The notes below the pieces were generated by a model. The model did no database searches. It saw nothing but the letters and a program-made list of their open reading frames with translations, and was not told the DNA's origin. Below are positions 1-64,000 of a stretch of 64,000 bases of DNA, piece after piece; position 1 is the stretch's first letter; each line of letters starts with the position of its first letter. Origin of the DNA: Parasedimentitalea marina (GTDB taxonomy: Bacteria > Pseudomonadota > Alphaproteobacteria > Rhodobacterales > Rhodobacteraceae). The stretch lies in NCBI RefSeq assembly GCF_004006175.1, contig NZ_CP033222.1:88907-152906 (forward strand). The letters run 5' to 3'. Position numbers and translations under genes: made by a program.

Positions 1-587
1 ACCAAAAGTTTCCAGTTCGCTTTGACCGGATACTGCACCCGGTGCGCAACTTTGGTCTTGGTCAGTCCAAAGGGCTGCAACACCGGGTCCAATTCCTGCC
101 TGAGGGTCTCGAAACTGTCAGGGTTATCAGCCAGAGACACAAAAATCATGCCGTGAAAGACCTCGACGGCGACCCGTTTCAGGCCCAGTTTGGTGCGGTC
201 GAACTCTTTGTCCAGCAGACGTGCATTGAACAGACTGCCGTCGAGATTGAAGATCCAGGCATGATAGGGGCAGGTGAACCGTTTGGTATTGCCACGCGGC
301 TCGATGCAGACCCGGGATCCACGATGGCGGCAGACATTGGCCAAAGCATGGATTTCTCCGTCATTGCCGCGGGTGATTATGACGGACTCGTCCATCATCT
401 CAAACAGGAAGTAGTCCCCGACCTCGCAAAGTTCGCTGACATGTCCCGCCCATTGCCACTCGTGATGGAAAACCCGTTTTAGATCCTGCTGAAACACCTC
501 TTCAGATTGATAAAACGCCTGTTCCAAGGCATAGCCCGGTTTGTGACGGGCGATGAGGTCGCCCAGAGAGATAGAAGATGTAGTCAT
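1..587 (-). CDS. Rieske-type oxygenase alpha subunit, N-terminal part (cut by window edge)
   Basis: About 195 residues read openly from an ATG to the left edge of the window, so the C-terminal catalytic half is missing. The Rieske [2Fe-2S] signature is visible as CRHRGSR near residues 83-89 and CPYHAW about 18 residues later, giving the Cys-x-His and Cys-x2-His ligands. This is the electron-accepting domain of a ring-hydroxylating-type oxygenase; in the betaine/carnitine/stachydrine subgroup such enzymes cut N-methyl or C-N bonds. It follows the ABC ATPase gene after about 40 bp on the same strand, so it probably belongs to the same operon. Substrate is unknown; an N-methylated quaternary amine is an inference from context. 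Confidence 0.85.
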   Translation of the reverse strand, partial: MTTSSISLGDLIARHKPGYALEQAFYQSEEVFQQDLKRVFHHEWQWAGHVSELCEVGDYFLFEMMDESVIITRGNDGEIHALANVCRHRGSRVCIEPRGNTKRFTCPYHAWIFNLDGSLFNARLLDKEFDRTKLGLKRVAVEVFHGMIFVSLADNPDSFETLRQELDPVLQPFGLTKTKVAHRVQYPVKANWKLL

Positions 588-626
588 CGATTTAGTCCTG
601 TTTTCCGGCCCTTTGGCAAAGGCTGG

Positions 627-1730
627 TTATTCAAACAACACGATGGAATCTGCGCCCCAACCAACCGACACTGTACTGCCGACATTAAGGATTGAACGCC
701 CCGCCGTGTTCCGCATGGAAATGGTCACCTCTTCGGTGTGGCCGGGCAGCAGAACGCTGTAGTAGGTCATGTCGCCATAGTAAGAGGTGCCAACGACCTG
801 TGCTTGGGCAATGCGTTCGGCACCTTGGTCGCCATCATACAGTACCGTTAGCATCTCAGGCCGAATGCCAATGGTATGAATATCCTGCGGGTTCAGACCT
901 TCTGGCAGGTGATCGTGCGAAACCTCAACCTGGCCCAGGGCTGGGATATCCAGCTGAAGACCCGCCTCGCCAGAGCCGGTCACGCGGGCCTCAAGAAAGT
1001 TCATCACTCCGATGAACGAGGCCACTCTGCGGCTGATGGGCCGACGGTAAAGTTCTTCTGGGGTGGCAAGCTGGGCGATCTTGCCCTCAAACATCACCGC
1101 GATGCGATCAGACATAATCAGCGCTTCTTCCTGATCATGGGTCACCAGAATAAAGGTAATGCCCAGCGATTGCTGCAACCGGCGCAACTCCACCTGCATC
1201 TGGTCGCGCAGGTTTTTGTCCAGTGCCGAAAGAGGTTCGTCCAACAAAACCACTTTGGGCCGCATCACCAGCGCGCGCGCCAGCGCCACGCGTTGCCGTT
1301 GCCCACCCGATAATTCATGGGCCGCCCGCGTGCCATAGCCGACCAGATCGACCATCTCGAGCGCCTTCTCAACCTCTGCGAGCTGAGCTTGCTTGCTCAA
1401 CTTGCCCTTTTTCAAACCATAGCCGACATTTTCGGCCACGTTGAGGTGGGGAAAGATTGCATAGCTCTGGAACACCATGTTGGTCGGGCGCTGATTTGCC
1501 GATATTCCGGCCATCGATTTGCCACCAATCACGATGGTGCCGTCGCTGGGGTCTTCAAAGCCGGCGATCATCCGCAGCAAGGTGGTTTTGCCACATCCAG
1601 ACGGCCCGAGCAGCGAGAAAAACTCGCCCTCTTTGATGTTTGCATCAATGCCTTTCAGCGCGTGGAATGTACCAAAATACTTGGTCACGCCTGTCAGGTT
1701 GATAATGGGTTGGGCTTCGGGTGACGTCAT
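627..1730 (-). CDS. ABC transporter ATP-binding protein, spermidine/putrescine (PotA) type
   Basis: A cytoplasmic ATPase of about 367 residues that powers the two permeases encoded just upstream. Walker A GPSGCGKTT lies near residues 42-50, followed by the signature LSGGQRQR, the Walker B stretch VVLLDEP and the switch His in THDQEEA. A C-terminal TOBE-like region follows, typical of the PotA/FbpC group. I chose the ATG at 1730 because it directly follows the permease stop at 1732 and has GAGG upstream; a start at 1766 would overlap the permease by 35 bases. No periplasmic binding protein is present in the operon as far as visible; it may lie beyond the left edge. Confidence 0.92.
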   Translation of the reverse strand: MTSPEAQPIINLTGVTKYFGTFHALKGIDANIKEGEFFSLLGPSGCGKTTLLRMIAGFEDPSDGTIVIGGKSMAGISANQRPTNMVFQSYAIFPHLNVAENVGYGLKKGKLSKQAQLAEVEKALEMVDLVGYGTRAAHELSGGQRQRVALARALVMRPKVVLLDEPLSALDKNLRDQMQVELRRLQQSLGITFILVTHDQEEALIMSDRIAVMFEGKIAQLATPEELYRRPISRRVASFIGVMNFLEARVTGSGEAGLQLDIPALGQVEVSHDHLPEGLNPQDIHTIGIRPEMLTVLYDGDQGAERIAQAQVVGTSYYGDMTYYSVLLPGHTEEVTISMRNTAGRSILNVGSTVSVGWGADSIVLFE

Positions 1731-1731
1731 A

Positions 1732-2556
1732 TCAGACAAAACCTCCGGTAGCAGATGCATCGGCACCTTGTTTGTGGGCAGACCGGCGACGGAACCACTC
1801 CGCCAGGATCAACAATATAACCGAGAGCGCCAGCAAGATTGATCCCAGCGCCATGACCGAAGGCAGCTTGGTCGGAAAACGCAGCTGGCTCCAGATATAA
1901 ACCGGCAGGGTTACATCGGTGCCAGTAAGGAAGAAGGCGATGATGAATTCATCCAGTGAAATGGTGAAGCTGATCAACAGGCTAGAGATAATGCCCGGCA
2001 TCACCAATGGCAGCGTCACCCGTTGAAAAGTCCCCCAGCGGCTTTCACCCAGATCCTGCGAGGCTTCCTCCAGGCTTTGGTCCAGCCCATTGAAGGCCGA
2101 GGTGAGAATGGCAATGGAAAAGGGCACACAGATCAGCACATGGCCGCCGACAACGGTCCAAAGCGACAGTGGCAGTCCAAGCTGCTTGAGCAGCACCAGC
2201 AGGGCCACGGCCAAGATGATTTCAGGCAAAACCATGGGCAACATGATAAACCCAAGGATCCCGCGCTTTAGCGGAAACCGGTAGCGCGCGGTAGCGCGCG
2301 CCGCACAGGCGCCCAAAATGGTGCTCAATACGGCAGCTGAAACCCCGACCAGCAGCGAGTTTTTGACCGCCAAATGCAGCGCCGGGGTATTCCAGAGCAC
2401 GTCAAACCATTTGGTGGTGAACGCGGACAGCGGAAAGGCGATGACGGTCGCGTCGTTAAACGCAAACATGGGTAGCAGAACAACCGGCGCGTAGAGAAAA
2501 ACCATGTAGGCCACGGCATAGAAGGCCAGCCATTTGGGGGATCGGTTCCGTTTCAT
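1732..2556 (-). CDS. ABC transporter permease, PotC type
   Basis: An inner-membrane permease of 274 residues with about six hydrophobic segments. The EAA-loop motif EEASQDLGESRWGTFQRVTLPLV, which docks the ATPase, is in the middle third (seen as EEASQDLGES then the R-V-T-L-P tail). Length and motif fit the second permease of polyamine-type importers. It overlaps the upstream permease by four bases (ATGA) and abuts the ATPase gene, so the three are translationally coupled. The transported compound cannot be read from sequence; the flanking Rieske oxygenases suggest a small organic amine. Confidence 0.9.
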   Translation of the reverse strand: MKRNRSPKWLAFYAVAYMVFLYAPVVLLPMFAFNDATVIAFPLSAFTTKWFDVLWNTPALHLAVKNSLLVGVSAAVLSTILGACAARATARYRFPLKRGILGFIMLPMVLPEIILAVALLVLLKQLGLPLSLWTVVGGHVLICVPFSIAILTSAFNGLDQSLEEASQDLGESRWGTFQRVTLPLVMPGIISSLLISFTISLDEFIIAFFLTGTDVTLPVYIWSQLRFPTKLPSVMALGSILLALSVILLILAEWFRRRSAHKQGADASATGGFV

Positions 2557-3407
2557 TCCACCTTTCCTCCAAGCTTCTTGCCCGTCAGGTACAGCAACAG
2601 ACTGACGGATGCGATGATTGCCATCGACGACACCGCAAGCGCAGCCCCAAGCGGCGCATTGTTGGCTTTTCCGAATTGAATTTGGATCATATTGGAGATC
2701 ATCAGCCCATCCGTGCCACCCACCAGTCGTGGCGTGATGAAGTCACCGACCGTTGGGATTAGAACGATCAAAGTAGCGGCGATTACACCGGGCATCGCCA
2801 GTGGCAAGGTCACCCGGAAGAACCGGCGCACAGGCCCATCCCCCAGATCTTCGGCGGCCTCCAGCAGCGAGCGGTCGATCTTTTCCAGCGCGACAAAAAT
2901 CGGCAGGATCGCAAAGGGTGCCCAGGCATGGGCCAGCGTCAGGACAACAGCATTTGCATTATACAGCAAGAACGTCATCGGCTCGTCGATGACCCCAACC
3001 CACAACAGCGCGCTGTTCAGCACCCCATTGTAACCAAGGATGACTTTCCACAAAAACACCCGCAGAAGGTAGCTGGTCCAAAAGGGAATGGTGATCAGAA
3101 ACAGCCACAATGCCTTGCGCCGATGCACGTGGAACGACAGATAATAGGCGATTGGGAAAGCAGACAGCACCGTGACAATCGTCACCAGCACCGAGATCCG
3201 GAGCGACCGAAACATCAAGGTCTGATAGATCGGCTTGGTCCATGCCTCGGTATAGTTTGCCAGGCTGAGGGTCCGGTCTATGTCCAGATAGTTTTGCGTC
3301 CAAAAACTGAAGGCGACAACCATCAGCAGTGGCGCGGCCAACATGGCGATCGCAAATATCAGTGGGGGACTGATTAATCTGAGCCCCTGCCGCCCCTCGT
3401 TATCCAT
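2553..3407 (-). CDS. ABC transporter permease, PotB type
   Basis: An inner-membrane permease of 284 residues and the first permease of the polyamine-type importer. It has about six transmembrane segments and the EAA loop LEAAEDLGDGPVRRFFRVTL, which contacts the ATPase. It sits 26 bases downstream of the Rieske oxygenase gene on the same strand and overlaps the next permease by four bases. PotB-type permeases normally work with a periplasmic binding protein, which is not seen here. Confidence 0.9.
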   Translation of the reverse strand: MDNEGRQGLRLISPPLIFAIAMLAAPLLMVVAFSFWTQNYLDIDRTLSLANYTEAWTKPIYQTLMFRSLRISVLVTIVTVLSAFPIAYYLSFHVHRRKALWLFLITIPFWTSYLLRVFLWKVILGYNGVLNSALLWVGVIDEPMTFLLYNANAVVLTLAHAWAPFAILPIFVALEKIDRSLLEAAEDLGDGPVRRFFRVTLPLAMPGVIAATLIVLIPTVGDFITPRLVGGTDGLMISNMIQIQFGKANNAPLGAALAVSSMAIIASVSLLLYLTGKKLGGKVE

Positions 3408-3433
3408 CTCTGTGCTCCCCTGCCCTGCGCACC

Positions 3434-4636
3434 TTACAGGTCAGCCTCAGTTAGCAAGGCCTGGTTTTCCTTGGCCAGTTGTCCCGGCAAAGGCTCATCA
3501 TGATCCAACACTGGGAAATGCACCCTCAAGGCATCGTGATAGCTGCGCACTCCGGATTCCAGGTCGGACAGGATCACCCCGTCAAATCCGCTAGAGAATG
3601 AAGCCTCCCAACACCATTCAATCAACTGCTCATCTTCTTTGGTTGTGATCCGGTCGATGCGCCCGCTCAGATAGCGGGCCGCCCGCATTTGTCTGTCTTC
3701 TGTGGGACGTTTGTAGCAGGCGCCACGCTGAATGGTCTTGCCGTTCTCAACCGGGTATTCCTGATAGAAGATGACCGAATCCGGGTAGATCCCGAACACC
3801 GCATTGGGAAAGACACCAAGATACAGCCAGGCGGCGTTCTGCTCGTCGTTCAAATCTGCGATCTGAGGCAGAATTTTCTTATAGTTCTCAACGCTCCAAA
3901 GCCGTCCCTTACCTTCGCGAAAGCGAGAGTAGGAGCGGGATGCGCCCTGATCAATATCCTCATCATAATAGTTACTGCCGAACAGATCATGCAGGCCGGG
4001 ATGGGCCATGGGAACGTGATAGCCCTCGTTGTCGACATCGCGCACACATTTCCAGTTTGCGGCGATCGTCTCATTCCAGACGCCAGCACCATCGGGCACC
4101 ACATCAGCCAACTTGTAGGGGGCCACCTCGGCCTCAAATCGCGCCATAATCTGCGACACACTGGGCTGTGGTCCTGGCTTGAAACGCACAAAGACAAAGC
4201 CCTGCCAGATATCCATTTCCACCGGTTTCAGACCAAATTTCACTGGATCCATGTCGGGCAGACTGCCGGGCTGGGCGGCGCCACGCAGCGTTCCATCAAG
4301 ATTGTAGGCCCAGCCGTGAAAGGGGCAGATAATCGCAGATTTACAGTGCCCCTTGTCCTCGGCGACCACCCGTGACCCACGATGCCTGCACAGATTGTGA
4401 AAGGCGCGCACCGTGCCGTCTTTGCCGCGCACCACCAAAGCGCGCTCGCCCACCAGATCCAAGGTCATGAAGTCACCCGCCGCAGGCACATCATTTACAT
4501 GGCACACCAATTGCCAGTGGCGGCGGAACAACAGTTCTTTCTCTGCGTCCAGCATTTCAGGGTTGGTATAGCTCCAGGCTGGCAGCCCGGTACGGTTCGC
4601 CAAGCTGGGTTTTGCTGCAGAGTTCTGGGTGTTCAT
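3434..4636 (-). CDS. Rieske non-haem iron oxygenase, catalytic alpha subunit
   Basis: A complete oxygenase subunit of about 400 residues. The Rieske centre is CRHRGSR with CPFHGW (Cys-x-His, Cys-x2-His). The mononuclear iron site is in DVDNEGYHVPMAH, giving two His five residues apart with a Glu three residues before the first, as in the group that acts on glycine betaine, carnitine or stachydrine. ATG at 4636 is preceded by AAGGA at good spacing; an upstream ATG at 4657 has no ribosome-binding site. It is the first gene of a five-gene minus-strand operon with an ABC importer and a second Rieske gene. A reductase partner is not seen. The substrate is probably an N-methylated compound (inference). 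Confidence 0.88.
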   Translation of the reverse strand: MNTQNSAAKPSLANRTGLPAWSYTNPEMLDAEKELLFRRHWQLVCHVNDVPAAGDFMTLDLVGERALVVRGKDGTVRAFHNLCRHRGSRVVAEDKGHCKSAIICPFHGWAYNLDGTLRGAAQPGSLPDMDPVKFGLKPVEMDIWQGFVFVRFKPGPQPSVSQIMARFEAEVAPYKLADVVPDGAGVWNETIAANWKCVRDVDNEGYHVPMAHPGLHDLFGSNYYDEDIDQGASRSYSRFREGKGRLWSVENYKKILPQIADLNDEQNAAWLYLGVFPNAVFGIYPDSVIFYQEYPVENGKTIQRGACYKRPTEDRQMRAARYLSGRIDRITTKEDEQLIEWCWEASFSSGFDGVILSDLESGVRSYHDALRVHFPVLDHDEPLPGQLAKENQALLTEADL

Positions 4637-5111
4637 CCGACTATCCTTGCTCGCCATGATGAACGACTAACAATTTTTGTTTAAGCGCTCAATCAAAATT
4701 TTTGCAAACACGCAATAGGCGCTCATAAGACGGGACATTATCCGGATGCCAGTCTGATATTTGATGTCACGCTCAGGATAGCCGCGCCTACGCGGAACTA
4801 CAGGCGGGGCGCTCATGGCCGTTTTCTCCGATGCCGGCCTGCTCGTGTCTCAACACGAATCATTTTTCCTTAAAATCCGGCCCTGCGGGACGTCGTTTTC
4901 CCCATCCGCAGGCCCAGATTTCATTTTCCCAATGCGTCCCATGACGGGTTTTCCCCTGTGCAGGACATGGCTTGCCAATGGTGCATATTGGAGTCGAAAT
5001 TTCCTGATCGCTTCTTTTGTTGCTTAAAGGGGAAAAGTTTCCTATAGGGATCATATAGTGGCATGCAGGCGTATACAGTCCTGCTTACGAACGTATTTTC
5101 GGAGAGACCAT
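4637..5111. promoter_or_regulatory. Divergent intergenic region between Rieske operon and gcv block
   Basis: About 475 bases with no convincing gene; short open frames here lack homology-like features and ribosome-binding sites. It must carry the promoters of both the minus-strand Rieske operon and the plus-strand glycine-cleavage block. A small hairpin, CCGCG-CCTA-CGCGG, lies at 4782-4795. I looked for a glycine riboswitch ahead of the gcv genes and did not recognise one. The ribosome-binding site of the L-protein is GGAGAG at 5101. Confidence 0.5.
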
Positions 5112-6506
5112 ATGACGGCTTATGACCTGGTGGTAATTGGGGGCGGACCCGGTGGCTATGTTGCAGCCATTCGCGCGGCACAATTGGGCATGACCGTCGC
5201 CTGTATTGAAGGTCGAGGCGCCCTGGGCGGCACCTGTCTGAATGTCGGCTGCATCCCGTCCAAGGCCCTGCTGACGTCATCTGGTAAATACGCAGCGCTT
5301 TCAAATCTGGCCGCGCATGGTATCGCAGTCGAAGACTCCAGCGTTGATGTGGGCGCAATGATGGCCCGCAAGGATAAGCTTGTTGGCGACCTGACCAAAG
5401 GCATCGGTTTTCTGTTCAAAAAGAATGGCGTCGACCTGATTGAGGGCTGGGCCTCGATCCCGGCCGCTGGACAGGTAAAGGTGCAGAATGACCAGGGGTC
5501 CAGCTTGCTGGAGGCAAAACATATCCTGATCGCCACCGGATCCGAGCCAACACCGCTGCCCGGGATCGCGATTGATGAAGTCGATATACTAAGCTCAACC
5601 GGCGCTCTGGCGCTGGATAGCGTGCCAAAGCATCTGGTTGTGATCGGGGCCGGAGTCATCGGGTTGGAACTGGGTCAGGTCTGGTCGCAGCTTGGGGCTA
5701 AGGTGACTGTCGTGGAATTCCTTGACCGTATCCTGCCGGGCATTGACGGAGAAATCGCCAAGCTGGCGCAACGGGCGCTGTCCAAACGCGGGCTCAAATT
5801 TCAACTTGGCCGCAAAGTGACCGGCATCGAAAAAACAGCCGAAGGGCTGGAGCTGGCATTGGAACGGATAGCCAAGGGCACCGAAGAGACACTCCAGGCC
5901 GATAAAGTTCTGGTGGCAATTGGCCGCCTCCCTGTCACCAGCGGCCTGGGGCTGGATGCGCTGGGTGTCAGCGTCAACGCCCGCGGCTTCATCGAGGTTG
6001 ATGGTAGATTTGCAACCTCTGTGCCGGGCATCTACGCCATCGGCGATTGCGTGCCCGGCCCGATGTTGGCGCATAAAGCCGAAGAAGATGGTGTCGCCTG
6101 TGTCGAGATGCTGACCGGAGAGCCTGCCCATGTTGATTACAACACAGTGCCGGGGGTGGTTTACACCAATCCCGAGGTCGCGTCGGTCGGGCAAACCGAA
6201 GAGGCGCTGAAAGAGGCCGGCACCGCCTATATCAGCGGCAAATTCAGTTTCATGGCCAATTCGCGTGCCCGCTCAATCGGTGAAACAGATGGGGCCGTCA
6301 AAGTGCTGGCCTCGCCTGACGGCACGCTATTGGGGGCACATATCGTCGGCGCACATGGTGGGGACCTGATCGCCGAACTGGTTCTGGCGATGACCAAGGG
6401 GGCCACTGTCGATGACATCGCCCGCAGCTGTCATGCGCATCCGTCAATGGCCGAGGCCGTCAAAGAAGCCTGCCTTGATGCACTTGGCCGCGCCATTCAC
6501 GCCTGA
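5112..6506 (+). CDS. lpdA: Dihydrolipoyl dehydrogenase (L-protein)
   Basis: A 464-residue flavoprotein that reoxidises dihydrolipoyl groups with NAD+. The FAD-binding GGGPGG is at residues 10-15, the redox disulfide is in GGTCLNVGCIPSK (Cys42 and Cys47), an NAD-binding GAGVIGLELG lies near 180, GDC-MLAHKAEEDG contacts FAD, and the catalytic HAHPSM motif is near the C terminus. ATG at 5112 follows GGAGAG; in-frame sequence upstream is not conserved-looking. It heads a block with lipA and gcvT/H/P, so it is most likely the L-protein of the glycine cleavage system, although it could also serve 2-oxoacid dehydrogenases. Confidence 0.95.
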   Translation: MTAYDLVVIGGGPGGYVAAIRAAQLGMTVACIEGRGALGGTCLNVGCIPSKALLTSSGKYAALSNLAAHGIAVEDSSVDVGAMMARKDKLVGDLTKGIGFLFKKNGVDLIEGWASIPAAGQVKVQNDQGSSLLEAKHILIATGSEPTPLPGIAIDEVDILSSTGALALDSVPKHLVVIGAGVIGLELGQVWSQLGAKVTVVEFLDRILPGIDGEIAKLAQRALSKRGLKFQLGRKVTGIEKTAEGLELALERIAKGTEETLQADKVLVAIGRLPVTSGLGLDALGVSVNARGFIEVDGRFATSVPGIYAIGDCVPGPMLAHKAEEDGVACVEMLTGEPAHVDYNTVPGVVYTNPEVASVGQTEEALKEAGTAYISGKFSFMANSRARSIGETDGAVKVLASPDGTLLGAHIVGAHGGDLIAELVLAMTKGATVDDIARSCHAHPSMAEAVKEACLDALGRAIHA

Positions 6507-6530
6507 CGTTGATCGAAAGGGAAGAGAGCT

Positions 6531-7467
6531 ATGACACAGCATCTGCGCCATCCGGAAAAGGCCCATAAGGCCAGCCATACGATCCCTCGCAAGCCAGTCT
6601 GGATTCGTAAGAAACGGATCGAGTCGGCAGAATATTACGAAACCCGGCGCTTGATGCGCGATCACAATCTGACCACCGTCTGCGAAGAGGCCGCCTGCCC
6701 TAACATTGGCGAATGCTGGTCCAAACGGCACGCCACCATGATGATCATGGGCGAGACCTGCACCCGTGGCTGCTCCTTTTGCAATGTCGCCACCGGCAAA
6801 CCGGATAGCTTGGATGCCTTTGAACCTGGACGGGTTGCGGCTGCCGTCAAAAACTGGGCCTGCGCCATGTGGTGATTACCTCGGTGGATCGCGACGATCT
6901 GGACGATGGCGGCGCTGATCATATCGCCCAGACCATCCGCGCGGTGCGCCACCAAACCCCAGACACCACAATCGAGGTGCTGACCCTGACTTTCTCGGCA
7001 AGGGTGACGCGGGCCAATTGGTGTTTGAGGCTGCCCCAGATGTGTTCAATCACAACCTGGAAACCGTGCCCCGCCTGTATCCGACTGTGCGCCCCGGTGC
7101 GCGCTACTACAGCTCATTGCGCCTGCTGGATGATGCCAAGCGGGCCCAACCGCAGATATTCACCAAATCCGGACTGATGGTTGGGCTTGGCGAAACACTG
7201 GATGACATCCGTCAGGTCATGGATGACCTGCGTGCTGCAAATGTCGATTTCCTGACCGTGGGCCAATATTTGCAGCCCACCACAAAACATCATCCGATTG
7301 ATCGCTTTTGGTCACCGGAAGAATTCGCCCAGCTGGAACAAATTGCCCGCGCCAAGGGTTTCTTGGGCGTGTCAGCCACACCGCTGACCCGATCATCTTT
7401 CCACGCTGACGAAGATTTTGCCACTCTCACAAAAACACGTCAACGTATGCTGGCAAATAGATCATAA
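6531..7467 (+). CDS. lipA: Lipoyl synthase (two frameshifts)
   Basis: Radical-SAM enzyme that inserts sulfur into octanoyl groups to make lipoyl cofactor, needed here for GcvH. The first part shows [13 protein letters not shown] (auxiliary cluster cysteines) and CTRGCSFC (radical-SAM CxxxCxxC). The protein continues in other frames as [17 protein letters not shown] and then [20 protein letters not shown] to a normal C terminus with [13 protein letters not shown]. Breaks fall at an A run near 6850 and a C run near 6985; adding one base at each restores the family sequence. I read this as one gene of about 312 residues, probably intact in the organism. It lies 24 bases after lpdA. Confidence 0.9.
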
Positions 7468-7492
7468 AATACAACCTTTAGGGAGGAATACC

Positions 7493-8863
7493 ATGGAAGC
7501 GTTAAATTCAATAGTCGGGGCCATTAACGGCATAGTCTGGGGACCGCTAATGCTGGTTCTCATTCTAGGCGTTGGCTTCTTCCTGATGGCCGGGCTGAAA
7601 TTCATGCCGATCTTGAAACTGGGCACCGGCTTTAGCCTGCTGTTCAAGGGCCGCGAGACCCAGGGCGAAGGGCAAATCAGCCCCTTCAACGCCCTGATGA
7701 CCTCGCTATCGGCAACCATCGGTACCGGTAATATCGCCGGTGTTGCGACCGCCGTTTTTCTGGGCGGACCGGGTGCGTTGTTCTGGATGTGGATGACTGC
7801 CCTGGTTGGCATGGCCACCAAATACGCCGAGGCAGTGCTGGCGGTGAAATACCGTGAGCAAGACGAGTTGGGCAACTTTGTCGGTGGCCCAATGTATTAC
7901 ATCAAAAACGGTCTGGACGCGAAATGGGCCTGGCTTGGCGGCGCTTTTGCCCTGTTTGGAGCCATTGCGGCCTTCGGCATCGGCAACGGTGTGCAGGCCA
8001 ATGGTGTTGCTTCGGTGCTGGAATCCAACTTCGGCGTCAATACATCGGTCACCGGTGTTATTCTGATGGTGCTGACCGCTGCTGTTATCCTTGGCGGCAT
8101 CTCTCGCATTGGTGCGGTGGCTGGTAAACTGGTGCCTTTCATGGCCGTCAGCTACATCATTGCCGGTCTGCTGGTTCTGTTGATCAACATTGGGAACATT
8201 GGCGATGCGCTGAACCTTGTCTTCACCCATGCCTTCACCCCTTCGGCTGCTGAAGGTGGCTTTGCGGGTGCGGCTGTCTGGATGGCGATCCGTTTTGGTG
8301 TGGCCCGTGGCGTGTTCTCAAACGAAGCCGGTCTTGGTTCCGCGCCGATCGCCCATGCTGCGGCCTCGACGGCTGGTCCTGTAAACCAGGGCTTGGTTGC
8401 CATGCTCGGAACCTTCATTGATACTATCATCGTGTGCTCAATCACCGGTCTCGCAATCATTGCCTCTGGTGCCTGGACATCCGGCGAATCCGGCGCGGCG
8501 CTCACCTCGCTGGCCTTTGAAAACTCACTGCCCGGCATTGGCGGTGCGCTGATCGCGGTTGCCCTGTCGATCTTTGCCTTCACCACCATCCTTGGCTGGT
8601 CCTTCTATGGCGAAAAATGCGTTGGCTTCTTCTTTGGCTCAAAGGCGCTGATGCCGTACCGGGTTCTGTGGATTGTGATGATCTACTTCGGTGCCACCGC
8701 AGACCTGGGCTTCATCTGGCTGCTGGCCGATACGCTGAACGCCATGATGGCCATTCCGAACCTGATCGCGCTGGCCTTGTTGAGCCCGATCGTCTTCAAG
8801 CTCACCCGCGAATTCTTCGCCTCTGGTGGTGCGACTGAAGGCTCCGGATCGGCATCCAAATAA
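7493..8863 (+). CDS. Alanine/glycine:cation symporter, AGCS family
   Basis: A 456-residue inner-membrane protein with about ten or more hydrophobic segments. The family signatures are present: ATIGTGNIAGVATAVFLGGPGA and FSNEAGLGSAPIAHAAA. Members import alanine or glycine with Na+. ATG at 7493 follows a strong GGGAGGAA; an upstream in-frame start overlaps lipA and is not needed. Its place inside the glycine-cleavage block suggests that it supplies glycine to GcvP, which is inference. It is uninterrupted. Confidence 0.92.
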   Translation: MEALNSIVGAINGIVWGPLMLVLILGVGFFLMAGLKFMPILKLGTGFSLLFKGRETQGEGQISPFNALMTSLSATIGTGNIAGVATAVFLGGPGALFWMWMTALVGMATKYAEAVLAVKYREQDELGNFVGGPMYYIKNGLDAKWAWLGGAFALFGAIAAFGIGNGVQANGVASVLESNFGVNTSVTGVILMVLTAAVILGGISRIGAVAGKLVPFMAVSYIIAGLLVLLINIGNIGDALNLVFTHAFTPSAAEGGFAGAAVWMAIRFGVARGVFSNEAGLGSAPIAHAAASTAGPVNQGLVAMLGTFIDTIIVCSITGLAIIASGAWTSGESGAALTSLAFENSLPGIGGALIAVALSIFAFTTILGWSFYGEKCVGFFFGSKALMPYRVLWIVMIYFGATADLGFIWLLADTLNAMMAIPNLIALALLSPIVFKLTREFFASGGATEGSGSASK

Positions 8864-8879
8864 GCGACCAAAAAACCCC

Positions 8880-8903
8880 GGGGGGCTGGTCAACCGGCCC
8901 CCC
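8880..8903 (+). terminator. Strong GC hairpin after the symporter gene
   Basis: GGGGGGCTGG pairs with CCGGCCCCCC (one G-U pair) around a TCAA loop, 17 bases after the symporter stop. There is no T run after it, so it may be a weak or processing hairpin setting different levels for the stress protein and gcv genes downstream. Confidence 0.55.
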
Positions 8904-8943
8904 ACTTCCCCAAATTTGAAATACCCTCATGAGGAGATGACAA

Positions 8944-9357
8944 ATGGCCACAAAAATCCTACTGCCGATGGATCACACCGATGACCGTTCGTGGAAAAAG
9001 GCGCTTCCGATTGCATTGGAACAGGCCAGGTTCTACGGCGCCGAGCTTCATGCAGTGTCGGTCATCCCCGAAATTATCCAATTGCCCAATCTGCCAGCCA
9101 ATTATGGCGCCGGCGCCAAGGACCACGTCGGCAAAGCGGTGCAGGCGATCCTGGATCACAACAGTGCATCCGATGTCCCTGTGCATATTGAAGAGGGCAG
9201 CGTCTACCGCGAAATCCTCAAACTCGCCCATAAGGACGGCTTCGACATGATCGTCATCGCCTCTGCCAAGGGGGACTTCCCGAACTACGAAATTGGTCCC
9301 AATCTGGCCCGCGTGGTGCGCAATGCCCATTGCACCGTTATGGTTGTCCGCGACTGA
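8944..9357 (+). CDS. Universal stress protein, UspA family
   Basis: A 137-residue single-domain USP fold: it begins TKILLPMDHTDD, the usual first strand with its acidic residue, and ends GPNLARVVRNAHCTVMVVRD, the usual last helix and strand. The ATP-binding glycine motif is only partly recognisable (GPNLARVV in place of GS-x-A). The ATG is preceded by GAGGAG. USP genes beside transporters often modulate uptake; its position between the symporter and gcvT suggests a role tied to glycine use, but function is not determined by sequence. Confidence 0.88.
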   Translation: MATKILLPMDHTDDRSWKKALPIALEQARFYGAELHAVSVIPEIIQLPNLPANYGAGAKDHVGKAVQAILDHNSASDVPVHIEEGSVYREILKLAHKDGFDMIVIASAKGDFPNYEIGPNLARVVRNAHCTVMVVRD

Positions 9358-9383
9358 TCGCCCCCACAGAAAGGCCTAAATTT

Positions 9384-10478
9384 ATGACCGATGCTGCGAA
9401 ACGCACACCGTTGTATGATCTTCACGTCGAGCTTGGCGGTAAGATGGTTGATTTTGCTGGCTGGGAGATGCCGGTTCAGTACCCGATGGGCATCATGGGC
9501 GAGCACAGCCATACGCGCGCCAAGGCGGGGTTGTTTGACGTCAGCCATATGGGTCAGGTGATCCTGCGCGGGGCGGATGCGGCCAGCAAACTGGAAACTC
9601 TGGTGCCCTCGGCGCTGACCACCCTGAAAGAGGGCAAGGCGCGCTATACGTTCTTCACCAATGACGACGGCGGCATCATGGATGACCTGATCGTCGCCAA
9701 TGGCGATCACCTGTTTGTGGTGGTCAATGCCTCGATGCGCCACCAGGACATCCCGCATATGGCCAAGCATCTTGATGGGATCGAGGTCACCGAGATCTTT
9801 GATCGCGCGCTCATCGCGGTCCAGGGTCCGGCGGCGGAAAATGTGGTGGGCGATCTGTGCCCCGCCGCACGTGAGATGAGCTTCATGCAGACCATGGAGG
9901 CCGAGATCATGGGTGTTGACTGCCGCATCTCGCGGCTGGGTTACACCGGCGAAGACGGCTTTGAAATCTCCATCCCCGAAGCCAAGGCGATTGCGATCTG
10001 CCGCGCTTTTCTGGCCCATGAAGACTGCGAGCCGGTTGGCCTCGGGGCGCGCGACAGCCTGCGCCTGGAATCCGGATTGTGCCTCTATGGCAATGACATC
10101 GACAATGACACCTCGCCGGTCGAGGCCTCGCTGACCTGGGCGATGCAGAAACGCCGCCGCGAGGAAGGCGGATTTCCCGGCGCGGCCCGCATTCAGCGCG
10201 AGCTGGCTGAGGGCACTGCCCGCAAACTGGTTGGCATCAAACCCACTGGGCGCGCCCCGGCCCGTGCCGGTGTCGAGGTCCAGGATCTGGACGGCACCGT
10301 GATCGGCACCATCACCTCGGGCGGATTTGGACCCTCGGTCGGCGCCCCGGTTGCGATGGGATATGTCGCCACCGACTTCAGCACCCCAGGCCAGAAAATC
10401 AACCTGATCATCCGCGGCAAGGCGCAACCGGCTGAGATTGCCGCGCTGCCTTTTGTCCCCCAAAACTACAAACGCTGA
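9384..10478 (+). CDS. gcvT: Glycine cleavage T-protein, aminomethyltransferase
   Basis: A 364-residue T-protein that transfers the methylene group from lipoyl-GcvH to tetrahydrofolate and releases ammonia. Family landmarks are LYDLHVELGGKMVDFAGWEM at the N terminus, FDVSHMGQ, the folate-site acidic region YTFFTNDDGGIMDDLIV, and GLGARDSLRLESGLCLYGNDID. The ATG at 9384 gives the standard N terminus. It is followed 18 bases later by gcvH. It is uninterrupted and has higher GC than the transporter genes. Confidence 0.95.
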   Translation: MTDAAKRTPLYDLHVELGGKMVDFAGWEMPVQYPMGIMGEHSHTRAKAGLFDVSHMGQVILRGADAASKLETLVPSALTTLKEGKARYTFFTNDDGGIMDDLIVANGDHLFVVVNASMRHQDIPHMAKHLDGIEVTEIFDRALIAVQGPAAENVVGDLCPAAREMSFMQTMEAEIMGVDCRISRLGYTGEDGFEISIPEAKAIAICRAFLAHEDCEPVGLGARDSLRLESGLCLYGNDIDNDTSPVEASLTWAMQKRRREEGGFPGAARIQRELAEGTARKLVGIKPTGRAPARAGVEVQDLDGTVIGTITSGGFGPSVGAPVAMGYVATDFSTPGQKINLIIRGKAQPAEIAALPFVPQNYKR

Positions 10479-10496
10479 ACCCCAGGAGTTTCGAAC

Positions 10497-10861
10497 ATGA
10501 CCACCTATTATTCCGAAGAGCACGAATGGGTCACCGTCGAAGGTGAGATCGCCACCATTGGCATCACCCAGCACGCCGCCGACCAGCTGGGCGAGATCGT
10601 GTTTGTCGAACAGAAAGAGCCCGGCGACGATTTTGAAAAAGGCGACGACATTGGCGTCATCAGATCCGTCAAAGCCGCCTCGAAATCTACGCGCCTGTGG
10701 ACGGCGAAGTGCTCGAGGCCAATGGCGCCCTCGAGGACAATCCCGGCGCGCTGAATGACGCCCCCGAGGGCGATGCCTGGATCTACAAGATCAAGCTGAC
10801 CAATACAGACCAGCTCAGTGATCTGATGGATCTGGACGGCTACAAGGCCTTCATCGGCTAA
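10497..10861 (+). CDS. gcvH: Glycine cleavage H-protein (one frameshift)
   Basis: Lipoyl carrier of the glycine cleavage system, about 121 residues once corrected. The first part reads YYSEEHEWVTVEGEIATIGI and VFVEQKEPGDDF; the lipoylation motif SVKAAS is present, with its lysine intact. A one-base loss near 10682 throws the frame; restoring a G gives SEIYAPVDGEVLEANGAL and a normal C terminus ending at 10861. The residue before SVKAAS reads Arg where Glu is usual, which may be another base error. Confidence 0.9.
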
Positions 10862-10904
10862 CCGCCCCCCCTGATGCGGATCCGCCACCGGGCGCAGGCC
10901 GCAT

Positions 10905-10926
10905 CTTCATCTTTCCAAAAATACTC
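10905..10926 (+). repeat. Dispersed 22-base intergenic repeat, copy 1
   Basis: In the 121-base gap between gcvH and gcvP lies CTTCATCTTTCCAAAAATAC followed by TC. The same 22-mer with one difference occurs in inverted orientation at 48372-48393 after gmaS. It sits next to GC-rich inverted sequence (CCGCCGGAGG). It looks like a short intergenic repeat; whether it is part of a terminator is unknown. Confidence 0.6.
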
Positions 10927-10982
10927 CCGCCGGAGGCTCCCCTCCTCCCGGCCTGCGCTGATCTCTCCAAAGGAACACCCCC

Positions 10983-13829
10983 ATGGCCTTCAAGCTGACC
11001 GATTACGAAGCCTATGATTTTGCCAACCGCCGCCACATTGGCCCCAGCCCGCGTGAAATGGCTGATATGTTGCAGGTCATCGGCTTCAAAACCCTGGACG
11101 AGTTGATCGACGCGACGGTCCCGGCCTCGATCCGCCAGACCGAAGCCCTGGACTGGGGCCCGGCCATGACCGAGCGCGACGCCCTGTTCCACATGAAAGA
11201 GGTCGCCAGCAAAAACAAGGTGCTGACCTCGCTGATCGGCCAGGGCTATTACGGCACCTCCACCCCGGCGCCGATCCTGCGCAACATCCTGGAAAACCCG
11301 GCCTGGTACACCGCCTATACGCCCTATCAGCCAGAAATCTCGCAGGGCAGGCTTGAGGCGCTGTTGAACTTCCAGACCATGGTCAGCGATCTGACCGGCA
11401 TGGACATCGCCAATGCCTCGCTGCTGGACGAGGCCACCGCCGCCGCCGAGGCCATGGCGATGACCAAACGCAGCAGCCGCTCCAAGGCCAATAACGCCGC
11501 CTTCTTTGTTGATGAAAACTGCCACCCGCAGACCATCGCGGTGATCAAAACCCGTGCCGCGCCGCTGGGTGTCGAGGTGATCGTGGCCAACCCGGATGAT
11601 CTGGAACCCGAAACCGTCTTTGGCGCCATCTTCCAGTATCCCGGCACCTATGGCCATGTGCGCGACTTCACCGCTGAAATCACCGCGCTGCACGCCAACA
11701 AAGGTCTGGCCATTGTCGCCGCCGACATTCTGTCGCTGGCGCTGCTGAAATCCCCGGTGAAATGGGCGCCGATATTGCCATCGGATCGACCCAGCGTTTT
11801 GGCGTGCCGATGGGCTATGGCGGTCCCCACGCCGCCTATATGGCCACCACGGATAAGCTCAAGCGCGCCATGCCGGGCCGCATCATTGGTGTCTCGGTCG
11901 ACAGCCACGGCAACAAGGCCTACCGGCTGGCGCTGCAAACCCGCGAACAGCATATTCGCCGTGAAAAGGCCAATTCCAACGTCTGCACCGCCCAGGCGCT
12001 GCTGGCGGTGATGGCCTCGATGTATGCGGTCTATCACGGTCCCGACGGCATCAAGGCGATCGCCCAGTCGGTGCACCGCAAGACCTCACGTCTGGCCGGC
12101 CTCGAAGAGCACGGCTACACCGTCGAGCCCGAGGTGTTCTTTGACACCATCACGGTTGACGTGGGTCCGCTGCAGAAAACCGTGATGGAGGCGGCGGTGG
12201 CCCGCGGCATCAACCTGCGCAAGGTCGGGGCCACGGCCGTGGGCGTCTCCCTTGACGAACAGACCCGCCCGGAAACCATCGAGGCGGTCTGGGGCGCCTT
12301 TGGCATCGACAAACAGGACGACAGTCAGGCCAACCGCGACTATCGCCTGCCCGAGCACGCCCTGCGCGACAGTGCCTATCTGACCCACCCGATTTTCCAC
12401 AAAAACCGGGCCGAGGCCGAAATCACCCGCTACATGCGCCGTCTTGCGGATCGCGATCTGGCGCTGGACCGCTCGATGATCCCGCTGGGGTCCTGCACCA
12501 TGAAGCTGAACGCCACCGTCGAGATGATCCCGGTCACCTGGCCCGAGTTCAGCAACCTGCACCCCTTTGTGCCGCAGGATCAGGCGCAGGGTTACACCCA
12601 GATGATCGACGATCTGAACGATAAACTGTGTCAGATCACCGGCTATGACGCGATCAGCCAGCAGCCCAACTCGGGCGCGCAGGGTGAATATCTTACCTTT
12701 GACCATCCGCAACTATCACGCGGCCCGGGGTCAGGCGGGGCGCAATGTCTGCCTGATCCCCACCTCGGCGCATGGCACCAACCCGGCCACCGCGCAGATG
12801 GTGGGCTACAAGGTGGTGCCCATCAAGGCGGATGCGCACGGCAATATCGACATCGCCGATTTCCGCGCCAAGGCTGAATTGCACTCGGACAGGCTGGCCG
12901 CCTGCATGATCACCTATCCCTCGACCCACGGCGTGTTTGAGGAAACCGTGCAGGAGGTCTGCCAGATCACCCATGATCACGGCGGTCAGGTCTATATCGA
13001 TGGCGCCAATATGAACGCCATGGTCGGTCTGGCCCAGCCCGGTAAGATCGGCGGCGATGTCAGCCACCTGAACCTGCATAAAACCTTCTGCATTCCCCAC
13101 GGCGGCGGCGGCCCCGGCATGGGCCCGATCGGGGTGAAATCCCACCTGACCGCGCACCTGCCCGGCCACCCTGAATACGGCTCGGCGGTGGGTCCGGTCT
13201 CGGCGGCGCCCTTTGGCTCGCCCTCGATCCTGCCGGTCAGCTGGGCCTATATCCTGCTGATGGGCGGCGCCGGTCTGACCCAGGCCACCAAGGTCGCCAT
13301 CCTGAACGCCAACTATATCGCCGCCCGCCTGAAAGACGCCTACGGTGTCCTCTACACCTCCAAAACCGGCCGCGTCGCCCATGAGTGCATTCTCGACACC
13401 CGCCCCTGGCCGATGCGGGCAATGTCACCGTGGATGACATCGCCAAACGTCTGGTCGACAGCGGTTTCCACGCCCCGACCATGTCCTGGCCGGTGGTAAG
13501 CACCCTGATGGTGGAACCCACCGAGTCCGAGCCCAAGGACGAGCTGGACCGGTTCTGCGACGCCATGCTGTCGATCCGCGCCGAGGCCCAGGATGTCATC
13601 GACGGCAAGATCGACGCCGACAACAACCCGCTGAAAAACGCACCCCACACGGTGCGCGATCTGGTCGGCGACTGGGACCGCCCCTACAGCCGCGAGACCG
13701 CCTGTTTCCCGCCCGGATCATTGGGCGTCGACAAATACTGGTCCCCGTCAACCGCGTCGACAACGCCTACGGTGACCGAAACCTCATCTGCACATGCCCC
13801 CAATGACTGACTACCAAGACGAAACTTAA
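10983..13829 (+). CDS. gcvP: Glycine dehydrogenase (decarboxylating), P-protein (several frameshifts)
   Basis: PLP enzyme that decarboxylates glycine and loads GcvH. It spans about 950 codons, the usual length. The N terminus has [16 protein letters not shown]; the C-terminal half has the PLP-lysine region [20 protein letters not shown] and [17 protein letters not shown]. Breaks lie at C runs near 11755, 13405, 13745 and 13799, and at a more complex lesion near 12690 where EYAGLLTIRNYH would be expected. Restoring the C near 13799 gives the familiar NLICTCPPM tail and a stop at 13829. Conservation continues across every break, so I consider it one functional gene with consensus errors. Confidence 0.92.
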
Positions 13830-13840
13830 AACAACAAACA

Positions 13841-13862
13841 GCCCCGTCAAATAAGACGGGGC
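13841..13862 (+). terminator. Hairpin after gcvP
   Basis: A perfect 8-base stem, GCCCCGTC with GACGGGGC, around AAATAA, 11 bases after the reconstructed gcvP stop. On the plus strand it lacks a T run; on the minus strand it is followed by a T-rich stretch. It probably ends the gcv transcript. Confidence 0.6.
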
Positions 13863-13902
13863 CAACCAAACAGGCAACTTGAACGCGTGATAGGAGACAG
13901 CC

Positions 13903-14869
13903 ATGAACAGTCAGATCGCTGCCCCCATTTGCACCGGTGATGCGTCGGTGGCGGGGCCCATCCATCACATTGAAATCATCCTGCCCGAAGACGCCGCCGC
14001 CTCGGGGCGCAGATGTTTCGCGATCTATTTCACGCTGCCAATGACCTGATCACCTCGTCCCGCTACCAAACCTCTGTCCGCTGTCTGTCCACACCCCCGA
14101 CCAGAAATCTCGGCGGTCAGACCCGGCATACGGTGATATTTTTGGGCAATATTCACAGCCGTTGGCAGGTGAGCGGCCCCGACCGCAGCCGCTTGCAACA
14201 GACATTGCGCCATGCCTCGCGCACGGTGCTGATCGGCGGAGCGGTGTTTTACTGTCCGCCACCGGGCAAAATCACCTTCATCCGCTGGCCATCCACTCCA
14301 ATTTTTCTGCCGCTGCTGACGAGGAAGATTTGCGAAGTGCGCCACAAGGCCAGCATGTCGCCTCTTCAGGCGGGGTCGGGAGTGCAACCAGCCCCTTTGC
14401 TGCCCTTCATCTGCTGTTGCAGATCATCGAGGACGACCACGGCTCATTCATTGCTGATGCAGTGTCCGAATACGTTGGCCTTGCAGACCCTTCGATGAAC
14501 CTGAAAAGCAAGGTGGCCCTGCACCTGCTTCAGCGCGCCCACGGTGATCGGCTTATCAGTCGCATACTCGATCTCATGCTGGACAACATCGAAGAGCCCA
14601 GACTGATCCGAGACCTGGCCCAGCGGACCAATGTCTCCACCCGCAAGCTGGAGCGGCGGTTTCAGGAAAAGGCCAGAACAACGCCGCTGGCTGTTTACCG
14701 CAGGCTTAGGATTGAACGGGCCCATCAACTGATCGTCCATTCCAGCTTGCCACTTTCCGAAATCGTGGTGGCCACAGGGTTCACCTCGCTTAGTAATTTT
14801 TCGTATTGGTGCAAGAGAGAGCTTGGGTCCAGTCCCAAGGTGCTGCGGCAACGCGCCTTTGCCAGCTGA
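13903..14869 (+). CDS. GlxA-type AraC transcriptional regulator (two frameshifts)
   Basis: A regulator of about 320 residues with an N-terminal class-I glutamine-amidotransferase-like sensor domain and a C-terminal AraC DNA-binding domain. The sensor part shows LIGGAVF and then HPLAIHSNFSAAADE and SATSPFAAL; the HTH part shows IRDLAQRTNVSTRKLERRF and VVATGFTSLSNFSYWCKRELG. Breaks at a G run near 14005 and a T run near 14248 each need one base. Members such as GbdR respond to glycine betaine or dimethylglycine. It lies after the gcv terminator on the same strand, so control of glycine or betaine use is a reasonable inference. Confidence 0.82.
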
Positions 14870-14903
14870 AACCCCGACAACGGGACGCAGCGCTGGCCAG
14901 CAC

Positions 14904-15629
14904 TTATTGAAACCCGGAATAGCGCCTGCGCAAGACAACGTCATGCATCATTGTCGCCAAAGTGGTCAGATCAAACACCGGGCGCTTCAGCGCCGCCTGA
15001 AGGTCATGGGCATAGGGTGGTAAATCCGTGCATTCCAGAACGATCGCTCCAATATCGGGGGCACGGTCAATCAGCCGGAGCCCAGCAGCAAGAACTTCGC
15101 TTTTTACCTTCGCCAAATCCATACCGTCCCGCTCGTTTCGTAAAATGACCGATGCAAATTCTTCGGTGTCTTCAAGACCCTGCACTACAATTGGAATGCC
15201 TTGGGCTCCAACGCCCTCGATGTGGTTGTCGGTCAAAAGCGCGGCAGAGGCGGTGACCACACCCACCGGCGCCCGGGTCATCTGATAGGCCAGTGGCACC
15301 TGCAATAGCGAGGACACAAAGACCGGAACCGAGACCGCCTCGGCAATTTCTTTCTGAAATAATGCCAGGAAACCACAGGAACCGGTAATCGCCCGCACGC
15401 CCTGGGATTCCAGCCGGCGCGCCGCGTCCAAAATCGGCACAAGCATGTCAGACGACGGATTGTTTAACAGTTTAGGAACCGTGATCCCATGCAGGATTTC
15501 ATAGGTTGTCGTGAAGGGCAGGCTCGACGGGTTCTTGATATGACCCGGCGGCTTGGGGAAATAGCTTTCCAGCGACAGAACCCCTATGGAAATGCCGCAA
15601 ATGTTTTGTCCACCGGGGTCAAAAGTCAC
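14904..15629 (-). CDS. Aspartate/glutamate racemase-like protein
   Basis: A 241-residue protein of the Asp/Glu/hydantoin racemase superfamily. The two cysteines expected at the active site are in TGSCGFLALFQ and VLECTDLPPY. It starts with GTG preceded by AAAGGAG. It is the last gene of a minus-strand group with an FAD amino-acid dehydrogenase and a TRAP transporter, which suggests interconversion of an imported amino or imino acid. The exact substrate is unknown. Confidence 0.8.
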   Translation of the reverse strand: MTFDPGGQNICGISIGVLSLESYFPKPPGHIKNPSSLPFTTTYEILHGITVPKLLNNPSSDMLVPILDAARRLESQGVRAITGSCGFLALFQKEIAEAVSVPVFVSSLLQVPLAYQMTRAPVGVVTASAALLTDNHIEGVGAQGIPIVVQGLEDTEEFASVILRNERDGMDLAKVKSEVLAAGLRLIDRAPDIGAIVLECTDLPPYAHDLQAALKRPVFDLTTLATMMHDVVLRRRYSGFQ

Positions 15630-15641
15630 GAGAATGCTCCT

Positions 15642-16898
15642 TTAGAAACGGGTCGCCCGAAAGGGTGACAGATCGGTATTGGCGGGCGTTTCAACCACCA
15701 GATCGGCTACGATGCGTCCGGTTTTAGGCGCCATCATCAGCCCATAATGGCTGTGTCCAAAGGCGGCGATAAGCCCAGGGAATCCTTCGATTTCACCAAT
15801 ACATGGCAGACTGTCTGGCAGACTTGGCCGCTGACCCGACCAGGTGTGAATGTCGCTTTCGTTCAGGTCCGGCAGCATGGACCGGGTCAGCTTTATTAGC
15901 CCATCCAGCCGTTTTTGATTGGGGGGCGCATCAAGGCCTGCAAACTCGGCGGTGCCGGCAACCCGCAACCCGTCATTCATCGATGAGGCGACAAATTTCA
16001 TGTCCATGTCCATCACTGAATGGTTCAGGGTAACGCCCGGATCCTGAAACGACACGTGATAGCCACGCTCGGCTTGCATCGGAATGCGAATACCCAGCGG
16101 TTCCAGCAATGTTGTCGACCAGACGCCCATCGACAGGACCAGTTTAGGAGACCAGCAGGCCCCCTCGGCCGTGTCATAGCTCCATCCACCATTTTCGGGC
16201 CGAATAGCGGTGACCGTTTGGTGGTGAACCTCGCCCCCCAAGCTGCGGAACTTATCAGCCAAAACGGTTCCAATCTCGCCCGGGGCCAGGGCCCGCGCCT
16301 GATCATGAATAAGCACAGCCGCTTGAAAGTCGGGGCTCAGTCCCGGTTCCAGATCCTGCAGGTCCGCCGCCCCGATCCGTTCTAACCGCGCACCTTTTTC
16401 CTTTCGCATGACATAGCCGATATCGGACAGATTAGCCGCTTCTGCGTTGCGAAAGGCATGCACATACAGGCTATCTCGTATCAGATCCTCGCGCCCTGTT
16501 CCGGCCAGATGCTGGCGAAAAAGGGTCACACAGTCCCTGTTCAACAGTTCCATCGCATCGGAAATCGCTGGAATGCGTGACCTGCGCCCCTCGCGCATAA
16601 ACCGCATGCCCCAATAGGCCAGCCGCGGCAGATAACTCGGTTTGACCGCCACCGGCCCCATGGGATCCAGCAGCATGCCCGGTATCTGTTTCCACAGCCC
16701 CGGCATGGATTGCGGCACCACAGACCAAGGCGAGATGATCCCGGCGTTGCCGAAAGAGGTCGCCTGCCCCGGAGCATCGCGGTCCACCAGCCGGACGCGC
16801 AGCCCCTTTTCGATCAGCGACAGGGCAGTACAAATACCAATGATCCCTGCACCCAGAACTGTGACGTCCGGGGCCTGATCCTTTGACCCTTGGGTCAT
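15642..16898 (-). CDS. FAD-dependent D-amino-acid dehydrogenase (DadA-like)
   Basis: A 418-residue flavoprotein of the DAO family. The N-terminal Rossmann motif VLGAGIIGICTALSLIEKG with a following acidic residue binds FAD; TSFGNAGIISPWSVVP and the C-terminal GHSHYGLMMAPKTGRIVADL are typical of DadA-like dehydrogenases. Such enzymes oxidatively deaminate D-amino or imino acids in the membrane or cytoplasm. It overlaps the upstream TRAP permease by four bases and is 12 bases from the racemase-like gene, so the three are co-expressed. Confidence 0.85.
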   Translation of the reverse strand: MTQGSKDQAPDVTVLGAGIIGICTALSLIEKGLRVRLVDRDAPGQATSFGNAGIISPWSVVPQSMPGLWKQIPGMLLDPMGPVAVKPSYLPRLAYWGMRFMREGRRSRIPAISDAMELLNRDCVTLFRQHLAGTGREDLIRDSLYVHAFRNAEAANLSDIGYVMRKEKGARLERIGAADLQDLEPGLSPDFQAAVLIHDQARALAPGEIGTVLADKFRSLGGEVHHQTVTAIRPENGGWSYDTAEGACWSPKLVLSMGVWSTTLLEPLGIRIPMQAERGYHVSFQDPGVTLNHSVMDMDMKFVASSMNDGLRVAGTAEFAGLDAPPNQKRLDGLIKLTRSMLPDLNESDIHTWSGQRPSLPDSLPCIGEIEGFPGLIAAFGHSHYGLMMAPKTGRIVADLVVETPANTDLSPFRATRF

Positions 16899-19114
16899 GC
16901 GGCGGCCCTTTCCGAACGCAGGCTGGCCAACTGCTGTACGATAACCGGCGCGATAACAGCCAGTGCCGTAAGATCCGAAGCCCCACTGGGAGCCACCAAT
17001 AAGATCCCACCGATCGCCATTAGCAGCCGCCAGACACTATTCAACGGGGCCATGAAATAGGCGGACACTGCGGTGGCAATGGCAAAAACACCCAACGCGC
17101 AAGTTATGCTGACCTGCAGGAAACTGAGCAAAGTGAAATACTCAGGCAGCACAATCAGCATTGTCGGCGCATAGACAAACACCATTGGCACCATCAGTTT
17201 ACCCAGTCCCAGGGTAAAGGCGCTCATGCCAGTTCGGAACGGGTTGGCGCCGGCGATACCGGCAGCGGCATAGGCGGACGCGCAAACCGGCGGTGTAATC
17301 TCGGAAATCACGCCGTAATACAGAACGAACATATGGGTGGCGAGCGGCGGCACTCCCAGTTGGTTCAGGGCCGGTGTGGCGACAGCCACCAGCATGATAT
17401 ATAGCGCCGTGGTCGGCAGCCCGGCCCCCATCAGGATACAGGCCATAGCGATCAGGACCAGGGACAGGAATTGCTGGATAGAACTGTGGCTAAAGGTTTC
17501 AAGCCCGGTCCAGTCCAGCAGCGGGGCCAGTGTCGCCGCCATATCTGCCGCACCACCAGTCACCATAAAGCCAAGGCGGAAGCCAACTCCGGTTGTGTTG
17601 ATAACGCCGACAACAATGCCCACCGCAGCCGAGGCCGCCCCCACTGCCAGCGCATATTGAACACCGACATGGAAGCTATCAAACAGGTCCCGGAAGCTTT
17701 GTCTTTTGTTGCGATGCAGGCTGCCCAGGATGGTCAGCGCCGCCAGCATTCCGGCCATCTCTGGCGAATACCCCTCGCCAGAATAGGGCGAGGCCTTCCA
17801 GAAGATGAACCCCAGCAAGGCGAGCGGTATAGGCAAGGTCAGCGGGCGGTCCATGCCGCAGAATCCCACCACAATACAAAGGTTAAGCCCGATAAAGGCG
17901 GCCATATTGGGGGAGTAGCCAGAGAACAACACCAGCAGCAGCGCGATCAGTGGAATGATCGTATACCAGCCGTCTTTCCACACGGCCACCATATTGGGCA
18001 GCTGATCTCGTGTATAGGTGGGCAATCTCAACCGTTTAGCGGTGAAATGCACAATCGACATCACGCCGATATAGTGCATCAGCGCCGGGACAATGGCCGC
18101 GATCACGATGGTGGTATAGGGCACCTCAAGATACTCAGCCATCAGGAAGGACGCAGCGCCCATAATCGGCGGCGTGATCTGCCCTCCAGCCGAGGCCGCG
18201 GCCTCAACCCCGCCGGCAAAATGGCCGGGATACCCCATCTTCTTCATGTTGGGGATGGTCAGCGATCCGGTAGACACCGTATTGGCAATCGAGCTGCCCG
18301 AGATGGTGCCAAAGAAGGCAGACGATATCACCGAGACTTTGGCTGGACCGCCGGTATAGCGCCCGGCCAGGATCATCGCGTTATCAACAAAAAACTGTCC
18401 CAAACCCATGCGTTGCGCCACCACGCCGAACAGCACAAAGTGAAACACCACTGTTGAAACCACCCACAGGGTCACCCCAAAGATACCCTCGGACGGGAAA
18501 TACATGTTGTTGACGAATTGCTGCCAGTTGACGCCCGGATGCTTCAGGATCTGCGCCGGCATATAGGGGCCAAACAAGGCGTAGACCATAAAGACCAGAA
18601 TAATCAGTGGCAGCACAAATCCGATTGTGCGGCGGGCAATCTCTAATACGGTCAGCACCAGAATGGAGCCAAAGAACACATCCGGCCCCGACGGGTTGCC
18701 CTGACGCAGCGCCTGCTCGTCGATGTCAAATCCAAAGCCGGAAAACCCGCGCCAGCTGAGCCACAGGAAAAGCGCCGCAGAAATGCCCAAAGCTGCAAGC
18801 GCCCAGTCATATAGCGGCACATTGCCCGGAGCCAGCGCACGCGCACCCGACCATTCCAGCGCACGGGCTGATTTGATCAATGGGAAACCAACAAAGATGA
18901 ACAGGAACAACCCCGACAAGTGGATGCCCATATGAACATGGTCAACCGGCGTACCAAACCCCGCAGTCCACAGATGATAAAGCGCAAAGCAAATGCTGGC
19001 CCAGTAGATCACTCTGGTCAGCACAGGGCCATTGTCACGGGTGTTCAGCGCTGAATCATACTTCTTTTCCAGCTCTTCCAGCGTTTTATTGTCGAGATGC
19101 GAATTGACGGGCAT
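16895..19114 (-). CDS. TRAP transporter fused permease (4TM/12TM)
   Basis: A 739-residue membrane protein that joins the small and large TRAP permease subunits, as usual for TAXI-type systems. Landmarks are PAKVSVISSAFFGTISGSSI, the TRAP large-subunit core, and GAGLPTTALYIMLVAVATPAL. The first quarter holds about four membrane segments and the remainder about twelve. The ATG has AGGAGG-like sequence upstream. It works with the TAXI binding protein encoded upstream and overlaps the dehydrogenase gene downstream. The ligand is likely an amino acid or related acid (inference from neighbours). Confidence 0.93.
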   Translation of the reverse strand: MPVNSHLDNKTLEELEKKYDSALNTRDNGPVLTRVIYWASICFALYHLWTAGFGTPVDHVHMGIHLSGLFLFIFVGFPLIKSARALEWSGARALAPGNVPLYDWALAALGISAALFLWLSWRGFSGFGFDIDEQALRQGNPSGPDVFFGSILVLTVLEIARRTIGFVLPLIILVFMVYALFGPYMPAQILKHPGVNWQQFVNNMYFPSEGIFGVTLWVVSTVVFHFVLFGVVAQRMGLGQFFVDNAMILAGRYTGGPAKVSVISSAFFGTISGSSIANTVSTGSLTIPNMKKMGYPGHFAGGVEAAASAGGQITPPIMGAASFLMAEYLEVPYTTIVIAAIVPALMHYIGVMSIVHFTAKRLRLPTYTRDQLPNMVAVWKDGWYTIIPLIALLLVLFSGYSPNMAAFIGLNLCIVVGFCGMDRPLTLPIPLALLGFIFWKASPYSGEGYSPEMAGMLAALTILGSLHRNKRQSFRDLFDSFHVGVQYALAVGAASAAVGIVVGVINTTGVGFRLGFMVTGGAADMAATLAPLLDWTGLETFSHSSIQQFLSLVLIAMACILMGAGLPTTALYIMLVAVATPALNQLGVPPLATHMFVLYYGVISEITPPVCASAYAAAGIAGANPFRTGMSAFTLGLGKLMVPMVFVYAPTMLIVLPEYFTLLSFLQVSITCALGVFAIATAVSAYFMAPLNSVWRLLMAIGGILLVAPSGASDLTALAVIAPVIVQQLASLRSERAAA

Positions 19115-19201
19115 AGGAGGTTCCCAAAAAATTGGATGCAGTCGCCCTGTGCAGGCGCGGCCGCAATAGCCACTGCCCTGCCACTAACAGGCAAACAAAA
19201 G

Positions 19202-19232
19202 GCGGCAGCGAAAAGAACATTTTCGCTGCCGC
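19202..19232 (-). terminator. Hairpin between TAXI protein and TRAP permease genes
   Basis: A perfect 13-base stem, GCGGCAGCGAAAA and its complement, around a five-base loop, located 17 bases after the binding-protein stop. Read on the minus strand it is followed by CTTTTGTTTG. It is probably an attenuator that keeps permease expression below that of the binding protein. Confidence 0.75.
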
Positions 19233-19248
19233 AGTCAGGAGAGTTTGG

Positions 19249-20259
19249 TTACTTGATCATGCCCATTTCACGATAGAAACGCTCGGCGCCGGGGTGCAAT
19301 GGAACACCGATGCCTTCGACGCCTTCCAGCGCGGTTTCAAGCGTGATTGCACGACCTTTTGGATGGCCATTATCCAGCAGCTTGCGCGCCGTATCAGACC
19401 ACATCGCCTTGGTGATTTCATAGATCAACTCTTCAGGCTGGTTGGCATTGGTCACCAACATTCCAGACACAGCAACTGTGTTAACGTCATAATCGATGCC
19501 CTGGTAAGTGCCTGCGGGGATTTTCGAAGGAATGTAGTAAGGCACCGTAGTATTGGCCATCTTGATCTCTTCGGCGGACCAATTATGCAATTCCATGCCC
19601 TTGGTGTTGTCCAGTTGGATCATCGCGGCCACTGGGGTACCAGCGGCATAGAAATAGGCATCCAGCTGACCATCAGCAATACGTTCCGCAGACTGGCTGT
19701 TGTTCAGCTCGGCTTCATCGATATTGTCGCGATTGATACCATGATCCCCGAGGATCAGTTCAACGGCGATCTGGGTGCCAGACCCTGCCTGTGCAATGCC
19801 GACGCGCTGACCTTTGAGGTCGCCAAGGCTGGCCAGATTCTGGCCCTCTGGCAGCACAAGATGCAGATCTTCAGGATAAAGATTGGCAATCACCCGCAGA
19901 TCTGGCTTGGCGTTGCCCTCGAATTTTTCGGTGCCGTGATAGGCAAAATGCAGGGTCGCTGCACCGGACAGGCCTGCCTCCATCTGGCCGGTTTGGATCG
20001 CATTCACGTTGTGGGCCGAGGCATTGGTCGATTGCGCCATCGCCACCAGACCCGGCACGCCACAGTTGCCGCCCGCGTCACAGGCCCGCGAACCTGGCGG
20101 GTTCGAAATGGCATTGGCAATGATGCCACCAATGGGGAAATAAGTCCCGCCAGCACCGCCGGTGCCAATGCGGAAAAAGGTCATGTCTTGTGCATGTGCA
20201 ACCCCGGTTACCATGCTGCATGCCAGCGCCGTTGCGGTAATTTTCTTGATAAAGCCCAT
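19249..20259 (-). CDS. TAXI-family TRAP solute-binding protein
   Basis: A periplasmic binding protein of about 336 residues with a signal peptide (MGFIKKITATALACSMVTGV, cleavage after AHA). The family core FFRIGTGGAGGTYFPIGG is just after the signal; the RVGIAQAGSGTQIAVELIL segment is also typical. I chose ATG at 20259, with AGGGAGAA at good spacing, over a TTG two codons upstream. It is the first gene of the TRAP-dehydrogenase-racemase operon and is divergent from a LysR gene. Confidence 0.93.
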   Translation of the reverse strand: MGFIKKITATALACSMVTGVAHAQDMTFFRIGTGGAGGTYFPIGGIIANAISNPPGSRACDAGGNCGVPGLVAMAQSTNASAHNVNAIQTGQMEAGLSGAATLHFAYHGTEKFEGNAKPDLRVIANLYPEDLHLVLPEGQNLASLGDLKGQRVGIAQAGSGTQIAVELILGDHGINRDNIDEAELNNSQSAERIADGQLDAYFYAAGTPVAAMIQLDNTKGMELHNWSAEEIKMANTTVPYYIPSKIPAGTYQGIDYDVNTVAVSGMLVTNANQPEELIYEITKAMWSDTARKLLDNGHPKGRAITLETALEGVEGIGVPLHPGAERFYREMGMIK

Positions 20260-20369
20260 TGTCAAATTCTCCCTGATATCGTGCTGCGCCCCGTTTTGGC
20301 CGGGAACGTTTGTTGCAATTTCGATTGGCCAAGGGTGGTTGGCAATTTAGATAAACACAAACTCAAAGT

Positions 20370-20400
20370 TTTATGGTATCCATAAATAGTCTTTATGGAT
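20370..20400. promoter_or_regulatory. Probable LysR operator: repeated TTTATGG boxes
   Basis: TTTATGG-TAT-CCATAAA is a perfect inverted repeat at 20370-20386, and a third half-site TTTATGGA begins at 20392. It lies in the divergent region between the TAXI operon and the LysR gene, where a LysR protein would bind to control both. It covers a possible ATG at 20373, which argues for a downstream start of the regulator. Confidence 0.55.
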
Positions 20401-20411
20401 GGAATCTTTTC

Positions 20412-21360
20412 TTGAACTTGCAGCAGCTTACAGTCTTTAGGGAAATCATGAGATCCGGCTCGATCAGTCAGGCCGCCCGCAATTTGCACCGGACCCAACC
20501 GGCCATCAGCGCCTCGCTGAAAACACTGGAAACGGATCTGGACATGCCGCTTTTCCTGCGCGAAGGACGGCGATTGGTGCCCGTGCCCGAGGCGCATTAT
20601 CTTCTTTCCGAAGCCAAAGAGGTGCTCGACCGGATAAGCACAGCGGAGCAGATCTAACGGCACTCCGTGATCGGCGAACCGGGCATCTGCGTATTGTTGC
20701 CATGCCTGGTCCGTCGGCATTTCTGCTTCCTGAGTTCATCAGTCGCTTTATCGCAGATCGTCCCGAGGTACATGTCACTGTCGCCACACGAAGTTCGCCT
20801 CAGGTGCGTAATCTGATCTCGGCTCAGAGCTTTGACGTGGGGTTTTGTGACCTTGAGGTTCTTGAAGAACCCGACCGTCTATTCCTCAATGAAAGTATGA
20901 CCTGCAATTGCTTGTGTGCCTTACCCATCGACCATCCCTTGGCCGCGCATAAAATTATCACCGCCAAGGATCTGGATGGTCACCCTATGGGGCTTTGCAA
21001 CCAACTCATTCAACGTTTTCCAACACGCAGGCGGCCTTTGCCGCCATGGATACTGAATTCAAAATCCGCGTGGACATGCAGTATTTCCTGCCGCTGTTTC
21101 CCTTTATCGAATCCGGACAGATATGCGCCGTCGTGGATGTGCTCAGCGCATATTCATACCTGCGCAGCAAAGGTGATGCGGCGCGCATCGTCTTTCGGCC
21201 ATTCAAGCCAGATGTCCCGTTTGGCTACTCGATCCTCACTCCACACCAGCGCCCCTTGTCCTGTTTGGCCGAGGAGTTTGTGGGCCAGTGGAGAGACTGG
21301 GTGAAGGTGCAATTGAAGGCGTGGGAACCGCCAAGCAGTGAAATGCAAGATGGTTTGTAA
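20412..21360 (+). CDS. LysR-type regulator (two frameshifts)
   Basis: A regulator of about 315 residues. The winged-helix N terminus reads LQQLTVFREIMRSGSISQAA and HRTQPAISASLKTLE. The effector domain continues in other frames as AMPGPSAFLLPEFISRF, then FNNTQ-like sequence AAFAAMDTEFKIRVD, to the stop. Breaks are near 20655 and at a T run near 21017. I favour the TTG at 20412, which gives the normal short N terminus and has GGAA upstream; ATG at 20373 lies inside the inverted repeat. It probably regulates the divergent TRAP operon. Confidence 0.82.
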
Positions 21361-21415
21361 TCAATGCGGGCCCCAAGCCTGTTACAGGGGAGTAGGGTGC
21401 GGTTTCATGCCACCC

Positions 21416-22732
21416 TCAGGCGGCGTGGAACGCTTGCAGCCGGGTCAGGCGATGCCTTGCGGCTGCAAAAATGGGTTTTGAAACCCCTTCAGGAAACCCA
21501 ACTGGCAGCGCATCCCGAACAGCATCAATCGCGCCCTGCCCGGCACCAATAATTTGGTCAAAGGCGCGTCCTGCCAGTGTCTCCCCCAAGCCAGCCCTCT
21601 TGGCGGTGCTGTGGAAGTGCCGGGGCACAATCTGGTCTATCCGATAGTAGCGGCTTTCACCCCGCACGGCCATCGCCAGCTGCATTTGCCGATGTGTGAT
21701 CTGCTTTTGGGCCAATGCGGGCTCTGCACTCAGGATATCGTACAGCGGCGTCAATTCGTATCCAGACGGCGACAGGAACACCGAGAAGTTCTTTGCATGC
21801 CCGTCCGTCGCGCCAATCATCCAGAAAAAGATCTGAGCCGCGAAAAACGTGACCCGGTCGCCATTGCTATTGGCCGCGCCTTGCAGCAACTCCAGACATT
21901 TACCAATGCCGGGACCGCCGTCCGTCTCGTATTTTGTATGGGACGGATAGCCAAGGGCCTGACAAAAATCCTCTTGTGGCAGCCGAAGACGCCGCTCACC
22001 CGATACCTGCCGATCAAACCTCTCGATCACCAGCGCATCCGTTTCCCCGAACCGTTCAATCCAGGCGTCATTCACATCAAACCCAAAGGCCCGCGCCAGT
22101 TTCAGGCACAGGAATTCATTCTCCAGACTGGTCGCCATATCAATGCCCCCCGCCGCCAAAAGGCCCATGCGTGTCTTCAGAATGTGGGTGGTGGCTGTCA
22201 GACCTGCGGGGAGCTTCCACACTCCCTCGTCAAACAACAGCGCCGTCTTCTCCTGGGCGCCCGCCACCGAGATCCGAAAGGCTTTCTCCCGGTCCAGCCC
22301 AAGTGGTTTGCGGCTCAGGTTCTTCAGGATATCCTCTACGCCTGTGGCCTCCAGCGTCACACTTTCACCAGAGAACGGATCACCTGGCGCCTCTCCCTCG
22401 GGAATAAACTGCATTGCCCCCACACAATCCCGGCCGATGGCCGACAACAGCGAATGCGGATCACGTCCTTCTGCACCCATCCTTTGCGCCACATCCCTGC
22501 GCAACTGGTCATTGTCGGGAAGCAGATTGTCAAAGACCGACAGAACCTGCCCGCCCCTTATCTCCCCCATCTGCAAAGGCAGGGAAAGTGACACTGGGAA
22601 AGTATGGTCCCAGTCCAGCCATTCAGCGCTGTAGGTAAAACTGACTGCGCCATCGGGCTTTTTTGTAAGCTTCCCCGCCAGCCTGCCATTAAGATAGACG
22701 CATAAAACTCTTCGAATGGGTTTCCTGCCCAT
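21416..22732 (-). CDS. hipA: HipA-type serine/threonine kinase toxin
   Basis: A 438-residue HipA-family protein. The N-terminal subdomain has VCVYLNGRLAGKL; the kinase core shows the P-loop-like region ISVAGAQEKTALLFDEG, the LALVIERFDR stretch, and GATDGHAKNFSVFLSP, which holds the catalytic Asp. HipA proteins phosphorylate aminoacyl-tRNA synthetases and slow growth. It ends where no neighbour overlaps and begins one base from hipB's stop, so the pair is an operon. It is uninterrupted, unlike most neighbours. Confidence 0.92.
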   Translation of the reverse strand: MGRKPIRRVLCVYLNGRLAGKLTKKPDGAVSFTYSAEWLDWDHTFPVSLSLPLQMGEIRGGQVLSVFDNLLPDNDQLRRDVAQRMGAEGRDPHSLLSAIGRDCVGAMQFIPEGEAPGDPFSGESVTLEATGVEDILKNLSRKPLGLDREKAFRISVAGAQEKTALLFDEGVWKLPAGLTATTHILKTRMGLLAAGGIDMATSLENEFLCLKLARAFGFDVNDAWIERFGETDALVIERFDRQVSGERRLRLPQEDFCQALGYPSHTKYETDGGPGIGKCLELLQGAANSNGDRVTFFAAQIFFWMIGATDGHAKNFSVFLSPSGYELTPLYDILSAEPALAQKQITHRQMQLAMAVRGESRYYRIDQIVPRHFHSTAKRAGLGETLAGRAFDQIIGAGQGAIDAVRDALPVGFPEGVSKPIFAAARHRLTRLQAFHAA

Positions 22733-23007
22733 CAGAAAATATCCGCTATCTTACTGCCCTTGCCCGACCCGTCACCTCTGGAGAGAACCTGCACATCCAA
22801 ATCAAGCGCAGACAAGAGGGAGAACAGCGTGCTGATTTTCATGTCGGAATTTCCGGTTTCGATCATCGAAATCCTGTGTGGCTTCATGCCAGCAAGGCGC
22901 CCCAGCTGAGACTGCGTAAGGCCCCTGTCTTTTCTCGCGCGGCGCAGAACGACACCAAGCTCTGATCGGGCACGCACCCGCTCCGGTCGAAATTCGTTTT
23001 TTGACAC
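22732..23007 (-). CDS. hipB: HipB-type XRE antitoxin
   Basis: A DNA-binding antitoxin of about 91 residues. The helix-turn-helix is RARKDRGLTQSQLGRLAGMK with HRISMIETGNSDMK after it. It neutralises HipA and represses the operon. I take GTG at 23007 with GGAAGG upstream; a TTG at 23025 is the alternative. Upstream lies a duplicated palindromic operator. It overlaps hipA's start. Confidence 0.88.
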   Translation of the reverse strand: MSKNEFRPERVRARSELGVVLRRARKDRGLTQSQLGRLAGMKPHRISMIETGNSDMKISTLFSLLSALDLDVQVLSRGDGSGKGSKIADIF

Positions 23008-23027
23008 TTGCCCACACCCTTCCAAAA

Positions 23028-23125
23028 TTATCTCTGGCGGTATTTTTATGTTTTATACCCTGCAGGGTATAAAGTGGCAAGTTATCTCTGGCGGTATATT
23101 CAAGATTTATACTCTGCACGATAAA
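23028..23125. promoter_or_regulatory. Duplicated 54-base operator unit of hipBA
   Basis: Two tandem units of 54 bases: each begins TTATCTCTGGCGGTAT (23028 and 23082) and carries a palindrome in the same place. The first palindrome, TTTATACCC-TGCA-GGGTATAAA at 23052-23073, is perfect over 22 bases; the second at 23106-23125 is degenerate. HipB proteins bind such palindromes in tandem, so this is very likely the autoregulatory site. Confidence 0.75.
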
Positions 23126-23247
23126 TTTACATGTATGAAACCTGTTGTCCTAGACCTCTATAATGGTCTCGGCCGGTGTCTCAAAAATCGCATATACTGC
23201 GGCAGGCCCCAACGCGCCTGCCACCGAAATCGACCATCGTTCACGTC

Positions 23248-25592
23248 TCAGTAATTGCCTTTCACCCGTTCCTTGGTGGGGTCAAAATGTGGAAAGCGCA
23301 CAACCGTGGCCTTCAGACGTTTTTGATCTCCGTCCAATTGCCCGATTTCAAATTTGGTACCGATTTCAGCATGACAAACGTCCACACGGGCCAAGGCGAT
23401 AACCTTCCCCAAAATGGGCGATTTCATTGCCGAGGTAACGATGCCAATTTGCGGCTTGCCCACATGCACACAATCTCCCGGCACTGGCACAATGCCACCG
23501 TCCAGCTCCAGCCCGACAAGGATCTTCTGCGGATGCGCCTTGCGTTGCTCGAGTGCGGCGCGACCAATAAAATCATCCGTTTTGGATTTAAGCGGCACGG
23601 TAAACCCAATCCCGGCCTCCATCGGGTCGGTCTGGTCGTCAAATTCCGATCCGGCAAAATCAATCCCGCTTCGATCCGCAGCATATCCAATGCGGCCAAC
23701 CCCAGTGGCACCATTCCTAACGGCTCGCCCACGGCCCAAATCGCATCAAAGACCTGTTCTGCATCTTTGGGATGGCAAAAGACTTCATAGCCCAGTTCAC
23801 CCGAATACCCGGTGCGGCTCACAACCACCGAGGGGCCGTGAAAATCACCAATCCGGGCGATGCTCAACCGAAACCACGGCAGCTCTTCGACCGTTGCCTG
23901 TTGCGGTGGCGTCCAGATCACCTGTTTCAGGATGTCGCGCGACAAGGGTCCCTGAATGGCGATGTTGCAATGGTGGTCCGTTGAATTTCGCACCCAGGCG
24001 TTCAAGCCCCGTTCCTGCGCCTGCTTGCGAAGCCACAGCCCGGACTGATCATTGCCGCCGATCCAGCGAAAGTTTGTTTCGCCCAACCGATAGACGGTGC
24101 CGTCATCTATCATGCCGCCATGCTCGTAACACATCGCGGTGTAGACAATGGCCCCAACCGCCAGTTTTTGATATTGCGGGTCACACAAAGCTGCATCAGC
24201 TCTTCGGCATCCGGACCGGTGACTTCGTATTTGCGCAGCGGTGACAGGTCCATCACAACCGCTTTTCACGGGCCGCCCAATATTCAGCGATGGCGCCGTG
24301 ATTGGTCATTTGGTTGGGCAGCCAGTATCCCGCATATTCTACAAAATCACGGGTATGCTTTGCAAAGCAGTCATGAAATCCCGTCCTCTTAGTGCTTTCC
24401 ACATCGGCCTCCGGTGTCTTGCGCCAGCCTATCGAGCGCTTGAAGTCTTCGTTTTCCCGGTAGACCCGCACCTGTATATCCGTGGGGTTCCAACCATTGG
24501 CAGGGTCCACATCGCAGGGACAAGCGGTCGAGACGCACAGCAGATCAGTCAGCGCGCGCAGCATCACATAGTCGCCCGGTCGGGAGTATGGATCGTCCAT
24601 GCTGATGGCATTGGTGTCATCCAGCATGGTGTTGAAAAAGAAATTGATCGCCAGCCACCGCGTGGGCGCACCCCATACGCAGACAGTTCCCGGTTGATAT
24701 TATCCGAACAATTGATGTGACCGGGATAGCCCAGATCCTCGTAATAGCGTGCGCTGCAGGCCAGCCCAAAGGTGTCATGGCGGCCCACAGTATCCTGGAT
24801 GATCTCGACCAGCGGTTCCTGATCTGATGAGAAATATTTCGAGAATATACCTGGCGCAGGATACAGCGACCCCATCAGCGACCGGGTGGTGGTCGGGTCG
24901 ATTTCGCGCTCGATACCCTTGTCCAGGGCGCGCAGCGACAGCGCTTGAAAATCAGAACATTCACGCCCCTGCACATCCAGAATTTGGATAAACTGCCCGG
25001 CCTTCACCTCATAGGGTTTGGCCTGTCCGGGCTGAATATTGTAATCGCCCAGCGTTGCCGCCAATGGATCTGGCGGCGTCAGGATATCTTTTGCCGCCAA
25101 TGGATTAAACCGGCGCAGATACAGAACCACTTCGGTTGGAGCCCATTGCTCCTGTGGTTCCATCGCCGCGCCAGCCGCGCAGACAATCAACAGCCCATCG
25201 CATGAGGCCACGAAACTGGCAGTCTCGCCCGCGCGGGACCCGTCCGCAAACACCACCGTGCCATCAGCCCTGCCAATGTCAAATCCCGCAGTGTTCAGCG
25301 CCTGAACCACCTTGGCCCCCGAGACGTCACGCAGCAAGGCAGCCTTTAGCCCCTGCGGGTCCCGCCCGCCCCTGGCTCCGATCATGCCAGCGTCACTGCT
25401 GCCATCAGGTGCAAAAAACACCATTTCGACCGGCTGCAGCCCTTCGCGATCCTGAAGCGTGATTTCATCACCCTGAAACACCGGCACCGCCCGACTGCCC
25501 CCTCCGGGCACTGGGTGGCGTTCAACACCGCGCGGCAACACCGACAGCCCGGGAGTGATCACCCCCGCGCGTTCAAATGGTGTTGGAAACAT
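23248..25592 (-). CDS. tdm: Trimethylamine N-oxide demethylase Tdm, DUF1989-GcvT fusion (four frameshifts)
   Basis: About 780 residues when joined. The N-terminal half is a DUF1989 domain with cysteine motifs RECSDFQAL, FGLACSARY and HINCSDNINREL, which supply metal ligands in this family. The C-terminal half is a GcvT-like folate domain (CYEHGGMIDDGTVYRLGE, VVVSRTGYSGELGYEVF, GLAALDMLRIEAG). This architecture is that of Tdm, which splits TMAO to dimethylamine and formaldehyde and passes the C1 unit to tetrahydrofolate. Breaks lie near 24674, 24257, 24166 and 23667, each fixed by one G or A. ATG at 25592 is chosen; a TTG at 25607 would overlap the cupin gene. It is last in the tmo operon. Confidence 0.88.
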
Positions 25593-25596
25593 TGGA

Positions 25597-25986
25597 TTAA
25601 TGGTCAATTGCCTGGTCCCACTCTTCGGGTTGCAGATTGCGGATTTTACCGTGGTGCGTGACGATCAGCTTGCACCCGGATGGCGAGGTCGACTGGTGTT
25701 GAGACCCGGCTTTGAGACTGACAAAATCCCCGGTGCCATAAATCGTCCCGTCGAAATCAACCATTTCACCGTCCAGGACATAGAATTCTTCCATGCCCAA
25801 ATGACGGTGCGGTGCGCTGAAACTTCCCGGTGCCATGATCATCAGGTAACTGCCCCGTCCGGATACCTCGTCAAACGAAATATTGAACCACCAGACATCA
25901 TCACAGACCGCGCCCTTGATTTGCATCGGCTCAAACTGTGCCGTGCTGACATTGGCAATTGTCCTGAGGTCAGAAATCCCAGCCAT
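25597..25986 (-). CDS. Cupin-domain protein in the TMAO operon
   Basis: A small protein of about 129 residues with one cupin barrel. The metal-binding first motif is PHRHLGMEEFYVLDGEM, and the second motif region is TGDFVSLKAGSQHQSTSPSG. ATG at 25986 is four bases after the reconstructed permease stop, so it is translationally coupled; longer in-frame starts overlap the permease. Function is unknown. Between the TMAO transporter and Tdm it might bind a metal or help handle formaldehyde, but that is speculation. Confidence 0.8.
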   Translation of the reverse strand: MAGISDLRTIANVSTAQFEPMQIKGAVCDDVWWFNISFDEVSGRGSYLMIMAPGSFSAPHRHLGMEEFYVLDGEMVDFDGTIYGTGDFVSLKAGSQHQSTSPSGCKLIVTHHGKIRNLQPEEWDQAIDH

Positions 25987-25990
25987 CAAC

Positions 25991-27961
25991 TCACCCAACA
26001 CCCAGCGATTTACGGCGCTCATTGGACCAGCGCATGATGATATGGTCAAAAGTCAGCGCCATCAGGGCCACACACATGCCCAAAACAAAGTTCTTGCCAA
26101 GGTCATTGCTTAAGCAAGCGTCTTTTGCAGCTCCTGGCCCAGATCCTGAGTGCCGATAAAGGCGGCGATGATGACCATGAAAAGGCAAACATGATGGCCT
26201 GATTGAACCCCACAGCCATAGTCGGCAAAGCCAGCGGCAGCTGCACTTTCATCAGTTTCTGATGCCGGGTCGCGCCCGACATATCAGCCGCCTCGATCAA
26301 TTCCAGAGGAACCCCACGCAGGCCTTCGATGGTGTATCGGGTTAGCGGCACGGTGGCAAAGATCAGGATCGCAAAGACAACCGCCACATCGTTGACACTG
26401 AACAGCATGATGGCCGGGATCAGATAGATAAAGCTGGGAAAGGTCTGCATGGTGTCACAGGCCAGTAAAATCGGTTCCGCCCATTTTTCATTACGCGCCG
26501 CCGCAATCCCCAGCGGAATGCCGATCAGCACTGCCAGGATCACCGCCGAAATGACGGCGTATAGGGTGATGATCGATCGATCCCACCATCCGGTCAGCGC
26601 AATGATGCCAAAGAAACCAAAGGCCAAGAGAGCAGACTTGCGTCCTCCAACGGCATAGCCAAGGGCTGCGACAGCCAGAAGAATGCTAAAGGTCGGCAAC
26701 CATAGCAAGGCGTTGCGAAAGGGGATCAAGACCCAGGTGATCAGAAACCAGCGCAGCCAGCCGGTCACCGCCGTCACCCCGTCATTGGCCAGAACCGCAC
26801 GGATCACACCATCGATTTCTTTGCCGACAGACAGGTCCTGCTTGCGGGTGATGTGATCCGCCACCTGCACAAATTGCGCAATAACAAGAAATCCGACAAA
26901 GGCGGCAACGCCAAGCAACAGGGTCCTGTGCCGCGTGGCCCAGGTCGCGCCGCGTTCAAAATGCTCCGGCTGCTTGACCACCCAGGCCTTTGACATCCGG
27001 TCCAGGGTCACCGCGATCAGAACAATGGTCACGCCAATTTCAAAACTACGTCCCAGTTTCAACGAGTTCATCAGAGACAGCAGCTTGGCCCCAAGTCCCG
27101 GCATACCGATAAAGGCAGTCAGAACAACCATGGCAAGACACAGCATGATAACCTGGTTCACACCCACCAGGATCTCGGTTCTGGCGGCAGGCAGGTAAAC
27201 ATGGCGCAGCATCTGCCAGCGGGTTGACCCGCTCATATGGTAACCTCAACAACATCGGGCGACACTTTTTTCAACCCCAGCGAGGTCATCAGAACCATTG
27301 GTGGAATCGCGTAGATGATCGTCGCCACACAGCCGGCGGTTGGCCCGACTTTGAAAAAGATCACTGCAGGTAGCAGGTAGGTGAAAAATGGCAGCGTTTG
27401 CAGCACCGAAAGCAGCGGCATCAATGCCCGTTCAAACCGTTTGGATTTCCAGGCCAGAATGCCCAGCAACAGTCCTAGGAAAAACGCCACGGGGGCTGCA
27501 ACCGCAATCACTGACATCGTTTGCATCGCCAGTTTCCACTGGCCAATCAGCGCCACCCAGATAAAGGTTCCGCCACTCAACAGCGCCAAACGTTTGCCAC
27601 CCAGCCAGTAACCGGTCACGGCAATAACCGCCGTCACGGCAGTCCAGGGAATGGGGCCGATATTGGGCCAGCGCCGTTTGCCATACAGCAGATTGGCGGT
27701 GACATCGAGCAACCACTCCAATCCCAATGAAATGCCTCGGGTCACATGGATCAGACCAAGATCATCTTTGATGAAGTCAAAAATGGCCTGAAACCAGATG
27801 TCATAGGGCAGCACCGCCCAATCCGGCACCCGGATCAGAAAATCGGGCAGAATGGGTCGCAGAACGGCAATCGCTACGGCGCAGCCCAGCAGGATTTTGG
27901 CAACCTGCGGATTGGACCACTTGCGGCCACTGGTTGAAAAATTGGTGTCGGCAATCGCCAT
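25991..27961 (-). CDS. tmoW: TMAO ABC transporter fused permease TmoW (frameshifts)
   Basis: Two ProW-like permease domains in one chain of about 657 residues. Domain one ends with LQTLPFFTYLLPAVIFFKVG and the EAA loop around VVEVADMSGSTRWQMLRHVYLP; domain two has CDTMQTFPSFIYLIPAIMLF and EAADMSGATRHQKLMKVQLP, followed by a final segment DLGKNFVLGMCVALMALTFD. Breaks are near 27240, 26178 and 26111; the last coincides with GCTTAAGC where Ala-Gly is expected. The double-permease layout is that of the TMAO importer TmoXWV. Start overlaps the ATPase stop by one base. Confidence 0.85.
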
Positions 27962-28989
27962 TATGCGTCTCCCAGCAACACATTAAGTGCATGTTGCCGG
28001 TTCAACGCGCCAATCAGCGCCCCATCTTTGTCAGCCACGGGCAAGACGTCCCGCGTTTCATTGATCAACTGGCGCGCAAGTTGCTGAATGGTTGCACTGT
28101 CCAGAATTGGCGTCCCCTCGACGGTGGACCCGTTCAAGGGTGTCGTCAAAGCGCTGGCGCGCACAACGCGGGATTTTTCAATGTCTTCGGTGAATTTTTT
28201 GACATAGGGCGTGGCCGGGTTCAGCACGATCTGCGCTGGGGTGTCGCATTGTTCAACGGCACCATTTTTCATGATGGCAATACGGTCGGCCAATCGAAGC
28301 GCCTCGTCAAAATCGTGGGTGATAAAGACAATAGTTTTGCCCAGCATTTCCTGAAGACGCAGAAACTCATCCTGCATTTCACGCCGGATCAACGGGTCCA
28401 GGGCAGAAAACGGCTCGTCGAGAAACCAAATGTCGGGCTCAATCGCAAGCGAACGGGCAATACCAACCCTCTGCTGCTGGCCCCCGGACAATTCGCGTGG
28501 AAAATACTCTTCGCGGCCTTCCAGCCCAACCAATTTGATCACTTCCATGGCGCGTTCACGGCGATCGTGGCGTCCCTGCCCCCGCATTTCCAACGGAAAT
28601 GCAACGTTCTCCAGCACTGTCCGGTGTGGCAACAGTCCAAAGCTCTGGAACACCATGCCCATCTTACTGCGACGCAGCTCAATCAACTCGTTTTCATTCA
28701 GAGCCATTATGTCCTGGCCTTCGACAGCAATGTTGCCGCCGGTAATGTCATGCAACCGCGAAAAACACCGCACCAAGGTGGATTTCCCAGAGCCTGACAA
28801 CCCCATGATCACCAGCATCTCACCGCGCGCAATATCCAGCGAAACATTGCTTACGCCGGCAATATACCCATCTGAATGGATTTCATCATAGGTCCGGCCC
28901 TCGGGCATCTGCGCCAGATAGTCCTCGGGTTTGTTCCCAAAGATCTTCCAAACATTTTGGCATGATATTACTGGCGTTTCAGCGGACAT
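27961..28989 (-). CDS. tmoV: TMAO ABC transporter ATPase TmoV
   Basis: A 342-residue ProV-like ATPase. Walker A is MGLSGSGKSTL, the signature is LSGGQQQRVGIARSLA, Walker B is IWFLDEPFSALD, and THDFDEAL carries the switch His. The C-terminal stretch ending LPVADKDGALIGALNRQHAL resembles the regulatory CBS-like tail of glycine-betaine ATPases. It drives the fused permease encoded after it (one-base overlap). The assignment to TMAO rests on the neighbouring fused permease and tdm; glycine betaine or choline remain alternatives. Confidence 0.88.
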   Translation of the reverse strand: MSAETPVISCQNVWKIFGNKPEDYLAQMPEGRTYDEIHSDGYIAGVSNVSLDIARGEMLVIMGLSGSGKSTLVRCFSRLHDITGGNIAVEGQDIMALNENELIELRRSKMGMVFQSFGLLPHRTVLENVAFPLEMRGQGRHDRRERAMEVIKLVGLEGREEYFPRELSGGQQQRVGIARSLAIEPDIWFLDEPFSALDPLIRREMQDEFLRLQEMLGKTIVFITHDFDEALRLADRIAIMKNGAVEQCDTPAQIVLNPATPYVKKFTEDIEKSRVVRASALTTPLNGSTVEGTPILDSATIQQLARQLINETRDVLPVADKDGALIGALNRQHALNVLLGDA

Positions 28990-29058
28990 TAATGTGCTCC
29001 TGAGGTGGCAGCTCTGCCGAGAGGAACCCCGGCAGAGTAGGTGTCATTTCAGTTGGGT

Positions 29059-30237
<1,179 letters not shown>

Positions 30238-31185
30238 ATGAAGACGGGGAACACCTCCTTACCTCCGCTGGACTATTTGCTGGCGTTTGAGGCCGCGGCC
30301 GAGACACAAAGTTTTGTCGGCGCTTCAAAAATGCTCAACATCAGCGAAACCGCGATCAGCCGCAAAGTTCGTTTGCTTGAGTTGCACTATGGAATTTCGC
30401 TGTTTGTACGGGGCCATCGGTCGATCACGCTGTCGTCACAGGGCATATCCTTTCTGGCCCGTATCCAGCCCGCACTGCAGGATCTGCGCGATGCATCCCG
30501 CCTTATCGTTGCAGAACATCAGCACAATCCGGTGACCGTCGCTGCCACCAACTCGGTGGCGACTTTATGGTTGATGCCGCGTCTCAATCAATTCACCCGG
30601 AAAAACAAACACCTGAAAATTATGATGGTTGCCTCGGACAATGACGACGAATGCCTGTCCGAAACGGTGGATCTGGCAATTCTGCGCGGGTCGGGCCACT
30701 GGCCAGGGTTTCAGGCGCAGTTATTGTTCGGTGAAACGATTTTTCCGATCTGTTCCCCGGCGTACCTGGAGGCAAATCCGGAGGCCGCAGATTTAGCCAC
30801 CTTCCCGTCTCACGACTTTCTCGAAGTCTCTTCCAAGCACACAGAATGGATGAATTGGCAGGTCTGGCTGAACACGATTGGCTCGCCCATTGCCGATCTG
30901 GAACGCTCGGCTTTGTTCAATACCTATCCAATGATGGTTCAGGCTGCGGTTGACGGATTGGGCATTGGACTTGGGTGGCGGCATTTGGTGGACCCGCTGA
31001 TCGCTCAAGGTAAATTGGTCAAACCCATAAAAGATCAGAACGTTCGCACAGACCAGGGATACTATCTGTTGCGCGCGGACCAGGCTGTTGATTTTGAAGA
31101 ATGCCAAATCGTCGAAAACTGGCTGTTAAGCATCAGTGAAAACCGCTCACGCTACGAGGGCTTCCCGACAAATTCGCCTAAGTAA
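30238..31185 (+). CDS. LysR-type (GcvA-like) transcriptional regulator
   Basis: An uninterrupted 315-residue regulator. The N terminus LPPLDYLLAFEAAAETQSFVGA with NISETAISRKVRLLE is the GcvA/AmpR-type winged helix; the rest is the effector domain, including DLAILRGSGHWPG and GLGIGLGWRHLVDPL. It lies between the TMAO operon (divergent) and the mgd operon (same strand, 111 bases downstream), so it may control either or both. The effector is unknown; a methylated amine or N-methylglutamate is plausible. Confidence 0.9.
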   Translation: MKTGNTSLPPLDYLLAFEAAAETQSFVGASKMLNISETAISRKVRLLELHYGISLFVRGHRSITLSSQGISFLARIQPALQDLRDASRLIVAEHQHNPVTVAATNSVATLWLMPRLNQFTRKNKHLKIMMVASDNDDECLSETVDLAILRGSGHWPGFQAQLLFGETIFPICSPAYLEANPEAADLATFPSHDFLEVSSKHTEWMNWQVWLNTIGSPIADLERSALFNTYPMMVQAAVDGLGIGLGWRHLVDPLIAQGKLVKPIKDQNVRTDQGYYLLRADQAVDFEECQIVENWLLSISENRSRYEGFPTNSPK

Positions 31186-31206
31186 TTTCTGCTCGGCATC
31201 CCTGAA

Positions 31207-31237
31207 TGTCGGATCTCACGGGGTGATTGTCCGATCT
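31207..31237 (+). promoter_or_regulatory. Direct repeat TGTCSGATCT ahead of mgdA
   Basis: TGTCGGATCT at 31207 and TGTCCGATCT at 31228 are 21 bases apart, two helical turns, in the 111-base gap before mgdA. This spacing puts both on one face of the helix, as for a regulator dimer. Which protein binds is unknown; the adjacent LysR and the downstream AraC and XRE regulators are candidates. Confidence 0.45.
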
Positions 31238-31296
31238 ACCACAGTAGTTTCACTGGATTTCCTGCATCATTGTGTCGCAAATGGATGAGGTCATAA

Positions 31297-32563
31297 ATGC
31301 GGTACTCAGGTCTTCGTGTGATTAAAGAGGCTTTGACGGGTCATCGGGGCTGGGGTCCTGTTTGGCGTGATCCTGAGCCGCAATCTTCGTATGATTTTGT
31401 GATTATTGGCGGTGGTGGGCATGGGTTGGCCACGGCGTATTATCTGGCCAAGACCTTTGCCAAGTCCCGCATTGCGGTGCTTGAAAAAGGCTGGATTGGC
31501 GGCGGTAATGTTGGCCGCAACACCACGATCATCCGCTCGAACTATATGCTGGATGGCAACGAGCCGTTTTATGAGTATTCGCTGAAGCTGTGGGAGGGTC
31601 TGGAGCAGGAGCTGAACTATAATGCGATGGTCAGCCAGCGCGGCATTCTCAACCTGATCCACAGCGATGCGCAACGCGATGCCTTTGTCCGGCGTGGCAA
31701 TGCCATGATATTGAACGGGGCCGATGCCGAGCTGCTGAGCACCGAGCAGATCCGCAAGGAATACCCGTTTCTTGATTTTGACAACGCCCGGTTCCCGATC
31801 AAGGGCGGGTTGGCGCAGCGGCGCGGTGGCACGGTGCGCCATGATGCGGTGGCCTGGGGCTATGCCCGGGGCGCTGACAGGCTGGGCGTTGATATCATCC
31901 AGAACTGCGAAGTCACCGGGTTCCGCATTGAGGATGGGATCTGCAAAGGGTGGAAACCTCGCGCGGGTTCATTGGCGCCGGTAAGGTCGGCTGCGCGGTT
32001 GCGGGCTCGTCTGGTCGGCTGATGGCCAAGGCCAATATGCGGCTGCCGATCGAAAGCCATGTCTTGCAGGCCTTTGTCTCGGAGGGGTTAAAGCCCATTC
32101 TGCCCGGCGTCATCACCTTTGGCGCGGGTCATTTTACTGCAGTCAGTCCGACAAGGGCGGGCTGGTGTTTGGCGGCGATATTGACGGCTACAACTCTTAT
32201 GCCCAGCGGGGCAATCTGCCGGTGGTCGAGGATGTCTGCGAAAGCGGCATGGCGCTGATCCCGGCGCTGGGGCGCGCCCGTCTGCTGCGCATGTGGGGCG
32301 GCGTCATGGACATGTCGATGGATGGCTCTCCGATCATTGATCGCACCCATATTGACGGGCTCTATTTCAACGGCGGCTGGTGTTACGGCGGCTTCAAGGC
32401 CATCCCGGCGTCGGGCATGTGTTATGCCCATCTGCTGGCCACCGACACCCCACACGACGTTGCCACCGCCTATCGCTTTGATCGTTTCCGGCGTGGCCAC
32501 ATGATCGATGAAAAGGCATGGGCGCCCAGCCCAACCTGCATTGAGGAGCACCTGAGATGCTGA
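31297..32563 (+). CDS. mgdA: N-methylglutamate dehydrogenase subunit A, SoxB-like (frameshifts)
   Basis: A flavoprotein of about 417 residues when corrected. The start RYSGLRVIKEALTGHRGW and VIIGGGGHGLATAYYLAK are typical of SoxB; RRGGTVRHDAVAWGYARGAD carries the His region associated with covalent FMN in sarcosine oxidase. The C-terminal part has GGVMDMSMDGSPIIDRTHIDG and GGWCYGGFKA. Breaks at a G run near 31946 and a T run near 32136. Linked to gmaS and mgsABC in the same window, this SoxB paralogue is better named MgdA, which oxidises N-methylglutamate, than sarcosine oxidase. Confidence 0.85.
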
Positions 32564-32844
32564 TCAACCACCCGCTTCTTGGCCCTCGCGACGCGCAAGA
32601 GTTCACCTATCTGGGCGATGCTTCGCTGATCAACCGGCCCGACTGGCAGGCCGAGGATGCCCAGGAGCAGTTCCACGACTACCTGTATCTGCGGGATAAT
32701 CCCGCAGGTCTGCACCGCGAGCTGTGGTTCCACGAGACCGGCGATCGCAGCTGGGTGGTGGTGACACGCGACACCACCACCCATGAAATCACCAAGGTTG
32801 AGCTGGCCCGCGATGTGGCCCGCTCCCTTGGCCGCAGCAAATAG
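32557..32844 (+). CDS. mgdB: N-methylglutamate dehydrogenase subunit B, SoxD-like
   Basis: A 95-residue small subunit starting LINHPLLGPRDAQEFTYLGD. In sarcosine oxidase the delta subunit holds zinc through cysteines near the N terminus (a CPxCG-type motif); here the equivalent positions read HPLLGPRD, and the chain has no cysteine. The rest (QFHDYLYLRDNPAGLHRELW, VTRDTTTHEI) matches the SoxD family. It overlaps mgdA's end by seven bases. The missing zinc ligands may mark the MgdB branch. Confidence 0.88.
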   Translation: MLINHPLLGPRDAQEFTYLGDASLINRPDWQAEDAQEQFHDYLYLRDNPAGLHRELWFHETGDRSWVVVTRDTTTHEITKVELARDVARSLGRSK

Positions 32845-32855
32845 AGGCGCCGACC

Positions 32856-35798
32856 ATGGCACAACCAAACCGATTACCCGGTGGCCAGATTGACCGCAGC
32901 CGGACGTTGAGCTTCACCTTTGATGGCAGGTCTTATCAGGGTCATCCCGGCGACACGCTGGCCTCGGCGCTGCTGGCCAATGGGGTGCGGCTGATGGGGC
33001 GCTCGTTCAAATACCACCGTCCGCGCGGGGTGCTGTCCTCGGGCAGCGAGGAGCCCAACGCCCTGGTCGAGCTGCGCAGCGGTGCGCGCCGCGAACCCAA
33101 TACCCGCGCCACCACGGCGGAATTGTTTGACGGGCTGATGGCCAATAGCCAGAACCGCTGGCCGTCGCTGAAGTTCGACGCCATGGCGATCAACGACCGG
33201 TTCTCCACCTTTCTGACCGCCGGATTTTACTACAAGACCTTCATGTGGCCCGCGGCCTTCTGGGAAAAATCTACGAGCCGATCATCCGCAAAGCTGCCGG
33301 TCTGGGGTCGCTGTCCTTGCAGGAAGATCCCGATAGCTATGACAAAGGCTTCCTGCACTGTGATCTGCTGATTGTTGGCGCTGGCCCTGCCGGTCTGGCG
33401 GCGGCGCTGACGGCGGCGCGCGCCGGGGCACAGGTGATCCTGGCCGAGGAGGATTTTGTCTTTGGCGGTCGCCTGAACGCGGAAAATTTTGAGATTGGCG
33501 AAGGATCTGCACTGGACTGGGTCTCGCAGACCATGGCAGAGCTGCAGACGCTGCCCAATGTGCGTTGCATGGCGCGCACCACAATTATTGGCGCCTTTGA
33601 CCACGGCATCCACGGCGCAGTCGAGCGGGTCTCGGACCATCTGGCCACGCCGGATGCGGGCAAGCCGCGCCAGATCCTGTGGCGCATCTACGCCAAGCGC
33701 ACGCTGCTGTGTGCCGGGGCGATTGAGCGGCCCATTGCCTTTGAAAACAACGACCGGCCCGGCATCATGCTGGCCGGATCCATGCGCGCCTATGCCAATC
33801 GCTGGGCCGCAACTCCGGCGCAGAAAGTGGTGGTGTTTACCAATAATGACGATGGCCACCGCACCGCCCTGGACCTGATCGCCAAAGGCGTGGGCGTCGC
33901 TGCCGTGATCGACACCCGTCCTGATGCGCCGCGTCTGGCCGATTGCGAGCTGATCCAGGGCGCCCGGGTGATCGACACCTCGGGCCGGTTGGGGCTGAAC
34001 TTTATCCAGCTGCGTCTGGCGGATGGCTCGGAACGCACCATTGAGTGCGGCGCGCTTGGCGTCTCCGGCGGCTGGAACCCAAATGTGCATATGACCTGCC
34101 ACCAGCGCGGTCGCCCGGTCTGGAATGATCAGATCGCTGCTTTTGTTCCGGGGATGGCCCTGCGGGCTTAAGTGTTCTTAAGCGCCGCCAATGGCGATTT
34201 CTCAACCGCTGCGGCACTGGCCAGTGGCAGCAAACAGGCGGTACAGGCGCTGCAAGAGCTGGAGATTGACGCCCCGCAATCACCCTGCCGCAGGCAGAAG
34301 ACGCGCCCGTCAACCTGCAGGCCTTTTGGCATGTGGGCGAGGGCAAGGGCCGCGCCTGGCTGGATCAGCAAAACGATGTCACCGTCAAGGACGTCAAACT
34401 GGCACATCAGGAGAACTTCCGCTCGGTCGAGCACCTGAAGCGCTATACCACGCTGGGCATGGCGACGGATCAGGGCAAGACGTCGAACATGGGCGGCCTG
34501 GCGATCATGGCCGAACTGGCGGGCAAATCGATCCCGCAGGTCGGCACTACCATTTTCCGCCCCCTATACCCCAGTGGCAATGGGCACCCTTGGCGGCCGC
34601 TCACGCGGGGATTTCCACCCCACCCGCAAGACCCCAGTCACATCTGGGCCGCCGAACAGGGCGCGGTGTTTGTCGAGGTCGGCAATTGGCTGCGGGCCCA
34701 GTGGTTCCCGCAACAGGGCGAGACCCATTGGCGCCAAAGTGTCGACCGCGAGGTCCGCGCCACCCGTGGCTCTGTCGGGATCTGTGATGTGACCACCCTG
34801 GGCAAAATTGACGTCCAGGGCGCGGATGCGGCGGATTTCCTGAACCGGGTCTATGCCAATGCCTTTGCCAAACTGCCGGTGGGCAAAACCCGCTATGGGT
34901 TGATGCTGCGCGAGGATGGCATTGCCATGGACGACGGCACCACCGCACGTCTGGCCGAGGATCATTTTGTGATGACCACCACCACCGCCAATGCGGTCAC
35001 GGTCTATCGCCACATGGAATTTGTCCACCAATGCCTGTGCCCGGATATGGATGTGCAGCTGATCTCCACCACCGAGGCCTGGGCGCAATATGCCGTGGCC
35101 GGTCCCAACAGCCGGGCCCTGCTGCAAAGATTGTCGACCCGCGTTTGACATCAGCAACGAGGCATTCCCATTCATGGGCTGCGCTGAGATCACCGTCTGC
35201 GGCGGCTTACGTGCCCGGTTGTTCCGGATCTCGTTCTCGGGCGAGTTGGCCTTTGAAATTGCGGTGCCCACCCGCTATGGCGACGCGCTGATCCGGGCGC
35301 TGATGCAGGCCGGAGAAGAATTCGACGTGGTGCCCTATGGCACCGAGGCCCTAGGCGTGATGCGGATCGAAAAAGGTCACGCGGCGGGCAACGAGCTGAA
35401 CGGCACCACCACCGCGCTGAACCTTGGCATGGGACGGATGGTGTCCAAAAGAAAGACTGCATCGGCAACACCCTGTCCGAGCGCGCCGGGCTGAACCCGG
35501 TGGATGCGCTGGCGCTGGTCGGCTTTAAACCGGTGAACAGCACTGACAAAGTCACGGCAGGCGGGCATCTGATCACCGCAGGTGATGCGGTGGATGCGGC
35601 GCATGATCAGGGCTATGTCACCTCGGCCTGTTATTCACCGATCCTGAACAGCTCGATCGGCATTGGCTTCCTGAAGAACGGCAGCGCCCGCCTGGGCGAG
35701 ACCCTGCTGCTGACCAGCCCGCTGACCGGATTGGACGTGCAAGTTCAAGTGGTCAGTGCGCATTTTGTAGACCCAGAGGGGACCGTCTTCGTGATTAA
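32856..35798 (+). CDS. mgdC: N-methylglutamate dehydrogenase subunit C, SoxA-like (several frameshifts)
   Basis: Large subunit of about 985 residues. Order: ferredoxin-like N-terminal domain (FTFDGRSYQGHPGDTLASAL), Rossmann domain (IVGAGPAGLAAALTAARAGA), then a GcvT-like folate domain (DREVRATRGSVGICDVTTLG, GLMLREDGIAMDDGTTARL, GVMRIEKGHAAGNELNG). It oxidises N-methylglutamate and passes the C1 unit to tetrahydrofolate. Breaks lie near 33264, 34272, 35130, 35146, 35448 and 35780. An in-frame TAA at 34169 sits in two close CTTAAG sequences where a GVAGAANGDFS-type motif is expected. Correcting the last break gives a stop at 35798 overlapping mgdD. Confidence 0.85.
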
Positions 35799-36356
35799 TC
35801 TTACAGCAGTTACTGCCCTGGGCGGACCGTCAGCCCGGGTGGACCACTTTAACGGCGTCACCGTGACGGAATGCCCCGACTGGGCGCTGGCCTCGGTGAC
35901 GGCACGGCGGGGCCAGAGCGGCCAGACCGCCGATAAAGCCCGGGCCATGCTGGGGTTTGCGCTGCCCGACATTGGGCTCTGCACCGGTGACGGCAGCCTG
36001 TCGGCCTTTGGATCGGTCCCGAGCAATGGATGATTGAGGCACCGCACTCCAGTCACGAGGATCTGGCGGCGCAGCTGAAAACGGCCCTCGGCGACAGTGC
36101 GTCAATCACCGAGCAAACCGACGGCTGGGTCCGGTTTGATCTGACCGGGCCAGGCTGCACCTCTGTGCTGGAACGTCTCAGCAATGCCAATACCGCAACG
36201 ATGAAATCCGGCAGCATCACCCGCACCGGCATTCATCATCTGGGCTGCTTGCTCAGCTGTCGCAGCAGCGGCGATCACTACAGCATCTGGGGCCCCAGAT
36301 CCGCCGCCCAAACCCTGCACCACGCCATAGACACCGTCGCCAAAAGCGCCCTGTAG
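35791..36356 (+). CDS. mgdD: N-methylglutamate dehydrogenase subunit D, SoxG-like (one frameshift)
   Basis: A gamma-subunit-like protein of about 189 residues. It starts with GTG (INLTAVTALGG), overlapping the corrected mgdC stop by eight bases, and ends LHHAIDTVAKSAL. The second half reads MIEAPHSSHEDLAAQLKTAL and EQTDGWVRFDLTGPG, the conserved SoxG core. One base is lost near 36015, between FGS and the expected GPEQWMIE. It is the last gene of the mgd operon and meets a convergent AraC gene 30 bases on. Confidence 0.82.
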
Positions 36357-36385
36357 ACCGCCACGGCCAGGGGCGTATCAGCCGG

Positions 36386-37393
36386 TCAAATCGAGGGAAT
36401 TGACCGGTTGTTCTCAACCCGAAACAAATTAATCTTCTTACGGTCCTGCTGCGGTGTAACCCCGAACTCTTCGCGGTAGTGGAACAACAGCGGTTCTGTG
36501 GTTGCATAGCCCACAGCCAGACCAATCTGGGTCATGGTGTCATTGGAATACAGAACCATCTGACGGGCCGCATTCATCCGCAGGGTGCGGTAATACCGCG
36601 AGGGGCTTTGACCTGTCGCGTCTTTAAATCGCCGCTCCATTTGCCGGGGCGACGTCCCCACCATTTTGGCGACCTCAGATACGGCCAGCGGGTCCTCTAT
36701 ATTGGCCGCAAAATCTCAACCGCGTCAGCCACCGCGCGGGGCAACATATCCGAGGTGCTTTCACTGTGAAATGTTGGGATCTTTTGGCGCACGCCCTGCC
36801 CCGCATCAAGGGATGCTGAAACCAGCAGGCGACTTCGGTAGTGACATTATTGCCCAGTTTTTGCTCTATCATATGGAGCATGAGGTCGAACATCGCCGCT
36901 GCCCCGGACACCGTATACCGTTCGCGGTCGATGTTGATCACGTCATCTGTGGTGCGTAGATCCGGAAATTCAGCGGCAAACGCGGCCGCGTAACACCAAT
37001 GCACACTGCAGGTATGACCATCCAGCAATCCGCTGCGGGCCAATGGAAATACCCCAGCGCTGACACCGCCCATTTTAACCCCATGACGCGCCATACGACG
37101 CACATGCCCTTGCGCCGGTTTTGGCTCAAGAAAACTGGCCAATGGGCTGCTAAGAAGAAACAGGTAATCCAGCCGGTCCGCATCAGCCAAGGCCAAATCC
37201 GGGTCGAACCCAACCGCAGCACTCGACTCAACGCGCGCCCCGTTTTCCGAGATCAGTTTCCAGGCAAAGGCTTCTTTGCCTGCAATTTCATTGGCCGCGC
37301 GCAAGGTTCGATCGCCGAAGTCAAAGCTGACATCGGAAAACCAGGAAAAATGAAAACCCAAGGGTTATTACGTCTCTATCTGTCACTACTCAT
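36386..37393 (-). CDS. GlxA-type AraC regulator (frameshifts)
   Basis: Another regulator with an amidotransferase-like sensor and an AraC DNA-binding domain. The sensor reads PLRAANEIAGKEAFAWKLIS and MGGVSAGVFPLARSGLLDG; the HTH region reads VSEVAKMVGTSPRQMERRFK and IGLAVGYATTEPLLFHYREE. Breaks occur near 37305, 36800 and 36712. Upstream of the first break another frame gives VFIFPGFPMSALTSAIEPLR, the expected N terminus, so the true start lies near 37393 and is uncertain. It is convergent with mgdD and probably regulates methylated-amine genes, possibly mgd or dmm. Confidence 0.78.
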
Positions 37394-37510
37394 TTCTCAC
37401 TAGCAGGAAACATCGCCGCCATGATAGGCTCAAATAATAACACTAATTGCATTCTTCTGTCACCACCAGTAGCACTGCCAGGAAACTCTGGCCCATAATC
37501 ACAGGTATCT

Positions 37511-38166
37511 ATGACTTCCCCTGCAAACACCGCTTCCGCCGCCACAAATGTCTTGTCACAAGATCCGCATCGCGTTCTGGGTGAGCGCGAAAAGTGCTGG
37601 AAGTTGCCATCGGACGTGAGGTGCGTGCCTTTCGCAAGCAACAAAACATGACCGTTGCCGAGCTCGCCAAATCAACCGGTCTTTCGATTGGAATGCTGTC
37701 CAAAATCGAAAACGGCAATACCTCTCCTTCGCTGACCACCTTACAAACCCTTGCCCATTCGCTGAACGTCCCGTTGACCGCATTTCTGCGCCGGTTTGAA
37801 GAGACCCGCAGCGCCGTGCACACCAAATCCAGCGAGGGTGTCGAAATGGAGCGCGAGGGCACCCGCGCCGGGCATCAGTATAATCTGCTGGGACATCTGG
37901 GCTCCAATGCCAGCGGGGTTGTGGTCGAACCCTATTTGATCACTTTGACCGAACAATCCGACGTCTTTCCGACCTTTCAACACGAGGGCATCGAGACCAT
38001 CTATATGTTGTCCGGCGAAGTGGACTATCGGCATGGCAACTCTGTTTATCCTCTCAAGCCCGGCGACACATTGTTCTTTGATGCCGATGCGCCGCATGGG
38101 CCGAGACCCTGGTGTCCCTCTTAGGCCCGTTACCTGTCGGTCATCTCATACCTTCAGGCCAATTGA
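37511..38166 (+). CDS. XRE-cupin transcriptional regulator (frameshifts)
   Basis: A regulator of about 218 residues with an N-terminal XRE helix-turn-helix (FRKQQNMTVAELAKSTGLSI, MLSKIENGNTSPSLTTL) and a C-terminal cupin (HEGIETIYMLSGEVDYRHGN, LKPGDTLFFDADAPHGPE). ATG at 37511 opens MTSPANTASAATNVLSQ and joins the main part after one A is added near 37597. Two breaks near 38100 and 38121 hide the normal ending LPARYLSVISYLQAN; the second reads CTTAGG where CCCGG is expected. Such regulators sense small ligands. It sits between the mgd and dmm operons. Confidence 0.8.
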
Positions 38167-38178
38167 TCTGCTCCGGTA

Positions 38179-39217
38179 TCAATCCGGCCAAATCCCATCC
38201 GAGGTTGGGGCGCCATCATCAAACTGCGACAGGTAGTCGACAATCAATGGACGGTTGTCGATGAAGCCTTTGTAGGTGGCCAGCTCGACAGGCAGATCGC
38301 AGATCACCCGATGCAGCCGCCGTCCCCATTTTGGCACTGTCACCAGATCTTGCAGGGCGATCAAATAACAGCGGATCGGGAACACCAGCGCGTTAGAGCG
38401 CGGCAAGCGAAAGAACGTTTGCAGCTCAACCCGCAGATGCTGTTTCTGACCCACCGTTTCCGGCGTCATCGTCGTCTTTTGAATGCCCCATTTATGGTAG
38501 TTTTCAGGTGAGGTATCCAGCAGGATTCACCGTCATCGTCCAGTTCAACCGCCGCGCTGGCATGCCCTGCTGTACATTCAGCAGGAACTTCAACGCCCGA
38601 ATAAAGATCCCCATTTCATTGGCCTTGGGCACCGGTGCGTGCCACTCGAAAAAGTTCATGCCGATGTCAAAATCCAGCGACCAGTCCGCCTGGGTGGTGA
38701 TCATGCCGGCGTCCATCCACAGGTTGTCGTCCCGCTGATCCAGCACCGCAAAATCACCCTGCGTCTGACGGGTGATATATTCCAGCGGACCATATGGCAG
38801 CGTGGTTTCATCCATAAAGACGAACTTTTGCTCGATCCCCATTGGCTTGTTGATCCAATGCCAATTGTTGCCGTCACGGTGCAGCTCAAACAGATCCGGG
38901 TAATCTTCGGATTTGCTGACCATGATCAGCTCCAGCAGGTCCCAGCCGGCAAGTGTCATATGCGGCAGCGATTGGCAGCGCAGCGGATCATCCGCCAACA
39001 CCAGCGCCCGGTCTTTCATCTCCGAGACATAATGCTCGTCGACATCAAACCGTTTCTCATAAATCGACCCTTCCGGCCCACCCTGATGCCGTTCCATGTT
39101 CACCGAATACATGTAGCTGTCTTCGTGAAACGGAAACGGAAAGCGTTTGATGGCCCGGTCGCTGTTGTGGAAAGTATACTCGCCGCGAAAGCTCTCGTCG
39201 TTGAATTGTATTGTCAT
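38179..39217 (-). CDS. dmmC: Dimethylamine monooxygenase subunit, DUF3445 haem-dependent oxidative N-demethylase type (one frameshift)
   Basis: About 346 residues of the haem-dependent oxidative N-demethylase (DUF3445) family. Conserved stretches include FPFPFHEDSYMYSVNMERH, DLFELHRDGNNWHWINKP and MITTQADWSLDFDIGMNFFE. The C-terminal part continues in another frame with KQHLRVELQTFFRLPRSNAL after a break near 38508. This subunit is the likely oxygen-activating component that demethylates dimethylamine to methylamine and formaldehyde. It is the last gene of the four-gene order known as dmmDABC; letter assignment follows that order. Confidence 0.85.
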
Positions 39218-39226
39218 TGGTACCCC

Positions 39227-40188
39227 CTATCGGTCCAGCACAAGGGTCTTGCCCTCGAACCGGCTGACACATGGCATGATTTTTTTGCCACTGGTTTTCT
39301 GATCGTCTTCCAACCAGTGATCGTAATGAAGGAACTTGCCGTCATAGCCGATGACATCCGTCTCGCACTGGCCACAGGCGCCGCCGCGGCACAGATAGGG
39401 TGCATCCACACCCGCCGCCTCGATTGCTTCCAGCAGGCTTTGGTGTTCGCCCACTTGAATGACCTTGTTGGACATTGCCAGTTTGACCTCAAACGGTTTG
39501 CCGGATCTTGGCGCCAGGAATTCCTCGTAATGCACTGCTTCACGCGGCCATCCCAGATCCGCAGCCCTGCCCCGCACCCAGTCGATCATCCCTTGGGGCC
39601 ACAGACATAGATATGGGTGCCCAAAGGCTGCCCACCCAGCAACTGCTCCAGATCGATGCTCTGATTCTGGTCGTCATAATAGATATGGGTGGTGTTGGGA
39701 TGCTGCTCCGTCAATTCGTCAACATAAGACCCTAACGCGGGGTTGCGGCAGGAATAGTGAAGCTCAAACCGCTCTCCCATGACCGAGAGTTGCTTGATCT
39801 GTGCCAAAATGGCGTGATGCCAATGCCGTAAGCAATCATCAGATGTTTGCGCGCCCGCAGATCCAGCGAGAACAGATTGACCGGATAGCTGATCGTCATC
39901 TGGTCGCCGGGTTTTACACTGTTGTGCATAAACAATGAGCCCCCGGCCGGTGTCATCGCGGCGTACCGAGATCGTATAGGCGGTTTGGTCCATTGGATCG
40001 GACATCAGGGAATAGGGGTTCAGGCGATGGGTATCCCCATCCTGCATTTCAACAACAGTATGCGCGCCACCGGAAAAGGTGGGCAGCAAACCGCCATCGC
40101 TGCGCTCAAAGCGGAACCGCTTTACCAGCGCATTCACCGCACTCACATCCGTCACGGTGACGGCAATTTTATTGGTCCCGGCACTCAT
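39227..40188 (-). CDS. dmmB: Dimethylamine monooxygenase reductase, FAD/[2Fe-2S] type (frameshifts)
   Basis: A phthalate-dioxygenase-reductase-like protein of about 321 residues. The flavin domain has HRLNPYSLMSDPMDQTAYTI; the NAD(P)H domain has AYGIGITP and IYVCGPQGMIDWV once corrected; the C-terminal ferredoxin domain has AAGVDAPYLCRGGACGQCET, the plant-type [2Fe-2S] cysteines. Breaks are near 39945, 39812 and 39597. It passes electrons from NAD(P)H to the monooxygenase. It overlaps the next upstream gene by four bases. Confidence 0.85.
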
Positions 40189-40793
40189 GAGTATAACTCC
40201 ACTGGGTCAGGAACATTGCCGGGATCTTCGGCATCAATGCAAACACCCTGAAACGCCGCCAATCGGCGCGAGTAGTGGTCCCGCACAAACAGATTCAACC
40301 CGCAGTGCGAACACACAAACGGATCAGTCATCACGTCTTCGGTGATGCCCTTGCAATGGACGCATTGCATCCGGCGCGCCACCGACCCACGGTGTTCGGT
40401 CTGGATCGCGGAATGTGGGATACCCGCCGTTGTGACCTCTAGCATGGCTTGGCCAATCAACCCTTCGGTGCCAGCCAAATAGACCTGCAATCCCATATGG
40501 GAATCGGTCAATGTGCGCCGCAACCGCGCCACGCTGGCACTGTAGCTGGGCCCCACATACAGCTGCGCCGGGCCGAGCGCCTGCAACTGAGTAACAAATG
40601 TGTCGCCACTGCCCTTTGGGAAATACATGATATTGGCACCGGCCATCAGGTCCGGCTTGGCCTGCGCCACGTCAATCAAGGCTTCGGCGCCTTCGGCGTC
40701 TGCAATCATCAGATGCACCTTACCCGGCCTGGGTTCTAGTGTGCCATAAATCGGGCGACTTCTGATGGATTCGGGAAACTGAAACTTGGTCAT
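40185..40793 (-). CDS. dmmA: Dimethylamine monooxygenase subunit DmmA-like protein
   Basis: A 202-residue uninterrupted protein. The N-terminal three quarters contain a Rossmann-like fold without an obvious cofactor motif; the C-terminal part carries two CxxC pairs (MQCVHC and VCSHC) and a final Cys, a zinc-ribbon or rubredoxin-like site. It matches the small DmmA-type subunit found with DUF3445 proteins. It is second in the operon and coupled by ATGA overlap to the reductase gene. Confidence 0.82.
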   Translation of the reverse strand: MTKFQFPESIRSRPIYGTLEPRPGKVHLMIADAEGAEALIDVAQAKPDLMAGANIMYFPKGSGDTFVTQLQALGPAQLYVGPSYSASVARLRRTLTDSHMGLQVYLAGTEGLIGQAMLEVTTAGIPHSAIQTEHRGSVARRMQCVHCKGITEDVMTDPFVCSHCGLNLFVRDHYSRRLAAFQGVCIDAEDPGNVPDPVELYS

Positions 40794-40821
40794 CTGCCCC
40801 GTTTTCTCTGTCTGTTGTCGT

Positions 40822-41997
40822 TCAATCGAAAAGGCGCGACACCCTTTCAGGGTCGCGCCCGGTCAAATCAGCCTTTGGCGGTTCGACGCTTTTGTCCGGA
40901 TCATGGAACGGCATCGAATGGGCTACACATTTGATCTCGCCGCTGCTGTTCTTGACGCTCATCTGAGTGCCATCAGTCGCACAATCCACAGGCATCCGGG
41001 CGATGCCAACGTTCCATTCATTCAACGGGGAATACATGCCGATGGTCACAACACCCACTTGTTTGCCGTCTTTCATCAGTGGCGCGCCTTCTTCGGCGGG
41101 CTCGGTGCCTTCCAGTTTGACCCCATAGATCTTGAACCGTTCCTTGCCCTTCAGCCGGTAATGCTCTTCGGCACCGCGAAACCCGGTCTTGCCCGGTGAC
41201 ACCGTGAAATCCAGCCCCAGTTCCCACAGGGTATCGCCGCCTTTTTCATCCTCAAACGGATACATTTCCGAATTGTCATAAGGAAAGAACAGCAGATAGC
41301 TTTCGGCGCGCAGCAGATCGAGCGTGGTGAACCGGGTTGGAATAATGCCCTGCGGGCGCCCAGCTCGACCAAAGTGTCCCAGATATGCGGCGCATCCTGA
41401 CCCCGGCAAAGATCTCATAGCCGCGTTCACCCGTGTAACCGGTGCGCGAGATTGTCACTGGTTTGTCGAACAATGTGGTGTGGATATGACTGAAATAAAC
41501 CACATCTCGAATGCCCGGCACATGGTCCTGCAAGAAATCCACCGCCGTGGGGCCTTGGATCGAAATATCATGCAGATTGTCATCAAAACGGATGTCCACA
41601 TCGCGGCCCATCGCGGCCTGCGTCAACTGCTCGTGACCGCCGCCGGTGCCATGTACAACCATCCAGCTGTTTGGCCCCATGCGATAGATCACACAGTCGT
41701 CCACAAACTTGCCTTCGTCGTTCAGCATTGCCGCATATGTGGATCGGCCGGGCTTGATTTTTCGACGTTGCGGGTGGTGGCGCGGTCGATCACATGGGCC
41801 GCATGAGGGCCAACAAGATGGACCTTGTGCAGGCCTGAAACGTCCATGAAACCGGCCTTGGTCCGAATGGCCAAATACTCTTCTTGCTGATCCTTGTCAT
41901 AGGTCCAGGCGGTTCCCATTCCGCCCCAATCTTCCAAACTCGACCCCATCGCCCGATGCCGGTCTGCAAGGGCTGAAAATCTCCAAGATGCTGTCAT
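40822..41997 (-). CDS. dmmD: GcvT-like aminomethyltransferase of the dmm operon (frameshifts)
   Basis: A folate-binding GcvT-family protein of about 391 residues. It starts WRFSALADRHRAMGSSLEDW and has IRTKAGFMDVSGLHKVHLVG, then DGKFVDDCVIYRMG-type sequence, TISRTGYTGERGYEIFAG and LGLDFTVSPGKTGFRGAEEH. Breaks are near 41758, 41400 and 41350. ATG at 41997 follows AGGAGATC. First in the dmmDABC order, it probably captures the formaldehyde released by dimethylamine oxidation onto tetrahydrofolate. Confidence 0.83.
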
Positions 41998-42270
41998 AAC
42001 GATCTCCTGATCTCTACTATATGGCAATTTCGTGTGTTCTTTCGATTTAATTTCAAAGACTTCACGAGCTTACGTTGCATTTCAGTGTTGTCGCCATTCT
42101 GACCGCTTTTCCAGCAAACTCTGACAAAATTTTGGCTGGCAAAGACCCCAAAATGTATCGGCAACGGTAAAGACAGTTGACAGACTCATCTTTAAAAAGC
42201 AATACTTGAGGAAAAAAGTTTACTGTTGGGCAAATTCTAGTTCGCGAAAGACACTCAGGGAGATAAGAAA
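41998..42270. promoter_or_regulatory. Divergent promoter region dmmD/amt
   Basis: 273 bases between divergent starts, richer in A+T than the genes. It must contain promoters for the dimethylamine operon and for the ammonium transporter. I looked for a sigma-54 site (TGGC-N-TTGC type) before amt and did not find a convincing one. Confidence 0.45.
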
Positions 42271-43623
42271 TTGGATGGAAACCTAAACGCACTGACGACA
42301 GTGTTCACCGAGTTTTATTACTGGGTCACCGTTGTCTTCATGTTCCTCATTCATGTCGGTTTTGCATGTACGAGGTGGGCGCAAGCCGCAGTCGAAACCA
42401 TATGCACACGCTGATGAAAAACGTGATGATCATACCCTTGGTCACGGTCACCTTTTTCCTCTTCGGCTGGTGGATTTACTGGGCCTTCCCGAACTTCCCG
42501 CTTTTGGCGGCCTCGATACTGAAATGGGCGCGGCTAATCTGCCGTGGTCAGAAAATATGGGCACCAACCTGGGCGATCGCATCACTGGCGTATTCTGGGC
42601 GGCCTTCCTGCTGTTCAGCTGGACCGCCGCGTCCATCGTCTCAGGCTCGGTCATTGAGCGTATTCGCTCCAGCGCCCTTTGGGTACACGCGGTCATGATC
42701 GGTTCCGTGTTCTGGATCATCGATGCGGCCTGGGGCTGGCACTATGCGGGCTGGATGGTGAAATATCTCGGCTACCATGATGCCTATGCGTCGGGTGTAA
42801 TCCACGCCATTGCCGGTGGCTATGCGCTGGGTGTGATCATGGTACTGGGTCCGCGCCTGGGTAAGTTTGCAGCTGACGGTACGCCGCGCGACGTTCCCCG
42901 CATAACCCTTGGATGCTGACCATCGGGATTTTCCTGATCTACACCGGCTTCTGGGGTTTTACGCCGCTTGTAACGTTCCGGTCATTGCCCCGAAGTCATT
43001 GGTGGTGAAATCGTTGGAACCACCTGGACCGCAACCAACATCTATCTGGCGCCAACCACGCTTTCGGCCATCACCGTTAACTTCCTGATGAGCCTGTCGG
43101 GCGGGTTAATGGCTGCTTATGTGGTGTCCAAGGGCGATGCGTTCTGGACTTTCTCGGGCGGTTTGGTAAGCATTATCACAGCTTCGGCTGGCAATGATCT
43201 GTACCACCCGGTTCAGGCGATGCTGATCGGTGCCGTCGGTGTGGTGATCGTTTACAACCTGCACTACTGGGTTGAACGCCGCTTCAAGCTGGACGATGCC
43301 GTTGGCGCGGTTGCCGTTCACGGATATTCGGGTGTTGTGGGTCTTGTGATCTCGGGCTTTGTACTCTGGGGGCGCCGTCGTCACCCTTTGAAGGCTACGC
43401 AGCTGTCAATCCAATCGGTCAGACACTGGGTGCAATCATCATGTTCTTCGTTCTGGGCTTCCTTCCCGGTTGGGCTATTTCCAAGATGCAGGCTGCGGCC
43501 GGTGTATTGCGGATCCCCGAAGAGGTGGAATTGCAGGGTCTCGATTATGCAGAGCACCACGCATACGAGGACGCCAAGGCGAGCATCACTGAATCCGACA
43601 AAACTTTGCTAGCGCAGAAATAG
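42271..43623 (+). CDS. amt: Ammonium transporter, Amt family (about six frameshifts)
   Basis: A membrane channel of about 455 residues. It starts at TTG (DGNLNALTTVFTEFYYWVTV) with AGGGAGA upstream. Segments in successive frames include MYEVGASRSRNHMHTLMKNV, GVFWAAFLLFSWTAASIVSG, DAAWGWHYAGWMVK, SAITVNFLMSLSGGLMAAYV and DAVGAVAVHGYSGVVGLVIS, which carries a pore His. Breaks near 42366, 42500, 42897, 42961, 42992 and 43372 are all in short runs of T, C or G. It may take up ammonium or methylammonium, fitting its place between dmm and the methylamine genes. Confidence 0.85.
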
Positions 43624-43634
43624 GGAGAAGATGA

Positions 43635-43849
43635 ATGTCCACAATCGGATATGAAAGTTGGGCCGTTGACCTGGCCGAAGTAGGCGCAATCTATCCCTTC
43701 CAGGGTTGGGAAGTGGCCATGACAATCCTCTGTGTGATCTTTTGGGTCGGCTGGCATCGCATCCAGTTTGTCCGCGAAGGGGAACATTTGGAAAAAGCCC
43801 GGAAAATGGGTGAAAAGATAAGATCGCCAAGGCCTTGGAACGTTACTAA
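43635..43849 (+). CDS. Small single-pass membrane protein downstream of amt (one frameshift)
   Basis: About 71 residues: STIGYESWAVDLAEVGAIYP, one hydrophobic helix around WEVAMTILCVIFWVGWH, then a charged tail VREGEHLEKARKMGEK. Adding one A near 43815 gives a KDKIAKALERY ending and a stop at 43849. I do not recognise a named family. It begins 12 bases after amt, before a terminator, so it is co-transcribed with amt and may associate with it or with membrane enzymes of methylamine use. Confidence 0.65.
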
Positions 43850-43864
43850 CTTCTAGCTTCCACG

Positions 43865-43893
43865 ATATCGGCGCAGAAATGCGCCGATATTTT
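43865..43893 (+). terminator. Rho-independent terminator after amt operon
   Basis: An 11-base perfect stem, ATATCGGCGCA with TGCGCCGATAT, a GAAA loop and a TTTT tail, 16 bases after the small gene. It separates the amt unit from mgsA. Confidence 0.88.
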
Positions 43894-43985
43894 CCACTGT
43901 AGTGAAAATTTGTTTCTTACCAGTTGAGTCCGTCGCTGTTCTTTGATAGCCTCAGAATCGAAAAATCTAGGAAGGATGAACGCAG

Positions 43986-44882
43986 ATGTGCGGGATCGTA
44001 GGATTGTTCCTGAAAGACAAATCTCTGGAACCAAAATTGGGTCAGATGCTGACTGAAATGCTGGTCACCATGACAGATCGCGGCCCCGACAGTGCGGGCA
44101 TTGCGATCTATGGCAGCGATGCCGATGGCCATTCAAAACTGACGATCCAATCGGATAATGCGGATCAGGATTTTGCCACGCTGGCACAGGATCTTGGCGC
44201 GGCCATTGGAACCGATGTGACGCTGAACCGTCGCGATACACATGCGGTTGTCGAACTGGCGGCAGACAAGGTCACCGCCGCGCGGCAGGCCCTGCGCGAG
44301 CTGCGCAGTGATCTTCGCATCATGAGCGACGGCGACGTGATCGAAATCTATAAAGAGGTCGGCCTGCCCAAAGACGTGGCAGACCGGTTTGACGTCACCT
44401 CGATGGGCGGCACCCACGGCATCGGCCACACCCGGATGGCCACCGAATCCGCCGTCACCACCGAAGGGGCGCACCCGTTCTCAACCGCTGCGGATCAATG
44501 TCTGGTCCACAATGGGTCTTTGTCCAACCACAACAGCCTGCGCCGCAAACTAAAGCGCGAAGGGGTGCGGATCGAAAGCGAGAACGACACCGAAGTCGGC
44601 GCCGCTTATCTGACCTGGAAAATGCAAAACGGCAGCTCGCTGGGTGAAGCCCTGGAAAGCAGCCTCAAGGATCTCGACGGGTTCTTTACCTTTGTCGTTG
44701 GCACCAAAGACGGCTTTGGCGTGGTGCGTGACCCCATCGCCTGCAAGCCAGCCGTGATGGCCGAAACTGATCAATACGTGGCCTTTGGCAGCGAATATCG
44801 CGCCCTGGTCAACCTGCCGGGTATCGAAGACGCCAAAGTCTGGGAACCCGAGCCCGCAACCGTTTATTTCTGGAACCATTGA
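43986..44882 (+). CDS. mgsA: N-methylglutamate synthase subunit A, class-II amidotransferase
   Basis: A 298-residue uninterrupted protein homologous to the amidotransferase domain of glutamate synthase. The N-terminal nucleophile Cys2 is in MCGIVGLF; RGPDSAGIAIYG, GHTRMATESAVT and CLVHNGSLSNHNSLRR are Ntn-hydrolase landmarks. It works with MgsB and MgsC to transfer the methylamine group of gamma-glutamylmethylamide to 2-oxoglutarate, giving N-methylglutamate. It starts the mgsABC-gmaS operon just after the amt terminator. Confidence 0.9.
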   Translation: MCGIVGLFLKDKSLEPKLGQMLTEMLVTMTDRGPDSAGIAIYGSDADGHSKLTIQSDNADQDFATLAQDLGAAIGTDVTLNRRDTHAVVELAADKVTAARQALRELRSDLRIMSDGDVIEIYKEVGLPKDVADRFDVTSMGGTHGIGHTRMATESAVTTEGAHPFSTAADQCLVHNGSLSNHNSLRRKLKREGVRIESENDTEVGAAYLTWKMQNGSSLGEALESSLKDLDGFFTFVVGTKDGFGVVRDPIACKPAVMAETDQYVAFGSEYRALVNLPGIEDAKVWEPEPATVYFWNH

Positions 44883-44883
44883 G

Positions 44884-45565
44884 ATGCAGACATTTGATCT
44901 TGAGGCCCAAGGCCTGCGCGCGCTCAACACCACGTTGCATGAGCAGAACAACACCACCAATCAGACCTCCTGGGAGGTCATCAACTAAGGGCAGCCACGC
45001 CATTGCCGTTGGTCTGGACGCCCCATCGACGTCACTGTCAAAGGCTCAACCGGCTATTACTGTGCAGGCATGAACCAACAAGCCACCATTCGGGTCGAAG
45101 GCTCGGTTGGGCCCGGTGTCGCCGAAAACATGATGTCGGGCACTGTCATCGTGGACGGGGACGCCAGCCAATATGCTTAGCGCCACAGCCCATGGCGGTC
45201 TGCTGGTGATCAAAGGCAATGCCAGTTCACGCTGCGGCATTTCGATGAAGGGCATCGATATCGTTGTGCATGGCAATATCGGCCATATGTGTGCCTTTAT
45301 GGCGCAGGCCGGTAATCTTGTTGTGCTGGGCGATGCTTAAGCGACGCCCTTGGGGATTCCTGCTACGAGGCACGGTTCTTTGTGCGTGGATCCGTCAAAG
45401 TCTGGGCGCCGATTGCATCGAAAAGAGATGCGCCCCGAACATATCGAGATCCTCAAGGATCTGCTGGAGCGCGCCGGCGCCGATGCCAAACCCGAAGAGT
45501 TCAAACGCTATGGGTCCGCCCGTCAGCTGTATAACTTCAACGTCGACAACGCTGCTGCGTACTAA
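44884..45565 (+). CDS. mgsB: N-methylglutamate synthase subunit B, GXGXG domain (several breaks)
   Basis: A glutamate-synthase C-terminal-type (beta-helix) protein of about 226 residues: TGYYCAGMNQQATIRVEGSV, GGLLVIKGNASSRCGISMKG, GNIGHMCAFMAQAGNLVVLG, then RFFVRGSV and RPEHIEILKDLLERAGADAK. In-frame TAA or TAG codons near 44988, 45178 and 45338 fall in TAAGG, GCTTAGC and GCTTAAGC, where NPRG, YAGATAHGG and GDAGDALGD are expected; single bases are also missing near 45024, 45405 and 45424. It follows mgsA at once. Confidence 0.82.
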
Positions 45566-45575
45566 GGATAGAGAC

Positions 45576-46905
45576 ATGAGCGATAACAACATCCCGCGCA
45601 CTGTGCCGATCCAGTCGGCAACCTTCACCAACGAAATCAACGCCGAGATCCGCCGGGCCGCGGCCACCGGCATCTATGATATTCGCGGTGGTGGCGCCAA
45701 ACGCAAGGTGCCGCATTTCGACGACCTGCTGTTCCTCGGGGCCTCGGTGTCGCGCTATCCCTTGGAAGGTTACCGCGAAAATGTGACACCAGTGTTCTGC
45801 TTGGCACCCGGTTTGCCAAGAACCCGATCAAGCTGGATATCCCGATCACCATCGTGGCATGAGCTTTGGGGCGCTCTCTGCGTAGCTAAAGAGGCCCTGG
45901 GCCGTGGGGCGTCGATGGCGGGCACCTCGACCACCACGGGCGATGGCGGCATGACCCAAGAAGAGCGCGGCCATTCCACTCAGCTGGTCTATCAGTACCT
46001 GCCATCGCGTTATGGCATGAACCCCAATGATCTGCGCAAGGCCGACGCCATTGAAATCGTCGTTGGCCAAGGCGCCAAACCGGGCGGCGGCGGTATGTTG
46101 CTGGGTCAGAAGATCTCGGATCGGGTGGCGGAAATGCGCACCCTGCCCAAGGGCATCGACCAGCGCTCTTCCTGCCGTCATCCCGACTGGACCGGCCCGG
46201 ATGATCTGGAAATCAAAATCCTTGAGCTGCGTGAGATCACCAATGGTCGGGTGCCGATCTATGTAAAGGTTGCCGGTGCGCGGCCCTATTTTGACACCAC
46301 ACTGGCGATCAAAGCAGGCGCCGATGTTGTGGTTCTGGACGGGATGCAGGGCGGCACCGCCGCCACTCAGGACGTCTTCATCGAACATGTGGGCCAGCCA
46401 ACGCTGGCCTGTATCCGCCCGCCGTAAAGGCGCTGCAGGATCTGGGCATGCACCGCAAGGTTCAGCTGGTGATCTCGGGTGGTATCCGGACCGGTGCAGA
46501 TGTCGCCAAAGCCATGGCCCTGGGCGCTGATGCGGTCTCCATCGGCTCTGCCGCAATGATTGCCATTGGCGACAATGATCCAAAATGGGAAAGCGAGTAC
46601 CAGAAACTGGGCAGCACCACCGGCGCGTATGATGATTGGCACGAAGGCCTCGACCCTGCTTAAGCATTACCACCCAGGACCCCGAGTTGATGAAACGGGT
46701 CGACCCCATTGATGCCGGTCGCCGTTTGCGCAACTATCTGAAGGTGATGACACTGGAGGCCCAGACCATCGCGCGGGCCTGTGGGCACAATCATCTGCAC
46801 AATCTCGAACCCGAGGATCTATGTGCGCTGACAATGGAAGCCGCCGCAATGGCACAGGTTCCACTGGCCGGAACCAATTGGTATCCAGGCAAAGGCGGGT
46901 TTTAA
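45576..46905 (+). CDS. mgsC: N-methylglutamate synthase subunit C, FMN glutamate-synthase-like (several breaks)
   Basis: An FMN/[3Fe-4S]-type synthase core of about 444 residues. Landmarks: KRKVPHFDDLLFLGASVSRY, GMSFGALSAPAKEALG (corrected), STTTGDGGMTQEER, EIVVGQGAKPGGGGMLLGQK, KVAGARPYFDTTLAIKAGAD and ISGGIRTGADVAKAMALGAD. Breaks near 45785, 45855, 46423 plus TAG at 45883 (expected CCGG) and TAA at 46660 (GCTTAAGC; expected AG in LDPAGITTQDPE). It is the synthase subunit that forms N-methylglutamate. Confidence 0.85.
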
Positions 46906-46977
46906 ACATTCAGGCGCAGTCAGCTTTGGCTGCGCCGTTTTTATTCGACGGATTCAACAGGGAAGGAAAGAACGACC

Positions 46978-48307
46978 ATGACGATAGATCTGGCGACTTT
47001 CGCAGAAGAAAACGGTGTTAAATATTTCATGATCTCGTTTACGGATCTGTTTGGCGGACAACGCGCCAAACTGGTCCCCGCACGGGCCATCGCTGACATG
47101 CAAGAGGACGGTGTTGGCTTTGCTGGTTTTGCAACCTGGCTTGACCTCACCCCGGCCCATCCCGACATGCTGGCGGTTCCCGATCCGGATGCGGTGATCC
47201 AATTGCCATGGAACCCTGAAATTGCATGGGTGCCGGGCAATTGTGTGATGGAGGGCGAGGATGTCGCCCAGGCGCCGCGCAACGTGTTGCGCCGGCTGAT
47301 CGCCGAGGCCGCAGCCGAAGGCATGCATGTCAAAACCGGTATCGAGGCCGAGTTCTTTTGCTGACCCCGAAGGCGATCAAATATCGGACCCCTTCGATAC
47401 CGCTGAAAAGCCCTGTTATGATCAGCAGGCAATGATGCGTCGGTTGGACGTGATCCGCGAGATCAGCGATTACATGCTGGATCTGGGCTGGGGCGCCTAC
47501 CAGAACGACCACGAAGATGCCAACGGCCAGTGGGAAATGAACTGGGACTTTGATGACGCGTTAAAGACCGCCGACAAACACAGCTTCTTCAAGTTCATGG
47601 CGAAATCCGTGGCCGAAAAACACGGCTTCCGCGCCACCTTTATGCCCAAGCCCATCGAGGGTCTGACCGGCAACGGCTGCCACGCCCATATCTCGGTTTG
47701 GGACGCGCCCGGCACGGATTCCAAGGTCAATGTCTTTGCCACCGACAAAGGCGAAGGCCAGACTGGCGAACTGGGATTGTCCGAGAAGGGCAAATTCTTC
47801 CTCGGTGGTATCATGAAACACGCCAGCGCGCTGGCGGCGATCACCAACCCAACCGTCAACAGCTACAAGCGTATCAACGCACCGCGCACAATGTCAGGCG
47901 CGACCTGGGCGCCCAATACCGTCACCTGGACCGGCAACAACCGCACTCATATGGTTCGGGTTCCAGGCCCAGGCCGGTTCGAGCTGCGCCTGCCCGACGG
48001 CGCGGTGAACCCGTACCTGTTGCAGGCGGTGATCATTGCTGCCGGCCTGTCGGGTGTGCACTCCAAAGCTGACCCCGGCCCACGCCACGACATTGATATG
48101 TACGCCGAGGGCCACAAGGTGAAAGGCGCGCCAAAATTGCCGCTGAACATGCTGGATGCCCTGCGGTTCTACGATCAGGACGAGGGTCTGAAGGCCGCGA
48201 TGGGCGATGAATTCTCTGCCGCTTACCTGAAGATGAAACACGAGGAATGGAATTCCTTTGTCTCGCACTTCTCGCGGTGGGAAAAAGACAACACCCTAGA
48301 CATCTGA
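46978..48307 (+). CDS. gmaS: Gamma-glutamylmethylamide synthetase (frameshifted)
   Basis: A glutamine-synthetase-fold enzyme of about 444 residues that joins methylamine to glutamate with ATP. Sequence signs: MISFTDLFGGQRAKLVP, GIEAEFFLLTPEGDQISDPF (after restoring T and C near 47358-47366), NGCHAHISVWD, NPTVNSYKRINAPRTMSGAT and RFELRLPDGAVNPYLLQAV. This pattern fits the GmaS branch rather than GlnA, and the neighbours are mgsABC. It is last in the operon and followed by a terminator. Confidence 0.9.
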
Positions 48308-48371
48308 TCCGGGGCGGCCTCGGTTGAGGGAGCATCAGCCAAAGCCTGGGTATTTTGCAGGCTTTGGGATT

Positions 48372-48393
48372 GAGTATTTTTGAAAAGATGAAG
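48372..48393 (-). repeat. Dispersed 22-base intergenic repeat, copy 2
   Basis: Read on the minus strand this gives CTTCATCTTTTCAAAAATAC then TC, one base different from the copy at 10905-10926. It directly adjoins the gmaS terminator. Confidence 0.6.
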
Positions 48394-48394
48394 G

Positions 48395-48427
48395 AGGGGC
48401 GGTTCGCAAGAGCCGCCCCTGCCTTTT
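48395..48427 (+). terminator. Rho-independent terminator after gmaS
   Basis: AGGGGCGGTTC pairs with GAGCCGCCCCT (one G-U pair) around GCAA, followed by GCCTTTT. It ends the mgsABC-gmaS transcript. Confidence 0.85.
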
Positions 48428-48479
48428 AAATCCCAGAAAGGCGATGCCGGTACAGCGCACGGCGCGACTGATCCACGGG

Positions 48480-48864
48480 TTATTGCTCATTCACCAGCAT
48501 CAGGCAAATACGCCGAAACACGGCCCGCAGCTGGTCAATCCGAGGGCCGCATAATCCGTTGGTCGCCAAGGCGCGATCCATGCAGAACAACCAATCTTCG
48601 GCATCCTGCACTGTAATTGGCACGTGACCGTGAATGTCACGAAGGTTCATATGGCCATGCAGCTCTTCATAATACCGACGGCCGCCAAAACCCTGACAGA
48701 AAATGAAACTGCTCACTGCGGACCTGATCAAAGCCATGGCCGCGCAAATGCAGCTTGCGCAGCTGTTGACCCTCGGGGATGGTTTCAATTAAGTCATAGA
48801 AATCATTCACCAATTGGCGCAGGCTCTCTTCTCCGCCTATATGCTCAAGGAGGCTGCTGGTCAT
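48480..48864 (-). CDS. Group-II truncated haemoglobin (one frameshift)
   Basis: A small globin of about 129 residues: LLEHIGGEESLRQLVNDFYD, LRKLHLRGHGFDQVRSEQFH, then FGGRRYYEELHGHMNLRDIH, in which the His in GHMNLR is the expected proximal haem ligand, and DAEDWLFCMDRALATNG, whose Trp marks group II. ATG at 48864 fits the family. The break near 48685 is at a T run (FF expected). It may bind oxygen or NO. It is convergent with gmaS and divergent from the EamA gene. Confidence 0.8.
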
Positions 48865-49041
48865 GTCCAATCCACTTCGTGTTCCTTGGGTACTGTGGTA
48901 TCGGCCCTGACCCAAAATCTATTCTGGCAGTTGCAGTATACGGGAAATAATTATTACTGTAAGGAAATAAATCTATCCGGGGCTGTCAAACAGAAACACC
49001 TCTGTCGTCCCGCCAGTCGTGTTCCATCAGGAGAACCAGGA

Positions 49042-49881
49042 ATGTCGCTTCTTTTGGGTCTGTGCGCCGCTTTGCTCTGGGCCTTTCACGATCTTTGCGT
49101 CCGCTATGTCACCCAGCAGGTCAGCGTCTTACCCGCCCTGCTGACGGTGCTGGTCTGTGGCGCATTGATCGTTCTTCCGGTGGCAGTTGTGCTGGGTGAC
49201 TGGCAGGCGATGACCGCAACCTCTTACGGTCTCAGCGCATTGTCGGGCGTCGCCTTTGCCGGTGCCAGCCTTAGCCTGTACGGCGCCTTTGCAAATGGAC
49301 CCGTCCGCCTTGTAGCGCCTATCATTGGCGCCTATCCGGTTTTGTCGGTTGGCTGGGGCGTCATGACTGGTACAGAGGTCACCCCGCACCAATGGGGCGC
49401 CGTTCTGATCATTATCGCAGGTGTCGCGCTGGTTGCCATTTTATCAAATGATACCCGTCACGGCGGACAAAAAATCCGGGCGGTGATACTTGCGGTCTGT
49501 GCTGGCACTGGCTTTGCCCTTACATTTGCTTTTGCCCAGGCAGCGATCCAACACGGCAGCGACTTGCCGGTGATCGTCGCAACCCGCGCTGCTGCACTGG
49601 CGGTTGTCGGGCTGATATTGCTCGCGACACGGCAGGGCTACCGGCCCAGAAAAACCGCCCTGCCCTTGCTGGCCGGCATGGGGTTTCTGGACGCCACAGC
49701 CCTGGCATTGGTCACCGTTGCTGGCACCCAGCCACATCCAGAATTTGCCGCGGTGTCGTCGTCTTTGTTTGGGCTTCTCACCGTTGTCCTGGCCTGGGCG
49801 ATCCTCAAAGAGCCCATGACCCGCCAACAATGGGGCGCCGCTGTGATGGTCTTTGGCGGCATCGGGTATTTGGGTTTCTAG
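49042..49881 (+). CDS. EamA-family (DMT) membrane transporter
   Basis: A 279-residue protein with about ten membrane helices in two EamA repeats (LLLGLCAALLWAFHDLCVRY to ALVAILSN, then VILAVCAGTGFALTFAFAQA to GGIGYLGF). The ATG follows CAGGAGAACCAGG; longer in-frame starts run into the globin promoter region. DMT members export amino acids or other metabolites; the substrate is unknown. It is convergent with the LuxR gene. Confidence 0.85.
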   Translation: MSLLLGLCAALLWAFHDLCVRYVTQQVSVLPALLTVLVCGALIVLPVAVVLGDWQAMTATSYGLSALSGVAFAGASLSLYGAFANGPVRLVAPIIGAYPVLSVGWGVMTGTEVTPHQWGAVLIIIAGVALVAILSNDTRHGGQKIRAVILAVCAGTGFALTFAFAQAAIQHGSDLPVIVATRAAALAVVGLILLATRQGYRPRKTALPLLAGMGFLDATALALVTVAGTQPHPEFAAVSSSLFGLLTVVLAWAILKEPMTRQQWGAAVMVFGGIGYLGF

Positions 49882-49904
49882 CGACAGGAATTTGCGTCAG
49901 CTTG

Positions 49905-50547
49905 TCACGACTGGATGCCCTTGCCGCCTGCGAATTGCGATGAGTAGTAATAGGCAATCGCTTGGGTCCGGTTTTTGACCGACAGCTTTTCATAAATATT
50001 GGACAGATGAAATTTGACCGTATTGGTCGATATCAGCAGCTCTTTGGACAGCTCGCGGTTGGACAACCCCTTGGCCAGTGAATCCAGAATGGCGCGCTCT
50101 TTGCGCGACAAGCTGTGGATCGGATCTTGATGCATTTTGCGCACATCAATGAACGGGAACACCATTTTACCGGCTGCAACTTCGGCGCAGGTCTCCAAAA
50201 GCCCCTCAACCTCGCCCGAGCGCGGCGCAAAGCCAGCGGCCCCTGCCTGCATCGCCAGCCGTGGCGTATCGCCACTGACCTCGCCGTAAACCACAAAACG
50301 CGGCGCATTCTCCTGTTCGCGTAAAACCTCGATCAATTTGGCCGCCCCAAGGATTGGCAGGTTCCAGTCCACCACACCAGCGAACCGGCACCCGCATGAC
50401 AGTGCCCAAAAAACCCTCGGCGGTGGCAGATGTGGCCACCAGCGAGAACCGCGAGTCGCGTTCAAAGATTTCAGACATGGCTGACAGGACCAGTGGATTG
50501 CTGTCCGCCAGCATGATGTCGATCGGAGCTATGGATTTCTCAACCAT
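49905..50547 (-). CDS. LuxR/NarL-type response regulator next to serine-cycle operon (frameshift)
   Basis: About 214 residues. The N-terminal receiver-like part reads IAPIDIMLADSNPLVLSAMS and, in the next frame, VVDWNLPILGAAKLIEVL, with Asp in DWNLP at the usual phosphorylation position. The C-terminal LuxR HTH reads SRKERAILDSLAKGLSNREL and ISTNTVKFHLSNIYEKL. The break is near 50385. The start is at 50547 or 50583; the latter lies within the repeat boxes. It is divergent from the serine-cycle operon and is the obvious candidate to control it. Confidence 0.8.
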
Positions 50548-50576
50548 CTGTTTTTGCGCCCTAATATAAGATAAAC

Positions 50577-50661
50577 TACCCATTTGGGTAGGGTCATTTG
50601 TGGTATACACCGGTATTCTTACACTTATGGGTAGGTATGACCCTACCCAATTAGATACCCA
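50577..50661. promoter_or_regulatory. Multi-box inverted-repeat operator between LuxR gene and sga
   Basis: TTGGGTAGGGTCAT at 50584-50597 and ATGACCCTACCCAA at 50637-50650 are a perfect 14-base inverted repeat with a 39-base gap. Extra TACCCA or TGGGTA boxes occur at about 50577, 50627 and 50656. The cluster lies between the LuxR start and sga, as expected for an autoregulated activator site. Confidence 0.65.
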
Positions 50662-50768
50662 AAAGCAGTAGTAAGTTACGTTGTGCGTTTGGGCAAGCAA
50701 GGGTTTCATACTTGTTAACACGACCAACGAGCCGACCTCGTCTCTCCCACAGCCAAGGACGTCAACTG

Positions 50769-52005
50769 ATGACTTTCCAAATTTTTCCCCCGCTTGAGAT
50801 CCCCGAGACATTGGCCGCTGGCCCTGGACCGGGCAACACCGATGCGCGTGTATTGCAGGCTTTCTCCCGCGCCGGAGTGGCCGATCACATGCAGGGCGAC
50901 GTTCTGCGTGGCATGATTGAATGTAAACAGATGCTGCGCGAAATCTGGGGCACTCAGAACACCTATACCTTTGCCGTGGCAGGCACCGGATGGAGCGGGT
51001 TGGACACGATGTTTTCCGCCGTGATGCCGGGCGACACGGTTGTAGCCTTTGACAATGGCACCTTTTCAGGTGTCGACGCCCTGACCCTGCGCATCAAGGC
51101 GGCAACGCCCGCAGAACATGCCGCCGACCCGCTTAATCCGCAGGCTGCAAGCGTGACTGTGGTCAGCGTACCGCACGGAACTTCGGTGAGCGAAGCAATG
51201 GTCGAGGCGGCGCTGGCCCAGCACAAACCCAAATGGGCCTTCATGGCGCATTGGGAAACTGGTTCAGGCCGTATCAACGATATTCAGGGCTTCTCGGATG
51301 CCTGCCAGCGCCATGGCGCCATGGGTCTGATCGATGCCGTCTCTTCTCTGGGCGTCGAGGATTTTTCAATCGATGACTACCCCGGCATTGTACTGGGCCT
51401 CATGCCCACAAAAGGTCTGTGCTGTTTGCCGCTGACCTATGCACCGGTCAGCTTTACCGACGCCTATATGGCCTCTCTGAAGGCCAGCGGCGCCTATACC
51501 TATGTGCACAACCCGATCTTCGAGGCCCGCCATTGGGGCATCGTCGACGGCCAGGACGTGGAAAAAGGCAGCTACCACCGGACCCACTCTGGCTATGCGG
51601 TTGCCGCCTTTCATGAAAGCCTGCGACTGACGCTGTTGGAGAGCCTGACCCAGCGGTCGCAATCTTACCGCACCCACGAGGCCGCGCTGCAGCGGTGACG
51701 GCCATGGGCTGCGCGGTGACCTCAAATATGACCAGCCTGATCGTGTTGAACCTGCCGGGGATCTGGCGGGCCGCGAAATGGAATTGGTCCAGAATTGCCG
51801 GGCCGAAGGGTTCGGCATCTGGCCGACGCTGTCAGCCCCGGTGCAGGTGCGCATTGGCATCCTGAACCAGCTGACCCCAGCCGCCATTCGCGAAATCACC
51901 CGCCGCTTTGGCGACGCAATGCGCGCCATGGGCGCCGAAGTGGACCAAACCGCCATCGACGACATCCTCGATCAACACTTCAGCCACGCAATCGCGGCTC
52001 AGTAA
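50769..52005 (+). CDS. sga: Serine-glyoxylate aminotransferase (frameshifts)
   Basis: A PLP enzyme of about 412 residues that transfers the amino group of serine to glyoxylate, giving hydroxypyruvate and glycine. Signs are LAAGPGPGNTDARVLQAFSR, VAGTGWSGLDTMFSAVMPGD, GLIDAVSSLGVEDFSIDDYP and GLMPTKGLCCLPLTYAPVSF, whose Lys binds PLP. Breaks near 51696 and 51759 (G runs) precede the C-terminal VQVRIGILNQLTPAAIREIT. The ATG follows AAGGA. It opens the serine-cycle operon. Confidence 0.9.
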
Positions 52006-52027
52006 CGCCACTCAATAGGAGGGACAC

Positions 52028-53227
52028 ATGGACATCCACGAGTATCAGGCCAAGGAAATTCTCTCGAATTTCGGCGTCGAAGTACCATCTGGCGCCTTGG
52101 CGTACAGTCCGGAACAAGCCGCGTATCGGGCGCGCGAACTGGGGGCGACAAATGGATCGTCAAGGCTCAGGTGCACGCAGGTGGCCGCGGCAAGGCGGGC
52201 GGCGTCAAGCTGTGCAACAGCGAAAGCGAGATTTATGACGCCTGCGACGACATGTTTGGTCGCAAGCTGGTCACACATCAAACCGGCCCCGAGGGCAAGG
52301 GCATCTACCGCGTATACGTGGAATCCGCAGTGCCCATCGAAAGCGAAATCTATCTGGGTCTGGTACTGGACCGGTCCAGCCAACGGGTGATGATCGTGGC
52401 CTCGTCCGAGGGTGGCATGGAAATCGAAGAGATTTCCGCTGATCGCCCCGACAGCATTGTGCGCTCCATCGTCGAACCGGCTGCAGGTCTGCAAGAGTTT
52501 CAGGCCCGCGAAATCGCCTTTGATCTGGGGCTAGAGCCCGGCCAGGTCCAGCACATGGTGCGCACTTTGCAAGGCTGCTACCGGGCGTTTCGCGATCTCG
52601 ATGCCACCATGGTTGAAATCAACCCGCTGGTCGTCACCAGTGACAACCGGGTGATGGCGCTTGATGCCAAGATGAGCTTTGACGACAACGCCCTGTTCCG
52701 TCACCCGCAAATCGCCGAGCTGCGCGACAAAAGCCAGGAAGATCCGCGCGAAAGCCGCGCCGCCGATCGGGGCCTGTCTTACGTCGGCCTGGATGGCAAC
52801 ATCGGCTGCATCGTGAACGGCGCCGGGCTGGCAATGGCAACCATGGACACCATCAAACTGGTAGGCGGCGAGCCTGCAAACTTCCTTGATATTGGCGGCG
52901 GTGCCTCGCCCGAACGGGTGGCCAAAGCCTTCCGTCTGGTTCTGTCCGACACCAAAGTACAGGCCGTTCTGGTCAATATCTTTCTTAAGCATCAACCGTT
53001 GCGACTGGGTGGCCGAAGGCGTTGTGCAGGCCCTGCGCGAGCTGGACATCGACATTCCGGTGATTGTGCGTCTGGCGGGCACCAATGTCGAAGAGGGTCA
53101 AAAGATCCTCGCCAAATCCGGCCTGCCAATCATCCGCGCCACCACATTGATGGAGGCCGCCGAGCGCGCAGTGGGCGCATGGCAAAACGATCTTACCCAA
53201 TCCACCAAGATGAGGGCAGTGAAATGA
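52028..53227 (+). CDS. mtkA: Malate-CoA ligase (malate thiokinase) beta subunit (two breaks)
   Basis: A SucC-like ATP-grasp protein of about 396 residues. [20 protein letters not shown] opens it; [28 protein letters not shown] and [20 protein letters not shown] follow. A G is missing near 52143. At 52984 CTTAAGC replaces the sequence for Ala-Gly in the invariant [15 protein letters not shown]. In the serine cycle it makes malyl-CoA from malate; succinyl-CoA synthetase is the alternative, but the neighbours hprA, ppc and mcl favour malate. It overlaps mtkB by ATGA. Confidence 0.87.
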
Positions 53228-54109
53228 GCATTCTTCTCGACCGTGACAGTCGCGTCATCGTTCAGGGCATCACCGGCCGTATGGCCCGGTTCCACACCAA
53301 AGACATGCTTGAATATGGCACCAATGTAGTAGGCGGCGTTGTCCCCGGAAAAGGCGGGCAAACTGTTGACGGGGTGCCGGTATTTGACACCGTAAAACAG
53401 GCCGTTGAAGCAACCAATGCCAATGCCAGCCTGGTCTTTGTGCCGCCGCCCTTTGCGGCAGATTCGATCATGGAAGCCGCCGATGCAGGCATTCGCTACT
53501 GCGTCTGCATCACCGACGGTATCCCGGCCCAGGATATGATCCGGGTGAAACGCTACATGTACCGCTATCCCAAGGACAAGCGGATGGTGCTGACCGGACC
53601 GAACTGCGCCGGCACCATCAGCCCCGGCAAGGCGCTTCTGGGGATTATGCCCGGCCATATCTACCTGACCGGAAACGTCGGCATCATTGGCCGCTCGGGC
53701 ACGCTGGGCTATGAGGCCGCAGCGCAGCTGAAAGAACGCGGCATCGGTGTCTCCACCAGCGTCGGTATCGGCGGCGATCAATCAACGGCTCATCGTTCCG
53801 CGATATCCTGCAGTGGTTTGAACAGGACGAGGACACCCACATCATTGCGATGATTGGTGAAATTGGTGGCCCACAAGAGGCCGAGGCCGCAGAGTATATC
53901 CGCGACCACATCACCAAACCTGTGGTGGCCTATGTCGCGGGTCTGACCGCTCCCAAAGGCCGCACCATGGGTCACGCGGCGCGATCATCTCGGCCTTTGG
54001 CGAAAGCGCCAGCGAAAAGGTTGAAATCCTGTCTGCCGCCGGGGTGACCGTGGCCGAAAACCCAGCCGTCATCGGCGAAACCATCGCCCGCGTGATGGAG
54101 GCCGCGTGA
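53224..54109 (+). CDS. mtkB: Malate-CoA ligase alpha subunit (frameshifts)
   Basis: A SucD-like CoA-binding subunit of about 296 residues: [80 protein letters not shown] and, in later frames, [20 protein letters not shown]. The active-site His lies in the usual GHAGAII segment, split by a missing G near 53977; a C is missing near 53782. It pairs with MtkA and overlaps hprA by TGATG. Confidence 0.87.
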
Positions 54110-55079
54110 TGGTCAAACCCTCTGTCCTTGTCACCCGCCGCTGGCCCGCCGCCGTCGAGGCACAGCTGACTGAAACCTACAATACGGTGCTCAATACCGG
54201 GGACATGCCCATGTCCCCGGCCGAGCTCCGCAGCGCCTTAAAACCTATGATGCGGTGCTGCCCACAGTGACCGATACCCTCACCGCCGAGGCGCTGGATC
54301 TGCCCGCCTCACAGACCAAAATCCTTGCAAACTATGGTGTTGGCTATAGCCACATCTGCGAGGAATCCGCCCGCGAACTGGGCATGACTGTGACCAACAC
54401 GCCGGACGTCTTGTCGGAATGCACCGCTGATCTGGCGATGACACTGCTGTTGATGGCGGCGCGGCGTGTAGCGAAGGCGAGCGCGAGCTGCGCGCTTAAG
54501 CGGCTGGACCGGCTGGCGCCCAACCCATCTGGTTGGCACCAAGGTCAGCGGTAAAACACTGGGCATCGTTGGCTTTGGTCGCATCGGACAGGAAATGGCA
54601 CGCCGCGCGCATCATGGGTTCGGTATGGAAATCCTGGTTCAGAACCGCAGCCGCGTCGCACCGGATGTGCTGGCGCAATGCAACGCGGTTCAGGTTGACA
54701 GCTTGGATGATCTGCTGCCGAAATGTGATTTTGTCTCGCTGCACTGCCCCGGTGGCACGGCAAACCGGCACCTGATCAACTCGCGCCGCTTGGACCTGAT
54801 GAAATCCGGTGCCTTCCTGATCAACACCGCCCGCGGTGAAGTGATTGACGAGTTTGCTTTGATTCAGGCCCTGAGTTTCGATCTGATCGGTGGCGCGGCG
54901 CTGGATGTGTTCGACGGCGAACCCCGGATCAGCCCGGACCTGCTGCACTGCGACAACCTTGTGATGTTGCCTCATCTCGGCAGCGCCACCCGTGAGGCCC
55001 GCGAGGCGATGGGGTTTCGTGTTCTCGACAATCTGGATGACTTCTTTCAGGGCCGCACACCACGCGATCGGGTGATCTG

Positions 55080-55080
<1 letters not shown>
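54109..55080 (+). CDS. hprA: Hydroxypyruvate reductase, D-2-hydroxyacid dehydrogenase family (frameshifts)
   Basis: An NAD(P)H enzyme of about 324 residues that reduces hydroxypyruvate (and glyoxylate) to glycerate. NYGVGYSHI, GKTLGIVGFGRIGQEMARRA (Rossmann), FVSLHCPGGTANRHLIN, GAFLINTARGEVIDE and MLPHLGSATREAREAMG (catalytic His) are present. Breaks near 54240 and 54471, plus GCTTAAGC at 54494 where ELRAGGWTGWRPTHL is expected. Start overlaps mtkB, stop overlaps ppc. Confidence 0.88.
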
Positions 55081-57702
<2,622 letters not shown>

Positions 57703-57725
57703 CCCAACAACAGGAGACATCATCC

Positions 57726-59018
57726 ATGAACGCCCCCAATCGCCCCGACGGGTTCTTCACCGAAGGTCTCGCCAGCCGTGACCCCGAGATTTTCGGCTCG
57801 ATCACCCGTGAGCTGGGCCGCCAGCGCGATGAGATCGAACTGATCGCATCGGAAAACATCGTGTCAGCGGCCGTGATGGAAGCGCAAGGCTCGGTTCTGA
57901 CCAACAAATACGCCGAGGGTTATCCCGGACGTCGTTACTATGGCGGCTGCCAGCATGTCGACGTGGCGGAAACCCTGGCAATCGACCGGGCCAAGGACCT
58001 GTTTGGCTGTGATTTTGCCAATGTTCAGCCCAATTCGGGGTCTCAGGCCAACCAGGGCGTGTTCCAGGCGCTGATCAAACCGGGCGACACCATCCTCGGC
58101 ATGGATCTATCCGTAAGCGGACACCTGACCCACGGCGCCAAGCCCAACCAATCGGGAAAATGGTTCAACGCGGTGCACTATGGCGTCAGGCGCGAAGACA
58201 GCCGCATCGACTATGATCAGATCAAGCCCTTGCAACTGAACACAAACCTGCATTGATCATTGCCGGTGGCTCTGCCATTCCGCGTCAAATCGATTTTGCA
58301 CGGTTCCGTGAAATCGCCGATTCAGTTGGCGCCTTTCTATTGGTCGACATGGCGCATTTCGCAGGTCTGGTCGCCGCGGGCGAGCACCCTCGCCGTTTCC
58401 CTATGCCGATGTTGCCACCACCACCACGCATAAAACCCTGCGTGGGCCGCGCGGCGGCATGATCCTGACCAACAACGCGGATATCGCGAAAAGGTCAATT
58501 CAGCGATCTTTCCCGGCATCCAGGGTGGTCCGCTGATGCATGTGATCGCGGCCAAGGCGGTGGCTTTTGGCGAAGCCCTGCGTCCGGAATTCAAAACCTA
58601 TCAGAAACAAGTGCGGGCCAACGCAGTGGCCCTCGCGGATCAATTGATGAAGGGCGGGCTCGATATCGTTTCGGGCGGCACTGACACCCATTTGATGCTG
58701 GTCGATCTGCGCCCCAAGGGCGTAACCGGCAACATTGTGGATGCGGCTCTTGGTCGGGCTCATATCACCTGCAACAAAAACGGCATCCCGTTTGACCCGG
58801 AAAAACCGATGGTCACCTCGGGCATTCGTTTGGGCACTCCGGCCGGCACCACCCGTGGCTTCGCCGAGGCTGAGTTTCGCGAAATCGCCGACTTGATAGT
58901 CGAGGTCGTCGACGGTCTCGCCGCCCATGGCGCCGACAGCAACGGCGCTGCAGAAGACAGCGTTCGCGCCAAAGTGGCCAACCTATGTGCCCGCTTCCCT
59001 CTTTACCAGAATCTCTAA
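57726..59018 (+). CDS. glyA: Serine hydroxymethyltransferase (three frameshifts)
   Basis: A PLP and folate enzyme of about 431 residues that makes serine from glycine and methylene-THF, the C1 entry point of the serine cycle. [58 protein letters not shown] and [19 protein letters not shown] (PLP Lys, after correction) are present. Breaks near 58216, 58391 and 58489 each lack one base. It lies 24 bases after ppc. A copy inside this operon is likely the assimilation-dedicated one. Confidence 0.92.
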
Positions 59019-59034
59019 TCCAAGGACCCACCCC

Positions 59035-60012
59035 ATGAGCTTTTTTCCCATTGACCAAGCCCCTGCCCGCCTGAACCGAAGCGAATTGGCTATTCCCGGC
59101 AGCCAGCCAGCCATGTTTGAGAAAGCAGCAAAGTCCGATGTTGATGTGATCTTTTTGGATCTCGAAGACGCTGTTGCACCAGACGAAAAAGAGCAGGCCC
59201 GCAAGAACATTATCCAAGCCCTGAACGAGATCGACTGGGGCAGCAAAACCATGTCGGTGCGCATCAACGGTCTGGACACCCATTACATGTACCGCGATGT
59301 GGTGGATGTGGTGGAACAGGCTGGCGAACGCTTGGATCTGATCATGATCCCCAAAGTGGGCACCGCCGCCGACGTTTATGCCGTCGATATGATGGTGACC
59401 CAGATCGAAGACGCCAAAGGCTACAAAAAGCGGATCGGCTTTGAGCACATCATTGAAACCGCTCTGGGTATGCAGAACGTCACCGAGATCGCGGGTGCCT
59501 CCAAGCGCAACGAAAGCCTGCATTTTGGCGTCGCAGATTACGCCGCCTCGACCCGTGCCCGCACCACAATCATTGGCGGTGTGAACCCGGATTACGCCGT
59601 ACTGACCGACCCGGATGCCTCCGGAAACCGCGAATCCCATTGGGGCGATATGTGGCACTATGCACTGGCCCGCATGGTGGTCGCGGCCCGCGCCAACGGC
59701 TTGCGCCCCATCGACGGTCCGTTTGGTGATTTTCAGGATCCCGCTGGCTACCTTGCTGCGGCCAAGCGTGCCGCTGTTCTCGGCTGCGAAGGCAAATGGG
59801 CCATTCACCCAAGCCAGATTGAGCTTGCAAACCAGGTCATGACGCCTTCGGACGCAGAAGTGACCAAGGCTCAGCGGATTCTGGCAGCCATGGCCGATGC
59901 CGAGGCGGCTGGCAAAGGCGCGGTCTCTCTCGACGGTCGCCTGATCGACTATGCCTCGATCCGTCAAGCCGAAGTTCTGGTGGAAAAAGCCCGCCAGATT
60001 GCCGGGGCCTGA
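59035..60012 (+). CDS. mcl: Malyl-CoA lyase
   Basis: A 325-residue uninterrupted CitE-like lyase that splits malyl-CoA into glyoxylate and acetyl-CoA. RSELAIPGSQPAMFEKAAKS, VIFLDLEDAVAPDEKEQARK (Mg-binding acids), LIMIPKVGTAADVYAVDMMV and HPSQIELANQVMTPSDAEV are typical. The ATG at 59035 gives the normal N terminus. It ends the serine-cycle operon before a terminator. Confidence 0.93.
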   Translation: MSFFPIDQAPARLNRSELAIPGSQPAMFEKAAKSDVDVIFLDLEDAVAPDEKEQARKNIIQALNEIDWGSKTMSVRINGLDTHYMYRDVVDVVEQAGERLDLIMIPKVGTAADVYAVDMMVTQIEDAKGYKKRIGFEHIIETALGMQNVTEIAGASKRNESLHFGVADYAASTRARTTIIGGVNPDYAVLTDPDASGNRESHWGDMWHYALARMVVAARANGLRPIDGPFGDFQDPAGYLAAAKRAAVLGCEGKWAIHPSQIELANQVMTPSDAEVTKAQRILAAMADAEAAGKGAVSLDGRLIDYASIRQAEVLVEKARQIAGA

Positions 60013-60090
60013 CCCTTACGGCTAAGTGATCAAATCCCGCGCTTGCCTGCCAAGTCGGGTTTTGACTGGCCACCGTAGCAGCACCTCCGA

Positions 60091-60124
60091 GCCGTGCCCA
60101 TGTCAATGTCAGGGCACGGCTTTT
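60091..60124 (+). terminator. Rho-independent terminator after mcl
   Basis: A 9-base perfect stem, GCCGTGCCC with GGGCACGGC, a 12-base loop and a TTTT tail, 80 bases after mcl. It separates the metabolic region from repABC. The rest of the gap up to 60300 shows no gene; it should contain the repA promoter. Confidence 0.85.
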
Positions 60125-60300
60125 GCCCGCGCCCTGACCGCATCGGTTGACCGAACCCTGCCAGGATGTTGATTACACCCTAGTGATTGCGGCACAAAGG
60201 CCTACCAAATCTAGAATAATCCTTGCGCGACTCTGATTCTTTCGGCAATAGTCACGGAAAAGAGGCGATAAACGCCATTTACCGTGAACACGGAACGACG

Positions 60301-61507
60301 ATGAGAGAGCAGATGACTGATACTTCTTCGTATGACAACCTGAATGCGGTGATCCGTCAACACTCTGAATGGTTGGCCAATCAATTGCATGCGCAGCGCG
60401 AAAACCTGTTTCCGCCTAATGCTGCCAAAACCATGCGCAAGTTTACGTCTGGCGAAGCCGCTGCGCTGCTCGGTGTCAACGATTCCTATCTGCGCAAACT
60501 TCATTTGAATGGCAAGGGCCCCTCGCCCGAGCTGACCCCGGCAACCGTCGCCTCTATTGCGCGCAGGACATTCAGGATCTGCGGATCCTGCTGGAGAAAA
60601 CCGCCCGCAACCCCGGTGATTACCTGCCCGGCCGCCGCGACGGCGACCATCTGCAGATCATCGGCGTGATGAACTTCAAAGGTGGCTCGGGCAAGACCAC
60701 CAGCGCCGCCCATCTGGCACAACGCCTGGCCCTGACGGGATATCGCGTGCTGGCCATCGATCTCGACCCTCAGGCCTCGCTGACGGCCCTGCACGGCGTC
60801 CAGCCCGAGGTCGACCTGCAGGACGGCGGCACCCTCTATGAGGCCATCCGCTACGACAAACCGGAACCGATCAAATCGGTCATTCGCAAAACATACATCC
60901 CTAATCTGGACCTGATCCCCGGCAATCTTGAACTGATGGAGTTCGAACACGAAACCCCGCGCGCCCTGTCCCAGGGCAATGCTGGTCTGTTCTTCTTCCG
61001 GGTCAAAGAGGCGCTAGCGCAGGTCGATGACGACTATGACGTCGTGGTGATCGACTGCCCGCCACAATGGGCTTTCTCACCATGTCTGCGCTCTCGGCCT
61101 CAACCGGCGTGCTGGTGACAATCCACCCGGAAATGCTCGACGTCATGTCGATGAGCCAGTTCCTGCGGATGACCGCCGACCTGATGGATGTCATCGCCGA
61201 AAGCGGCGCGGACATGTCCCATGACTGGATGCGCTATATGCTGACCCGTTACGAGCCCTCAGATGCGCCACAGAACCGCATCGTGGCGTTTCTGCGCACC
61301 ATGTACGGCGATATGGTGCTGAACACCCCGATGCTCAAATCCACCGCCATTTCGGACGCAGGCCTCACCAAGCAGACTCTCTACGAGGTCGAACGCAGCG
61401 CCTTTACCCGGTCCACCTACGACCGCGCCATCGAAAGCCTCAATGCGGTCAATGACGAAATTGCAGCACTTATTCAAAAAACCTGGGGACGCGGCGATGA
61501 CCAGTAA
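60301..61507 (+). CDS. repA: RepA, ParA-type partition ATPase of a repABC replicon (two frameshifts)
   Basis: About 402 residues. The N terminus has the RepA-specific AVIRQHSEWLANQLHAQREN and FTSGEAAALLGVNDSYLRKL; the ATPase has GVMNFKGGSGKTTSAAHLAQ (deviant Walker A), VLAIDLDPQASLTALHGVQP, and DDYDVVVIDCPPQ followed in another frame by LGFLTMSALSAS. Breaks near 60535 (C run) and 61068. ATG at 60301 or 60313 may be the start. RepA segregates the plasmid with RepB and autoregulates the operon. Confidence 0.92.
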
Positions 61508-62510
61508 GAAAAAACGCATGTCGATGCTCGACAACCTGACCGCAACCGGGGCCCCTTCCCCTGTGGCGGCCTCGTCGATGATGTCCAGCAACCGCGCACT
61601 GCGCTCTGCCCGCGACGCCGTCGATGGTCACAGCATCTGGGAACTGGACCCCGATGCCATTTCCGATGGCAGATTGCGCGACCGTCTCGACCCCGAGGAC
61701 GTGGCAGATCTGCGCGATGCCATCGAGCCAATGGCCAGACGGTGCCAATCCTTGTGCGCCGCCATCCGTCAACACCTGACCGCTATCAACTGGTCTATGG
61801 CCGCCGTCGGCTCGAGGCGATCCGGGTTTCGGACAAACTGGACAAGGTCCGCGCGATTGTCGCCAATATCGATGATGATGCGGCCGTCCGGGCGCAGATC
61901 TCTGAAAACATGGCGCGGCGCGACCTCTCGTTCATCGAAAAAGCCCTTTTCGCACAAGAGCTTATCGACAGCGACTTTGGCACACAGTCGCAGATAGCCG
62001 AGTCCTGACAGTCACCAAATCCTCCATCTCGATGGCGCTGGCCATTGTGGAAACGGTTGGGGTGGATGTTATTCGCGCCATTGGTGCGGCCCATGGCATT
62101 GGCCGTCCCAGATGGGATGCGCTTGGCAAAGCCATCGAAGAAAACCGCATCGACCCGGCCCGGCTGGTCCGGATTGCCGAAGATATTCATGCGCAGGCGG
62201 ATGTCATCGCGGTGACTGAAAATCAGGTGGCCGAACCCGCTGACGTCTCCATTGCCGCCTTCAGCGCGGTGTCAAAAGCTGCGGATCAGGCATCCCCGTC
62301 CCGCGCAGCGTCACCCCAGCGCCCGCCCGCAGCCCTGCCAATCGGCGGGCGCTGACGGTCGATGGCACCCGCAGTGGATCGGTAAACCGCACCGCCAAAG
62401 GTATTTCAATCAGCCTCAACAACAGCGCTTTTGCCGACTGGGTCGAAGCCGAAGCTCAGGATTTGATTGAAGACTTACACCAGCGCTGGCTTCAGCGCCG
62501 CAACGACTGA
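61497..62510 (+). CDS. repB: RepB, ParB-type partition protein (three frameshifts)
   Basis: About 339 residues. KKKRMSMLDNLTATGAPSPV opens it; VPILVRRHPSTPDRYQLVYG and GRRRLEAIRVSDKLDKVRAI are the ParB/Srx core with RRR(L); ENMARRDLSFIEKALFAQEL and LTVTKSSISMALAIVETVG are the DNA-binding part; the C terminus reads GISISLNNSAFADWVEAEAQ. Breaks near 61733, 62003 and 62290. It overlaps repA by 11 bases. It should bind the parS palindrome found after repC. Confidence 0.9.
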
Positions 62511-62685
62511 CACCAAGACAAACCAAACAAAGGAGGCACAGAACGACAAAAGAAAAGGCCCCGTAAAGACATAGCTCCACGAGACCCCAACTTGTTTCTT
62601 GCACCTACAAGTTAGTGTCGTGAGCCTCAGTCCGCAAGTCCTAAGTGATTCGCGGAACGGGATTTCTTTGTCTTCGTGATAGAAA
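62511..62685 (-). ncRNA. Possible counter-transcribed RNA region between repB and repC
   Basis: In repABC replicons a small antisense RNA encoded in the repB-repC gap controls RepC level. This 175-base gap fits in place and length, and the minus strand ends in GGGGCCTTTTCTTTT (about 62547-62562), a T-rich stop-like end. I could not draw a clear terminator stem, so the call rests mainly on known organisation. Confidence 0.35.
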
Positions 62686-63910
62686 ATGACCTACACACCT
62701 GTAACGCCATTCCGGCGACCGATAAATGCTGCCCTGTTGAACATTCAACCACGGACACCGCCCGACCGTCCAACCGAGGGCGTGAATAAATGGGAGGTCC
62801 TGCGAGAGCTGGCCACCGCCCGTCAGGTTTTCGGCTTAACAGACCGGGACATGACCGTGCTGCAGGCCCTCGTCAGTTTCCATCAGAACACCACCCTGGG
62901 CGACAGCGGCGCTCCTCTCGTTGTGCACCCCTCAAACAAATCGATCTGCGAACGGTTAAATGGCATGCCCTGCTCCACCATGCGGCGGCATTTGGGGCAT
63001 CTTGTTGACGCCGGTGTTCTTATCCGTCGCGACAGCCCCAACGGCAAACGCTATGCCCGGCGCTATGGCACCGACAAGATCGCCTTTGGGTTTGATCTGA
63101 CACCGCTTGTGCACCGCTTCAGAGATCTGTGACGCCGCCGAGGAGGTCCGGGCCCAAGCCGAGAAGTTTCACCGCCTGCGCGAGACCGTAAGCCTGATGA
63201 GGCGCGATCTGGCAGGTCTCAGCACCTATGGCGAAGACTGCCGCCCTGACCTGGCAATCTGGACCCAGTTTTCAGACCTGGCCGCCCTCACCGCCCGTGA
63301 CCTTCGCAGAAAGCTTCAATTCGAAGATCTGGAGAAGCTAGAGGTGGTTTTGCACAAGGCGCTGGAGCTGGCACGGGACGTTCTGGAACCTGAAGCAACC
63401 ACTGATCTGAGCACCAGTGCCTCTCAAAATGAGCAGCACCATCAGAATTCTAATAAAGACTCTTATGATTTTGAACCTGGCTTAGAAGACGACCTAAAAA
63501 TCGTATCAATCGCCAAACCAAAAGCCGAAGCTCATCCTGCATCCGAAGACAATAAAGATGGTGTAACCAGTGCGAACGCTAAGGTACCAAATCTACCACT
63601 TGGAATGATATTACGGGCCTGCAAAGAAATACAGCTCTACTCCGAAACCCCCATTCGCCATTGGCATGAGTTCGTCAAAGTTGCCGATACTGTGCGCCCG
63701 ATGATGGGAATTGCACCAACGGCCTGGGATGATGCAAGGCGATCTATGGGTCTCGAAGAAGCCTGCGTTGTTCTGGCGGCTATGTTGGAACGGATTGCGG
63801 ATATTCGCTCTCCCGGAGGATATCTGCGAAGTCTAAGTAACAAGGCTGCTGTTGGTGAATTCTCAAGCGGCCCGATGATTATGGCCTTGATGCGCAAAGA
63901 CGCTGCCTGA
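62686..63910 (+). CDS. repC: RepC replication initiator (one break)
   Basis: About 408 residues. PFRRPINAALLNIQ and NKWEVLRELATARQVFGLTD with PSNKSICERLNGMPCSTMRR and HLVDAGVLIRRDSPNGKRYA form the DNA-binding N-terminal domain; the second part, after a break near 63120 where AG of an AGAGAG run seems lost, has EICDAAEEVRAQAEKFHRLR and ends GGYLRSLSNKAAVGEFSSGP. The middle (about 63420-63600) is polar and low in complexity, a usual linker. RepC is the initiator and oriV usually lies within its gene. Confidence 0.92.
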
Positions 63911-63926
63911 GTTCACAGCTGTGAAC
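63911..63926. promoter_or_regulatory. parS-like palindrome downstream of repC
   Basis: GTTCACAGCTGTGAAC is a perfect 16-base palindrome that fits the repABC parS pattern GTT-N4-GC-N4-AAC. It begins one base after repC's stop codon, a known place for RepB binding sites. I saw only this copy in the window. Confidence 0.8.
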
Positions 63927-64000
63927 TCTTCGTTGGACCTTGTGAACCGCACCTTTCGCAACCCATCACAGAGGTATTGATTTTTGCTGACTTGCAAGAG

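Follow-up and report, generated by a model that had tools for sequence, protein, structure and literature searches.

Compact methylotrophy islands have been described in Paracoccus and in many roseobacters, and their horizontal transfer has already been proposed (Dziewit et al., 2015; PMC4543880, here cited from part of its text). According to the same excerpts, the Paracoccus sp. N5/roseobacter island holds TMA/TMAO, dmm, N-methylglutamate (NMG) pathway and serine-cycle genes together, as does the locus analysed here, and gene orders vary among the published islands. The window is the terminal 64 kb of contig NZ_CP033222.1 of Parasedimentitalea marina (152,906 bp, hereafter C4). C4 had no match to the reference for glycerate kinase (gck), and the tmm, folD and purU references were matched neither on C4 nor on any of the four plasmid contigs of the genome. 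The island was read as a member of the known rhodobacteral type on a RepABC plasmid, with frameshifts that are uncorrected indels; we give this reading a probability of about 0.84. The novelty implied by the initial annotation was not sustained, since both the kind of island and the idea of its transfer are in the cited text of PMC4543880 and closed plasmids with most of the modules are public.

Gene content of the island

Island genes were located by tblastn with intact relatives, many as separate matches across frame breaks (Table 1). The modules were found where they had been claimed, at 23.2-63.9 kb of the window. Their presence was thus upheld by tblastn and their intactness was not, 25 of the 32 genes tested (repABC included) being frame-broken, which the earlier reader had left unremarked. 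Genes for TMAO demethylation, dimethylamine oxidation and the NMG pathway all lie on the island, and sga, mtkBA, hprA, ppc, glyA and mcl are in the same island, so oxidation and the serine cycle are indeed joined on one contig, which carries RepABC and no 16S gene. Names of dmm genes follow PMC5520151 (part of the text). The tmoW-like ATPase scored above threshold for the betaine/proline/choline ABC ATPase subfamily. Glycine-cleavage genes were observed on C4 to the left of the island.

Table 1. Features of the island and the replication module (window coordinates).
Feature	Position	Strand	Evidence and state of frame
tdm (TMAO demethylase-like)	23251..25607	-	tblastn to Ruegeria conchae homologue; 4 frame switches
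Cupin protein, between tmoV and tdm	25633..25968	-	homology; intact
tmoV-like permease	25997..27961	-	homology; 3 frame switches
tmoW-like ATPase	27970..28989	-	homology; intact
tmoX-like substrate-binding protein	29062..29997	-	homology; 2 frame switches
LysR-type regulator	30238..31185	+	ORF and homology; intact
mgdABCD-like operon (heterotetrameric sarcosine-oxidase family)	31297..36353	+	A, C, D frame-broken; B intact
Helix-turn-helix regulator (AraC-type by relatives), TmaR-like in position	36389..37357	-	adjoins mgd; frame-broken
XRE-cupin regulator	37573..38163	+	homology; counted broken by stops
dmmC, dmmB, dmmA, dmmD (operon dmmDABC)	38182..41997	-	dmmA intact; dmmB, dmmC, dmmD frame-broken
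amtB ammonium transporter	42271..43620	+	3 frame switches
mgsABC (N-methylglutamate synthase)	43986..46902	+	mgsA intact; mgsB, mgsC broken
gmaS	46978..48304	+	1 frame switch
Group II truncated haemoglobin-like gene	48486..48858	-	matches in two frames
DMT-family transporter	49084..49872	+	homology
Response regulator	49938..50526	-	1 frame switch
sga (serine-glyoxylate aminotransferase)	50769..51999	+	2 frame switches
mtkB and mtkA (malate-CoA ligase)	52028..54097	+	2 frame switches each
hprA	54109..55077	+	2 frame switches
ppc	55080..57699	+	5 frame switches
glyA	57726..59015	+	single long match, concealing an out-of-frame patch with two stops
mcl (malyl-CoA lyase)	59035..60009	+	intact; 92% to R. 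conchae
repA	60313..61492	+	2 frame switches
repB	61500..62498	+	3 frame switches
repC	62698..63904	+	1 frame switch
parS-like perfect palindrome	63911..63926	+	directly 3' of repC, at the end of C4

Homology and the literature on relatives suggest the following for each metabolic step. TMAO would be taken up via TmoXWV and converted by Tdm to dimethylamine, from which DmmABC(D) would yield methylamine. GmaS, MgsABC and MgdABCD are predicted to turn methylamine into methylene-H4F and ammonium, and the C1 unit would enter the serine cycle via GlyA, Sga, HprA, Ppc, MtkAB and Mcl. Glycerate kinase is probably provided from the chromosome; the one MOFRL (glycerate kinase) match of the genome is on contig C1. 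The serine cycle is therefore incomplete on C4, which carries sga, mtkAB, hprA, ppc, glyA and mcl (Table 1), with the glycerate kinase candidate elsewhere. In P. aminophilus, too, gck lies apart from the serine-cycle cluster (PMC4543880, part of the text), so a missing glycerate 2-kinase on C4 is no excluding feature. References for folD and formate-H4F ligase from R. conchae likewise had no match on the four plasmid contigs. Eighty of 585 Mcl-related loci were kept in the scan of genome contigs.

In a draw of 295 genomes from the family, gmaS was present in 98, with an mtkB match in 41 and none in 57; mtkB identity was at least 79% in 24 of the 41. At the level of genes, these counts bear out only in part the statement that marine members of the family usually oxidise methylated amines without assimilating the carbon.

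Assignment of the mgdABCD-like operon

A copy of this operon with 99.56% identity is present on contig C3, and in the search of C4 the MgdC reference matched a paralogue at another place on the contig. Its designation as mgdABCD-like is suggested by gene context and by a tree of the beta subunit. That the operon encodes a sarcosine oxidase of betaine catabolism, and not an N-methylglutamate dehydrogenase, is an alternative that we regard as unlikely. Annotators do name the family sarcosine oxidase. Phaeobacter porticola and Ruegeria sp. TM1040 each have a close homologue whose neighbours are a BCCT transporter and a dipeptidase, and gmaS is absent from the 16 kb inspected. In the tree these two copies fall inside the wider group that holds the window copy, copies from the gmaS contigs of two congeners fall outside it, and mgs-gmaS-linked copies form no clade of their own. 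Against this, the window beta subunit groups (99/96) with an mgs-gmaS-linked Ponticoccus copy and that of Sulfitobacter S223, this group joins the Paracoccus NMG copies at 83/91, and four other copies from the same genome included in the tree lie outside the group of the window copy. The adjoining helix-turn-helix regulator also argues for mgd, as tmaR is found beside mgd in R. pomeroyi (PMC13390433, part of the text).

Replication module and plasmid status

All five 16S genes of the genome are on C1 (4,417,125 bp) and none is on C4; the plasmid status of C4 is thus well supported. A chromosomal island was rejected on the same absence of 16S. The check proposed earlier bore out separateness from the rRNA-bearing chromosome, C4 being its own contig. 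As to closure, no overlap of the C4 ends was found: the terminal 20 bases did not recur in C4:1-20000 or C4:68907-88906, and a search for a gene spanning the end-to-start junction found none. An Rfam gathering scan and a tRNA scan of the window gave no matches.

The replication and partition cassette with parS was recovered as claimed (Table 1). The order repA, repB, repC is that of RepABC plasmids, and the N- and C-terminal domains of RP-C and a ParA-type ATPase were detected with Pfam; all three genes are frame-broken as deposited. RepC matches occur in the genome on C4 and C3 only, and Rep_3 replicases were found nowhere in it. Among the classes searched (RepC, RPA, Rep_3 and ParB_N), RepABC is the only replication module of C4. 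The palindrome fits a loose parS consensus. As 1.08 chance occurrences of this consensus are expected per window, and 0.03 of the exact word with at most two mismatches, it is the position of the palindrome behind repC that counts. RepABC and parS would serve the replication and partition of the element.

Frame breaks and assembly

In 22 of the 32 genes the frame changes one or more times from match to match, and three more (glyA, mgsB and the XRE regulator) had stops in off-frame patches. The script had flagged 26 genes as broken; mgsA was recounted as intact, its stop being close to the natural end. Frame switches numbered 45 in the 32 genes of the window, and left of the island two were found in lipA, one in gcvH and four in gcvP.

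These breaks look like uncorrected sequencing or assembly indels. Contig C2 is one circle of ~81.6 kb assembled twice, and its two copies differ by 217 gaps versus 38 mismatches; 162 of 191 single-base gaps lie in runs of at least four, which make up 6% of bases. The window and C3 copies of the mgd-like operon are separated by 13 gaps; in 11 of them it is the window that lacks bases, and each of these 11 lies in a run of at least four. Apparent stops were counted over all matches above 40 bits, some overlapping (23 stops, against 19 counted in the chosen matches). Identity was below 50% on at least one side of 21 of the 23; of the other two, one is at a match edge and one is close to the natural gene end. 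Differences from the codons of relatives fall on third positions in 6,573 of 11,228 cases. As the frameshifts look like uncorrected indels, the living genes of the island are most likely intact. The alternative, genuine frameshifts in an island undergoing decay, would fit the share of broken genes and the concentration of C4 noise on the island and repABC. Pseudogene decay was nevertheless rejected as extremely improbable: clear nonsense mutations are absent, third-position bias is strong, the same homopolymer gaps separate both copies of the single C2 molecule, and contigs C2, C3 and C5 are likewise noisy. Moreover, repABC is broken to an equal degree, yet among the classes searched no replicase besides it was found on C4. 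Automatic annotation would take the island copy for a pseudogene wreck, although the pattern resembles uncorrected indels, and the frame breaks on C4 leave no trace in the genome completeness, which stands at 100%.

A scan for frame shifts, trained on 13 pieces of C1 that were also its control, gave 34 in C4:1-112 kb versus 70 in C4:112-152.9 kb. The step is sharp, lies within about 1 kb of the left edge of the island, and its position is not predicted by a plain contig-end effect. Because the noise rises so close to this edge, a join or thin read support may lie there. The initial annotation had named an assembly join as a reason to doubt the plasmid; the contig is off the chromosome and without 16S, but the step leaves room for such a join. 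The 41-kb tail (island and repABC) might then stem from another molecule, or from one with poor support, that was fused to the rest of C4 during assembly, making C4 a chimera or mixture, which we consider quite unlikely. Besides the step, near-identical operons are common to C4 and C5 (window 9,358-13,874) and to C4 and C3 (window 31,294-36,460), and count in favour because repeats of this kind cause joins; the duplication of C2 shows structural errors in the assembly. However, neither the C3- nor the C5-type repeat is at the step, and C4:1-112 kb has no RepC, RPA, Rep_3 or ParB_N match of its own and would therefore have no replicase of the tested classes without the tail. It is also conceivable, and in our view very unlikely, that island and repABC form a unit of ~41 kb, either present in part of the culture only or a small methylotrophy plasmid of its own, fused in the assembly with an amine-catabolism plasmid; either would account for the abrupt difference in sequence support. 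If so, the unit would be a compact methylotrophy replicon that moves separately.

Comparison with known plasmids

On the preferred reading of a known island type on a RepABC plasmid, oxidation and assimilation genes carried together bear on the spread of C1 assimilation in abundant marine bacteria, a point in print since 2015. Most modules also occur on plasmids of R. conchae and Paracoccus; the order of modules in R. conchae differs. For the replication module, Leisingera aquaemixtae NZ_CP081035.1 has its genes in the same order, repA-repB-repC, and aligns at 72.6% DNA identity with 88% of the 3,991-base query; its frames, unlike those of C4, are intact in the 4.8 kb viewed around the rep genes.

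The Paracoccus sp. MA plasmid NZ_CP087599.1 (671 kb, circular) shares with the window, in the 40 kb viewed, tdm-like, dmm, mgs-gmaS, mgd-like, mcl, sga, mtkBA, hprA and ppc genes. Unlike the window, it has folD and purU, a DUF4147 gene resembling gck, and dmmABC in two copies, and glyA is absent from those 40 kb. Plasmid II of P. aminovorans is closed and has most modules in common with the window. Plasmid unnamed1 of Ruegeria conchae M340 (NZ_CP081104.1; 787 kb, circular) has no annotated mgd-like operon in the ~61 kb viewed, carries folD and formate-H4F ligase in addition, and arranges the modules in another order. Within modules its gene order is the same as in the window, and the two share sga-mtkBA-hprA-ppc-glyA-mcl, XRE, dmmCBAD, amtB, mgsABC-gmaS, the truncated haemoglobin and DMT genes, LysR, tmoXWV, the cupin gene and tdm.

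Layout and gene content of the island

The Parasedimentitalea marina genome assembly (G000) comprises 5.08 Mb in five contigs, and the window is the final 64 kb of the 152,906-bp plasmid contig C4 (G000:C4:88907-152906). The island genes were probed with intact proteins from Ruegeria conchae, Ponticoccus alexandrii and Leisingera; for tmo, sga, mtk, hpr and mcl, the naming is that of relatives' annotation, PMC4543880 and general usage. All modules named in the initial annotation were recovered where it had placed them. The island is real, was largely read correctly and is known in kind.

Features of the island, in window positions
Feature	Position	Strand	Basis
tdm, cupin gene, tmoVWX	23,251-29,997	-	homology to intact relatives' proteins
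LysR gene	between tmoVWX and mgd-like operon		homology
mgdABCD-like operon	31,297-36,353		homology
helix-turn-helix regulator	36.4-37.4 kb, after mgd-like operon		homology
XRE regulator	between helix-turn-helix regulator and dmmDABC		homology
dmmDABC	38,182-41,997	-	homology
amtB	between dmmDABC and mgsABC-gmaS		homology
mgsABC-gmaS	43,986-48,304		homology
haemoglobin gene, DMT transporter, response regulator	between gmaS and sga, in this order		homology
sga-mtkBA-hprA-ppc-glyA-mcl	50,769-60,009		homology
repABC	60,313-63,904		homology
perfect palindrome	63,911-63,926		

At the left edge (21,416-22,732) lies a HipA-like gene with a 438-aa open frame; in R. conchae, a HipA-domain gene 48.6% identical to it also flanks the island on its serine-cycle side.

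The pathway had been called near-complete. Its serine-cycle run from sga to mcl is present, but the glycerate kinase reference had no match on C4, and the only MOFRL match in the genome lies on the chromosome (C1 at 110,321, within an open frame of 475 aa). The tmm, folD and purU references likewise had no match on C4; together with R. conchae folD and formate-H4F ligase, they also gave no match across the four plasmid contigs and the searched 260 kb of C1.

Outside the window, C4 carries two more clusters of the sarcosine-oxidase family whose frames are open (G000:C4:27414-31943 and 43375-47807), and the plasmid looks rich in methylated-amine catabolism. Within the window, a Rieske oxygenase (3437-4657) is related to the glycine betaine monooxygenase GbcA, under the family cut-off. 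Genes for a TRAP transporter, an FAD oxidoreductase and a racemase (window 14974-20259) had near plasmid matches in Leisingera in 16 of 16 records.

Replicon assignment

The proposal of a repABC replicon separate from the rRNA-bearing chromosome is well supported: C1 (4,417,125 bp) carries all five 16S genes, and C4 is a contig of its own with RepC. Among the genome contigs, RepC matched only C4 and C3 and RPA-type replicases only C2; no Rep_3 replicase was found in the whole genome, and the sole ParB_N match on C4 is RepB of the island repABC operon. Given this distribution, and with the RepC, RPA and Rep_3 classes compared, the simplest reading of C4 is a RepABC plasmid. No overlap of its ends was found: the last 20 bases were absent from C4:1-20000 and C4:68907-88906, and no recognised gene bridged its end-to-start join. 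C3, by contrast, appears to be circular, because a beta-subunit gene runs across its ends (C3:236843-237026 and C3:1-1031), with residue 78 at the last base and residue 79 at the first.

Broken reading frames

Among 32 island and rep genes compared with relatives' proteins, 25 are broken. In 22 of them the frame changes from one match to the next; glyA, mgsB and the XRE gene instead contain stops within patches that are out of frame. The automated count was 26, including mgsA, which was taken as intact, its stop lying near the natural end; mcl, dmmA, tmoW, the cupin gene, lysR and mgdB are also frame-intact. A codon-usage hidden Markov model trained on C1 was used to scan for frameshifts. It gave 43 across 13 pieces of C1 totalling 260 kb, 130 in 163 kb of C2, 119 in 237 kb of C3 and 61 in 111 kb of C5; on C4 there were 34 in C4:1-112 kb against 70 in C4:112-152.9 kb. 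The sharp rise falls between the HipA-like gene and the first tdm switch near 23.6 kb. To its left, breaks are rarer yet present (lipA 2, gcvH 1, gcvP 4), those in gcvH and gcvP within an operon common to C4 and C5.

Judged from the sequence, the breaks are most likely errors and not decay. C2 (163,293 bp) is one circle of ~81.6 kb assembled twice in tandem, and comparing the two over 81.8 kb gave 217 gaps and 38 mismatches; 162 of 191 single-base gaps lie in runs of ≥4 identical bases, which hold ~6% of bases. Across the 52 frame junctions, a set that takes in genes outside the island, such a run was nearby in 30, against 14.9 at random places (sd 3.1, maximum 28 over 2,000 draws). The mgd operon (31294-36460) is 99.56% identical to the C3 copy (G000:C3:208154-213335), the pair showing 4 mismatches and 13 gaps; 11 of these gaps are bases absent from the window, each within a run of ≥4, and 2 are bases absent from C3. 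For the glycine-cleavage operon gcvTHP (9,358-13,874 versus G000:C5:66170-70699) identity was 99.34%, with 17 mismatches and 10 gaps, all 10 being bases absent from the window and 6 lying in runs of ≥4. Those 17 mismatches are above the error-alone expectation from the C2 control.

Real decay of the island was rejected on this same-molecule control, the homopolymer gaps, the stops, the codon differences and the rep genes. Identity was <50% on one or both sides of 21 of the 23 apparent in-frame stops; the remaining two sit at a boundary of the XRE match and close to where mgsA naturally ends. Third positions hold 6,573 of 11,228 codon differences from relatives. Since repA, repB and repC are also broken, and a plasmid depending on them could presumably not afford their loss, error is again favoured. 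Against this reading, the noise rises within ~1 kb of the island edge. A joined contig, or an island carried by only some of the cultured cells, would produce this pattern too; we consider this rival improbable. The bases of this island copy are untrustworthy at the level of single genes.

Identity of the mgd-like operon

The mgd-like operon occurs twice in the genome, on plasmid contigs C4 and C3. In a beta-subunit tree of 16 rows, the window copy clustered with its C3 twin, the Ponticoccus copy (beside mgs-gmaS) and Sulfitobacter S223 (support 99/96). Paracoccus copies linked to the N-methylglutamate route joined at 83/91, and those of Phaeobacter porticola and TM1040, where the 16 kb viewed lacked gmaS, at 87/96; beta subunits on gmaS contigs of two congeners fell just outside. 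The operon is therefore likely mgd, short of proof. In PMC13390433, the AraC-type TmaR adjoins mgd; the regulator after the window operon matches it by position.

Comparison with related islands

In a family-wide draw of 295 genomes, mtkB matched in 71, gmaS in 98 and both in 41, 24 of the latter with mtkB at ≥79% identity. The two genes lay within 50 kb on one contig in at least 5 genomes, own included, a lower bound because many genomes are drafts. Within the genus, mtkB was found in 2 and gmaS in 4 of 8 genomes, own included.

PMC5520151 describes dmmDABC, and PMC5934484 reports a methylotroph of the Roseobacter group that has every gene of the serine pathway. According to PMC4543880, compact islands that unite genes of the kinds found here occur in Paracoccus sp. 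N5, where the island is most probably extrachromosomal, and in R. pomeroyi, L. methylohalidivorans and others; the paper states that island transfer could make methylotrophs of non-methylotrophs.

Ponticoccus alexandrii carries its N-methylglutamate-route and serine-cycle genes on two separate plasmid records. A circular 185-kb plasmid of Paracoccus aminovorans JCM7685 carries tdm-like, dmm, mgd-like, glyA, ppc, hprA and mtkA genes, and a circular 787-kb plasmid of R. conchae M340 most of the same modules. In Paracoccus sp. MA, 40 kb of a circular 671-kb plasmid contain tdm-like, dmm, mgs-gmaS, mgd-like, mcl, sga, mtkBA, hprA and ppc genes together with a gck-like DUF4147 gene.
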